Below, in pieces: positions 1 through 64,000 of a stretch of 64,000 bases of DNA (positions are counted from its first letter, which is position 1; each line of letters begins with the position of its first letter). Below the pieces are notes generated by a model. The model made no database searches. It saw nothing but the letters and a program-made list of their open reading frames with translations, and was not told the origin of the DNA. The translations under genes and the position numbers were made by a program. Location of the stretch: positions 36,312 to 100,311 of the forward strand of contig MPNW01000622.1 of the NCBI GenBank assembly GCA_011800805.1. Reading direction: 5' to 3'. Source of the DNA: Hirudo medicinalis (taxonomy: Eukaryota > Annelida > Clitellata > Hirudinida > Hirudinidae).

Positions 1-131
1 GATAATGTCGATGATGTTGATGACATTGATAATGTCAACGATGCCAATAAAGTTCATGATGCCGAAAAATGATGACATTTTTAAGCCAATCATTGCACAT
101 ATTTCAACCAATAGAAAACATCTCGACTAAC

Positions 132-820
132 CTTCATCACTCTTCAGTTCCAGCAAAAAGCTGCAGCAACTCCGGCATTTGGACTTGGAGGCCCAGTAAT
201 GAGCGTTCAGACCCTCCGAATCCCTCAGCTCCGGATCTCCCCCGGCCTCCGCCAGGAGTCGAACCACCCGGCAATGGCCGAATGAAGCGGCCGTAATCAA
301 AGGGTGGTGTCTTTGTCTGGACTGGATAGAAAATAAATTTACTCCAAGATGATAAATTGTTATAAGGATTTATTTGTAATAATGATATGATAATAATGGT
401 CTCGCAAGCTCATGGAAATAGTATCAGTTGTAATGAAAATAGTGAAGGGATTGCTTTTCAGAAATGGGTTGACATTAGCCTAAGCAGCTTCAATTCAGAA
501 CAAAAAGAGGAACTGAACTACTTCCAGCCATTTGTACTGACCAAATTTTGGCATTAATGCAAATGTGTACAGAAAAATGCCATTTGCCTAAAGAATTGAA
601 AGGCAGCCATCGTCTGCTAGTAGCCTTCGATATGAAGTCATTTAATGTGACTTAGAATAAACAAGATAACTAGCATCACCTTAAGTTTGGGTCTGCTCCA
701 TACCTCAAGAGGAGGTGACAAATTCCAACCTCGTTGAATCCAGATGCCAAAACCAGTGGAGTCACTCCATTAATCTGGGCATTCACATTTGCCCCATTTT
801 TTAGCAGCAGCTCGACTCGT
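132..820 (-). CDS. ankyrin-repeat protein, two internal exons (partial gene)
   Basis: Two minus-strand exons carry ankyrin repeats. Exon 820-680 follows an acceptor (..aacaag) and encodes VELLLKNGANVNAQ..., then HLLLRYGADPNLR, ending at donor AAG|GTGATG in phase 2. Exon 316-132 begins at the second of two adjacent acceptors (ccag/tccag), which restores the frame. It continues HHPLITAASFGHCRVVRLL and then GGDPELRDSEG, ending at GAAG|GTTAGT in phase 1. The repeat signature (PL-x2-AA-x-GH-x2-VV-x-LL-x4-GxDP) is clear over about two and a half repeats. Ankyrin repeats are protein-interaction modules, so the function cannot be assigned. Upstream exons (above 820) were not identified and downstream exons lie before position 1. 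It is transcribed in the same direction as the receptor-like genes. Confidence 0.72.
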
Positions 821-1659
821 CTTGTTAAAATAAAGAAAATGGCCAATGATTCAAGCAACATTAGAAATGGATCTAATTGAAAATTGTGGACAGTTAATTC
901 TGTAGCTGTTACGTTAACTTATGTCTTATAGTTTATTTTTAAATAGAATTTAAAATCTTATAGAACTTAGTCTTAGTAAACGATAACGAAAAACATTAAT
1001 CAATATCAGATCATTTATCGATAAGGATTATCATTAGATATTTTGAATTCATGCAGCAGCGACAGTAACAGTACATTTCTTGGGAAAATAATATTTAAAT
1101 TATTATTGAAACAACGAAGCATGGCGATTAGAGAATATCAAATTTTAATAATAGTAATAGTTTGTCTTACTCGGTATTTCTATCTTTTACAGCGTTTATA
1201 AGACTAAAATTCAAAGTGTTAGTCATGGAACGAATTAAAAATAAACAATCTCCAAACTGCCGATTATTGGAATGATTACTAAAAATATTCGATCAAGAAT
1301 AGAATGCGTGTATGCCGTGTGTTTACATAGCCGAGGGAGGACGGCGAATAAATTTTTGAAATATCCCTCTGTTTTGTTTTCTTAAAAGTAAACTTTTAAA
1401 TTTTACAGGTAAACTTAATATTTCGAAATCAACCAAAATTTAATAGTCATAATTATTTAAAGCAATTGCAATAAAAATTATTTGTGCTACTATGGTGGAT
1501 GTTCGAATATTAGGAATATATCGGAAGGTGTTGAAATCGATCTAAAAAAAGTTATGATAAAAACGAATTATTTTAAATTTAAATTAACATTTAAACAATA
1601 TCATTTCAAATGAATCATATCCATAAATTTTATGCTGCTCATTTTTATTACGTTTTTCA

Positions 1660-1867
1660 AAGAGTGCATGGATTATACAGGAAGGCAAATAGTGTTCTGA
1701 AGATTATTTACTTCAGCACGAGAGTAGTCAACCTGTGGAACAAGCTGGATTAGGAGACAATATATTCAGATTCGACGGAACTATTTAAAATAGGACTATC
1801 GACATGTGGATATTTAGTCAAAAAGGAGTGATTAATCACACGGACTTATTCGTTGGTCTTCTTAAAC
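1660..1867 (+). repeat. LINE 3'-end fragment (CR1/jockey-like)
   Basis: Degenerate reading YRKANSVLK...RVVNLWNKL followed by the tail AAAAAGGAGTGATTAATCAC. This matches the 3' end of the LINE copy at 5.94-6.12 kb (RKATGALKSNYFDRRVVVNLWNKLL) almost word for word. The tail is interrupted at about 1868 by a TIR element, and related LINE sequence (gtacaagctggattaggagacaata) reappears at 2475-2502. Confidence 0.6.
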
Positions 1868-1868
1868 C

Positions 1869-2463
1869 AGTGGCGGACTGGGAGATAAATCTTTACCGGG
1901 AAATGCCAGTGTAAGGGCGGCGCTCATACATCATGAAGTGTCTACTAATATAAATGTAATTTGATCTACAATGTAATTTTACTCGTAATAAAATAAAAAA
2001 TGTCATAAAATCTGCTATAGAGTGAGTAATGTTTAAGTTAGTGTTATAGTATTACTATTTTATTTTATGATCAACAAAAATAAGCAAACAAAACTAAAAT
2101 GCAAACATAAAATTAACGCAAAAGAAATGATGTCCAAAGGCAAAACCCCAAATACAGCATTTAGCATTAGCACACAAATAATTTACGATATACAGTGGAA
2201 CCTTTTGCGTGATTCTTAATGATTTCATCTGTTCAAATTGTATTAGTTAGGTCCTCCTCAACAAGATATCACAAATGAGTACTTCCAATAAGTACGTGCA
2301 TGCTGAGGGGAAGGCCGGGGAGGGCCATATCTCCCTCCCGTGATTTTTTAAATCTAAGAAACAATAAATTAAATATATTTTCATTTAAATATATTAAATT
2401 TTATTTCAATAATTTACAATTTTTGAGGAAACAGTACTAGCGGTACCCCTAAATCCGCCACTG
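1869..2463. mobile_element. non-autonomous DNA element with CAGTGGCGGA inverted ends
   Basis: Begins CAGTGGCGGACTGGG and ends ...CCCTAAATCCGCCACTG, so the first 10 bases are inverted at the other end. It is AT-rich inside with no long reading frame, and LINE-related sequence flanks both sides, consistent with insertion into the LINE tail. A similar right-end fragment (cccctgcttcgccactgg) occurs at about 3532-3549. The superfamily was not determined. Confidence 0.45.
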
Positions 2464-2537
2464 GTTCCAGTGTGGGTACAAGCTGGATTAGGAGACAATA
2501 AAGGGATCCTCCCTTCTAGAACTATCTAGGTCACAAC

Positions 2538-2820
2538 CTAAGAGGGGCGACAACTTCCATCCTTCGAGATGCTGCACAGCACAGATCCCTGCCGGTCAAG
2601 CATAGCGCGAATTTCACGGTCAACCTTAACAGGCCACAGACCAACATAAGTCAAATCAGTTGCTGTGCCTGTTTTCGCGCCAACTAGTGGTTGCCTTTCC
2701 AATTCTTCAACTTCATGCGCATCATCATCATTATTGAGTTTCAGTTTCCGCTGCATCAACGTTGTCAACGCATTGACGTTATTTATTATTTCAAGAAACG
2801 TTCTAAGAAATTGTTCTTTG
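2538..2820 (-). CDS. hypothetical ORF, possibly an exon or repeat relic
   Basis: An open minus-strand frame follows a good acceptor (cctgttttatag) at 2821. It encodes an acidic/basic segment (LKLNNDDDAHEVEELERQPL) and then a segment with LWPVKVDREIRAMLDRQ, ending at a stop near 2538. I do not recognise the family. It lies beside LINE and TIR remnants, so it may be part of a transposon, or a terminal exon whose upstream exons are unseen. It does not join the ankyrin exons in frame. Confidence 0.22.
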
Positions 2821-3760
2821 CTATAAAACAGGAATATATAACTTAAAATATTTATCTTCATCGGACATAAAGCAGGATGGGACGTCATTTCAACTTTTTC
2901 CAGGGGGCGGGCCCTTTCTCAACCCAAAATAGTAGCCAAAAAGTCTGATACTTATATTTGGCATGCAAGTTAATTTAGCGGGCTGCAAAACGACTATTAG
3001 AGAAGAGTGACTGATGTGTCAAACCAGCCTATGCAATCAGCATCGGAAGGAAGCGCTAGGCAAATGGTTGTCCTAATTCAGGATGATTATTTAGGCATCT
3101 ACTCAGATAAGTAAAAAAACAATTAACTATTGACCGAAATAAAGCTTTTACTAATCAAACTCACCGAGATGCTTGCCTTATCCTAGAATTTACTCTTAAA
3201 AAGATGTTCAACATAACAATAACAATCGCGAATGAGCATAGTACCAAGTTGATTAAAACAGAATGCACGAACAATATGCTGTGGTCTCGGAATAGTTCCA
3301 TGCACTACTCTTCCGATCAAAAGAAATCACCGGGCTATCTGAGGAACAGGCGTGACTTGATGAGGGCTTGGGAAGGTGATTCTCTTTGATGTGTGACTCG
3401 CATGCGTTGTACATCAATCGATGCGCTACACCAAATTGAAATCTAACTCTTCAATGGACACATTTCGAAAGGTCTTAATGTGGTAGCAAACTCGGGGGGG
3501 TATTTTTCGTACCCCTCAAAATGCCGAGACCCCCCTGCTTCGCCACTGGAAAGTAGGATTGCAAAAACAAAATATGAATTTGGTTAAAGCTTTATGCGCT
3601 TAAGGCATGTGCGCACCCGCGCGATCGTGGGTCAAACCTCATCCGCGTATACACCGCTGTCACGGTAATTCTCGCAGCCTTACGGACATTAGTAAACTTT
3701 CTTGCCCCGTTTCCTTAAACAACATACAATAATAAAAACGTACACAACAAAACTCAGCAA

Positions 3761-3766
3761 TTTATT
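3761..3766 (-). terminator. polyadenylation signal of gene A
   Basis: AATAAA on the minus strand, about 20 nt past the stop of the low-complexity terminal frame of gene A. The equivalent signal in gene B is at 19918-19923 with the same downstream sequence (AATAAATT..TGAGTTTTGTTG). Confidence 0.5.
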
Positions 3767-3784
3767 GAAAGAAAAATAATCTTA

Positions 3785-3941
3785 TTATCCAGCACCAACA
3801 TCACCAGCAGCCGCAACAGCAGCAGTAGCAGTAGCAGCAGCAGTAGCAGTAGCAGCACCTCCACCGATACTACCACCATCACCAACAGATTTGGCATCTT
3901 GGGAATCATTGAATAACAGTGGATACCACTTCTTGAATACA
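3785..3941 (-). other. candidate alternative terminal exon of gene A (Ala/Thr/Gly-rich)
   Basis: A 157-nt segment preceded by a strong acceptor (actcttctccag). In phase 2 it reads VFKKWYPLLFNDSQDAKSVG, then a Gly/Ala/Thr-rich low-complexity run ending GDVGAG and a stop. Gene B has a segment of the same length (157 nt), with a homologous acceptor, the same phase and a related start (HESQDSASIGGDVAG...) at 20001-20157. The last transmembrane exon already carries a stop, so this may be spliced 3' UTR or an alternative cytoplasmic tail. The splice partner in phase 2 was not found. Confidence 0.4.
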
Positions 3942-4069
3942 CTGGAGAAGAGTTCAATTTGTTTGCAATTGATTACCATTTTAATCAATTTACTTCTGTG
4001 AATATTTTCAGTTTGGCCCAAAACGATCTCGTTTGCCATGTTTTCAATAACATTTAATTCCATGTTTTA

Positions 4070-7000
4070 TTATTTCTTTACATTTCTAAAATTAATTGAA
4101 TCATGATTCACCAACCCCATATGCACTCCAGCAACGGATAAACCAATTAGGAGAAAAATAAACAAGACCAAAAAGATCATTTTTAGTCTACTTGTTTGTG
4201 GACTGTCACCCTCTAAAATATCACAACAAGGCATCAAATGATAGAACTTAAATGAAGCTATAGATTGATAATCTTATATGGGTTTATACAAATATTTCTC
4301 TTCCTCAATAATTCTTCAAACAATAAAATCCATCGAGCGGCAGAATTGAGAGTGTGGACGAGTTCTTTTATTTTTGAATAAAATAAATAATCGTGAATAG
4401 TTTAAATTCAGCATTTTAAAGCGCATCAAGCAGTTTGTTGCACACCAACCTGTGCAAAGAAACCAAGAAGTTTCCCAAAATCCAGGATTGCAAATGCAGT
4501 GGAAGGAGCCATTTATGTTTGAGCAGGAAGATGACCTCTGTGGGCAAAGTTCTATACCACTTTCGCATTCATTGATGTCTGTGCAACAAACACTGTACAT
4601 CAAACATGTCTATCAAGTCATCAGGTCGTGATGAGTGTGCTGATGAGATGTTTCATCATGATAAAGGATGTCAACTGGGGGGGGGGGTCGCCCTTAGCCC
4701 ACTGCCTCTCTCACTCTTGAGTTGGTTCCCTAGCTCCAAAATAAAGGTCAGATAACCAGCCAATTTCAGGGATATTTAGGAAGGGTTGGGTGTCGGTTCA
4801 CCAACGGGAAAAGCCAAAGTGACATCCCTGCTAGTGATTGTCAAAATCATAAATATTCATGTACTCAGAAACATATATATATACAATTTACAAATCAATC
4901 TTCCAATTACTCTAAAAAATGTAAAAAATCTCAAACCTTCGCATGAATTTGTTTTCTTGTTCATCAAATATCCATGCAAACACAGACACTCATAGACTCC
5001 CTTGGAGTCATCGCATATTTTGTCGACCATATATGCACAAGGGTCGAATACCTCGCAGTTCGGCTTTAAGTCTATCATACCTTCAAAATCGATTGGCAGT
5101 AATTGACTATGTCGTTATTTATTTCCAAAGTGAATGAAGTTAATGAGAACGATTAAAATATAACTCTTCCATAACTCTTCTCATCCCCGAAACATTTTCT
5201 GTTAGATTCCAATTTAAAAAATACATGGTTGAAATATTTTCTGATGGCACTTTTCATTGCAAGTAAGCGTGTAGTGAATCGTGGCGGTTTTCATCATCTA
5301 GTTCGGCAAATTTGCAGATGACACAAAAGTCAGCAGTAAGGTTAGCCAGAAAGGTGTGGACAGAAGTAAATTGTATAATTGGTCGTAGGAATGGCAGATG
5401 ATAATTAATGTGATCAAGTGCTCAGTCATGTATGTGTGGGGCAGGAATATGAATTTTGGGAAAGGTGTTAAACTGGAAAGAATAAGAAAGAGATCTGGGA
5501 GTGATTATGCACAAGGGTGTAAGATCAACCGTACAATGTATATAAACTGCTAAGAGAGCAAACAGGATATTAGGTATGATAAAGAGGACGGTGGTCGGTC
5601 AGCAGGGAAGCAAGCATCATATTGAAGTTGTTTAAAGCATTGGCGTATACAAATACGGAACTCCCACTTGAAGAAGGATATTGAAACCTTGGAAAGGTTA
5701 CAGAGAAGAGCAACAAGGACGATTAAGGTCTAGGAAATTCGAGTTACGAGGAGAGATTAAGAAGGTGCAAACTAACAAACCTAGAAATAAGGAGAAGCAG
5801 AGGTGATCTCATAGAAATGCTCAAGATATTAACAGTAAGAGAAGATTTATCACCTGAATATTTCTTTGAGGCCACCAAAAGCAGTTCCACAAGAGGGCAT
5901 GCTTGTAAATTATACAGGAAGGCAACGGGTGCTCTGAAGAGTAATTACTTCGACAGGAGAGTAGTTGTTAATCTGTGGAACAAGCTACTTGATGAGAATA
6001 TATTCAGATTCGTGGAACTATTTAAAACAGTACCTACACTCAGATATTGAAATAAAAAGGAGTGGTTTATCACAAAGACTTTAGTCATCTTAAACCACTG
6101 TAAATTAATGTTAAATAAAGTCAATTTAATTTAAGCTTCAGCTTAATATAAAGCAACTGGCAGAAATTTCCTGTATCCTATAAGTCAATCATTACCTGAG
6201 GTCAAACTTTTTCCCACCAACGAGGAGAGGATTCTCAAAATACCATGCTATGACTTAGACCCCTCAGCAAAGCTGCGAGTTTGTTATGAGAAATTATGTT
6301 AATTTTCAAGCAATGATTATGCTGAAAGGTTTGAAACTGTATTTATGGGACAGGGGAGGAATATGAAAGGAGAAACTGTTTGAAAATGTATTTATGGGAA
6401 AATGAGTTTGAAATGACTTTAATATCGCACGTCAGCTTCAAATATTGCGCGAAAAAGTCATATAAAAGTCATCACTTTCAGAGTTTGAACAATTCTGCAG
6501 AGATCAAAGTAAAGAAGTTAATATTTTGAAATTTAGGGATAATATAGCACCTATAAACAGTGTTGGATAGTTTCGTATGTGTTTTATGTATGTGTGGAAT
6601 TGAAGATTAAATATAGGAAAATAGGGGGTTGATAGCATTCAATTTGCAAAAACCTTTTTTACCCTATATACATATACCATATCACTTGTCGTATCCACGA
6701 GACCTAAGTTATTCAGCGAATAATTACATTCTGTGTTTTCTGTTTTGGAGATCTCATTTGCTAATTTTTCTGCTTCATTTTTTTCATATTTAGCTTAAAT
6801 AGAAGTACAACTCCACATCAGTTAATTGATTAGTTAATATATATATTATATATTAATATTATATATATACTATAAATTATAATTAATTAGTAGTATAATT
6901 AATTAATTAATCTATGCATTATTTCTTTAAACAAAACAAAGGTAAACCATTACTTCCAAAGCAGTATTGGGAGCCTTCAAAAATGGGCCTACTACATCCA

Positions 7001-10000
7001 TGATCACAAATTCCATACATATTCATACTACCGTTGCAATTGAAAAATCTTAAATAGCCTACTTCAAGTAGCAACAACCAGGGAACTTAAAAATAAAAAC
7101 ACACTAAATAATAGGATTTTGGATAAAACATTGAATATTATATTATTGATTTAATTAAAATTTATTCAATAAATATTATTCCATGGTCCTACTAATATGA
7201 ACATAAAGCTGTTGCAATGTTCTTTCGCTACTTGATAACGACTTGCCAGTCATTGACTCAATAGAATATCTATAATTTAAAACAGTTGAAAGTGCATGTG
7301 CACGTTTGACCTAAGAACTTCCAAACGGTGAACGGTAGCGACTTGAAATTTGCAAACATCATTCTCTAGGCCATTCGCAGGTCAACTGTGCCATTTTCAG
7401 TTTTCAACTTTCACCTTTTCCTAAATTGCACATGAGCTTAAAACTCGAAAGCAAGGAGCATCGTGCTCCTGCATGGTCTAATGCTCGAGACCTCACCTCT
7501 CGCGACGGCGGCACGGATTCCCATAACGGGAGCACCGACCTAATCGCCCAGTCCTCCGGGAACGAGTAACTGGCCGAATATGGAGGACGTATATAATAAA
7601 ATTAATTAAAATGATAAAAAATGAGTTTCACTGGCACTTTATAATGGCTAGTCTTTAATACAAAAAAAACAGAAAGTGCTTTTGTATGTCTGTCTGTCCC
7701 AAGAACTCCTCCCAAACACTGAAAGGTAGAGACTTGAAATTTGCACTTGTCATTCTCTATGCTATTTTCAGTTTTCAAGTTTCCCAATGCATGACTTTCG
7801 ATGTTCCAGTATCCCAGAAGTTCCACTGGCATTAGAATATTGGATTAGTACATGATATGCCTCACAGTGCACAAAATCAGTGCTATAACCTTCAACCAAA
7901 ACTTTATCGAAATTTTTCCCAACAATACTGGATTTTTCATAATCTAATTCAACTTTTGAAATTCAGGTGATATATTAATATGCTATTAACTTCGATCTTT
8001 GTCATTTTCCTAACTACAACTGATGAAGTATTCATAAGTATTTTATTTATTTTATTACTTGACGCTATGAAGCCATTATAAAAATTATAAACATCACAAA
8101 GTTTCGATAAAAAGGAACATTTCTTGGCATGCTCCTTAAGAGAAACACGAAAAAAAAAAACAAAAGTTCTTTGTTTAAGAATTAAATTTCAATTTAAGAA
8201 AAATTAATGCAAATAAAAATTAATTTTCCCGATTAAATTTTCAATTTCCGGTCCCGCAGGAAAAATATTTCCGACCTCTAGTTTGAGTCCCATCGGGGGA
8301 GCCATTCGACCGGTTCTCCGGGGGCTAGCGACCGACCGAATTTGAAGGACGTAAATAATAACGGGACGAATAAAATTAATGACGGTGGATAAAACAAGAG
8401 TTTGAATACGTGAAGCTAGTTTAAAAAAGCTAGTAATTACGTACATGCGTAACTGCTGCTGCCGTCTGAACCGCCGCAGATGTGATCGGCATTGCCACTG
8501 CAATTCTTATCGCACATATCATGCTTATCGCCCCACGGTTCTCCGGGAAGGTTGTCAACTTCGACACAACCGCATTGGACACCACCCTGAAAATAAAAAC
8601 GACATCTATATATAAATTTTCGTGATGATGTAAACGGTGCTACATGCTTCAGGAAGATATTGATATTTTAATATGCAAATGTAAATGTACTTCATTTATA
8701 AAGCATATAGAGGCACTTCTTGTTAACCAGTATTAAGTACTAAGAAACTCCTACTGGACAGGGAATCATCGGAGGAGTGCGCCCGTCACGAACGGTTTCG
8801 GCCCAAACTAACTTAACTTCTTGTTAACCATTTATATAGCGCTCCTTCCCAAGGGCACTTGCAGCAGTGCGGGACGGGTTCTGAACGCGACCGTTGCCAT
8901 TACCGGCACGTGCAGGAACACATCCCATATGCCAACCAGCTGCAACTTGTTTGCATCATCGCTTAAGATCTCATTCTTCGTTGTTGGTACTTGATTTTTA
9001 CAATTGGTTCTATCAGCAATTATTCATTTAACAAGGGGCTGGTATTATTATTATAACCTGCTAATTCCATGCTTACTTAATCCTGTAATCATCTCGCCCG
9101 GGCAATCCGACATATCCGTCTGCTCCTCTCCTCTGCCAATAGAACTTATGCCCTCGCATGTGGCCTAGTTCTCTCTTGCTTTCTCTACTGCAACTCCTTT
9201 CTCTACAATACATCTCCTCTTTGATCAATGGATCAATTCCCTTGCAAGAGGTACAGAATAAACAGAGCTAAACCTGTTCTCCTCAACCCCCATGCTCAAT
9301 AGCTCTGACTGATTGAAGAATTGCACTGGTCGCCCATCCATAATCACACAATATTAATTAGACCACATGCACTAGACTTTTCTAGTTTCCGGCAGCAGTC
9401 GGCTCGGTCGAACGACCTGTGCACGGACGATAATCGACTCTTTGATATATAGAACTCAGATTTTTATTAGATGATATACATAACTGATAATTATGTTATA
9501 AAATAATTGGTTTTATTTACATTTAACGTTATTAAAAAATGTTGAGCAGTCGTTCGACCATGCAAATGTAAGTAATGTAAGCATTTATTAAACATAACTA
9601 AGTATAATTAATCAAAATTGATTTAAAAAAGGCTTTTGATACTGTAAATCATCACATATTATTACATAAACAAAGAAAATTATGGTATCATTAAATTTAC
9701 ACCAAAATGATTAAATTATTGTTGTTTGCTGATGTATGTATACGATACTATGTATATTTCTGGAAAAGATGTCAATAACCTTATTTGTGCTGTAAATAAT
9801 GAATTAGTTATTATTAATAATTGGTTTATTTCAAATTGCTTAACTCTCAACTTAAATAAATCAAGCTTTATTATTTTCCATTCTTCAAAAAAAAATCTGT
9901 ATCATTTCACTCTCCTCTTTCTATTAACAATAGTCTTCTAAACAGGGTTAATTAAATTCGGTATCTTGATGGCATTTTGATGTATGAACATTTAACTTGG

Positions 10001-13000
10001 TCAAAACATATGACTCATATTCAAAATTTAATTGCTAAAAACATTGGTATTATTTCAAGAATTTGCCCATTCATTAATACTAAAACAGCTCTCCTATTGT
10101 ATTTTGCTTATATTTAAACCTATCTAACTTATTGTAACATTGTTACAATACATTGTTACATCTTAACACTGGGCTTCTACTTATCTTTCTCATTTAGATA
10201 GGTTAAATGTTTTACAAAAACGTATTATTCGGATTGTTTTCTTGTTGCCATTTTTATCTTCAACTAAGTCAACATTTGTAAATAATAATCTGCTAAGCAT
10301 TTATCAAATCCACTGTTTACAAGTCGCACTTTTTATGTTTTGTTGTGATTACAATGCCCTTCCTAAGATATTTACAGGTTTTTTTCCAGATAGTAATAGT
10401 TACAACAACCCTACCCACTTCCTTCGTACTACATATGAATATAGTCCCTTATTTGCTAAGTCTACCTTCAAACTCTTTTCCATTCAATGCTATGGTCCAA
10501 GATTATATTCTACAATTCCATTATCAATAAAAGATCAATCTTTATCCTGCCCTTTCAACGTTCTTTATTTGTTATTTAAAAAAGCTTATAAGTTGTACAT
10601 ATTGCGTGGTTTTCTTTGAGTAGTTTTTTTTCTATTTTGTTTAATTTTGTACATACTTGTATACTTTTGTGTCTACTTGTAACGTGTTAGTGAGGGTCAG
10701 TCTGATAGCAGAAGCGTGCATTTCCTTAAGGCTGACCCTTGAGTTATTTTATTTGTTTTTTTTTCTGTTGGTTTACTGTTACACTTGGATAATAAATAAA
10801 ATTGCTCAAAAAAAAATACAGATTTGATGTTTCACCTCCAATATCACTGCAACAGATTCTTTATAATTCATGCAATACTCAATGCAGGATTGGGGCATCA
10901 CATTTTCTTTCAGACCGGGGAGGTCCCAACGAGCTGGATTATAACATCCGTTATAAAAAGGAAGGCTGATTCTCACTAAAAAAAAAATCCTATTTTTTGA
11001 TTCAAGTTGAACGAGTACAAAATTGTAGTAAAAGGAACCAAAAATGCTTTTTTCAATTATTTAGTTATGTTAAGAAATTTTAAATGGGAAGAAGCTGAAA
11101 AACCGAGGGCCGATTCTGTTAGGGGTCATCCATTAATTATGTCAACAAATTTAAGGCAATTTTTTACCCCCTTCTCCCTCCCTTGTCAACAACTGTCAAA
11201 CTTCTAGAGATCCGAGTGGACCCCTTAGCAAAATTACCTAAAAAACACTGCCCCCCATAAAATATATTTTGTTTTACAATTTTTAATTTGTGATTTATAA
11301 CACTTTGGAATTTGTGACTATTATATTTTGAAAATAAATAAGATAATTGTTAAACTGAACATTATTGTCATTTTTTTTATTGTCAGCTTCTATCATCTTC
11401 CCATGGAAGAATCAAAAGTTCTTCTATTGTAATAGTAGGCGCAGTATCGGATTCATCCTTTCCATCATTTTGTTGAACTGATAAACCAGACAAATCAACA
11501 TCATTTTCATCTTGGTTCAGCACATAAAGTAGCAGAATTTTCTTTATGTTCAATGATTGCCATCAGCTCTTTCTGACATTTTGCAGCCGCTCGAATTGGC
11601 TGAAGGTTTTTATTGATAATCAGATATTAATTTGTGATGCCCATGATGATCGCATTGCTCGTCGACGTTGCAGTGTTTCATTAACATGATTTGTGAACGG
11701 GGCTGCCGACAGAAATTTCTGGCTCCCGGGCAGTGCCTAGTAGGCACAGCGGTCATGGGCGGCAACTTAGTAAGGGAAACACAAAAAAGTCACGATTGTA
11801 AAATTTCAATATTTTGCAAATCAAGCAGTGACAACTGAACTAAAGGACCAACAGTAATGTTATAAATCCATGTTAAAACTCAGATTTTTTTCATCATAAC
11901 ACTGTTGATGTCAATTAATCTTAAACCCCCCCCCCCCCTTGTCAAGAATTGTCAAATTTTTTCAAAACACCTCCCTCCCCTGTTTTGTTGACATAATTTA
12001 TGGACAGCCGTTAGAGGATACCAGGCCAACCTGCAGGAGGAGCCTGGGCAATCCACTCAAAATATAAGTTTAACATCAATATCCTAGTAATGTAAATTTG
12101 CATTAAATTTATTTTATTAAGCATTATTGGCATATCCTAAATGGATATTCTACAATCTACCAGGATTGGTATGATAGGATGAAAAAGATGCCAAGATAAG
12201 GAATTCCTAACAAAACTAATAAATTTCTACAAACCATATTTTTAATTTCAAAGAAAGGAAGGAAGGAGAGGAATTTCAGCGAAGGAAGATAAAAGAATGA
12301 AGATCCAAAGAAGTGTAGAAGTGTTGATTGTAAATCATGATCTTACCAAAGAGGACAGAGAACACTGTAAAGATCTGCTCTAAAAAGCTAAAGCAGAAAA
12401 GTCAAAAATAGTTGAATTGGACAAATTTGTAAACAACGTGAGAGGTGAGCCAAGGTCTTGGTTAGGAGAAGGCATCTCTAAATTTGAAATAGTTAAATAA
12501 AGAAATAGAAAACAGATTAGTGAAAGTTAAGAAATTGGATAACAGAAATAGTCACAACCGATACAAAGGAACTTTCAAGAAATCAGTCCCAACAAGATCT
12601 GTTCATCACTCAATCCGATGTCCTTCAGTTATGCAACGTTGAGACAGAAAACAGGATGCAAAAACTGCATGGAGTCATTAACAGACATTTGCCTTTCCGA
12701 AATTTTGACTAAACAATATTTAAAATTAAAGTTCAGAACTTCTAAGCTTACCGTAACAATTCTTTGATGTTCAAATAAATGTTACTAACCTAGATAAACT
12801 GAATAGTATTTCACACCGCCACAATATTTATTTCCACATATAATGTTACAATGCTCCGGTTCTAACGGGTAATTTTTGTCCGGATGACCGCACTCACAAT
12901 CTGATTCCTTGCAGAAAACATATCGACAAATAAACGTATAGTTTTTAATAATAGTGCTGAAGGTAATTCGTTATTAATGTGTAAGTAATAATTTGGATAC

Positions 13001-14986
13001 AATATCTATTCAAAAATCGATAAGCGTAGAAACTCAACAAATTATGCATATTTTAAAAGGTAAGTATGTTATCTTTATTGTTCAAAAACTACTGGACTGA
13101 CTTTCAAATTTTGATTTTACGTTGATATTCGCGATAAAATTTAATTATAACATATTGAAATATACATATCACATACCTCTATTTTCTAGAACTCATCCAA
13201 GGCATTAAACTATGGTTTTTTAATTGTTCAATTAAAGCAGATTTCAAATTCGTAAAATACGGCATGAGATAATAAAAACAATGGATCTAATTAAACAATT
13301 CAGCTAACTTGTTCAATTATTATATGCAGTAGGGGTTATGGACTCAAATGTACCTATACTCTGAGCACTAGACTAATATGTAGACTAGAGATACTAGCTA
13401 CTAGATACTAGAGTCACAAAACTCATCTTACATTTATGATAGCTGCAAATTGAAAATTTTCACATTTGTGCAGACATGACTGCCAGTCTGTAAAGGGATG
13501 TGAAGCTTTATCTACGAAATCGTCGAAACATCCGTAATAAAACGATGTCAATTCTCCTGGGCCTCCAGCTGTTGAAATTATTGAATTATTGAATTTAGTA
13601 GCAGTAGTTACAGAAATTCTTGGGAGCGGCTTGGATTTGAATTCCCAACGGAGCCGCACCAAAGCGAAAGCTTCTCAACTACCCAATCGGCTACCGGATG
13701 CTCAGATCAACTCCATCCGTTCAAGTGCCTCGCCAAGACATTTATTTATTATTTGCATTAAAAAATGTACATAAATGCTTTTTTATTACGATTATATGCT
13801 GGATAGGATTGATTATATGGATTGAGCATTTCCGTATGTACGTTGTGGTGAGGGGTGGTATGGAATGTTACATTTGTCCTTATTTCCAACCTTCATGGCA
13901 CTAGATACTAATTATAAACTTTGTAAAACATATTTAAAAAGTTAATCAACTATCATTACAATATAATCTCTATATGTTCGAATTTTTCAAAATAAATTTA
14001 CGTTATGATAAGGATTTTACATATGACTTAATGCATTTTGGATCAATAGATATAAATAGGCCCAATAAGCAAGTCAAGAAATTTCGTCCTATTCATCAAG
14101 TTATGCTGAGGACATTAAGAAAATACAACTGCTACAATTAAGCAATTAACCTAGCGTGAATACTTCAATTTCGGCAATGGAAAACCCCACATCTTTCGAG
14201 GATAGAATTCTCACGCGCTTGGCTAATCTGCTCAGACAATTAACTCTCATCTCTTTACCTTCTCCGAGGCTAGCCTTCGGAAACATTGAACAAAGTTCAG
14301 ATTCTTCTGTATCGTTGTATAGTTCGACCGTAAATCCGTCTAGACACCCATCTGCAAAAATTATTGCAATCGGAGACATTGCTTATGTCACACCAAACTC
14401 ACTCAAAAGAATAATGCCAAATTGTATGTTAAATATTTAAAATGAAACTTTGTAATGGAATATTAAATTGTCAACATCATCATTTATTATGACCAATTAT
14501 TTATTAATCATTATTTATTATAATCAATCAATGAAATTCAATTTTGTTTTCACCTAATTGTTCTATCGATCTCCCTTCTGTGACAATAACATAATGTACG
14601 TAATACTGTTCCTCCAATTGAACGTCAATGAATGCTCGAGGAGAACAAGTTATATTTAAAAATATTGGCGTTTGAATATTTTTGACTCCATCAGTAAGGA
14701 AAGCGACATCAATACTCATTTTACAATATGCAACCGGCTTGCGGAGGGCAACATTCATCTCTGCAATTCCTGAAATTTATTTTGAAGGAAAGGTATTCTT
14801 AAAAAGTTGTGCTCAATTTCGAGTCGCGGCATTGACTGATTTCATGCTGCCAATATCAACGGTTGTGTGCTCAGCCTCAGATCAACAATCAAAACAAGTT
14901 TCAAACAAATATTTAAGTTTTCGTGTTTTTTATAAGTTCTAATTCCGCTAACCTTTTGGAAACAAGATCAGCAAGATGGCCAACAT
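4070..14986 (-). CDS. gene A: F-type lectin / WSC / EGF type I membrane protein
   Basis: Eleven exons (minus): 14986-14953 signal peptide MLAILLILFPKG; 14769-14554 and 14351-14151 F-type lectin-like domain (NVALRKP..., LDGFTVELYND, then IAEIEVFT at the end); 13568-13432 plus 12907-12790 first WSC domain; 10975-10836 plus 8586-8445 second WSC domain, each with eight cysteines; 7085-6954 EGF/laminin-type module; 5080-4937 EGF; 4578-4450 calcium-binding EGF (DINEC, and CxNx4FxCxC hydroxylation motif); 4212-4070 transmembrane helix (MIFLVLFIFLLIGLSVAGV), stop 14 residues past MGL. The sum is 1536 nt, 511 residues, in frame throughout with phases 1-1-1-0-1-0-1-1-1-1. F-type lectins bind fucose and WSC domains are putative carbohydrate-binding modules. 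The fucose motif (HX24RXDX4R/K) is not visible, so the ligand is open. Weak points are the AAG acceptor at 12908 and the duplicated exon 1. Confidence 0.8.
5290..6120 (+). mobile_element. 5'-truncated CR1/jockey-like LINE, reverse transcriptase C-terminal part
   Basis: Degenerate plus-strand reading with FADDTK (RT catalytic motif) at about 5308, then LEWQM-like thumb sequence. It continues through HLKKDIETLERLQRRATRTI and TSLEIRRSRGDLIEMLKIL, then YFDRRVVVNLWNKLLDENI near the end. Several stops and frameshifts make it inactive. The 3' tail (AAAAAGGAGTGGTTTATCAC..TAAACCACTG) is shared with copies at 1.66-1.87 and 27.7 kb. It lies in antisense orientation inside gene A's intron between the EGF exons 6954 and 5080. 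Confidence 0.8.
7443..7600. repeat. SINE-like dispersed repeat, copy 1
   Basis: A GC-richer island ending in ..ccgaatatggaggacgtatataataaaattaatta. The order of blocks (gattcccataacgggagc, cctccggg, actggccgaat, ggaggacgta, then an AT tail) recurs at 8270-8375. That suggests a short retroelement with an AT-rich tail. No protein frame is convincing. Both copies sit in gene A introns. Confidence 0.35.
8240..8375. repeat. SINE-like dispersed repeat, copy 2
   Basis: Same block order as at 7443-7600: tttgagtcccatcggggga, ctccgggg, gaccgaatttgaaggacgta and ataataacgggacg. It ends about 70 bases from the second half of WSC domain 2 of gene A (exon 8586-8445). Confidence 0.35.
9600..10818 (+). mobile_element. 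LINE fragment with RT and C-terminal segments plus poly-A tail
   Basis: The plus strand reads LFADxxDTMYISGKDVNN..., NWFISNCLTLNLNKSSFIIF, then a tWSKHM..IQNLIAKNIGIISR segment, and a 125-residue open frame (10242-10619) rich in aromatic residues typical of the C-terminus of L2/CR1-like ORF2 proteins. Frame breaks at several points make it inactive. The 3' end is AATAAATAAAATTGCTC followed by a run of A at about 10809-10817. The element is 5'-truncated and ends about 18 bp from a splice donor of gene A. Confidence 0.75.
11117..12013. mobile_element. DNA element with inverted ends (tccattaattatgtcaacaaa)
   Basis: The left end reads gttaggggtcatccattaat-tatgtcaacaaa. The right end is its approximate inverse (tgttttgttgacataattta-tggacagccgttag), with a second inverted internal segment (ttgtcaacaactgtcaaa / ttgtcaagaattgtcaaa). 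About 0.9 kb lies between, with no intact transposase. It sits in the gene A intron between the WSC1 and WSC2 exons. Confidence 0.5.
13610..13735 (-). repeat. tRNA-related SINE (Ser/Leu-like arms)
   Basis: On the minus strand, TAGCCGATTGGGTAGTTGAG resembles a tRNA A-box region and GGGAATTCAAATCC resembles a B box with flanking GCCGCTCCC acceptor-like pairing. The long variable region recalls tRNA-Ser/Leu, but mismatches and the missing 5' acceptor arm point to a SINE or tRNA relic rather than a functional tRNA. It lies about 40 bp upstream of the WSC1 exon of gene A. Confidence 0.4.
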
Positions 14987-15072
14987 TTTTCTGAAATGAC
15001 GTCATGCAAATACTACGCAACTATCAATTAAGAATTATTTTCGTGAAAACAGTGTTGGTATGTAACGTCAAT
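14948..15072 (-). repeat. 125-bp exon-1/5'-flank block, copy 1 (gene A)
   Basis: Contains the exon-1 donor (CCAAAAG|GTTAGC), the signal-peptide frame MLAILLILFPK, the start codon at 14986 and a CRE plus octamer just upstream. The same 125 bases recur at 15075-15199, 16445-16569 and 32980-33104. This copy ends directly at a 2-base gap (15073-15074). Confidence 0.85.
14997..15011 (-). promoter_or_regulatory. composite octamer/CRE motif upstream of gene A start
   Basis: On the minus strand ATTTGCAT (POU octamer) is joined to TGACGTCA (perfect CRE/ATF palindrome), sharing one base, 11 bp before the ATG. The arrangement is identical in the other copies of the block. It could be a promoter element close to the transcription start, or lie in a 5' UTR or intron (a TTTCAG acceptor-like site follows). 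Confidence 0.45.
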
Positions 15073-15074
15073 NN

Positions 15075-15199
15075 CTAACCTTTTGGAAACAAGATCAGCA
15101 AGATGGCCAACATTTTTCTGAAATGACGTCATGCAAATACTACGCAACTATCAATTAAGAATTATTTTCGTGAAAACAGTGTTGGTATGTAACGTCAAT
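15075..15199 (-). repeat. 125-bp exon-1 block, copy 2 (after gap)
   Basis: Same as copy 1, with CDS-like 15113-15080. It begins immediately after nn and continues into upstream sequence (catgacttatcactacccc). Most simply it is the same locus as copy 1, with the contig overlap left unmerged by the assembler. Confidence 0.8.
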
Positions 15200-15483
15200 C
15201 ATGACTTATCACTACCCCTAATAAGTTCGTCATTTTTTTTAATTTTAATTATCGAATTGCATTTAATATCAATTGGTAAATTATTAAAATCGGAAACATT
15301 TTTAAGGCCAAATAATTTTTTTAAAATAATATTTTGTATGAAATTATAATGTGAAATATAAATGTTGAAACAATACAGAGAACCATTTGCGTGTTTGGAA
15401 TAAAATTCAGTCGGAATATTGGCTCAAAAAACCACGGGAGATCCAAGAAAGTCATGAGTCTTCTGATACTTAGAGCACCTTAT

Positions 15484-15711
15484 AACATATTTATAATATG
15501 TATGATATATTGTAATATATTGTAATATATTTATAATATGTATAATATATTGTAATATATTGTAATATATTTATAATATGTATAATATATTGTAATATAT
15601 TTATAATATGTATAATATATTGTAATATATTATAATATATTTATAATATGTATAATATATTGTAATATATTATAATATATTTATAATATATATAATATAT
15701 TGTAATGTATT
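15484..15711. repeat. AT minisatellite (TTATAATATGTATAATATAT units)
   Basis: Head-to-tail array of units of about 30-55 bp built from ttataatatg, tataatatattg and taatatat, with small variations. No coding frame. Confidence 0.85.
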
Positions 15712-16283
15712 TAACTCAGGAGTAAAATAACTTCCTAAAACCTTTCAATAAATCCACTATCGACGATTTTGTTGTAGAGATTATTTTGGTCTCTGAGATT
15801 ATCTCTCACAGGTGGATTTGCATTTTTAATTGACATTCATTAAACCCCCCCACAACAACTCATTAAATATTTCATAAACAAAACAATTGCAACTGAATAT
15901 TTATTAGCATGAATATATAATTGGTGTACAAGGAATATCCTCCTAGAACATGTTTTCTTAGCCGAGAAAAGCAGCTGACGTAGTCTCATGAGATTCCTGG
16001 GATTCCTGGCGTTTCGTTTTGACACAGAGACTACATGAGGGTTCAAGTTATTAATTAACCAAAATCGAAAGCAATCATTGTTAGTCAATTTTATCCTTTT
16101 CTTTCACGACAGGATTTTGACGCGCGTCCTGCACTTTGTATTTTAGTACAATTATGCTTCAAACTTATCCCTCGTTTTTAAAAGAAATTCAGTCTTGGGT
16201 TATTATAATGTCGGATGTCTGATACATTCTTATAACCTGGAGTTAGGCACTTGGATGGTTTTCCTATCAAGTTTCGTACTGAT

Positions 16284-16443
16284 TATTATTATTATTATTA
16301 TTACTGATTATTATTATTATTGCAGTGAATTTTGATTATTATTATTATTATTGCAGTGAATTTTGATTATTATTGTTATTGCAGTGAATTTTGATTATTA
16401 TTATTATTATTGTAGTGAATTTTGATTATTATTATTATTATTG
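16284..16443. repeat. (TTA)n microsatellite with TGCAGTGAATTTTGA interruptions
   Basis: ATT/TTA runs separated four times by gcagtgaattttgat (the last as gtagtgaattttgat). It ends at a single N (16444), beyond which copy 3 of the exon-1 block begins. Confidence 0.85.
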
Positions 16444-16444
16444 N

Positions 16445-16569
16445 CTAACCTTTTGGAAACAAGATCAGCAAGATGGCCAACATTTTTCTGAAATGACGTC
16501 ATGCAAATACTACGCAACTATCAATTAAGAATTATTTTCGTGAAAACAGTGTTGGTATGTAACGTCAAT
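16445..16569 (-). repeat. 125-bp exon-1 block, copy 3 (after gap)
   Basis: Third copy, with CDS-like 16483-16450. It is followed by upstream flank nearly identical to that of copy 2 for about 80 bp (caatcacgacttatcacta versus caatcatgacttatcacta) and then divergent. No downstream receptor exons belong to it here, so it is either a misplaced promoter of another paralogue or a remnant. Confidence 0.75.
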
Positions 16570-16952
16570 CACGACTTATCACTACCCCTAATAAGTTCGT
16601 CATTTTTTTAAATTTTAATTATCGAATTGCATTTAACACCATCGGACAATTAATTGTTCGACAGAAAATAGAGAATGCACAAAAACCATTGGAGTCATTT
16701 CCAGGGCCAAATAAATAGCCAATTAACATGTTTTAAATAATATTTTTCATGTAATTGTGGCATGTAATCTAAATATACAGAAAACCATTTATATTTTTGA
16801 AATAAAAATCAGTCAGAAATTTATCAACTGGAATATAGGACAAAAAAAACAAAAACACTGGAAACCCACGAAACTAAAGGCGGTAGTTCATAGGAGGAGA
16901 TTTTTCACTTCTAGAAACTCTCGTCTAATATAAACAGGCAGTATCTGTCTAC

Positions 16953-18757
16953 TAGGGTTTTCGCCCCAGATTTCCCCGAACCCGAAAACCTATTTTACAA
17001 AAAACCAGGAATCTGTTGATGAAGTTGTGGCCATAATAGTTGCTTTAGATGGCATATCCTTCAATCAAGTTGCTAATAGTTCTCTTATCAAACGTGCTTT
17101 TAGATCAGATGGCATCTTCCTGCCTAGCAGTCCAAGTAAAATTAAAGTTCTGTTCATGAAACATTTTCAAGAAGAGCAAAATCACTAAGAAAATCGTCGA
17201 AATCAAAAAGTGCAATGGTCGTTTTTCAATTAGTTTTGATGAATCAACATCAACAAGAAACCGAAGATTCATAAATCTGAATTTACATTTTTCAACTGAC
17301 TTCCAATCTTTAGGTCTAATTAGAGTTGTGGGGAGCATGAACACAGAAAGATTGATTCAGGTTGTCAAAGAGAGGCTCAGTGAGTACAAAGTTTCTTTGG
17401 ATGATGATGCTGTAGCCTCAGTCACTGGTGGTGCAAGCATTATGATGAAGTTTGGTCGTAACACTAACCTTCTCCATGTTGCTTGTCTAGCACATGCCAT
17501 TCATTTGGTTGTCTGTGATGTCCTACACAAAAGCCAGGAAAGTAGATCAGAATAGGACAACATGGAAGATCAGGAAATTGAAGAGATTGATTTTCAAGAG
17601 GAGGAAAATGATGATTTTGATTATCAAGAAGAATCGACTGAAGACAAGTTATCAAATTTTGTTCCTGAGCTTAAGGAGATTATTGCAAAAGTCAGGAAAA
17701 TTGTTAAGGTATTTCGAAAATCTCCTGTCAGTAATGATGTAAATCTGTAGCCTCAAAACATGGAAACTTTTGGTAAAGAAAAGAATCTTTTACCGGACTG
17801 TAAAACAAGATGGAATAGTCTTTTGAAAATGCTGCAACGTTTTTATGAGGTGAGAAAAGAAGTAAAGAAGTAAAAATTGCAATGCTTCAGATTGATCAGC
17901 AGTTTGATCTGTATGACCAAGAACTGGCCACGATTAAAGAACTTTGTGCACTTGCTCCTCTTGAAATTGTCGTGCAATATTTGTGTCAAGAAGTTGCTGA
18001 CCTCGTCCTAGCTGAAAACGTAATAGCGTTCACATTGAAGAAGTTGAGAGACTTAAGCACTCCTATCGGGAAGACTGTGTTTCAAAAATTTGAAATTCTA
18101 GTCTTACAGCGGCGCAACACAGAGCTGGCCCATTTGATTGAATGTTTGAAATTGGCAGATTTCCTTGATGAGACTCATGATGAGTTTGATGTCAAAATTC
18201 AGAAGACCAAGATTACTACCCTTGCAACAAATTTAATGAAACGTTTGTTTAAGGCTAATGAAGCTGACCAAGATGATGATGGCTTTGAAATTAAAGTTGA
18301 TGATGTAGCTGAAGAGAACAAAGAAGTTTCTAAAATGGAAATCTCCCTGTATGATGAGCTGAGTATATTTCTGCAGGAGCAAGACCCATAACAAAGTCAA
18401 CTTGAATGTGGATTTGTCTCCCACATCATCAAAAAAGAAATTCAGTTGTTTCAAGCAACTAAGAAAAGACCCGAAAACTTGGACAAACTTAACAGATGTT
18501 TGACAATTCGACCAACTTCAATGGAAGCAGAAAAAGCTTTTTCTGTAATGACCCTTTTTGCAAACAGACTATGACACCGACTTAATGATGACAATTTGAA
18601 TGCAATGTTAGTGTTGCGAAAGTTTTACAGAAAATAAATTCTATTAACCTTATTATATAAGTCTATATATGGTATATAAAATTGCCTTTGGCTTCTTTAG
18701 CTGTCAATAGTAAATAAGTTTATATATGAATAGGGAAACCCAAAATCGAAAACACTA
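16953..18757 (+). mobile_element. hAT transposon with broken transposase and exact 8-bp TSD
   Basis: The ends are TAGGGTTTTCG and CGAAAACACTA (inverted, one mismatch), flanked on both sides by the perfect 8-bp duplication CTGTCTAC (16945-16952 and 18758-18765). Inside, the plus strand encodes hAT transposase pieces: SFDESTSTRNRRFINLNL, VTGGASIMMKFGRNTNLLH, CLAHAIHLVVCDVL, an acidic region, DCKTRWNSLLKMLQRFYE, and the C-terminal dimerisation region PTSMEAEKAFSVMTLFANR...LNAMLVLRKF. Stops and frameshifts (about 17190, 17554, 17748, 18389, 18572) inactivate it. It lies between genes A and B. Confidence 0.9.
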
Positions 18758-19917
18758 CTGTCTACCCCCAACAAGTAAACTCAATGTAGTTGTTTCTGGG
18801 CACGCTGACAAATGTTGCTTATGATTTAAGATGAAATCTAAAGATTCCAATTCTTAAAATCATCAAAACAAGGTTCTCCAAGAGGTGAATCGAGGAGCTT
18901 TTGATATGAAAAAAATATTCATAGCATGTATGGTCATCAGAAATGTCGAATTTAATTATTTTTAGAAAATTACTTTAGCCAAAACTAAGGGTCAGCGATG
19001 GTTTGGAGCAGACATGGGGTACTCTGTACTTGTACTCGTACTTGGACCTTGAGTACTTATACTTGCGCAATGGCGGATAAGTTATTCAACATTGAACTCG
19101 CGTTTGATTATTCATAAATTCTGAGTTTATGCACTGTTAATTGTTCTTCAAATGGATGCACAAGATTCTTAAGCAATTATTTAAAAACTGAATTGAAGGC
19201 AATCTCTTCGGACGGCATATCATGGTTCGTACAGGAATTTGGAAACTCAAATTTAGGACTTTTTAGAAATTCCCAATCAATTTTGTAAGACCGAAATTAA
19301 CGTAAATAACTGTATTTAGACTATTTATTCTTTTCATAGGCTTTAGATTTATAATACAAAATAAAAACACATGAGAGCTCAAAACATAAATTTATTTACA
19401 CAAAATTCAATTCTTGGGCTCTTTCTAAATTTGCAATTTCTGCAACTTTTGCCTCACTATCTTTTCTTTGGATGTTGGCAAGCGGAATTTCGACAAGCCA
19501 TCCAATGGCGCTTCCACTTTTTGGTTGGCACCGAGAGCTTTATTATATTCGTGTATTATTTTGGCAACGAGGTAAAATAACTATATCCTATCAATAAATC
19601 CATCATCTCCAATTTGGATGAAGAGATGGTCTCACTTCGTTGGACTTGTGGTTTTCATATCAATTAATTGGTCAGATTCATTGAAATGTAAAGGAAGTAC
19701 CGAAAATGCTCCATTCGAATAATCTTATTATTATATAATCTATTATATAATTATAATTATTATTATGTTATTTATAATTATATAATATTTATTGTATAAT
19801 CTATTACATAATCTTATTATTTAACGGACGTTGATACTATACCGACATACAGACGCGGAAAATTCCCTTCACTTTTAATTACATTATATAAAAATGCACA
19901 TCAACAAAACTCAAAAA

Positions 19918-19923
19918 TTTATT
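19918..19923 (-). terminator. polyadenylation signal of gene B
   Basis: AATAAA on the minus strand, about 80 nt past the low-complexity terminal frame of gene B. The downstream sequence matches that of gene A (TTTTGAGTTTTGTTGATG versus TTGCTGAGTTTTGTTGTG). Confidence 0.5.
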
Positions 19924-20000
19924 GAAGCGTAAGCAATTGAAATTAAGCCAATTAATTTTTGTATCTTGTTATTTGAATAAAGTGTTTTCGAAAACATTTT

Positions 20001-20157
20001 TTATAATGCACCTCCGGCACCAGCCCCAGCCCCGGCACCAGCACCAGCCCCAGCACCAGCCCCAGCCCCAGCCCCGGCACCAGCACCAGCAACATCACCA
20101 CCAATAGACGCCGAATCTTGGGACTCGTGGGATGAATGTGCCATCTTGCCACATATC
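20001..20157 (-). other. candidate alternative terminal exon of gene B (Gly-Ala repeat)
   Basis: Acceptor aacttttttccag, then in phase 2 MAHSSHESQDSASIGGDVAG and a Gly-Ala dipeptide run ending AGGAL and a stop. Exactly 157 nt, like the gene A counterpart at 3785-3941. The hAT remnant at 20.2-21.75 kb separates it from the transmembrane exon. It may be 3' UTR. Confidence 0.4.
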
Positions 20158-20199
20158 CTGGAAAAAAGTTGAGTCTGACTTCAGTTTGAGTTTGGCAAT

Positions 20200-21755
20200 A
20201 CCAATACTTTTCCTATACATTTTGAAGTAATAGTAACTCAAACAATATTCAATAAAAGCAAAAGAATTTTATTGAAATACAAACTGTTTAAAAATTGATT
20301 ATCATGTTTACCATTTTGCTAGACGCAGAAATAGCAACATTTCAAAATGTTCGCTCGACATATTCGGGCATAGCAGTGAACATATCCTGCCACCCAGTGA
20401 GAATAATCACTCCACTGCTGCTGTAGCGGGCAATCCAACGTTGAGGGCCGCAGAAGACTTTTTGATGTGATGATTAAGAGTCAGTAACTCTGAAGCAAAA
20501 TTAAGTCAGCCAAATATCTATCGACCTCTTCCGTATAACAACATCAAATCTTTGCCTCTTATTTGAAAATGCAGCGAAGAAATTTGTGAAAAAATCTTCT
20601 GGTTGCAGCGTTTGGTTTTTGAAATTTTGCCGCCCAGTTTTTTTGTTTTGTTCCTTTATCATGGCATCTATGTGTGACTTCAATGTCGTCACAAGCCTTG
20701 CCTTCTGAACTTCATCGCTAAGCCAGTATAAATTAAATTGAGGGTGGATTGCAGCTGCCAGTTGAGCATCAGTGTCATTGTTCATGCCATCAAATCTTCG
20801 TCTTATTCCAGCTCTCAATCCTTTAATCAGCGGTGATGGATTTAGTGTCTTTCAAAAGAGCATTTAACTGGTTGACAATAACTGCCAATGTTGGGAGTTA
20901 TTGTGTCCAGAAAATAAAATGTACCAAACCTGTAGCCTCTGCTGCAGGACGCATTGTTTTCAATCTCCTTTAAGAAAAACTTTTTGGACAGGAAGCGGAC
21001 GGTTTTTTAAGTTCATCACATAGCTTATCGAACTTAATTTCATCTTGGGGCATGGATAAACATTTGTTCTTACTTCTTCTACTGCGCCATAAACTGAGTC
21101 CCATCTGGTATCACATGGAGCAACAAAGAGTCTCAGATGTTCGGCATCTTATCAGCAGCTGATGACCGGTTTTGTTTACTCCACCAAAAATTTTGCAAAA
21201 GTCTGCATTGAAACCTTTTCAAAAATGCCAGCTTCCAGTTTTGCTGCCTGTTGCCATTAAATTCAGGATACTACAGGCACATTTCCAGTGGCGAGATAAT
21301 CTCTATATCTGATTTTCATCTTCAAAATCATCAGTAATTTTTAATATATCATCAATAATCAAGTAATCAATATTCTCCGATATTGATTCCCCTCCAACTA
21401 AATCAGTTAGTTTACGTTCAGTTTCATAAAATGAAAGTGCTCGAATGCTTTCATAAAATTTGACCCGCTATCAGTGACTGCGCAGGCTATGTTTGGAGCG
21501 AGAGTCCATAGAAAGTTAAACAAGCAAAAGCTGAACACAAAGATGAAGAAGCTATTGATTTAAAAAATAAATTATTTTAAATATTTGTAATTTTAAAAAG
21601 TTCGTAAAAGTATTGGTATCGAGTATCTCTAGCTCCAAAAAGTATCGACGACACTCATTTTGATACTGACGGCCAAAATTATCGGCTATACCAATACTGA
21701 TACTCATAAAGTGTCGGCGCCATGTTACCAATACTGCGATATTAACAACCTTGTT
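20200..21755 (-). pseudogene. degenerate hAT transposase / second hAT element
   Basis: Minus-strand pieces read VTDSGSNFMKAFEHF, LSRHWKCACSILNLMAT, and then (20501-20818) IRRRFDGMNNDTDAQLAAAIHPQFNLYWL, the order expected for hAT/ZBED-type transposases. Many stops. The upstream edge has TACCAATACTGATACTC-like sequence ending ATATTAACAACCTTG near 21755, likely a terminal repeat. The other end was not pinned down. It is inserted in the 3' part of gene B in the same orientation as the gene. Confidence 0.65.
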
Positions 21756-21881
21756 TAACTTAAGTGTTTAATTATTTACAATTAATTACAATTTAATCAA
21801 ATTATTTTAATGAATTGCCACGCATTTTCAGTTGGACCAAAGCGATCGTATCCATGTTTTCGGTTAAAATCAATTCAATTT

Positions 21882-24800
21882 TTAGCATTTGTTTACATTT
21901 ATAAAATTAATTGATTCATAATCCACCAACCATATATACAACGCCACAACGGTGAATGCAATTAGGAGAAAAATCAAGAAGGAAATCAAGATCGCTCTGA
22001 ATCTACCTGATTTTTTGGGCTCTAAAATATCACAACATAGTAAATAAGATGTAACGTAAAAAAGGATTATCAACTTTTCATAATCTACAAAGATGTTTCT
22101 TATTTATTCATTAATTCTTAAAACAATAAAATTATTGAAATTCCAGAATAAAATATGCCGTGAACATTTTTTAAACAAAATGAATTGTAGAGAAAAATTT
22201 AAGAAATTTATTTTGCATTAGCAAAATTTAGTTACCTGGTACACAAATCAACCCTGTGACTTTCATAAATCCTGGATAGCAGCTGCAGTGGAAGGAACCA
22301 TTCAAGTTTACGCAGACAGATATCCTCTCTTGGCAAAGTTCTCTACCATTTTCACATTCATCTATGTCTGTTCAACAAACACTCAATCTACGTCAAACAT
22401 ATCTTTCATCACTTATGACGAAAGACTTTAACTGGTGTATCCTATCCCTGATTTATCTACTCGACATAACTCCACATATTCATATATTCTATAGGGAGTA
22501 TTTAGTGCTCACCACTCTAAAATTTTGAGAACACCCCCCGCAGCAGCTATACCCCAATAATAATACAATAATAAAACTAAATTCCAAGTGTTGTGGCACC
22601 AGAGCGTTGATTGGTGTACTTGCATCTGCTGCGGATGTCTAATGTCAGTCTCATCGAGTTTCAAAAGGAACAACACAAAATCCAGGGATGTTATCAACGT
22701 CCAATAAAAGGCCAGACTTCGGCAGGACAGATCTTTGATCATAAATGCATAAAGAGCGTAAACGCCCTTGCTGCGTGGACTCTTCTTTGTTTCTCATTGT
22801 CTAAGTTACTAGGAGCTTCTCAAGTTTACTCTTACTTTCCAGCTGAATATTGCATGTTGTAGTGTTGTTTTTATAAATAAAGTGTTGAGGTTGATCGTCC
22901 GCCTCAGCGGCCATGAAAGCTCTCGGTGGCTTCTTCACGCCCTGTGCTTAATATTTGCAATATGAGGTCTACATTTTCTTTGAAGCGGCGGTCGGAGATA
23001 GAAATTTTCATGACTCGGCCACGGGCTATTATTCATCCATTCGGATGGTAGTCGATAGTGATTTGCGAGCCCGAGGCCGGCCTATTTTTCCCGACAATAC
23101 CTCATCTCTCGGCCAAGGAGTTGGCCCCGTCGTTTCGATGGATCATTGACACTGGAGATCGACGGCTCTCTCCGGCATTCCCGCACCGGTTTTGGAAGAC
23201 TTCTTCTGGCTTCTAATTTGCCAGATCCAGAATGAGGCCGCTTCTGCAGCTTTCGTTCTTTCTCGGCTGGACAATCCAATCTTGGTGAGGAAAGTCGACC
23301 TGCCGACTACGCCCCTTGCGCCAACCTCGATGAAGAAGAGGTTTGTTATGTAGCTTTTCGTTTCCAAGTCCATCGACAGATCTGCATCCCCCCACACACA
23401 ATTACAAAATCCTTTATAACTCCCTGCCCGGCCCTGACGCAATTTGGGAATATTTAGTAAGGGATAGCAACAGGCTCGCCCACGAAAATAGCTGGAGTAA
23501 TGTCGCTTAGTATGTAGTGTCAAAATAATAAATAAACGAAATAAATGCAATTTAAAAATCAATCTTTTGATTTAATATAAAGAAAATCGAAATATCGGGT
23601 TTCAAACCGTCACAGGAGTTTGTGGTGTCGTTGAACAAATATCCAGGCAGACATATACATTCATAGACTCCCTTGGAGTCATCACATATTCTGTCAACCA
23701 TAAATGCACAAGGATCGAATACGTCGCAGTCCGGTTGTACATCTATCATTTCTTCAAATTCCGTTGTTATTAATTAATTACGTCGTTATTTATAATTAAA
23801 GTAATAAACTATATTTTTAAAGTAATGGGCACCAATGAAATTTTAAAGTTAACAATAATCAACTACATGTATATCTCTGATGCAGTATATTTATTATAAC
23901 CTTGGTGTAGAAATTGCTTATTTCTGATAGAATTATCGAAAACGAGTCAAGAAAATTAACAGTATGGAATTTAAATGTGTTTAAAAACAAAAACTGAGAT
24001 AACTCAGTAAGTAATTATGTTGTTATAAGACTGGCAATAGGTCTCTAATTAAAGTGATTACATTTATAATCTAAATTTAAATGTATCCACCTTAATTAAA
24101 CCTAACTTATAAATTAAATCTAGATTATAAATTATATTTATAATAATGTAATCATTTATTATGATTTCTAAATGTAATCACTTTAATTAGATTATAAATT
24201 ACATTTAGATTATAAATGTAATCACTTTAATCAGAGATCTATTAGAGACTATCATATTTAAGATCATAATTAACATAAATCTAGGGCCACGCCGATGGCA
24301 AATAAGTTAATATATATCATCCCTCGCAAGATCACTCAGGTGATCTCAGACATCTGGTTCAAGATTCCACAACATCCAACATTCCCATTCAGTAAATAAT
24401 CAACGCAGGGGACTGTTTGTTATTCAATAACTGGCAACCATAGCATGGCATAAACCACAAAGTGAGATTAATTAATCTAGGCATTGTTTCTACAAACTAA
24501 AACAAAGGTAAACTATTACTTCCGTAGCAGTACCTGGTGCCCTCCAAACCGGGTTTGCAAGCCGTACAAACTCCATACCTGTCCATGTCACCGTCGCAAG
24601 TTTGAAGAGCTGAGGCTTCTGATTTATTTATCCTAAACTTCGGAACTTAAAAATAAACAATTATTGATAGAATTTTAGATGGAAGTTACCGTATTTTCAC
24701 CTATGTAACACGCGTTTTATACTCGATTGTGCGTACCAAGCAACCCCCCCCCTCTGCCTGTTGTAATCCAGCCGTGTGCGTCCTATACAAAATTAAATTT

Positions 24801-27800
24801 ACATGAATTTGACTTCCGTTTAGCAAAAATTACAAATTTCATCGATAGCAAATATTTTTTTTAAACTTTGTATGAGAATCAGTTTCATGATTGAATTTTA
24901 TTATTGGTTGAGCCCTGGCAGTATTCACATAAAGTACATCTGATATATCTGATATGTACTTCTGTTATATACATGTTTACGGCTTTTTACATTTGCATAA
25001 TTTATGGATATTTATCAGTGAATTAAAGCATAATGATTAAATAAAGAATATATTTAAGTGAATATTTTTAAAACGCATATATTTTTGCATGTTATTGTCG
25101 TCTGCGTGTTTTACAAATTCTTCTACACACAAATCTTAAAAACGGTGTGCTATATTATCCGCGTGTTATATCCGTTTGCACGTTGTAATCGTGAAAATAC
25201 GGTAAATGTAATAGAATTTTATATATCTAGTTAAATTGCAATTCAAAAGACAATTACAAATTTTAATTTTAATCAATTAAAAACAAGTAATTATATATCC
25301 GAATCAACGAACGATTATTTAATTGACATCATTTTTTTTACGCTGAATGATAATGGCATAAGGCATTAGATAAAATTTTTTATCCAACGGATAATATTTT
25401 ACATACGTGCATAAACATTGGAAGCTGCAGAACTGCCACAGTAATCATCGGACTTATCACATATTTGTGTGCACAGTGAATGATCCAGTCCCCAGGATTC
25501 ATTTTTAAACAAGGTGGAGCAAGCACAAAAATCATTCTTTTAGCAAATCAAATTTTTTATAAACCTTTTTTGCATGCTAGAGGTTTCATGGAAATATTTA
25601 CCAAAACATATGATATGGCATTATTGAGAAATGTTAGCGGGAATGGATGCCATTTACCTCAGTTTTTCGAAGCCACAAAAGGTATTTCATTTCTTGATTT
25701 TATAAATGACAAGTTTCTGTTCTAGCATGTTGAAGAGAGCACTCGATAAATCATTTCCTTGACTTAGTTATTTCATCAGAGGATAATAGTAAATGACGTA
25801 AGGATAGGAGAACATTTTCATAAGAGTGATCAAGGTATAATTAGATTTAATATAAGTATAGAGCTATGTAAAGGTAGATTACAGCAATCAAATAGGAAAA
25901 ACTTTCTGACGGATTTCAAAATAAGCGAGAAATTAATAACAAAAAAACTTTTTAAACTAATAACTGACAAGAGTCCTGGCATAGATGAACTTCATCAAAA
26001 ATTCCTGAAGGAAATAAGGTTTGAAATCTCTGAACCATTGTGTCACATATTTAACATTTCACTAAATATTGGAGAAATTTCAAGAAACTGAAGATAGGCC
26101 TTAGTGATACCATTGTTTAAAAAGGATAGCAGCCGTTACCCAGGGAACTACAGTCAGAACTAAATACAGTAATTCTGACCTGTATCCTATCAAAAGTAAT
26201 GGAAGATATTTTAAGAGACAAAATAGTGGAACATGTAAAGAAACATAAACTCATCAGGGAAAGCCAGCATGGGTTTGTTAGAGAAAAGTATTGCCTAATT
26301 AACTTGCTTGATTTCTTTGAAAATGTGATGAGAAGACTTGATCAGGGATAGTCAGTGGGTCTGATCTACTTAGATTTTACGAAGGCCTTTTCCAAAGTTC
26401 CACATGAGAGACTAAAGCTTAAGTTGGAGGCATGCGGAATTAGCGGAAAGGTGACGAAATGGATAAAGATATGGTTGAAAGATAGGAGGGGAGGCAAAAA
26501 GTGAGGATAGCGGGAAAGAACTCCAGCTGGGCCGAGGCGGCAAATGGAGTGCCTCAAGGGTCAGTGCTTAGTCCCCCTCTGTTCATCATCTACATGAATG
26601 ATCTGGACATTGGAATTTCTTCAAACTAAAGTGGTAAAGTTTGCTTACGACAAAAAGATCTGTGCTACATTGAATGAAGAAGAGGATGTCCTGGCAGTGC
26701 AGCTTGATTTAAACCTTTTATATGAGTGATCGGCAAAATGGCAAATGACATTTAACGTTGACAAATGCGTGGTCAATCTTATGGGAAAACATAATAGAAG
26801 TTAAAAATCTTCTTAAGAAGAGAGGGATCTAGGGATAATAGTCCACAAAAGAAGCATGTCGTACAAACAATGCATAGAAGCCTCAAAAAGGCCAATAGAA
26901 TATTGGGAATGATCAGGAGAACCATAATAAGTAGAGAAGGATGATATCTTGAGACTATATAAGTCACCAGTGAGATCTCATCTGGAATATTGTGCACCTG
27001 TATGTAATCCATATCTCAAAAAGGATGTTGAAGCTCTAAAAAATTTGCAGAGAAGAGCTACAAAAATGATAAGAGGATTTAGAGATCTGAGTTATTAGGA
27101 GAGGTTAAGAAGGACAAGAATGACTACATTAAAAAAAGAGGCGCACTAGGGGGGACCTCATAGAAACATACAAAATAATCACTGGCAAAGTAGATATGCC
27201 TCCAGTAAAGTTCTTTGAGACAGCTACAGATGCAAGAAGAAGGGGACATCACAGATGGAACAAACTTAGAGCCCAAACATTGGAGGCCAGAACGGTGGAA
27301 GAATTTCAGATTGCCTTAGAGTCTGAAGGCTATTAAGATTATATAAAAAGTTATGGAGGAGTAGTTCCTACAAGCAGGAGATAATCCTGGAGGGCCTTTA
27401 TAACCTGTTAAGTTAATTAGAGTGCAGTGCACTCATTGAACGATTGTAAATAGGAAGGCTTCGGGAATAAGGGTGGTTTCCCTGTGGAATAAATTGGATA
27501 AGGAAACCATCCGTGTGAATAATTAACTTAATGTTGTGTCCTGGGGTGACTCAATATTCAGGTACACAGGTAGGTAGGTTGGTATACTAAGTGTGCTTTT
27601 ATTTACAACAACAAACTTAGGAGGTTAACTTTATGAACGATAAAATATAATAAATATTATTAATTAAATCCGAATAATTAATTAATGGTAAATTGCATTC
27701 ACAGCACCTATGTAAATATTAGCAATTAAAATCAAGGAGTGATTATTGATAGTCTTCGGTCTTCTTAACCACTATAAATAATTATTATGCTATATTATGT

Positions 27801-30800
27801 TGTATTGTGTCAAAAAAATTTATTTATAATCTATATAAGCATTTCAATCTAATTACCAAACGCTCCTTTGATCTTCATCGGGTAATTTTTAATAAGATTT
27901 TATTTTGTAATTGTTTAAATTGTCAAAATTTAAAAATGGCTGATAATGGAAGACTTCGTAATATTAATCGAGCATTGAAATAATCCGCTTTTCTTTTTTA
28001 CCTGCAATGCCGCTACAAATGCATTTATAGTTGCTCGAATGCAGTGATTCAAGCAGTATGGAACTGATGTGTCTCCTCTAAGTTCGTTTTCTCTAACACC
28101 ACCAGTAATGCATCCAATATAGTATGGAAGATCGACTCTCACTGAAAAGAAATTCCTATGATTAATTAAAGACAAACAAAGAATACGAAAATGCTTTTTC
28201 ATGTCTTCATATTCGAGTTGAGTTATGACAAGTGAGTTGTACAACGTAACAAGTGCATTCCCGGAAATATATTTTAAGTTTTTATAATTTCCAACATTTG
28301 GTTGGCTTGTATGATTTACATTTTTTTAAATGTGCCTTGAAAGTTTCAAGTCTGAATCCAAAATCTCTCCTGATAAACCGTGTCCAGAGATCACATGAAT
28401 TTGGTAACTGGTGCCCTTTGATAGAGTGCCATCTCCCAAATCTCAGCAAGCAGTTTATCCTCTTTTCCGTCTTTCGAATCATTCTGACGTACTGTTGATG
28501 TCGCCGTGTAATTCATTCATTCAAATGATCTTTTGTGATAGAAACTCTACGAGCGGCTAGAATCTGAACTCCTAACAGAACGAAAGCTAACGACAACTCG
28601 ACTAACGACGTCATGTAAATGAGAATCGGTAGATGAAATAGTCCCTCTTTCTACTGCGTTGCACTTATTGGTAACATTCCGAACCGGATTTAGCGCTGAA
28701 ATGCGATGTCCTATGGTCGACTTCTATAGAAGGATACCAGGCCAACTCGCAGAATGAGGCTGGGCAATCCGGGGGCTCACTCCTTTGTCCGAAATAGGTT
28801 TAATTTCAATACCTTCCTCTGGATTTGGCTACTAAACTTTGATAGCTAGCCAAACTTTCAGATTGCAATTCTATTAGTTCTAGAAATATCAACGTTTTAT
28901 AAGTGATAAGTGAAATAAATGACTGGAACGACCGAGTGATTTGTTTGTAAAATTTGTTTATTTCCGTCAGTTTTAAACCGCAGAATTTTAAAAAGGTTTT
29001 CGTAGGATCTTAAATATGCTAGATAAACAATGCAAATATTTTGGGTGGGTTTCAGCAATATGAACGAAATTTTTGTTTAGCGAGAAGACTGCGCACGCAT
29101 ACTTTATTTTTTATAACACGGCAATGTTAAGCATATCAAGCCTTTTTCTTCTTTTTTCTTTAACGTATTTCTTCGTAGAGATCACGTACTACCGAATTAT
29201 TTGATATTATTGTTCATTAACGTTCTCATGCAACGTGGCTTGGATCTTTTCCAGATAAGCCCCGCCAAAAAGTTAACCCCCGCCACCCAAAAAAGATGAT
29301 AAAAAAGAGGACACGAAACTTGTACTTTTAGTTTTTATCGAAGAGGGTGAAATTGGGACATGTCATTAATTTCTTGCCGACACTGTCGGGCATTACACCT
29401 CCTGTCAGAAACAGTTGAAAGTGTCATTTGGTGGCCATTGTTGCATAAACGTTGATGATGGATCACTCCGTGGCTTTGCAAAAAACGTATTGCCGTCTCC
29501 TTGTCATGAACGAGAGTCGAAAGCGTTAGAAAGTTCATTTCAGGTTTTACGTCCGAACTTAGAAAATGTTTGCACAAAATGAGCCTAGAGGCGGATGAGT
29601 TGTTTTTATGGCGCGCGTTTAAATATTAAAAAAGTGGCGGGTCTTAACTTTTCGCGCGTGCGCTTTTTGCATTAGTGGCGGGGCTTATCTGGAAAAGATC
29701 CCGTGGCTTTACGTTTCTCGCAAATGTCTTTAGTAGACCCAAAATGTTACCTTTCCGAAATTTGGACTATATATTTATTTTAATGTAAGTTTAGAACTAT
29801 AAAACATATCGTGATAATTCTCTGCTAGAATAATAAATGTTAGTAACCTAGATAAACTGAAAAGTGATCGTATCCACCACAAAGTTGATTTCCACATATG
29901 ATGTTACAATGCTCTGGTTCTATCGGTATGGCATTGTTTAGCGTGTAACCGCATTCACAAAATGATCCCTTACAGAAAACATGAATAAATAAAAGTATTA
30001 AATGACCATTATTAATATTTAAGTAATTATTTTATTATCCATTCAAAAGCAATACATCTACAGTCGTCAATTTATTATCATTTTTGTTATGTTCTTATCG
30101 AAGTAAAACGTAGAAAATAAGTCGAACCAAGCAGAGCTAAAACAAAACGAGTCCCACACTTTATTGTAAACCAAGCCTCCGGACCTGCCGTCCGGAAGAC
30201 CATGAATCGTGATTATAATATAATTTTGCAATATATTTATAAATATACATTACTTATTAATCGTGGCACAACAATTTTTATTCCCGACCAAAACAAATTA
30301 CCCTTCTTCGCTTTCACCTTTCCAGATTTTCCAGATTTACCTCTCCAGATCTTTCAGGTGCCCTGTAGTGTTTCAATTGCAATGTTCATCATTCTCAACT
30401 TCGACTAATCTCTTTCAGAAATTGTTCATTTCTTGCGCCACAATCCCTCCATTCTAGTTGCATGTCTAACTTACTAGAGCTAGAGCTTTTTCAAATGTTT
30501 GTGCATCCATCATCATTGTGCATCAGTTTTTTGGCAAGTTTTAATGATGTGCTCCGGAGAATTGATAGCCATCATCAAAATTTGCGAAGTCTTTTTGATT
30601 CCTTTCCGACACCCTCAACTTGAGGTAGTGGTTTGGAAGATGTCTCGTGAGCATTTCTCACTGCATTTCTGTCCGAGGATATCAAGGTAAAATAAATATA
30701 ACTTCGGATGTGAGCAGAAAGACTTTTGCCATTCAAGATTCTCCGAGGTTTTTCTAATGCCATCTTGTCCTCTCAAAGTCAGAATGCGATCTCGACGTTC

Positions 30801-33018
30801 CACATTGATTGGATCTTGCATTTCTTAAACACATGTCGCTCGTCTTGTAATAATTATGTCATTTTGCTCTACAAGCAATGTTTCGTGAGCATCTCAGCCT
30901 TTCAAAAAAGTCATTGGAATTTAACATCCAACGAAGATGCAGTGTGTGGTTCTCTTCTTACTGCGATCGCTGAGGACGTTCAAATCAAAAATTGAGGAAA
31001 TCTTTGCAATGAAGGAAGCACTCTCGACTTACATTTCTTCAAAAATTAGGATACTGGGAAGAGATAGTAAATTAATAAGATAAACAATTAATATACACAT
31101 TTTTCCATCTGTTCTCATACCGAAGGGTATTACTCGGCACAACGGAATAATCTCGAATCCAATTTGTGCTCGATTGGCTAATCAATTTATTGCCAATCGC
31201 AAGAACTTGTTCAAGCATCATACGAAATGGGAACTATGGACTCAAATGTACCAGACAGTTCAATACGAGTTATTCTCATACAACATTACTTACATTCAAG
31301 ATAGCTGCAAATTGATATGTACGACAATCGAGCAGACATGACTTCCAGTTTGTAAATCGAGGTGAAAATAATGTTTTGAAGTAGCCTAAACATCCATAAT
31401 AAAAAGATGGCACTTCTCCCGGGCCTCCAGCTACAGACGAATGTTGGAATAAAATTAAATCAAATAACATCATAATTTTGATATAATTAAAGCGTCTCCC
31501 CAGGATATATTACTTATAATAATAAATTTTTATAAACGCTCCAAACATTTAACATCCCCACATCATGGCTCGAGATTGGGGGATAATTATTATTATTATT
31601 AATTATAATAATTGTTATTTATATTAATATAATATTACATCATTATTATTATTAATTATAATGTAAGCCATTGGCTGCTATGCCGTTATTATTATAATTA
31701 ATAATTATTATTATAATATTATAATTATAATATATTAATTATATAAATATATTAATTATAATTAATAATAACTATACGGTAATTAATAATAATATTTTTA
31801 TTATAATTATTATTATTGTATAATAATATAATTATATATTATACAATTATATAATAATATAATATATAATATAATTATATAATAATATAATTAATAATTA
31901 ATATAATTATTAATATATAATAACTATTTTTATATCAGTATTATTGCTGTTATTACTATTATTAATAGTAATAAAAACAATTATGATAATATTAATAATA
32001 ACAATGATAATAATAATTAATATTACGTACATTCTAATTTTTCGAAAGAATTTTATATTATGAAAAAGATTTTACGTACAATTTAATCCTTTTGTACATT
32101 GCATCATCAAAGTCAAATAGTTTAAAAATGTTTTATAAATTGACAATTATAAAATTATAATCCAACATTTAAGCACGTTAAGTATTTAACCTAGCGTGAA
32201 TACTTCAATTTCGGCGACGGAAAGGCCAACATTTGTCCGTGATAGGATTCTCACACGATTTGCAAAGTTGGACCTACAATTCACCCTCATATCGTTACCT
32301 GGTCCTGCGCTTGCCCAGGTATGCATTGAACAAATTTCACGAATTCCTGTCTCGTTGTACAGTTCAACCAAAAACATGTCTAGTGCAGCTTCTACAAAGA
32401 TTACTCCAATGGGAGGTTACGTCACAATGAAATGTATAATTCTTACAAAAGGGTAATGCTATTCAAAGATAAATTTATCCAAATACCGAGTCGTCATCCT
32501 CATCATTCAACGATGTCAATGAAAATCAACAAATTACTTTTTACCTAATCCTTCTGCTGCCTCTCCTTCGGTCACAACAACGTAATTCACATAATACAAT
32601 TCCTCCAAGAGAACTTCAATGTAAGCCACTGGATCACACTTTGCTTTAAAAATTGCTGATTTTTCAACGCTTTTGTCCTCATCAGTGAGGAGATCCGATG
32701 ATAGATTCGAAATACTACAGTATGTGGCTGGCTTGTGGGCGGCAATATTCACCTCAGCAATTCCTGAAATTGATTTTGAAGGAAAGGCTTTCTTAAAACA
32801 TTTTACTCGATTTTCGAGTCGCGGCATTGACTGATTTCACGCTGCCAATATCAACGGTGATGTGCTCGTCCTCAGATCAACAACCAAAACAAGTTTTAAA
32901 TAAATTTTTAAGTTTTCGTGTTTTTATAAAAAAAAATAATAAAAATAATAGAAATAATTTTTTATAAGTTCTAATTGCGCTAACCTTTTGGAAACAAGAT
33001 CAGCAAGATGGCCAACAT
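21882..33018 (-). CDS. gene B: F-type lectin / WSC / EGF type I membrane protein
   Basis: Eleven exons (minus): 33018-32985 signal peptide MLAILLILFPKG (identical to A); 32763-32545 and 32391-32191 F-type lectin-like domain (NIAAHKPATYC..., FLVELYNETG, VAEIEVFTLA); 31430-31294 plus 29968-29848 WSC1; 28141-28002 plus 25536-25407 WSC2, eight cysteines each; 24645-24520 EGF/laminin-like; 23751-23608 EGF; 22367-22236 calcium-type EGF (DIDEC); 22021-21882 transmembrane helix (AILISFLIFLLIAFTVVAL) and short tail. The sum is 1524 nt, 507 residues, in frame. Intron positions and phases equal those of A, and intron segments are also shared (e.g. aggataccaggccaac near 12.01 and 28.73 kb), so A and B are recent duplicates. 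Introns hold a LINE, a Merlin-like element and a TIR element. The promoter is cut by the gap at 33105. Confidence 0.8.
23050..23470 (-). pseudogene. LINE ORF fragment
   Basis: A minus-strand frame reads LFFIEVGARGVVGRSTFLTK and then RTKAAEAASFWIWQIR, a pattern seen near the C-terminus of several LINE ORF2 proteins (EVGCRG...ST...L..LG... AAE..S.W.W). There is no catalytic core here. The GC content is higher than the surroundings. It sits in the gene B intron between the last two EGF exons. Confidence 0.45.
24030..24253. repeat. palindromic MITE-like element
   Basis: The left arm, ggtctctaattaaagtgatt followed by acatttataatctaaa, is inverted at the right as tttagattataaatgtaatc followed by actttaatcagagatct. 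Further internal repeats of attataaatt are present. No coding capacity. Confidence 0.6.
24689..25202. mobile_element. non-autonomous TIR element with TA target duplication
   Basis: Starts CCGTATTTTCAC and ends GTGAAAATACGG (perfect 12-bp inverted repeat), flanked on both sides by TA (24687-24688, 25203-25204). The interior is AT-rich with no transposase. A TA duplication is typical of Tc1/mariner/pogo-type elements, so this is probably a MITE. It lies 43 bp upstream of an EGF exon of gene B. Confidence 0.75.
25540..27800 (+). mobile_element. CR1-like LINE with endonuclease end, RT and 3' tail (degenerate)
   Basis: The plus strand reads SFLDFINDKF, VNDVRIGEHFHKSDQGIIRF (end of the endonuclease), then KSPGIDELHQKFLKE, ALVIPLFKKDSSRYPGNY, ILSKVMEDILRDKIVEHV, SQHGFV, VGLIYLDFTKAFSKVPHERL, the VPQGSVLSPPLFIIYMNDLD motif (frame-shifted), FAYDKK in place of F-ADD, and a C-terminal LKNLQRRATKMI. 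The tail (AAGGAGTGATTATTGATAGTC...TTAACCACT) ends near 27775. Multiple stops. It is inserted antisense in the WSC2 intron of gene B, almost touching exon 25536-25407. Confidence 0.85.
29242..29701. mobile_element. Merlin-like DNA transposon, deleted copy
   Basis: Perfect 26-bp inverted ends begin GGATCTTTTCCAGATAAGCC and are flanked by a perfect 8-bp duplication CGTGGCTT (29234-29241 and 29702-29709). The only frame (minus, 29577-29335) reads FLQSHGVIHHQRLCNNGHQM and then DRRCNARQCRQE, resembling the N-terminal zinc-binding region of Merlin/ISXO2-type transposases. The DDE core is deleted. Merlin elements make 8-9 bp duplications, which fits. It sits in the gene B intron between WSC1 and WSC2. 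Confidence 0.75.
31570..32030. repeat. AT-rich low-complexity tract
   Basis: Almost pure TTA/TAA/ATA sequence without coding potential, in the gene B intron between lectin exon 3 and WSC1. Confidence 0.85.
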
Positions 33019-33104
33019 TTTTCTGAAATGACGTCATGCAAATACTACGCAACTATCAATTAAGAATTATTTTCGTGAAAACAGTGTTGGTATGTAACGT
33101 CAAT
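32980..33104 (-). repeat. 125-bp exon-1/5'-flank block, copy 4 (gene B)
   Basis: Same block as at 14948-15072, including exon 1 (33018-32985) and the octamer/CRE composite. It terminates at exactly the same base as copy 1, against a run of N. Confidence 0.85.
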
Positions 33105-33166
33105 NNNNNNNNNNNNNNNNNNNNNNNNNNNNNNNNNNNNNNNNNNNNNNNNNNNNNNNNNNNNNN
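33105..33166. other. assembly gap (62 N)
   Basis: Run of N between the gene B exon-1 block and a (TTA)n tract. The gene B promoter is therefore missing here. Confidence 0.99.
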
Positions 33167-33208
33167 TATTATTATTATTACTGATTATTATTATTATTAT
33201 TATTACTG

Positions 33209-33262
<54 letters not shown>

Positions 33263-33306
33263 GTTATTATTATTATTATTATTACTACTATTATTATTAT
33301 TATTAA
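33167..33306. repeat. (TTA)n microsatellite
   Basis: About 140 bp of TTA/ATT units with single interruptions (actgatt), resembling the tract at 16284-16443 that also abuts a gap. Confidence 0.9.
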
Positions 33307-33388
33307 TAATCATCATTTTCAGAAATTAAATCTAAGAACCACATCCCCTTTCTCTTACTTGTTGCTTATTTTGTTAAAGCTCCTACAG

Positions 33389-36300
33389 TTAAGCAATGTC
33401 GACTGAACGAATCCACACTAACCACGAGTACAGAGGCAAAATGAGCAACAAAAGGAAGAGAAATGATGCGAAGGCAATTGCTGTCATTTTGGCTATCTCC
33501 TTCATTTCTTCATACGAGTAGGTTTCATCTGGATGGTTAAGGGGCTGTATTAACTCAATTCACATTAATTCCAGTTGGTACCTGGAGAAGTCACGGGCAA
33601 AAGCCAATTCGCGGGGAACAAATTTCATGGTTTCCCAGGGTTAGGGCAGGGATTTACAAGTCCCCTCAAAATTTTGAGGACCCCTTCCATAACTGCACTC
33701 CCTGGGTATGTACACTTCTAAGCAACCAGGTTAGCCCAATTTGGTCATGAAAGAAAAGGCTAAAAAGGTCATCAAATGACGTCAATGGTTCAGTCAGTAT
33801 CGAGTTAGGGAGAATGTGCAAATACATACAAATGTACTTCTTGGTAAACAGTCCCCAATTAAAAATTTTCTACACAAATCCCTGGATTAGGGGTACGGAC
33901 GGGTACAAAAGGTTGTCGCAATGATACAGTTTAAATTTGCAAATATAAAAAGACAATTTTTTGTTTAATCACGAGTGAAGAAAAATAGTCATCAGTAAAT
34001 CAAATTAATCTGAAAATGCATTGGCATCGACAAGATAGACAGCTGAAAAGAGACAATTACTTCCTGAGCAAGTGAAGTTGTCTAAATTCGTGTGGCCAGG
34101 GTAGCATTCGCAGTAGTAGGCTCCGTTCAGATTGAGGCAGGTGGACGTGTCTTTGTCACAGGCTTGAGGTTTTGCTTCACATTCGTTTATATCTGTACGA
34201 ACACAAAAACACAAAAACTTCACGCTTACAGCATCGTTCATAGCACAGCTGGTTAATTGGTTAACACAACCGATCGATTAAGTAAAATAAAATTAACTGA
34301 AAAGAAGTAACCAATTAATTTCTAATTAATAATTAGCGAACTAAACGAACATCAGACCTTCACATAGCGTTGTCTCAATTTGCATATACCCCTGCAGGCA
34401 TTCACACTTGTAAGAATGACCGAAGTCTATACATTCGGTGTTAGGCAGATCCTTGCATGGATGAAGATTTTTGCAAACAGAAGCGTCAGCAGGTATCTCT
34501 TCCGCTCCTAAATGTGAAGTCATTTAAAAATCTACAGTCGATACAAAAAGTAATCCGTGAAGTAATCCGTGCGTGACGGAGACATTGAGGTCGGTGACAT
34601 GCTTATGGCCACGTTTAAACGATGATGGGCTTCTGAGAATGCTAGGGAACACACATCTCCGATTCAAACATCATGTAACAATAACTTAAATAATAATAAT
34701 AATAATAACATAAATAATAATAGATAATAATAATAAATAACAATAATAATAATAATAATAACAGCAATAATAATAATATTAATAATAAAATCAGAAATAT
34801 TACAATGAAACGCCTAACCGGTTGTTTTGCCTCGAGCTTTGGGTGGAGTTCTTTCTGAAAAATAGGAAATTTTTCTTCATAAGGAAAGAACATCTGTGGA
34901 TCGAGTGCTTCCAGTGAAAGTGGAAACGTATTTTAATCAAAAGAATGTTGTTACTTGTAAAATTAACTATCAACATGTTAACATAAGTACGTTCTTCGGA
35001 TAATGTCAATGAAATGATAACATGTCAATACTTCTAAGATATTTGAAAGACCCATTAACCAAAAACAGGATTGTAAAAGCTTAAGCCGTTGAAATATTTA
35101 AAATAAATTGGCTAAAATTTCAAAATGCAACAGTTACCTAAACCTCATCTTATTACTAAGTAGGCTGAATAAATAAACTGAATATCAAGGTGATTTTTAA
35201 AATTACCAAAGCAGTATTTCCCAAAATATCCAGGCTTGCATTCGTTGCAGACTCCAAATTCATCGCTCCCTCCATCGCATTGATAAATGCTTAATGTATT
35301 TGACTGGTATAGGCCCTCAAGCACTGAAAAATACAGATGTGCTTGTAATTGATATTCAAAATGTACCAGGTAAGCATCCATCCAGCTTTTCAAGTTTTTT
35401 CAAAACTTTTCAAAACAGCTTTTCAAAAGAATATTATAATATTATTGAAACGATATTATGATATTATTGAAACTATGTTATGATACTATTACTAAAATAG
35501 GTCTAAGATAGGACAACCGTAATAAGGCGTAAAAACACTCACATCCATAAACAGAGGTATATTCAGAACCACCACAAATTTGACTTGGGTCACTTTTGCA
35601 CTCTTTGTCGCATAATTTCCAGTTAGATGTGCTAATTGTCGCTTGTTCAAATACGCAAGTGCACGTATCCCCTTTCTTCGTAATTATATTTACTCAATTT
35701 ACAAAAATGCAACATTCTCAACAATAAGAAGTCAAATTACTCAAAGCATGTCTAAAAACCTGCCAGCTCAAATTTCTGTTCAATAACGAATCTAAGGAAT
35801 GAAACTTCATTTTGGAGAACTTATTCGACCGTAAACCTATGAGTGTTATAGGCGTAAGAGCGTTATATACGTGCAATTATTCTATCACGTCGGGACAACT
35901 TTTTATTTATTATTACATTATTTATTTTCACAATTACAATAATTGTTTGTCATTGTTTAACTCCATTCAAATTTAAGAAGCAAAAAAATTGTCTACCAAT
36001 ACTGCATGGTTAAATCCATGACAAAAGTTGATACACATGGTAACATTCACACCTTCACGAACACTTTTCGTGTCAACGTAAACACCTTCAGGAAAACAGC
36101 CGGTGTAATATGGAAGCTGTACGTTCACTGAAATGTGTCACAAGGAGTGGTCATGAAAAGAATTTAGCTGAGCTAAATAAATTCAGTTTATTTTATTAAT
36201 TGTTTGACTAACGTTCGTTTTACTATTCGTTGTAATTATAACCATTAAATTATAGAATAACGATCAGAAAAAGAATTATCAGTATAGAATGGCAAGAAAG

Positions 36301-38102
36301 TGGATCTGCCGTGATCTTGAGGGAGTCTGCTCTTCTAGGAGTCTTGGAACATTTAGTAGAGGAATAAATAGTTCATTAAGTAATTAACTTTGCAGAATGA
36401 ATTGTAGGCTCATACTTTCTATTAAAGAGATTTAGTTCTGCTAACCCACATATACTGGAATAGCTCCATCGACTCCACAGAACTTTCCCCAGCATTCATT
36501 ATTGCAATTTTCCTCTGGCAACTGCAAGCTATGCAGATAAATTTTCCCACATTGGCATCGATTATCAATCTTTTTGAAAAACAAACAAACAAATAAAGCA
36601 ATACAAAAACATGCTACAATCATCCTTTAAAAATACAATTCAATGTCGAGGAATATTCGACAAAGATGAGCACTACTTCACTACAAAAACATTACACGTC
36701 ATGGCAACGCTTCCAAAAATAACCAACAAATTAAAGATATCATACTGCACGGCATAATAATTATATTCCGCATAATAATTAAACTGTGGCCGACACTTAT
36801 TGTAGGTCACTTTATCAAATCTTGATTGGTTTTGTTCCTCTTAATGTTGAAATAGGTAAATTAATGAAAGCGAATATTTGAGAATTTATGACCATGTGAT
36901 TGCATAATTAGCGGCTGATCATGCAAACCAATAAAAAAAATAAATTTAATAACTGCAAGTGTTGAAAAGCAAAAATAACCTCTCACCATCATAGTAGCAA
37001 GGAGAAAATTCAGTTTGTGACAATACGTCATACATGATATCCAATCGTTTGATTGGTTTTCGACATCCTTGTGAAATTGGTCGAAGCATCCATAATAAGA
37101 CTTTATGAACTCGTCAGCATCGCCTGAGGCTGTTGACATTTTTGAAAATTGAACCGCGTGATTCCAATTAGCACAAGTACGACATAATGTAATGTTTTGT
37201 TTTCATACAAGTAGAACACAACAATTTAAAAAAAAAATACATTACGAGAGCAATTTTCATGGAAAGGTAACATTCACCCAGATTTTCCTCTTCGCATACA
37301 TCAAAAATTATTAAAAATACTCCAGTCAACAGAACAAAAATAAAGAACCTAGAGTGTAAACTTCAATTTCGGCGATGGAGAAACCAACGTTTTTCCTAGA
37401 TATTATTTTCATTCGACTGGCTTGCTGGGAAAGACAGTTTACCCTCATGCCCCGACCTGGTCCAAGGCTCTTTGTTGGAAACAAGGAACACAGTAAATAT
37501 GTCTTCCGTGATTCATCATACAATTCAACCACGAAATTATCTAATGCTCCTTCTAAAAAAAAAGTAGTAAAAATAGCTTACTACATTTACTTGTACTACA
37601 ATGCGTGCCCTTGAGAATGAGCGCTATATAAATGGTTAGCTGGACATCCCGAAGTAGGATCAATGGCTGTCTACTCAAATGCAAATCATCATCATTTGTA
37701 GCGAAAATTCTTGTTTCTGTGAAGGGGGACAAGTGATATGGGCCAAAAAAGGTTGACATAAAGATAGAAAGTCTCAAAGGAATAAGACAAAACGGTTTTT
37801 TTATTAGATTTCAAAAGTTTACAATCAGATTTTGTTTTACCTAGTTTGTCGATATGCATTCCTTCGATGACGATGACGTAATGTACGTAATACATTGCAT
37901 GTAAATTGACTTCAATATTTGATGCATTTGTGTCATGACACCCATGCAAGACGACGTGGGACAAATTGATCCATTTCTTAGCATCGGTGATGTGATTGTC
38001 GAGTATCACAACACCGCAATAAAAAGAAGTTTTACCCAAAGCAATGTTGTGTTCAGATGCTCCTGAATTTGTAGAAAATAAAGTCAGAGTACAAAATCTC
38101 AT
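33389..38102 (-). CDS. gene C: compact F-type lectin / WSC / EGF type I membrane protein
   Basis: Ten exons (minus): 38102-37841 start plus first lectin-like half (NIALGKTSFYC...); 37552-37349 second half (LDNFVVELYDES, IAEIEVYTLA); 37129-36987 plus 36569-36446 WSC1; 36127-35997 plus 35675-35543 WSC2, eight cysteines each; 35323-35207 EGF/laminin-like (CDGGSDEFGVCNECKPGYFG); 34507-34358 EGF; 34192-34061 calcium-type EGF (DINEC); 33528-33389 transmembrane helix (AFASFLFLLLLILPLYSWL) and tail. The sum is 1536 nt, 511 residues, in frame, with the same phases as A and B. The start is uncertain: the in-frame ATG at 38102 gives only a weak signal peptide (MRFCTLTLFSTNS), and the conserved acceptor (ACAAATTCAG|GAGC at 38063) suggests an unseen separate exon 1. 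Introns are short and mostly free of transposons, so C is the best template for the family. Confidence 0.8.
33575..33630. repeat. fragment of the 40.3-kb palindromic element
   Basis: Sequence ggtacctggagaagtcacgg then gcaaaagccaattcgcgg closely matches the left arm of the element at 40286-40482 (ggttggagaagtgactggca, aaagccaactcacaggc). It lies between gene C's last exon and its calcium-type EGF exon. Confidence 0.5.
34680..34795. repeat. (AAT)n microsatellite
   Basis: Imperfect aataataat/aataataac array downstream of the gene C WSC-to-EGF exons. No coding value. Confidence 0.85.
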
Positions 38103-39565
38103 TATGGTAAAATGCTTTCGTAAATCGCCTACGATATGATCGTTATGATCCGGCCTTAGTTAATTCATAGAGAAAACACTATGAATATGTAACTTAAAAA
38201 TTTAAAAATACCAATATCATTATTAATGCTGTTTCATGCTACAATCAGAGTATATTCAGTATATTTCAAAAGAAATGCTATAGCAACGCGTTCTCGTTGG
38301 AAGTTCAGTGACCTAATTTCAATATCTAACTTTATTATTTTTTTCGTTTATATTGCCAGAAAAAATGGTTGCATTCGTCTCCATTGTAGAGACTTGGTTG
38401 AAACTAGAGTCCCGAAAACGGGCTATTGTCGCAATCTCTGGTGATAGGCGATAAAGCAAACTTTTTTAATTTTAGGGGGCCGCCCACAAATGAATGACAA
38501 AAAAATGTTTATACTCCACAACCACTCCTACAACTCGTCAGTCTAGTCTCCCGGCAAACGACTCGGCTGGTGTTTCCGATGTCCAATGTGACAATCTCAT
38601 TTCTTCCGACATAACATGGGCCATTCCACTATAAACAATGGCGTTTAATGAATAAAGCAATTCTAGAATGTTAACCTTTTTTGAATAAAATTAATAAGAC
38701 GACCATTAACATTGTGTTGTTTACGTTTTTTAGTGACGTATTTTTTCAAAGAGAAATGATACTAATATTGATTTTCCCGACCTCTAAGAACCTTGGAAAA
38801 ATAGGGTTAGTCATTCCTGCTGATAACTACAGCCCTGAGGTCAGCGGTTTGAATGCGCCAATTCTGAACTCATATTAAATTTTTCTTGATTTTTTAACAA
38901 TTTGTTTTATGCTCTAGATTTATTTTTGTGAGGAAGTCGACCGGTTTGTTTTGATTAAAGTTTGAAATTAGACACCTTTCAAAAAATATCGAGTTCAGTC
39001 GAGCAATTCAGTCAAAAAAGACGCTTTCTATGTTTATTTTTCCATCACGTTATCACGTTGAATGTATTTCTTATTGTTTAACTGAAGAATAAGTTGAAAT
39101 TTAAGCCTTTGAAGACATTGATCGGTTACAAATTTGTTAAAACTTAATTATCTTATAAAATGCAATATTCTCAATACACCGAATTAATGTACATTTATAA
39201 ACAAAAATGCAAAATCTATTAAAATTTAAAATGGTTTAAAAATTTATTTTGAGTGTAATTTGAGAGGAGTGCTTTGTCAATGTTTAAAATAAAATAATTG
39301 TTTTTCATGAAAAAGAATTAAAAAAATCAAAATTAAACATTGACAAGGGAAAGGATTTTACAAATTAAAATAGAAATAATGAAATGCAAGAAGTGAACTT
39401 AAATTACAATATTGAAAATAGAATCCAAATGGCATAGTAACGGGCAACAGTAGTACTTCCCACGGCATTAAGTACTTGCGCGAAAGTTGTTTAAAGAGTT
39501 GTCGGTAGTCGGCGTTCTGTGTCGCTGGTTGGTGTTAATTTTGCTAATTTGACAAGAATTCGTGG

Positions 39566-39582
39566 ATGGAGACATTGGAGAG
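39566..39582 (+). CDS. candidate first coding exon (17 nt), weak
   Basis: ATGGAGACATTGGAGAG followed by the consensus donor GTAAGTTC, in a GC-richer stretch (gtcggtagtcggcgttctgtgtcgc upstream) that looks like a promoter/5' UTR. No matching downstream exon in phase 2 was found. It could be a 5' exon of the plus-strand gene starting coding at 52202, of an unrecognised gene in the 40-52 kb stretch, or noncoding. Confidence 0.2.
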
Positions 39583-40285
39583 GTAAGTTCATGAATTTTT
39601 TTCGCTGAGTTTTGTGTAAATTTTGAAATTTCTCTTCAGTGACTGTAAATAACTTAAGCGTTCCTTACAAAATGACAACATTCGCTACTAACGTTCTTGA
39701 AATTGTAAGATTTTTAATAGCGACAACTTGAAATATGTTATTCTGAGATTATTACAACATTAATATTAATTTTATGTCGCATAACTTAAGTAAACGAAAG
39801 ACTTACTTCGCAAATACATGTTTTGTGAACTAGCCATACCAAATTAAAGGAGCGTTCTGGCAAGCAATTGTATTCTTAAACATTTATTCGTAAAGACCTT
39901 TGACCTAAAAAAACGGACATAAGATAAACCATCTGTGGGATTGTCATTGTTACGTAAGTCATTACACAATGCAGATGCCAGTTTGATCTGGTTTGAGGAT
40001 TTCATCCTGGATTTATGTTGGTATTTCTTTTTGCCACTTATGAATGTGACACATGGATGTGATGCGATGCTTCGTTGTTTTCCATGGGTGACATTAGCAC
40101 TTTCTCAACAAAAAGGTCTCCCTTAAATTAAGAGTTTAGTAATAAAATTCTAAAAAGTACAGCAGATAGGTTTCAATTTGATGACATCCTCCAGCTCATT
40201 TAATTTGATAAAATGTAAAGTAGTCTTCTTATGATTGTTGAGTGTTAGTCATAATCAATATTTTACAAGATGTGAAATCTGTAGG

Positions 40286-40482
40286 TGGTTGGAGAAGTGA
40301 CTGGCAAAAGCCAACTCACAGGCAATGACTTTTGTCAATTCTACAGAAATTTCAAGGGTCATGAAGTAGGGTTAGGATTAAGGGTAGGGTAGGGTTAGAT
40401 GTAGGAGGAGGAGGGATAGGGATGGAGTTAGGTACCAAAAGTCGCTGCCTGTGAGTTGACTTTTGCCCGTCACTTGGCCACC
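40286..40482. mobile_element. palindromic MITE-like element
   Basis: The left arm ggtggttggagaagtgactg and caaaagccaactcacaggca are mirrored on the right by tgcctgtgagttgacttttg and cccgtcacttggccacc. The middle is a G-rich run of gggtaggg-type repeats (40377-40430). About 200 bp in all, with no ORF. A partial copy occurs at 33575-33630. Confidence 0.65.
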
Positions 40483-41712
40483 AATCATATCCACATAATG
40501 TGTTTAGTTATTTGGAGAACACTGCAATGGCACCACTTGAGGGCAGACATGAAAGGATGAAGTTGAAGAGAATGAAGGTCATGGAAGAGTTAATTGCAAA
40601 TAACTTTCAACAACCTTTGTTACTCCAAGAACATGACATTTGCAACAAAACTTCAACAAAGAATCCTTATTCCATGTTTGTGTGTGTGTGTGCGTGCTCA
40701 TATGTTGACTATGTTATAGTTGTGGTATTGTCTCTGTAGTTTGAACTCATTGTCATGACTGTCCATGGTATGACTTGGCGCAACATTGTAAAGAATGCTT
40801 AAGATATATTCAGGAACTGGAATTCTACTCAATCATAATATCTTTGCAAGAAACCCTTGCAAGTTTCTTTGGAGCTGAGTGTTGTTGTTGTTGTTAATTT
40901 TTTGATTGTTGATTTTGAAACACATCTTTCATCATAAAATGATTCTTGTATTTAACATTAAAATATGGATGAAAATTGATGATAATGTGGATGATGATGA
41001 TGTTGATAGAATTGAAAGCAAAAAATCATAACTTCAATTACAGTAAGCATGACAGTAATAGCACATCTCATTTTATGGTCTTGCAATTAATGTAAGATAT
41101 CACATAGTATTTGCTTCAGAATAAATATTTGTATTAATCTGTGAAGTGCTATCATCCTTAATATATAATAAAAAATATAAGATGAAGATGTGAGTGTTCT
41201 TCCACCTTGAGGGTGATAGCAATTTATCAAGAGGACTGTCATGAATGTAAGCGAGTAATTTGCAATAATTTATGATGGAGTCAGTGTACAGTTTTTGGTG
41301 ATTTATGTCTGTTTGGGATTTATGTCTACCTTGGGCCTATTATGTCTTCAGGATTATTCCATCTTTGGAATGATACCATCACGTCGGTGCTCTGCCATTA
41401 TGGTGGTTTGCCATCATTTCATCTGTTTGATGATAAGACATTTATTAGAGGCTTTGAGGCAAGGTTCCCAGCCACCCATCTGGTCCTCTGTCTATGTTAT
41501 GTCTGTATTATGTATAATAATAATAATAATCGTAATAATAATACTTGGAATGTGAGATGGATCCCCAATTCCACATCAGGATTTTTAGGTTCCAGTCGAC
41601 CTTGAATAGGACGTGAAGCATAAGCACTCTGCTTATCTCTCTCGTATGGTGACTGATAACTCATATCTGCTCGTGGTTTGATACGTTATTTGTGGGTAGA
41701 TGTTATTATTAT

Positions 41713-41775
<63 letters not shown>

Positions 41776-41800
41776 TGGTAGTGGTAGTGGTAGTAGCAGC
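41713..41800. repeat. (AGT)n / (GGTAGT)n microsatellite
   Basis: Nearly perfect tagtagtag array grading into ggtagt repeats. It reads as poly-Ser, poly-Val or poly-Thr in various frames, none of them a real protein. Confidence 0.95.
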
Positions 41801-44800
41801 GGTGTTGTTGTCGTTGTTGAAAATTGTTTTTGCTATGCTAAGTTTTTCCATAAAGATTTCTCCTTGTCGATGTGCTGGAAATGGCAGCAGTTCTAAAAAC
41901 CTCATTCGTCAATCTCACGTCCGTCGAAACTGTGATAAACTGTATTCGACGACTGATTATGTTTGAGTTGAGTCGTTTCTGATGTAGTCCGCTAAATACA
42001 ATCATTCGAAGATCATATCGGGCGTTAAGTTTGTTATCATCATCATCATCATGAATTGAGAGTATGTCCACACTTTAGAACTTAATGGACAATTATTACA
42101 TTGTACTGCTGGTAATACAAACACATTACAAGTCATTATGATGTTATCATTACAAGAGGATGGTATCACTAATAACTATTTGTATTAAAGCTACAAATAT
42201 CAACACACGGTCAATTGTATCCAACCTTGTGCTATGCGCGAATAGATTTGGTAGCACTTTGTGTTGTTGCTATCGCAGCTTCTCTATTTTCTCTTAATAT
42301 TTTTGTTGTCAATAATAATAATGCTGATGATAATGATGATGATGATGACGACATCACAAAGGTTAGACGACGAGAAACGATGCGATATTCCGATAACGAC
42401 ATTGTTATTGTTCTCGGTAACATTTGCTAATAAAACTACCTCGAGTTCTCGGCCGTTCGTGATTACGCATGAATGCAGGGGCAACATTGACTGAGGTCAA
42501 TAGGTCAGTTCAACCCCAGCCCTCCCTCGTTTAATTAATAGATGTCACGTTACCCCTTGCCCTTACCTGAGGTATTGAGATCGTTAAGAATTACAGTAAG
42601 CTATTACCTGGAATCATTCATTCAACATGTACTTATGATTGTATCTTAATATTCTTGCTCTGTAAAGATTATAATCACTATTGATTTTATGGATATTATT
42701 GTTATTATTATTTATTTATACGTATCTTATTTATTATTTGAGACTGTAACTGATTAAGTTTACAATAACTTGTGCCGATGGCAACGTCATTAATTGTTGT
42801 AAATGTTGTTGTTGCTGTTGCAAATAACGAGTGGCAGTGTTCTTTTTTTTTTAATTATGCAACAATCTGGTAACCTTGCAGATCGTACAGAATTCTCAGC
42901 GCCATCTCCGCTCAGTCATTAAACTGAGTGAACTTAGAATAATACTCCTTATTCATATCTTCTACGACCTACTAACGACTTTATTGTGTCAACAATTTCT
43001 ATGCATGCCACCTATTCTGACACATTTATTAGCCCTTTGATTGGCCAAACTTTTGGAGCACATGGGGTGAGGTGGATGATAATTTAGATGACCCTAGGGG
43101 AATTCATGTGTGACAACAAAGTTCGAACCCCGGAGTTTATCGAAATGCCGTCACGCCATTTGCCCTTTGATCTGCTGTTGTCCTCCATTTAACCTTCGAA
43201 AATACCGGGCCTCTTTGGCTAATCCATTAAGTCTTGTCGCATTACGTCACTTGTTTTCAGGAATGGTTGTGAAAATCCAAACTTTCAATCGTCCGTGCGA
43301 ACTCCCTTGTTTTCCTTGTTCTTCGGAGCCTTTAGCCGAGGGTTTCCTTGTCAAATTCCCCTATTAGAGGTTGCAAGCTCTTTTGATTTCTGGTTAATAA
43401 GAGAGTCCTTGTCTTTTCTCCCCATGTGTCTCCTTTGATGTCCTGTTTAGTGCTCTTCTTTGAAAAGTACAAAATTACGCACTAACTAGCCGCGTTTCTG
43501 AACGAATCACCAATAGCAAAGTGTGAAACCTAGTTTCTCCCGTCGCTACTGCTTGTTGAGTGATGTAATCAGGTAGGTTTGATCTCTGACATTCCGATTG
43601 CATTCCTGCTCACCTTAGCTTATCGATAAATGGCTAATTATGTACCGTGGAATCGTGGATGTGAGGATCATTTGATACCTGGACGTTGTTACACACAAGT
43701 ATCTCGAGTCTATAAAATCCTTGACTACCAACCAATGGGATGTTTGGTTTGGTTGAGAATGATCTAGATTCGGGCGATAAATCCTTATCTCGTTCGAGCT
43801 TACATGATACTCTAACCGCAGTGAAATCTTTATGAAGAAATCTTTGGAGGTCGAACGCCATAAAATATACGCTTTCACGAACATACTGCTTAAACTTCCA
43901 AAGGTTATGCAATTTAGACTGCACAATTATACGTAATCCAGGCACAGGATTTGAAAAAGGACCATTTGTGTAAGTCCGTGTTGAGTAATACCGGCGACAA
44001 CAACCGCCACTTGTTAGACACTCCTGCGCCAACAAAATCACCCGTTGCGACACACATTTATAAAGAGATCCTGGCTTCTCTGGCCGCACGAGCGTCTCTA
44101 ACTGCCGTCGCTTGGAGGAATTGTCGGGATCGGCTTATAAATTTAAGTAGAGTGAAGACTATTATATCGCTATTTTGAAAGCAGGTGAGCGAATTGTTTC
44201 GATCGGAAAATGTTGTTGTTGTTGTTGTTGTTGTTGTGTGCCTGTGTTATTTTGCTAACGTCGTCGACTTTATAATTAATAATATTACTCATTCTTTACG
44301 TTGTAACGTTGTGACGACCATTTCAAATGGTGAGTTTCAATGCAAATGCTCCCACAAAACGCTTCAAGTGCTTAAACTTAGAATTTTCATGCAATAATCA
44401 TCGATTAGTTGTCTTATTCTGAGATAACGGATGTTACTAATGCGTCGGCAACGGCCAAAACCGGGGACGGCATCGGTCTGAAATATCTTTTTTTTTATTT
44501 CCTCCGTGTATTCTTTGCCGAAAACTTCGTCATGCATTCGACGTGAAACACATGCTGACAATTATGCTATGAGAATTACTCATCAGAAGTTCATTTTTTG
44601 AGCATCATCGTCTTCGTCGTCATCGTCTTGACTCACGTCGTTAATGAGCGTGAGGAATTAAATTAAAATCTTGAGTGTTTCATCGTTTCTTGTTCGACAC
44701 TTCTACCTCGCACCGCTTAAACGCTGCTGCTGCTGGCGGCCAGGGCGACAGTCGCTCAAAGCAGCTCGCTTGGTTCGCTACCTCAAACGGACTTCATCAC

Positions 44801-46033
44801 CGAAACACGAAGCAAAAGACGACTTAGTAATGTTACCTTTAAAGGTGCCTTCCTTATAAGGTTGTTTGTTTGGCTGAATGGCCTTCACTTTTTGATTGAC
44901 GGTCACATTAAGTTGCCACATCACGAACGCTTCGATGTCTAATTGACGTATAATTGTTTTGTTAATAATAAAACCAAAATAACATTATTAAGTATATAAT
45001 ATGTTATTGTTATTATTATTATTATTATTATCATTATTATTGTTGTTGTTGTTATTGTTTTGAGAGGTTTCAAGTACCATTTAAGTAGATGCATATGCAG
45101 ATGACTTTAAAGGTATTTTTGATCGAAAGATTGTAACACGGTCATCGAAAGATGAGATGGAAAGGTTGACGGAGGAGCAGACGTCCTGTGGAAGAAATTA
45201 ATTTTCCTGACTCACGGACAAGCACACAATGACGCAGTCATTTTTTGTCTCCAGCTTGCTCGGACCGAAGCAGTTCCTTTGTTCTGAGCTCGGCTGTGGT
45301 CAACCAGCCACTGGGTGGCCCTTCTGGCCGCTCTTACCTTCTCCTTTTCTCTTCGACCGCGATCCTCCAGCCATTCCAGCCCTCTCTCCTTCTCCGCTTA
45401 TCCATCTCTTCGCGGCATTGGGTTTTACGGCATGAGGGAAGTTTGGTTTGAGTCAGGAAGATGAGAGACCTTCGAGTAATTTATGCAAGAGTGGAGTCAG
45501 CATTAACGTCTGCTATTTTTGCTTTCGGTTCGACTCAGTGCTTTCTAAACAATCATTGGTTCGTAGCGTGGCGAATCTAATTTATAATTTAAATCAACTC
45601 TTGCTGGTTGACATTTCTTTCATTCCTTCATTCCCTGTTCATTATCTCCATCCATCCATCCATCATTCTTTTCATCAGTTCATCCATCCATCCGTTCATC
45701 GGTTCTTTCGAGATGTTTTCGAAGGCACATTCCAGCAAATTGTGTCTTTCGGTATTTAAATCCTTTTATTGGTTCCTCCATAACTAGGTCATTATGTGCG
45801 GATTATGAGGGCATGAACCTGTGATTATGGTGATGACAAGAGCAATTATTAGTCATTAAATTGGCATTAGTTTAAAATAATTAATTTATAATACATACAT
45901 AATATCCTCTGAATATTTAAATCTCTCCAGAGGCCCTGGACTGTTGAGGCCTGACCGCGGTCCACAGGCGTTGCGTAATAGAAACATGTCCATTGCTTTC
46001 CATTTTTCTGTGCAGCTGTTCACGTGCGTGTTC

Positions 46034-46034
46034 T

Positions 46035-46062
<28 letters not shown>
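46034..46062. repeat. (GT)n microsatellite
   Basis: Perfect dinucleotide gtgtgtgtg array preceded by cgtgcgtgttcttgtg. Confidence 0.95.
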
Positions 46063-46070
<8 letters not shown>

Positions 46071-46423
46071 CGCTAGGAATATACCAGTCATGTGGAGGCC
46101 TATATCAACTTTGAGTCATTGGCATCGGTGTACGTGCAGTGCATGCCTGTGTCATTCAACACATCCATCCGCTCGTTCACTCATCCATCCATCCATCCAT
46201 CCATCCGTCCGGTCAACTCAATCCATACATTTATCATCATAAATCTGGTCGTGATGATGAATGATGATGATAATGATGATGATAATGGTGATGATGGAAA
46301 ATGGAGAAAGCTAAATGGTTAATGGTTCGAAAGGTGCGTACTTTCCAGTACTTTACAGCGAAGTTTTTAATTTTGCTTCTGCGCTTCCGTTCTCGTTGTG
46401 TACTCTTTCAGTCTCTCTCTATT

Positions 46424-46454
<31 letters not shown>

Positions 46455-48410
46455 CTCTCTCTCTTATTGCCTCACTCTCATCCTATTCGGTCATCCACGT
46501 TTTTTTCGTTTTTCTTTGGAAAGACCTGTGATCATCCCGGTTTTCCAGGTTTCAAATCCGAGCTCAATGATGTTATGTTTTCGAACGGTCACCTTGACTG
46601 ACGCCCTTGATTGATTGATTGATTATGTAGAGGGTGAGCCGACTTACCTATGACTGATGTAGATGATGGTGGTGATAATAATGAAGGTGATGACGATGTA
46701 ATGAAGGTTTTGATTTCACTTGATGATGAAACATTCGGAAGACGAGGCTGAGCAGAAAATCATGATGATCATGATTGTCACGTGCTCTTCCTGTGGTTAT
46801 TTAAGTAATTATCGCAGCTTCTAATTAGTGTAACATGACCAATGTTTTTTTCTTCGAATCGTTAAGTCCCATTAGTTAGTGCGGCTTTTGATGTTCGAAG
46901 GTGTTGGTAAATTGCTGACCGAAGCCCTTAAATTGTATCTCCTCTTTTGGGACTTTCCAGATAAACCCGCCACTTATGTCGTCTGGCCATCCTTGTAATT
47001 TCCAAATGATCATCAATTTATCATCATCATCATCATCCCGTTTCATCGTCGTCGTCTTCATCCTCGCTACCTAGAGCTATAGAAGAGCACATGGGTCTGC
47101 GAGAGATTGTTAAAAACCAGCTTTTGGAGTGGCGGCCGTTTCGTCGGTGAACTGAAACTGAATTGGTCGAATATTAATTAAGCTCTCGATTGAATAATTT
47201 ATGTTAATCCAACGATTAGCATTAATTATGTTAATTACTTTCGTATGGCAATAATAGAGAGACGATAATACACGAAAACGTTCGGTCTGAGAATCGAGAA
47301 TACTCGTCGGTGCCTTGAAACCTGTTACCTGAGGTCTTGTTGTGCAATAGTTGAGTTGTTGCTGAGTGTTGTTGAGTTGTTGTAGGAGGACTTCTAGAGG
47401 TGAGTATTTCTCTCTTCTTGTGAGGTCTTCAATAAATTGATGTTTCAATTGTTGTTGCTCAGGTGAGCAATGTTAATATTTACATAATACAAATGTCAAC
47501 AAGATTGTTGTTAATATTATTGTTATTATTATTGTTGTTGATGATGATGATGATTGCTACCTGTGGTATTTGTTAACCGCTGTTAGCTCAACGTGACGAA
47601 TTCTATTATCGTCGTCATGGAAGCTGTTTTTAATTGAATACAAGATGTGCTACTCGTGCCCGTTTGTATGTTTGTACGTTTGTATGTTTTCTCTGCTCCA
47701 TCACGTTTCATCCTTGGTTGTCCAAGAATAATTCAATTATTCATTCGCTCAATTATCGTCCCACCGTTCTTGCATTTGCTTCCTGTTAGCTCACGTTATA
47801 ACATGTTTGGTGCTTTTTATAAATTTGACCTTAAATCGAATAAATGATTTGATTGATTGATTAACACTTCGGTGAAATAATAATAATAATAATAATAATA
47901 ATATTAAAACAATATTAATAATAATGATGATGATGATAATAATAACAATAACAATAATAATATTTAACGTGATTATTACAAACATACAAGAGCAACCTCG
48001 TTAGTCAGAACAGTGCATGGCAACCTGAAACTCTCTCCGCACCTGGAATGTTGAGGAGGATTTCTTTTTCTCAGAAGTTCTTCCATCTTTTCATCCTCAT
48101 TTGGAGCTTCGTTATTGAAATTAACTGACTGCATCACGTCTTCACCGCCTCACCATCTTTCAGCGCTGCCTTTAATCATCATCACCACCGCTATCATCGC
48201 ATCGATAATAAACGTCATAATTATTATCGTCATCATCACCATCATCATCATCGTCGTCATCATCATCATCGTCGTCGTATCATCATTTCATCATTGATCC
48301 CATCACCACGGGTTGTTTCTGGCCTTGCATTGAAACTACTCTTGAGTTAATTGAGTATCAGGTAACCACTGAGATGATAATTATACTGCTGCTGGTGATG
48401 ATGATGGTGA

Positions 48411-48546
48411 TTGATTGATGGATGGATGGATGGTTGTGGATGATGGTGAGATGATATTTCTTTTTATCATACATTCGATGATAATTATACTGCTGCTGGT
48501 GATGATGGTGATGGATGGATGGATGGATGGATGGATGGATGGATGG
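48411..48546. repeat. (GATG)n microsatellite, two blocks
   Basis: Two gatggatgg arrays separated by a unique stretch. A 34-bp segment (gatgataattatactgctg then ctggtgatgatg) appears twice, at about 48371 and 48477, showing a local tandem duplication. Confidence 0.9.
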
Positions 48547-48814
48547 GCGATGCTTAGAAACAAGAGCTGCTGTAACTGTCCAGTCGCAACTGTAGTCTGC
48601 AACATTAACAACATGATGACATCTTACAATGTTCTGGTAATGTTATCACTTTTTAATGTAAATTACGAACAGAAATGACATACAATTACGTCACATCGTC
48701 ATGGGAACGCAGGCCTTAAAAATGGCGACCGGAAATGCTTCGTGCTTATTTTTAGCGGGAGCCGGAAGTCGTTGAAATTCTTGAGTTTCTCTGCTAAACT
48801 ACGTCACAAACTGG

Positions 48815-48893
48815 GTGGGTGTGTTAGGGGTGGATGGATGGGTGTGTTAGGGGGTGGATGGATGGGTGGGTGTGTTACGGGGGTGGATGGGTT
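48815..48893. repeat. G-rich minisatellite (GGGTGTGTTAGGGGTGGATGGAT)
   Basis: Three to four imperfect copies of gggtgtgttaggg then gtggatggatgg. Strand asymmetry (G-rich) is strong. Confidence 0.75.
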
Positions 48894-49039
48894 GGTGGAG
48901 TTGTGAACGTGTGACCTGGAGAAGACAGTCATAGTAGTGATCCGTACAGATCCGATGTTTAAAGTAGCCTTCCATTGATATTGGCATATTTAATATCTCA
49001 CTTATCGATGTATTAATGAGAATAATAATTATTTATCTT

Positions 49040-49330
49040 AACGAATATTATGATTATTATAATTAGCCGTCTATTGCATCATTCTCACACCGTCATGTTT
49101 ACCTAATTAGCCTCCACTAATTAACATATTCATCAATTAAACATTCTGAGTAGGTAAGAGTAATTGCCCCCCGGCCAGCGACAGTCTAATTGGTTATAAC
49201 TCAGGTGCCAATATTTACCTGTATTGGCAATCACTTGGCCGGTCGATTTTGATGTGCCAGGTAGAGATGGGGTCGCTTTGATAATTATAATTGGCTTTTG
49301 ATTTAGCATTAGGTGACCGCCTTAATGTAT
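49040..49330. promoter_or_regulatory. candidate cis-regulatory block (homeodomain/forkhead-type motifs)
   Basis: A non-repetitive island inside the microsatellite region. It has several TAATTA/CTAATTA cores (49055-49150), ATTGCATC, CAATATTTACCTG (forkhead-like), CAGGTG (E-box) and paired TTGGCAATCACTTGGCC. Motif density is suggestive only, and no conservation can be tested here. Confidence 0.25.
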
Positions 49331-49476
49331 CTCGCAGTTTCTCAGTTTTTGTCTCGTTGGCCTTCTGCCATTCGCCTCTTCTCCCTGATGTGATCTAAGT
49401 ACAAAAGCTCAAGATGTTATCGAGATGTATAATCATCGTATCATGCCTGGGACCTAAACCGGTATTATTATTATTA

Positions 49477-49526
<50 letters not shown>

Positions 49527-50719
49527 TTGAGGGCAGATAGATTTCTCATTGTCGCGGCCCTGCGTGGAACGAATGAAATAAGCCCATGAAAATTCAACTT
49601 TGTCTTGTTTAAGATTGTATTATTTACTCTGCTCTTTTGATAAGCTCGTGAATTTTTACACAGTCTGGTCTTTAGATTACCATTTTACCATCTCTCACTC
49701 GTCTCATCCACTTATTCGTCTCCATTCATTCGCTCAAATCAGTCGAGCGTGCATGGATTCCTTTACCTGACCTCATCTGGTATCCTGCTTAACCAGGCCT
49801 TGGATCATCGTGGTGCCAATGCAGGTAAAAACTGACAACACGCTGAAGAAGATGTCTGCCCCTGACAACGAGGTGGCGTCTCTAGCGACACTAGTAATTA
49901 TTGGTAGCGATATCACAAATCATATTATTAAGATAATTAAATATGTGTTTGAAATTATGAGCTACTGTTTGTAATGCTATTGTACATTTTCGTCTTGTAA
50001 TCCTTGTTTAGTTATTAACCTTGTGGTGATGATGATGATGATGATTATTATCATTATTATTATTAGCGTCATCATCACCATTGCGATCTGTAATCAGCAA
50101 TTGAGCAATCCTCTCTCTTACTATCGATTGCATCATGACTGTTTGAGTTCCTCGTAAATAAGTTGACTTTGCATATCCACAGGTGCAACCGCGAGCGACC
50201 TTCGGCTAATATTTCAACCCATTTACTCTCATCAACTTCTTTAAATTGAAGCAAACAAGCGAGGCATTGTTCGTGATCTGGAATGACTAACTAGACTTAA
50301 GTTTTATATTGTGACCTCATTCGTGCATCCATCCGTCTATCCAATCATCCATTTATCCATCCATCTATTTCTTCGCTCGGCTGTTCACTCATCCGTGACA
50401 CATTTACCCCAATTTTCACCTGAGTTACTTTTTTCAATCGTCGAGTGCCAGAATGTGGTGCGGTCCTGTCTGGTCTTTGTTGAAGTTGTGTTTGTATACA
50501 CACCTGTACGAGGTTCAGTGCAGGTATTCTAGAGTTCTTAAACTCGTCTGAAATGGCCTAAGTTCAATAGCTTCGCTTGTCGATTGTCAGGATTTGTTGA
50601 GTTGAGTGTTCTCGTGTGACATTTCGAACAGTCCAACGGTACATTCGACTGACTAGGCTCAGATTTATTATTAGTGCAGCCATCCGGTTATTATTATTAT
50701 GATTATTATTATTATTATG

Positions 50720-50769
<50 letters not shown>

Positions 50770-52201
50770 AGTATGATAAGACGACTAGCAATAATTACTA
50801 TTATCTTTATTACATCTTGTCAAACATAATATTCCTCCAAATACATAACTATTCTTTATCCAGTCATTGTGAATTCGCCTTCTCCTCTGCCTCTATTTCC
50901 ATCCTTCTGTTCTTTTTCTCGTCCACAAATCAGTCATCCGTGGTCATCGATTCTCCATCGATCACTCCTGTAATTGTTTCCACCTGGTCGATGTTGTTGT
51001 TGTTGTCGTCGTTGCTGCTGCTGCTATGTTTTAATGGTCGTCCTCAACAATTGCAATGTGTGACGTCTCTTCTTACTTATTCATGGTTTGTCGTAGGAGA
51101 CTTCAAATACTTTTAATAGCTCAGCTCTCAATAGTTTAAACTTAGTAATAACAATAACAACAACAACAACAACAACAACAACAATAATAATAATAATAAT
51201 AGTAATAATAATAATAATAACAATATTAGTAATAATAACAATAACTACAATACACGTAAGCAGTAGATTAGCGTAGTTTGAGTGACTCACCTGAATTATT
51301 AATAAATATCTTTTGGAGATGGTGAGAAGGAGAGAGGGGGTGGATTTAAGCCGTCTCTGGCGACTGAGAGGACTCCAGTTCACAACCGACTGGTGGTCGG
51401 TTATGTGGTTTTAAAATTCAACTCTACGTCGAACATTGAAATACTTTCCAAGATCAACTACTTGATCGTGATTGATGATTTCAATCAACAAGATCAACCA
51501 CAAAGACTCCATTTGTTTGCTCATAACTTGAATTATCAATAACTATGTATAATAGGTGAGGTTAAGTGAGGTACATCGCCTTTTCATATCTTTTGATGTG
51601 TTTCGTTGATAATGAGAGGCGTTTAGAAGCTATCGACTGAAAACTTCTCGTCACATTTCTTACTTCTCGTCGTTGGCGGTCGTTTGTTTGATTGTTTTTT
51701 ACTTTATTTTAGGGCTGCAGATCGATTATTTTTTAATCGCAATTAACGCGTTTTTAATCGCGCCATCATAAAGTTTATATCAGTTTTGCGTGGCCCTGAA
51801 GTGTAACATTTTATTAGTGCTAATAAATACGATCACACTAAAGCGATTGGTACTGGTTGTTATTGTATTGGTGTTGTATTAGTAAGAATGAGGATGATGA
51901 TATTGATGATATTGATGATGATGATGATTTTATTTGTATCACATTCATTTTATGATATTTTTTATTGTTTTCTTGAAGACTGAAAAATGTTATCCCATTC
52001 CATTGCAGGTTATAAAACATTTACTGCCTCAGACTTTCTAGTTTCAAGCCTTTGGACTACCACAATAAAACCAGATAGGGATAATAAATTCGCCGTTCTT
52101 TTGAGACGAAGTCCTTTTCACTGCCGACGCTTCAGCTGCTTCTACTACATCGACCTCAACCACCACCAACAAGCACAGCGTAGTTCTGCTTTCGAAAGAC
52201 A

Positions 52202-55200
52202 ATGGGCAACAAGCCATCGTCAGTCCACTATGACTGTCTGCCTCCACCCATCATTCCTCTGGACGATGGAAAGAAGAAGAAAAAAAAGAAGAGCAAAAAA
52301 TCTAAAGACGAAGTCGTCAAGGACACCAAGACCAACGGACTACCCCCAGCGACGTCACAGCCCGAAGTCCAATCCACTGGCACCCTGTTCCGGTCCCCGA
52401 GGAGAACGGAGGACGACACTGATGGTCAATTGAGCAAGGTCATCCTGCCAGACCAGGACTTGAACATCAAGGTGTACAAGAAGAGTAGGGACAACCTGAA
52501 TGAAAGCTTTGACAGGTGATTTCACTTCTCAAGTGCCCAGTTTTGAGAATTTGAGTGTATAAGTTGTATTGTTATCGTTATCATGAACATCTTCATCAAC
52601 ATTATCGTCATAATAATTATTATGCAGATTAGTGTAATTATGAAGGAATTATTTCTTTTAATGCATTACCATTGTTGTCACACAAATCAAAGTTATTATT
52701 ATTATTATGCAATATAATATAAAGTATTAAAATTTACAAACATATAACCATGTCGTAACCGGTTTTAATCTCGAGTTAAACAACAAAGAGAGCCATCAGC
52801 GTGTTAGGCTATTATCGCACATAAACATTTGCCACAGCTTGCTTACAAAACCATTAATGAATGATAAGTTGCACTGATAAGAAATGCAGGCTTTGTATTG
52901 TTTTGTCTCGTCTTGTATCGATGGACGGGTGGACTGAATGAGCGAGATCGAATTCGAGGAAGTTTTTCTGGACTCCAGTACGGAATTCAGTAAAAAATGC
53001 TGATGAAAACGGATCGAAGTTTGCGTAGCACGCGAACGTACCATTTTGCCAGTTTTCCATTTTTAGAATATCGTACTCACCACAGTTTACGCGCTGGTAA
53101 ACATTTACAATCGCGAACGACATTTGATACTGTTTGATGCGAAGGTGATGGCTAATGTCATCGGTTGATTGATTTCGTAAACATTGTTACTAACAATAAC
53201 AATAACANNNNNNNNNNNNNNNNNNNNNNNNNNNNNNNNNNNNNNNNNNNNNNNNNNNNNNNNNNNNNNNNNNNNNNNNNNNNNNNNNNNNNNNNNNNNN
53301 NNNNNNNNNNNNNNNNNNNNNNNNNNNNNNNNNNNTAACAATAACAATAACAGTGCTGTCAATTATGATGTGGATTCATTTATACGAGGTCCACTTCTTC
53401 TAGTTGGACTGCTTTTCAGTAGCTGTTAAGGGTTTTATGGGCTTCCTTTGATCTGCTTACTTTGGTGATATCGAGTGCTGACATTTTCATTTTTATGTTT
53501 TGACATTCTGACATCAGGTCATTAATGTTGTCAATGTCATGGCAATGACATAGATATTTTGATGTATTTAATAACAATGAAATTATAATTTAATTTAATT
53601 ACTAGTACAATATAATAAATGTATATTAACACAATGAATCGATAATCATTACTCATTTCTTCCACTTCACTTAAACAGCAGATCCAGAAGGTACAGGAGT
53701 CTACCAAGGTCGAAGAGCACAGGTTTTCGAAAGAGCACAGACACCCTGCTCTCCTGTGAGTCCAAACAGACAGAGAGAATCCTCTTCCAGCAGAGGTGCT
53801 CGACTCTGGCAAACGGAAACACGTCCTTCAACTCCAGGTGGAGCTACGTCAACGGACACGAGAGTCCCACGTTCAGACCTCCCGGATTGAAGGGTTAGGA
53901 CTGAGTGTTGTTGATGAAGTGGTTCAATGATTTTGGACTAGAAAAGAAGAGATGCTGAGTAACCATTGTTACATTGTTACAGTTGTCATAATAATTATAA
54001 AATAATTATAACATATTGAATAATATTATTATTGATACTATTTATAAGTGTCTCTGCGAAAATGACATTTACAAATCTTGAATCAAATCTTGATTGGATT
54101 GACATTGAAGTTAAAATATCTTTCAAACTAATCCACACGTTGACACTCTCAGGAATCACATTCCCCACCGAGGACGTCATCCTGAAGCATGCCTCGCTCT
54201 TCGAGAAGACTTATGTGGAATGCTTCGTCGACCATTACTATGCCTCTCTTCCCGACATGGTCCAGCTGTCCGCCATCATCATCGCCTACAAGAGAATTTA
54301 CGGACAGAATGAGGTGGACTACAGACCAATCAATCTCAGAGATTATTTCCTCTCTGAGGACGAGCAAGACTTACCCTCTGATCTGGTTTCCCTTGAGGCC
54401 AAGAAGTGGTTCGTTTTGGCCGTTCCGGACGCCATGGTGTCCGGGCTGGCCCACCTGAAGGGCAGAGCAAAAGGAGATAAATGGGATCAGTCGCAGATCC
54501 AGGCTTCCATAGATTTAGTGAGGTTCGTGACCCTCGAGGCGGCCAAAGAACTGTCGAGAATTTACGAATACCAGCTCGCAGTGGTGTCCGACGTTGCCTC
54601 CGTTCAGATCCTTGGGAGGCATGCCGCCGAGAGATCGGCAGAGTACCTCAGAAGTGGAAACAGATTTGTGGAAAGGGATTCCCTTATTGAAGGCACTGCC
54701 TATCTGCCCGCTCCCTCGGTCTCCCACAGAAACTCTTTTGGCAGCAGTCGCAGTCAGAGCCCGGGACTCGGCTACGTGTCGGCCATTTTCGGGGATGACA
54801 GGGAGCAAAGGTGGGAGGTGTCGCACGTGTTTGCCAGCTGCGGCCTGAGATTAGACGGAGGGGGTCCAGCTCATCGCAAGTCATGGCCCGTTTTCATGAC
54901 CTCCAGAGATGCTCTGCCTCTGGTTTATGGCTACAGGAGTCCAATTTATAAGAAAGACTTTGAGACGGGGACAGAAAACATCACTCAAACTGAGCTGGCC
55001 ACTTATCCTGAAGTTCTCCAGGAAAACCCGAACGACTTCCACAGGGACTACATTCCGCTGAGGATTGCTCTGTCGAATCGCAACTCTTCTTTTGACAGCC
55101 AGTCGGTCTGCAGTCTGTCCACAGATCCGAGAAGGTACGACGTCGAAAACAGAAATGGCAGAACCAGTCGTCAGTCCCACACTATGGTTGCCAGTTACAC

Positions 55201-56113
55201 TCACAAGGTCAATGGTTTCGTTAGAAACTGCACGAGAACTTCAACTCTCGCTCCCAGCGGCAGGTACGGATCGATGGCAAGGAGCGTTGAGTTTGACAAG
55301 GCGCATTACGAAAAGGGTCCTTCTCATTCCAGGTGTTTCCAGAGGGACATGCCGATCTATCAGTCGGAGAGGACTCCAGCTGCTGGAGGACGTTTCCAAA
55401 AATACTCCAACAGCAGGCCCGAGAGGATAACTTCGGTCAATGGCGAGGCCCAGCCCTATGAGAGGGGAACGTTGAGAAGGGGCGTCAACGGATGTGTCAC
55501 GACCACTCTCAATCGCCACATGAATGGCAGTGCCAGCAGCCTGAGTCGAAATCCTGTGATGACGATGGGAGGTGACAGGGCTAGCCCCACCAACGGTACC
55601 ATGAACCACAGGGTGCCTCCAAGGTGCCCTTCGGAATACCATTACATGGCCAATGGCCACTCAGGAAGCTTGGCAAGACTTCCCCCGAAGCCTCCGATCC
55701 GTTCGGTATCGACTTCGCAGTACAACAATCACCACAACGTTCCTCCTTCTCATTTTCTTAACCAAAACTTCATGGCTTCCCCTCAGACAGCCCCTGTCCT
55801 TCAGACCTTCACGAGACTTCCCCCAACCACGGAGACATCCTTCGATTGCAATCTGGAGGACGTGGTGGAGCCCCCCAAGTCAGCAGGCTCGACGAATGCC
55901 AACGGGCAGTCCAACTCCAGCACCCTGGAATTCATGGACTTTAATGCCTTCCTGAAGCTGGTCGAAAATCAGAACGCCAACCTGAAATCTCAAGGGCAGA
56001 GCCAGTCGTCACAAACTTCAAAACCAACTGCCAATGGTGGGAATCAACTGGAGACGGATTTTCCAGATGTCGAGCAGCGACCGGAGCCCGCAGCTGTCAT
56101 GTCAAACGTCTGA
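52202..56113 (+). CDS. predicted N-myristoylated polybasic protein, unknown family (829 aa)
   Basis: Three exons: 52202-52515, 53679-53893 (NAGNAG acceptor, 53682 equally possible) and 54153-56113. They join in frame to 829 codons plus stop. The N-terminus MGNKPSS fits an N-myristoylation site (Gly2, Ser6). It is followed by PPPIIPLDDG and a lysine tract (KKKKKKKSKKSK), a classic myristoyl-plus-basic membrane anchor. Exon 3 opens with a well-ordered helical-looking region (about residues 178-350: FEKTYVECFVDHYYASLPDM, LEAKKWFVLAVPDAMVSGLA, RFVTLEAAKELSRIYEYQLA). After that comes a long Ser/Arg/Pro/Asn-rich disordered part ending with STLEFMDFNAFLKLVENQN. I do not recognise the domain. Codon use and GC content are clearly coding. 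The ATG lies in a good context (gacaATGG). A role as a membrane-associated scaffold is inference. Confidence 0.85.
53208..53335. other. assembly gap (128 N) in an (AACAAT)n tract, intron 1
   Basis: N run flanked on both sides by taacaataacaataaca, so the gap is a microsatellite. It is inside intron 1 of the 829-residue protein gene and does not affect the coding sequence. Confidence 0.97.
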
Positions 56114-57546
56114 CTTTCGAATTTTTAACGGATGTTTAGATGCAGTTTTAATACCGTTTGTGGTTCATGATTCGTGTTTTTGTAGATGCCCGGGCGAGAA
56201 CTTAAAAATTATTTTGGGCCATTCTCGCTCAACGAATAAGTAAAGCATAACTGGTGTACATAAATATATGTATATTTGCTTTATTCCATAACTAACTGAC
56301 CATCATTGAGGACCAAATGTTTTATTTTGATGCGAGTAAATATTAATTTTTTTCTTATTTGCCAAGTCTCTCAGTTTCTGTTTTTTTGTGAAGACTTCAT
56401 TTCGTTCCTCGTGAGAGTCTACAATGAATTTATCAATTGCTCTCTCTGCAGTGCCTTGTTGGAAACATGTGGTTCTTAATTTAGACGGAGATTAACTTTT
56501 TTGTTTCTCAGATGATGATGATGATGATGATGACGAATAAAAAATTGTTTTACGAGTTTTAGAATTCAATGTTTTATGTTTGAGGTTTCTATGTGAGAGG
56601 ATGCAAGTTTAGCACGGCTAGCTTCTCTTCTAGGCCTGTATAGCCTTGGATGGAAGTTGTTGCTGGTATATTCAGCTGGTTTGGAAGAGGTGTCTGCTTC
56701 CATTTAAGGGGTCTACTCATTATCGCCCGCCGGGAAAGAATTTATCGACCTTCTCACTTTGTTGCTTTACAGCAACAATACTGTCGATTTTCTAGGTTGA
56801 TTCGTCTGAGCACACAGTTGAACAGTTGTTAGCATGAGAGTTTGGCCAATATAATGACTGTCCTTTTATAGGGTTATTTCTTTTTTTTATCTTTAAAACA
56901 CTTCTGGAATCTTTGAGGTGTACAAGCACTTTCATGCCAAGCTGATATTGGTCACTGTTCTGGCGCTGGATGATGCTCCAGTTTGTTCCAGCCTAACTTT
57001 TGTAAATAATTATGCTAGAGGAAATTGGATCTAGGGCTAAAGTTGAGTGGGTTGTCGTTTAATTGACAGTGACATTTTAGTTGTAAGTCAGTCGAAAACC
57101 CAGTCAACTCTAGCGTATTTTATTTAAGCGACTAAAGGATAACTAAGTATTTAACAAGTTTCATTAAATAAACATTGTAATAGGCTCTAGATTAGAAAGG
57201 TATACATTTTATTATTTATCATAAAAAATTGAATAGCTATTTATAAATTCTGAGAATGTTAAGTGATTGCCCAAAAATTCCCAAAATTGTAAAATTGTTA
57301 TTAGTATATAAAGTGTTATATAAATTGCTGATGCCATCTATTAATAGATCGAAGATAGATTTCGCAAAATAAAAAATTTAAAAAAATTATTTTAGGACGC
57401 CAGCATAAAAACTAATAACTCACACTGAGTTGAATATACCAACGTATTTTCCATCACACACTGATCTAAACATTGCATTTTGGGGAAAAACAAAACACTG
57501 GTGTGGTTGTGGCCGAAATTATTATTAGTTTGATTATCGGTTTCTA
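56114..57546. other. 3' UTR and intergenic stretch
   Basis: The 3' UTR of the preceding gene runs on to at least about 56230, with AATAAA at 56536-56541 after a (GATGAT)n run. The remainder up to the SPATA2-like start shows no supported exon. Confidence 0.5.
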
Positions 57547-59039
57547 ATGGCGACGTTTTCTCTCGGCAGGGAGATGTTGTCGACGAGTTTAGAAAAATCT
57601 CTTTTAGATGATTATAGAAATTTGATTTTATACCAAAACAACGTCAATGCGCCCATACAACATCCACAATATTCGTTCTATTATGCGGAATTCTGCCGCT
57701 TGAACGATCAAATGTACAACAAAAGAGGTTTGGAAGGTAATGATGAAAAGGAGTTTGACGTAAAAGTCAGAAAGTATTTTCTTGAGGCTGAGGCAAATCT
57801 TATCACAAACGTTTCGAACTTAATAAGGGAATCATTGTGTAAAGATGACGCTGATGTCGGTAAATTGATAGGAGCATTGATTATCATGGAAATATATGTG
57901 AAAAATCTTATTTCAATGCCCCAGAAAAAAGAATTTCACACCATACTTGTTAGTGTAAATTTGTAAAATTATCTCTTAAATACCACAAACTAGCCTACAA
58001 TCCACAACTTGGCTTGCAGACCTACTCAGGAATTTACAAGATCTGGATCGAACCTCATCTCTTGGGCACTGATTGGATGTTCCATCAGTTTGGCTATCGA
58101 AGGACAGAGAATGGTGACAGGTTTGTCCTTTCTGAGCATCTGCCAAAAGTGAATCTTGAGGTAACTGCCATGTGCTTTAGACTGGCTTCAGTAATGTGCT
58201 TCATAATTTATTTTGCACAAAAACGCATGCCTGAAGCCTCTCTCAGCATGGTTTTCGAGATCGCCAAGAGAACTCCAATTGGTGAAAATGAACTTATTCC
58301 CATTATCAAAAAGCAACTTCTTCCAAAACATAAACCATCCAGTGGTGATAACAACAATTTGACCACCAAACCAGAAACAAAAATTGTTGCCAACTCCAAT
58401 ACTGTCTTGGGAGAGATGGTGGGAGCATTTGCAGATAAAAGAGACAAGGAAATTCCTCGTGGTCCAACTACAGGAGAAGAGGAGACCAAGATTCCTCATT
58501 CGACCATAAGTCTTCGCCACAAATCACTCGACCTCAAAAACTTCATCATCCCCACTCAGCACAAACAAGATGAGAAAGTCAACAGAGGAGCAAGATCAAA
58601 AGAATTTGAGTATGCGTTCGAGGAGGTTTCTCAGCCGACTTCTTATGGGTTCTCTCAACCTTTCGGTAAAGGCCTTTCCATGCGCCTGAGCCCTGGTTTT
58701 GATCCCATAGTTGATGAAGAGGAGGATGAAGATGAATCGAATCGGTCTCCCTTCTCTAAGCCGGCCAAAGATAGGTCGAAGGGAAAGAGGGATGCAAGGG
58801 CAATAACCTTCTCAACATTCAAAAGGCAGTCACCCTCGAATGTTATGGGTTTAGCTGGGCATAGAGACATCGTTCCCAGCATCCATCAACACACACAAAC
58901 TGTTCGTCAGGTAAAAGATGATTTCGATGAGAACTCTTTCCTTGAAATAGTTTCGACGCAATTGAAGTCTGAAGACTCGTTAGAAAATTTCTTCAAAACT
59001 CGAACGGAGGATGGTAGAAATCTGGGAACATTCGAGTAG
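57547..59039 (+). CDS. tamo/SPATA2-like: SPATA2 / tamozhennic-type PUB-domain protein
   Basis: Two exons, 57547-57948 and 58020-59039 (72-nt intron, donor CTT|GTTAGT, acceptor TTGCAG), join in frame to 473 residues. The N-terminal about 200 residues form the helical PUB-type domain of this family. The signature KKEF-x-[ST]I-x-TY[ST]G at the exon junction (KKEFHTIL|TYSGIYKIW) matches vertebrate SPATA2 (KKEFRSIKTYTG). Downstream FHQFGYR and FRLASVMCFIIY follow the same plan. In vertebrates SPATA2 bridges the deubiquitinase CYLD to the LUBAC subunit HOIP in TNF/NF-kB signalling, and the fly homologue tamozhennic affects nuclear entry of Dorsal. The C-terminal half is charged and disordered (acidic VDEEEDEDE), lacks the cysteine-rich zinc finger of vertebrate SPATA2, and shows no clear tyrosine PUB-interaction motif. 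The ATG follows a short 5' leader. Assignment is from sequence pattern only. Confidence 0.8.
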
Positions 59040-59241
59040 AAGTCCCAGTCAACAGAAACTGCTAGTTTCCTTGTTTTTTATTTCTTGCATGTTGTCATCT
59101 CGACTAATGAAATGTTTGGAAGATTTTTAGTAATTGTTCTTAGTGAAATTGTCTCATGAAATAATTGTATTAATAAGATGAAGAACAAGAAGCTGTTGAG
59201 ATTTGAAAATCATCTTTTAAACTGCCCCTTAAATATTAAAG

Positions 59242-59460
59242 TTGTTGGAATTACAATTGTATCGTGCGATGATCGATGTGGTGCTTCTCTTTGACAAACG
59301 TTTTGTTTCGACAGACGATTTATTATGCAAATATAAATTGAAGAGGTGCCGGGGCCCGATGTGGGTGTTTTCGGAGTCGGCGACTTTCTCGGCCGTTGAT
59401 TCGGCACTTGCGAGCAATTATCCCCAAACAAACCTTGACTTTAATTTTAGGGAAGACTAG
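59242..59460 (+). CDS. hypothetical 72-residue ORF, possible exon
   Basis: The frame has coding-like composition: LQLYRAMIDVVLLFDKRFVS, then KYKLKRCRGPMWVFSES, and SALASNYPQTNLDFNF before the stop. It starts 200 nt after the SPATA2-like stop, on the same strand. I do not recognise it. It could be an independent small gene, the terminal exon of an isoform, or a retro-fragment. There is an acceptor-like AATATTAAAG just upstream. Confidence 0.3.
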   Translation: MLELQLYRAMIDVVLLFDKRFVSTDDLLCKYKLKRCRGPMWVFSESATFSAVDSALASNYPQTNLDFNFRED

Positions 59461-60780
59461 CCCATGTCACGAGATCGGGCGATGCAGTCATGGGATAATG
59501 ATCGCAAGCAATTAAAGTATGAATACCAGAGGAGTTTTTGAAATATTACCCAGTTATTGGCAATAACAATAATAATTGCAATTCATATATTATTTATGAC
59601 CCACCAAAATGGTTGCCACGAATATTGATGAGTGGGTCGCATTTTCAGAATAATTCCAAGACAATGAATAAGATAGTAATTCTATGGTTGATTTGATTTC
59701 TCAAAAGCTGGGTTTGGCCAACCTTGAATTGGTTCCCTTGAGTGGATGAGCAAGAGAAAAATGAGGGGAGATTGTTTGTAGTGATGCTTATCCAATGGAG
59801 AAAGAACTTCATTCTGCTAGGGTTTATCGTAACAAATGCATCCTTGGTAAGATTTGTTAGCCAAACTCTTGTAACCATGGTTTTATATTCCTAATGAGGT
59901 GGTTTAGTAGGGATTTTCTGTGTTTGAAATTGAAAATTCTAGCTTGATGGTTATGATCTGATGATTTCTATGAAATGAACGTGACTAGTTGCTACTGATG
60001 ATGCAATGCTGTGGTACTTACTACTGTACTTATTAGTGTATTTACTGTGTAGTTGTTGATGCAGCGGACTAAATAAGCCGTGGTTTGTGATACAATATAT
60101 AACATATGGTGAGAAGAAACAACCCTGCCTTTGTGTACCTTTCATTTTGGAATGACCAAAAAGTTTGGTTCAAAAAATGATTTCCATATACTGGCTTGGA
60201 ATTTCCATATTGTATTGGAATATTGGAAAAAATACTTTTTCCATTCAGTCAGGCAAAAATGTCATCAGCTGATTTGTTTGGCTCAAAAACAACAAAAACA
60301 AACATATAACATATGAAAAGTTGATGAAAAATAATAAAACAAAAAATGGACACTCGTCCAAATAAGTCTCTTCAGTTTTGACAAAGCAAACATTCAATTG
60401 AATACTTATTGCAAGGAGAAGATAAGGCTCAGACACACGTACTCCATACTGACTGGCTCAATTCAAAAGCACCAAACTTACAAAAGAAAAGGTACTTGAT
60501 AACATCAAGAAGCCTCACAATAAAAATAAAAAAAACAATTTCAAGCAGGAATTTCATGGAAATTTCAAATTATTTTCGTGCCATTCCAATTTCCAATGAT
60601 TGCTCCTGGCAATCGCCAGCAAATGCAAAAAGGCAGACGGAGTGACGAGCAAAATGATGTAAAACGAATAAAAATACCGCACACAAAAATCCAAACATCG
60701 GTAATTCTCAACTTCAAATGCAGTTCGATTAAACCAAATAACGTGAACAGAGACTAATTATAAAATAAACAATCTTTGTC
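59461..60780. other. intergenic, AT-rich, nothing recognised
   Basis: Between the short ORF and the 3' end of the Jun gene I see no supported exon, RNA gene or transposon. The Jun 3' UTR must lie in its right part (below 60781 on the minus strand). Confidence 0.5.
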
Positions 60781-62468
60781 TCATGTGAAGGGGGGCACTA
60801 CGTCACTGGAATTGTAGGCACTGGAAGACAAAATGCGGCAACCCTTGGAGACGTGCACGTTTATGGCCGCCTTCAGCCTATCAATGTCCCTTCTAAGGGT
60901 TGCTGCCTTAGTGGACAGGCTAGAATTCTTCTCCTTGAGGAAGTTCACCCTTGTTTCCAGCTGCTTGATCCTCTCAACCTTCTTCATCTGGCACTTCTGG
61001 GCTGCCAGTCGATTCTTTGCTCTCTTCCTCTCGAGCCTCAGCTTTTCCTGTTCCTCCATGTCGAGTGTTGCAAACTCACCTGTCATTTGGAAAAAAACAG
61101 CAATTTAGCAATTTGGTGGATAATGATCGAACGTAATAATTATGTAAATTATTTAAGTGTAATCCTAAGTGTATTAAGCATAACTTAATAAATGTTTTTC
61201 AATAATATAAACATAATATAATATGAACCAGAGAATTAATATGTAACACTCATATTTGTTAGAAAATTTTGTACAATCTTTATATTGAATCATTCTTGCA
61301 CATTTCACTGAAGCAGAAAATCAAATGAATGTTTGCTTTGCAGGTCTATTATAACAGACTGGTCTAATTAGAGCTGAAACAATTGCAATCTGTGTAAGTT
61401 TACATGTTGAATCTTGGAAGGGTAATTACTAAATATACAACATGCATAAATAAAATATGTCCAGGTGATAAACATTACATTTGTAACATTAAATTAATTT
61501 GTTGAGGTTTGGCAAAAGTCTGACGCAATGACCTTAATAATAATAATAATCTTATCATTTCATATTTCACAGCACAAAATAAAAACCATGGTAGCATTGA
61601 GCATAAAATTATCTGAAAACTGGAACCAAAATGCCAAAACTATCTCACCAGCAACAGCTCTGGAATGCACAGCCACATCTGAACCACATGGAGAACCAAT
61701 GCTGCTAGGCGTTAGACTGCCCAGGGACTGTGAAGCCATCTTGGAAAGATTTCTCTTCTGACCAGCGGAAGAGAACGAAGTCGACGGCAGAGATCCAACG
61801 ACGACTTCGTCATTGGAAGAACTGACGAACATTTGGCCGACGTTCGAGAAGTTGGAATGGGAGGAGGACTGAGCATTTTGCCAACTGTCTTCGACCATCG
61901 TGGGATAGGAGCTGAGCGGAACGAATGGCGGTTCGTAAACATTGGAATTTAGCTGACTGAAATTGGGCTTCTGATCGACCTGGCTGGCGGAAAAAACGGA
62001 AGACTTGGAGTCGTTATAAAACCAGGTCTGTCCGTAACACGAAGTGGTTAGAGGATCGGTCCTTTTTTCTTCGAGATGCTGCGTAGTTTCAACGTACTTG
62101 GCCACGGAGGAAGCCGGCGGACCGTGCTGTCGGTAAATTTCTTCCAGGGCCTGGGAGAAGCCCCTGACATATGCTTCTTGCTCTTCTGTGACATTTTTCG
62201 GGAATAAAATCTGGGTCGGAGTCGGCGTCGATTGGGGAGCTTCGTCTGTAAGTTTCGACTGACTGGGAAATTCGGCAAATGACGAGAAGTTTTGCTGTTT
62301 TCTTGGCTCCAGGTCGTTCAGACTGAGGCCAACCCTCGTTCGGTCCCTTAGGGTCAAGTTGGACATGTCCTGGCTCCCAAAGGAATCATCGTTGCTGGCG
62401 CCGGGGAAATCCGGCGAGTTTGTTTTCCTGTTTCCGATCATTGATGGCAAGTTCTGGACGACAATCAT
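60781..62468 (-). CDS. jun: Jun family bZIP transcription factor (AP-1)
   Basis: Two exons, 62468-61649 and 61079-60781, phase-1 junction, 372 residues. Residues about 81-115 carry the Jun-specific block STPTPTQILFPKNVTEEQEA then RGFSQALEEIYRQH, near identical to TPTPTQFLCPKNVT...GF..AL.E in c-Jun. Residues 281-345 are the bZIP: MEEQEKLRLERKRAKNRLAA, QKCQMKKVERIKQLETRV, then a zipper with five heptad leucines and the final His as in c-Jun (L7L7L7L7L7H). It ends HVSKGCRI.... Jun dimerises, typically with Fos, and binds TGA(C/G)TCA or TGACGTCA sites. Unusual points are the basic region AAQKCQ where AASKCR is expected (invariant Arg changed to Gln304), no obvious delta/JNK-docking segment near the N-terminus, and an intron just before the bZIP. 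Confidence 0.93.
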
Positions 62469-62801
62469 GTCTCGAACATTAAAAAGGTCTCTCGCTATTC
62501 AATTAAAAATCCTCCTTTCTGACTCCGTCCAATCAATCGATTATTCGGCTTACGTGATGTTCGAGCGACGTTTATGAATAAGAAATTCGTCCTGGGATAA
62601 GTCAAAGAGTCGTTATCATCCGATTAATGAGCTAGAACCAGTCTACCGAGTTCTACAACTCGGAATCCAAAGCGTTCGGCACTGTCAACAGGACGGTGTG
62701 GGCAGGCCTACTCACCTTTTAAACAGAATCGTATTTCCGTCGGGAGAAAGAACTTACAACTTTTCTAAAAATACTTCTTTGGGAATTCCTCGCTCGAGAT
62801 C

Positions 62802-62897
62802 ATTGGTCGCTCGAAGCACGCACATAAGTTCTGCCGACCAATGAGAGGAGAGCTGGAGGATAAAAATATGACAACAGAGTTATCCTCGATGATGTCA
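62802..62897 (-). promoter_or_regulatory. jun promoter elements: TGACATCA and two CCAAT boxes
   Basis: Upstream of jun on the minus strand: TGACATCA (62897-62890), identical to the proximal jun1 TRE of vertebrate JUN promoters, followed by CCAAT-type boxes in opposite orientations at 62842-62838 (ATTGG) and 62806-62802 (CCAAT). A consensus donor AAAAG|GTGAGTA at 62715 suggests a possible 5'-UTR intron. Confidence 0.45.
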
Positions 62898-63262
62898 TCA
62901 GGTGATTCACAAATATTATAATGAGGAGGAAATAATTATCATATTAACACGACGCCGATTTAATTTTAACTCTCTCCTCTTTTCGTGTCAAATTTTGTGT
63001 GGCATATTTTTTTATGAACTTCCCGTTTTTTGATCGCAGACCTGGCAATGACTAAGCTAAAAATTGTTGTATACTTAAAGTGCTTTTTTGAATGGTTATT
63101 TTATTTATAAAAAAAAAACAAAAAAACAACAACACTTGCATTACTTTGTTCTAAGTAAATTTCATAAAATAAATATCCACGAACAATTTCCAATTTATCC
63201 AGCATTAAAAATATAACCATTCGCTTCGCATTTCGTTTTTAACTTTGCGAGTGCTTGTTTCG

Positions 63263-63442
63263 ATGGCTGCCTTTTACTGTAAGTTATTTCACTGCTTTTA
63301 CAAAGTTGAATAGTGAATTGACTTGACTTGAAATACAAGATACTTTAATTTTTTTTCTTCAGATCATGAGACAGCAACGAACGGAGGAAAACATTTTCTC
63401 GTAAAAAGTCCGGCTCGTCTGCCTTTCTTTAAGATGCAGTGA
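63263..63442 (+). CDS. candidate spliced microprotein gene (31 aa)
   Basis: ATGGCTGCCTTTTACT (63263-63278) in good start context, strong donor GTAAGT, an 84-nt intron with a polypyrimidine tract and TTCAG, then 63363-63442. The product begins MAAFYYHETATNGGK, ends ARLPFFKMQ, and has an AATAAA 43 nt after the stop (63485-63490). The layout (start, intron, short ORF, polyA signal within about 230 bp) looks like a real tiny gene. The family is not recognised. Alternatively these are 5' exons of the gene that starts at 63540. Confidence 0.4.
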
Positions 63443-63539
63443 CGCATCTGAGAGACTGCTCGAGTGATTCATTTTTATGAAATGAATAAATTCATCAGCC
63501 ATATTGTTTAATACATTTTAAGACATCGGATAAAAAAAA

Positions 63540-63882
63540 ATGGATGGAAGTAACAATTCAGAAGAAATCTCGCAAACTCCACCAAAAATACACTGCACCC
63601 TCCCTCCATTGCTGCTCAAACAAAGCCACCCTGCATCCATACCCATCAAAGTAACTGGCAGACCCAGCCCCAGGCTGGAGTGGCTTGTGAAAGGGGTCTC
63701 GGCCGATCAATGTCCAGGATGCAAGGTGTCTACGGGACCGGGCCGAAGGTCTCACCCCGATGAAATCCTGACGGTTCTGGAAATTTCGAGTGTTGATCAG
63801 ACCCTGGAAGGAGGCATCGAGCTGGTGGCCGTCAACGATCAAGGGACGGACAGATTCGTGGTTCCACTGAAAACTTACAGAT
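63540..63882 (+). CDS. Ig-like (I-set type) domain protein, first exon, partial
   Basis: The open frame from ATG 63540 encodes one Ig-like fold: IPIKVTGRPSPRLEWLVKG (strands B-C with the core Trp), ILTVLEISSVDQTLEGGIEL (E-F), VAVNDQGTDRFVVPL (F-G, with NxxG). The disulfide cysteines are not at the usual places (IELVAVN instead of YxCxAxN), as in many intracellular muscle-type I-set domains. There is no signal peptide, so the product is probably cytoplasmic. A donor AT|GTGGGT at 63883 is plausible, and the gene continues beyond the window. Confidence 0.5.
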
Positions 63883-64000
63883 GTGGGTTTAGTTGGTGAC
63901 TCAATCTCTTCTAAATTTAGATTTCTCAGTATGAGCTGAACATTCTTGACATATTTCTATCGCTGCTTCTCATTGTTTTGATGGCAGTTATCTTTTTTTT

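What the first reader, a model, noticed from the sequence alone, without database searches (positions are those of the whole stretch)
4070..38102. Tandem family of F-type lectin + double WSC + triple EGF transmembrane proteins
Seen: three genes on one strand, each with a signal peptide, F-type lectin fold signature, two eight-cysteine WSC domains, three EGF modules, one TM helix and a tail of only about 10-25 residues. All three exon chains sum to whole codons and keep identical phases. Known: F-type lectins and WSC domains are glycan-recognition modules. Inference: this is a cell-surface recognition receptor family. I know of no described protein with this exact order, and the short tail suggests it signals through partners or acts in adhesion.
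Basis: partly seen in the sequence, partly recalled or inferred. Interest (0 to 1): 0.78.

Follow-up and report, generated by a model that had tools for sequence, protein, structure and literature searches.

The report
Large lectin-headed animal receptor family
Three neighbouring animal genes encode cell-surface proteins with a lectin-shaped head on a cysteine-rich stalk, and they belong to a family of several dozen genes in this genome that looks built to recognise many different surfaces but has lost the usual sugar-binding residues.

Summary
Three minus-strand genes (A 38712-33389, B 33018-21882, C 14986-4070) share one exon plan with identical phases: leader, F-type-lectin (FTL)-fold domain, two 8-cysteine WSC domains, three EGF-like modules, one hydrophobic helix, 8-13 residue tail.

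Beyond the window this is one corner of a large family: 62 paired FTL loci (these three included, some broken) on 24 contigs of the same 133-Mb genome, up to 83 candidates on 35. The order recurs, 7-9 exons recovered, in 7 of 8 paralogue stretches; no TM exon was found in those by that search. Two disjoint family profiles (17 and 34 sequences) match only F-type lectins in the PDB. The fucose motif is not found in register in 53 domains; the cation-site DG remains in 49. dN/dS of the five closest pairs is 0.38-0.59. Best reading: a lineage-specific family of surface-recognition or adhesion receptors acting through partners. Function, ligand and species are unproven.

The parts
38676..38712 (-). 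gene A probable leader exon (MLMVVLLILFKK|), phase 1
   Evidence: hydrophobic ATG exon with phase-1 GT donor, like the B/C leader; inferred
37349..38062 (-). gene A FTL-fold domain, exons 38062-37841 and 37552-37349
   Evidence: family profile
36446..37129 (-). gene A WSC1, exons 37129-36987 and 36569-36446
   Evidence: 8 Cys; Pfam WSC with two stretches
35543..36127 (-). gene A WSC2, exons 36127-35997 and 35675-35543
   Evidence: Pfam WSC best stretch 251-323; 8 Cys
34061..35323 (-). gene A EGF1 (35323-35207, 4 Cys), EGF2 (34507-34358), EGF3 (34192-34061, EGF_CA)
33389..33528 (-). gene A transmembrane exon and 8-residue tail, stop
   Evidence: helix judged by eye
32985..33018 (-). gene B leader exon MLAILLILFPK|; lies in a contig-end block beside an N run
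32191..32763 (-). gene B FTL-fold domain, exons 32763-32545 and 32391-32191
29848..31430 (-). gene B WSC1, exons 31430-31294 and 29968-29848
   Evidence: 8 Cys; no Pfam hit at E<=1
25407..28141 (-). gene B WSC2, exons 28141-28002 and 25536-25407
   Evidence: 8 Cys; no Pfam hit at E<=1
22236..24645 (-). gene B EGF1 (24645-24520, 4 Cys), EGF2 (23751-23608), EGF3 (22367-22236)
   Evidence: (EGF_CA 1.2e-9)
21882..22021 (-). gene B transmembrane exon and 13-residue tail, stop
   Evidence: helix judged by eye
14953..14986 (-). gene C leader exon MLAILLILFPK|; further copies at 15113 and 16483 are probably assembly overlaps
14151..14769 (-). gene C FTL-fold domain, exons 14769-14554 and 14351-14151
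12790..13568 (-). gene C WSC1, exons 13568-13432 and 12907-12790
8445..10975 (-). gene C WSC2, exons 10975-10836 and 8586-8445
   Evidence: Pfam WSC best stretch 243-321
4450..7085 (-). gene C EGF1 (7085-6954, 4 Cys), EGF2 (5080-4937), EGF3 (4578-4450)
4070..4212 (-). gene C transmembrane exon and 12-residue tail, stop
   Evidence: helix judged by eye

Best explanation
A, B and C are a tandem trio of a large, lineage-specific family of single-pass surface proteins. An FTL-fold head with a conserved framework and highly variable segments sits on a WSC-WSC-EGF-EGF-EGF stalk; in A, B and C it is anchored by one helix with almost no cytoplasmic tail (shown by sequence). The head no longer carries the canonical fucose triad, so it most likely binds diverse other glycans or protein ligands on microbes, gametes or other cells; because the tail is too short to signal, it acts through partner proteins or by adhesion (inferred). 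Copies arise and die by local tandem duplication (shown in part).
For: Same exon plan and phases in A, B and C. With A, B and C as the only seeds, 7-9 of 10 exons in the same order in 7 of 8 ten-kb paralogue stretches, on 6 other contigs. 62 paired FTL loci on 24 contigs, often clustered: C211 9, C766 9, C400 6. FTL fold: two disjoint profiles hit only F-type lectins among 177,635 PDB sequences at E<=10, best 5.2e-4 and 6.2e-5. WSC: PDB 7pz2 at 5e-10, Kremen 2.1e-7. Fucose motif not in register; DG in 49 of 53. Nine-residue windows average 2.8-3.4 bits where most variable and 1.25-1.9 where least. dN/dS 0.38-0.59 in the five pairs with dS below 1. The window copies form one clade, support 0.992.
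Against: No transcript, protein, ligand or expression data. dN/dS is below 1, so positive selection is not shown; variable segments can also come from relaxed constraint, and their placing in loops is inferred without a structure. The exon search imposes exon types, phases and splice rules, and it found a TM exon in none of the 8 paralogue stretches; one came out at L008 with a modest score of 39, others are only candidate hydrophobic frames. The eighth stretch, L047, gave 4 exons. Pfam lectin-type hits are weak (PF22633 and PF00754: 2 of 17 each at E<=1; 10 and 5 of 34 at E<=0.1).
Confidence: 0.6

Rival explanations
1. Adhesion or extracellular-matrix glycoproteins rather than recognition receptors: the WSC-EGF stalk anchors cells to a glycan matrix, and head diversity reflects tissue-specific matrix partners.
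For: Short tails in A, B and C; WSC and EGF modules confirmed; a WSC-WSC-EGF group without a detected FTL head exists.
Against: Some 62 head loci with highly variable segments are more than structural adhesion would seem to need (inference); no localisation data.
Confidence: 0.25
2. A specific form of the best reading: gamete-recognition or allorecognition receptors, in which the head varies between individuals and sets compatibility. Its odds lie inside those of the best explanation.
For: FTLs are named as gamete-recognition molecules (bindins) in molluscs (PMC5712786, passages); many diverged clustered copies.
Against: No polymorphism or expression data; only one assembly was available.
Confidence: 0.12
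3. Mostly relics: a decaying repeat-like family with few functional members.
For: One copy at C400:8367 has a cut-short FTL2 and WSC1b to EGF2 were not found; of 40 FTL stretches 3 gave no pair and 3 a partial one.
Against: 34 of 40 FTL stretches gave complete open exon pairs; closest pairs show dN/dS 0.38-0.59; cysteines and phases are kept.
Confidence: 0.05

Closest known systems
F-type lectins: PDB 4gwi/3le0 (Sm-hPAF; that this is the lectinolysin lectin domain is recalled), fucolectin-related 2j1r/2j22
   Same: Profile similarity over the whole domain; DG cation-site motif in 49 of 53
   Different: Fucose motif HX24RXDX4(R/K) not in register; two further near-invariant cysteines absent from the aligned 4gwi sequence; membrane-anchored on a WSC-EGF stalk
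Drosophila Furrowed and CG9095 (PMC5712786, passages; exact domain content of Furrowed partly recalled)
   Same: Mosaic proteins with an FTL-type domain; [quoted passage not shown]
   Different: Co-occurring domains named there are C-type lectin, CCP, pentraxin, TM and FA58C; WSC does not occur in that text
Five oyster FTL isoforms lacking the basic triad (PMC5712786, passages)
   Same: FTL domains without the triad within one species
   Different: The FTL-WSC-WSC-EGF-TM order is not described in the passages read
WSC proteins: PDB 7pz2 (that it is a fungal Wsc1 is recalled) and Kremen-1 (5fww)
   Same: WSC match by profile
   Different: Different partner domains and order (recalled)

Membership tests
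F-type lectin | F-type jellyroll fold | tested here: met
   By sequence profile only: two disjoint alignments hit only F-type lectins in the PDB; no structure was predicted
F-type lectin | fucose motif HX24RXDX4(R/K) | tested here: not met
   0 of 17 by pattern; 2 of 53 hits to a looser pattern, both with the Arg past the aligned site; second Arg aligns to Q in the profile, first to an insertion. Filed as FTL-fold, not as a canonical F-type lectin
F-type lectin | cation motif (small hydrophobic, x, D, G, N/D/S) | tested here: inconclusive
   DG in 49 of 53, DG[NDS] in 36 of 53; in the window C keeps DG (followed by V), A and B do not
F-type lectin | fucose binding | not testable with these tools
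   needs a binding assay
WSC domain | 8 cysteines and profile match | tested here: met
   8+8 Cys in A, B and C; A and C pass the Pfam cut-off, B has no hit at E<=1; 8 of 9 family members match at E<=0.1; PDB matches
EGF / EGF_CA | 6-cysteine EGF profile | tested here: met
   EGF2 and EGF3: 6 Cys, EGF_CA or cEGF; EGF1 has 4 Cys and no Pfam best stretch lies in it
Single-pass signalling receptor | cytoplasmic signalling domain | tested here: not met
   Tails of 8, 13 and 12 residues in A, B and C (by eye); not settled for the paralogues

The most novel reading that the evidence does not exclude
This animal lineage independently built a germline repertoire of about 60-80 membrane-bound recognition receptors, in which the FTL fold was stripped of fucose binding and reused as a variable-loop binding scaffold, comparable in role to the SRCR, FREP or VLR repertoires of other animals (those comparisons recalled).
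Probability: 0.3. Interest if true: 0.8.

Novelty: new variant of a known kind. Interest (0 to 1): 0.62.

Why it matters
It would add a recognition-receptor class with an architecture not found in the searches made here, and a natural set of more than 50 diverged FTL-fold domains in which loss of fucose binding and gain of new specificities can be tested directly.

Tried and rejected
Full-length protein searches with gene C and a nine-member profile gave one hit each, EGF-containing proteins covering 16% and 20% of the query (P0001, P0002). The tool only considers proteins of 0.55-1.75 times the query length that share exact 5-residue words, so exon-sized fragments or very diverged relatives could be missed. 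Species: not established. For the Jun gene beside the cluster (best 120 of 200 hits listed) one unnamed ENA protein is 99% identical over 76% (P0003); the hits named with a species are molluscs, a brachiopod and a tardigrade at 47-54% over about a fifth of the query, and one clam at 34%. Leader copies as exon duplication: rejected as assembly overlap. Haplotig duplication as the cause of the copy number: rejected for the 53 complete domains, whose closest pair has pS 0.41; partial copies were not in that test. More copies just left of the window: none in C622:26312-36311 (L048). Literature searches for FTL with WSC, fucolectin with WSC, FTL with allorecognition, WSC with EGF and expansion, and related terms listed no title describing this architecture; I saw listings, and passages of PMC8878817 and PMC5712786; only openly licensed PMC papers are held.

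Full report
Gene models. On the minus strand three genes were rebuilt exon by exon. Each has a short hydrophobic leader and ten further exons: two for an FTL-type domain, two for each of two WSC domains, one for each of three EGF-like modules, and one for a hydrophobic helix with an 8, 13 or 12 residue tail (by eye). Entering phases are 1,1,1,0,1,0,1,1,1,1 in all three. I picked boundaries under the GT-AG rule, so their AG/GT ends are not independent evidence; the shared phases and open reading are.

Domains. Pfam passes WSC in A and C and EGF_CA in A, B and C; B has no WSC hit at E<=1, and none of the three matches a lectin or discoidin model. Cysteine counts are 8 and 8 for the WSC domains, 4, 6 and 6 for the EGF modules, in each gene. 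The FTL assignment rests on the family: a 17-member profile matched three of 177,635 PDB sequences at E<=10, all F-type lectins (best 5.2e-4); a disjoint 34-member profile matched four, again all F-type lectins (best 6.2e-5). Individually, PF22633 and PF00754 are each reached by 2 of 17 members at E<=1, and by 10 and 5 of 34 at E<=0.1. The nine-member full-length profile also matches 7pz2 (5e-10), Kremen-1 (2.1e-7) and the F-type lectin 3le0 (1.6e-3).

Family. The Pfam WSC model alone has 54 matches in this genome (133,021,003 bases, 1,557 contigs) and none in 14 control genomes. Protein queries found FTL exons on many contigs. I copied the 117 rows, with some query ranges trimmed for sorting, and 28 further places: 77 first and 68 second exons make 62 pairs on 24 contigs and, with unpaired ones, 83 candidate loci on 35 contigs. 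The three window genes are among the 62. Thresholds were loose (E<=1 or <=10), so some places may be chance; the tool calls its counts lower bounds. With A, B and C as only seeds, seven of eight ten-kb paralogue stretches carry 7-9 of the ten exons in order, and the eighth (L047) four; none gave a TM exon. Of 40 further FTL stretches, 34 gave a complete pair, three a partial one (dropped) and three none, so at least six of the 62 pairs are incomplete or could not be modelled. A second group on C706 and C560 (at least 8 first-WSC matches on C560) has the WSC-EGF part; in four upstream stretches of 2.0-2.6 kb no FTL match better than E 0.6 was seen.

Evolution. Among 53 aligned heads four cysteines are near invariant and DG remains in 49. 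The fucose motif, as defined in PMC5712786 (passages read), is not matched by 51 of 53 even in a loose form, and the two matches have their Arg past the aligned site. In the profile alignment to 4gwi the first Arg falls in an insertion and the second against Q. Nine-residue windows range from 1.25 to 3.4 bits of entropy; the conserved ones match lectin strands by alignment only. Five pairs have dS below 1 (0.60-0.98) with dN/dS 0.38-0.59; the next nine listed, with dS 1.10-1.26, have 0.28-0.72 (simple counting, 58 residues from each end of the domain). This is constraint, hence probably real coding genes, not proof of positive selection. No pair of the 53 is closer than pS 0.41, so they are not haplotigs; one closer copy on C400 (64 of 67 residues alike in FTL1) is broken. 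A, B and C form a clade (0.992).

Search for relatives. Two searches of 5.8 billion proteins gave one EGF-containing hit each. With the limits of that tool, no full-length relative was found; that does not show that none exists.

Mechanism. Shown: surface-protein anatomy for A, B and C, a conserved framework with variable segments, copy number, constraint. Inferred: that heads recognise varied ligands, and that output goes through partners or adhesion. I put about 0.6 on recognition (within it 0.12 on gamete or allorecognition as the specific role), 0.25 on structural adhesion and 0.05 on relics.

Caveats. The assembly shows 125-127 bp repeats at gaps, so B's leader could be chimeric.

Noticed in passing
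window 14946-15201, 16445-16571, 32978-33104: Four identical 125-127 bp blocks, each abutting an N run on one side: probable contig-end overlaps left in the scaffold by a k~127 assembly. A DNA search of the genome found the block only at these four places.
   Followed up: yes
window 60781-61104 and 61560-62498: Jun gene (Pfam Jun and bZIP) with an unusual basic region (KCQMKK; the usual form recalled); one unnamed ENA protein is 99% identical over 76%.
   Followed up: partly
window 17160-18391: ORFs between genes B and C that look like a hAT-type transposase (recalled likeness; no Pfam hit at E<=0.01).
   Followed up: partly
window 10167-10619 and 25768-27248: LINE-like reverse-transcriptase fragments inside introns of genes C and B (recalled likeness).
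   Followed up: no
L006, L094-L097 (contigs C706, C560): A WSC-WSC-EGF subfamily with no FTL exon detected in 2.0-2.6 kb upstream of WSC1 in four stretches; at least 8 copies on C560.
   Followed up: partly
L093 (C400:1-9500), 8367-6712: A degenerate copy: FTL2 cut short, WSC1b to EGF2 not found, next to a better preserved copy whose first FTL exon is alike in 64 of 67 residues.
   Followed up: partly
window 54020-56113: A 697-residue open frame with no Pfam match at E<=0.01.
   Followed up: no
window 127-369, 676-918: Ankyrin-repeat ORFs flank the cluster on the left, same strand.
   Followed up: no
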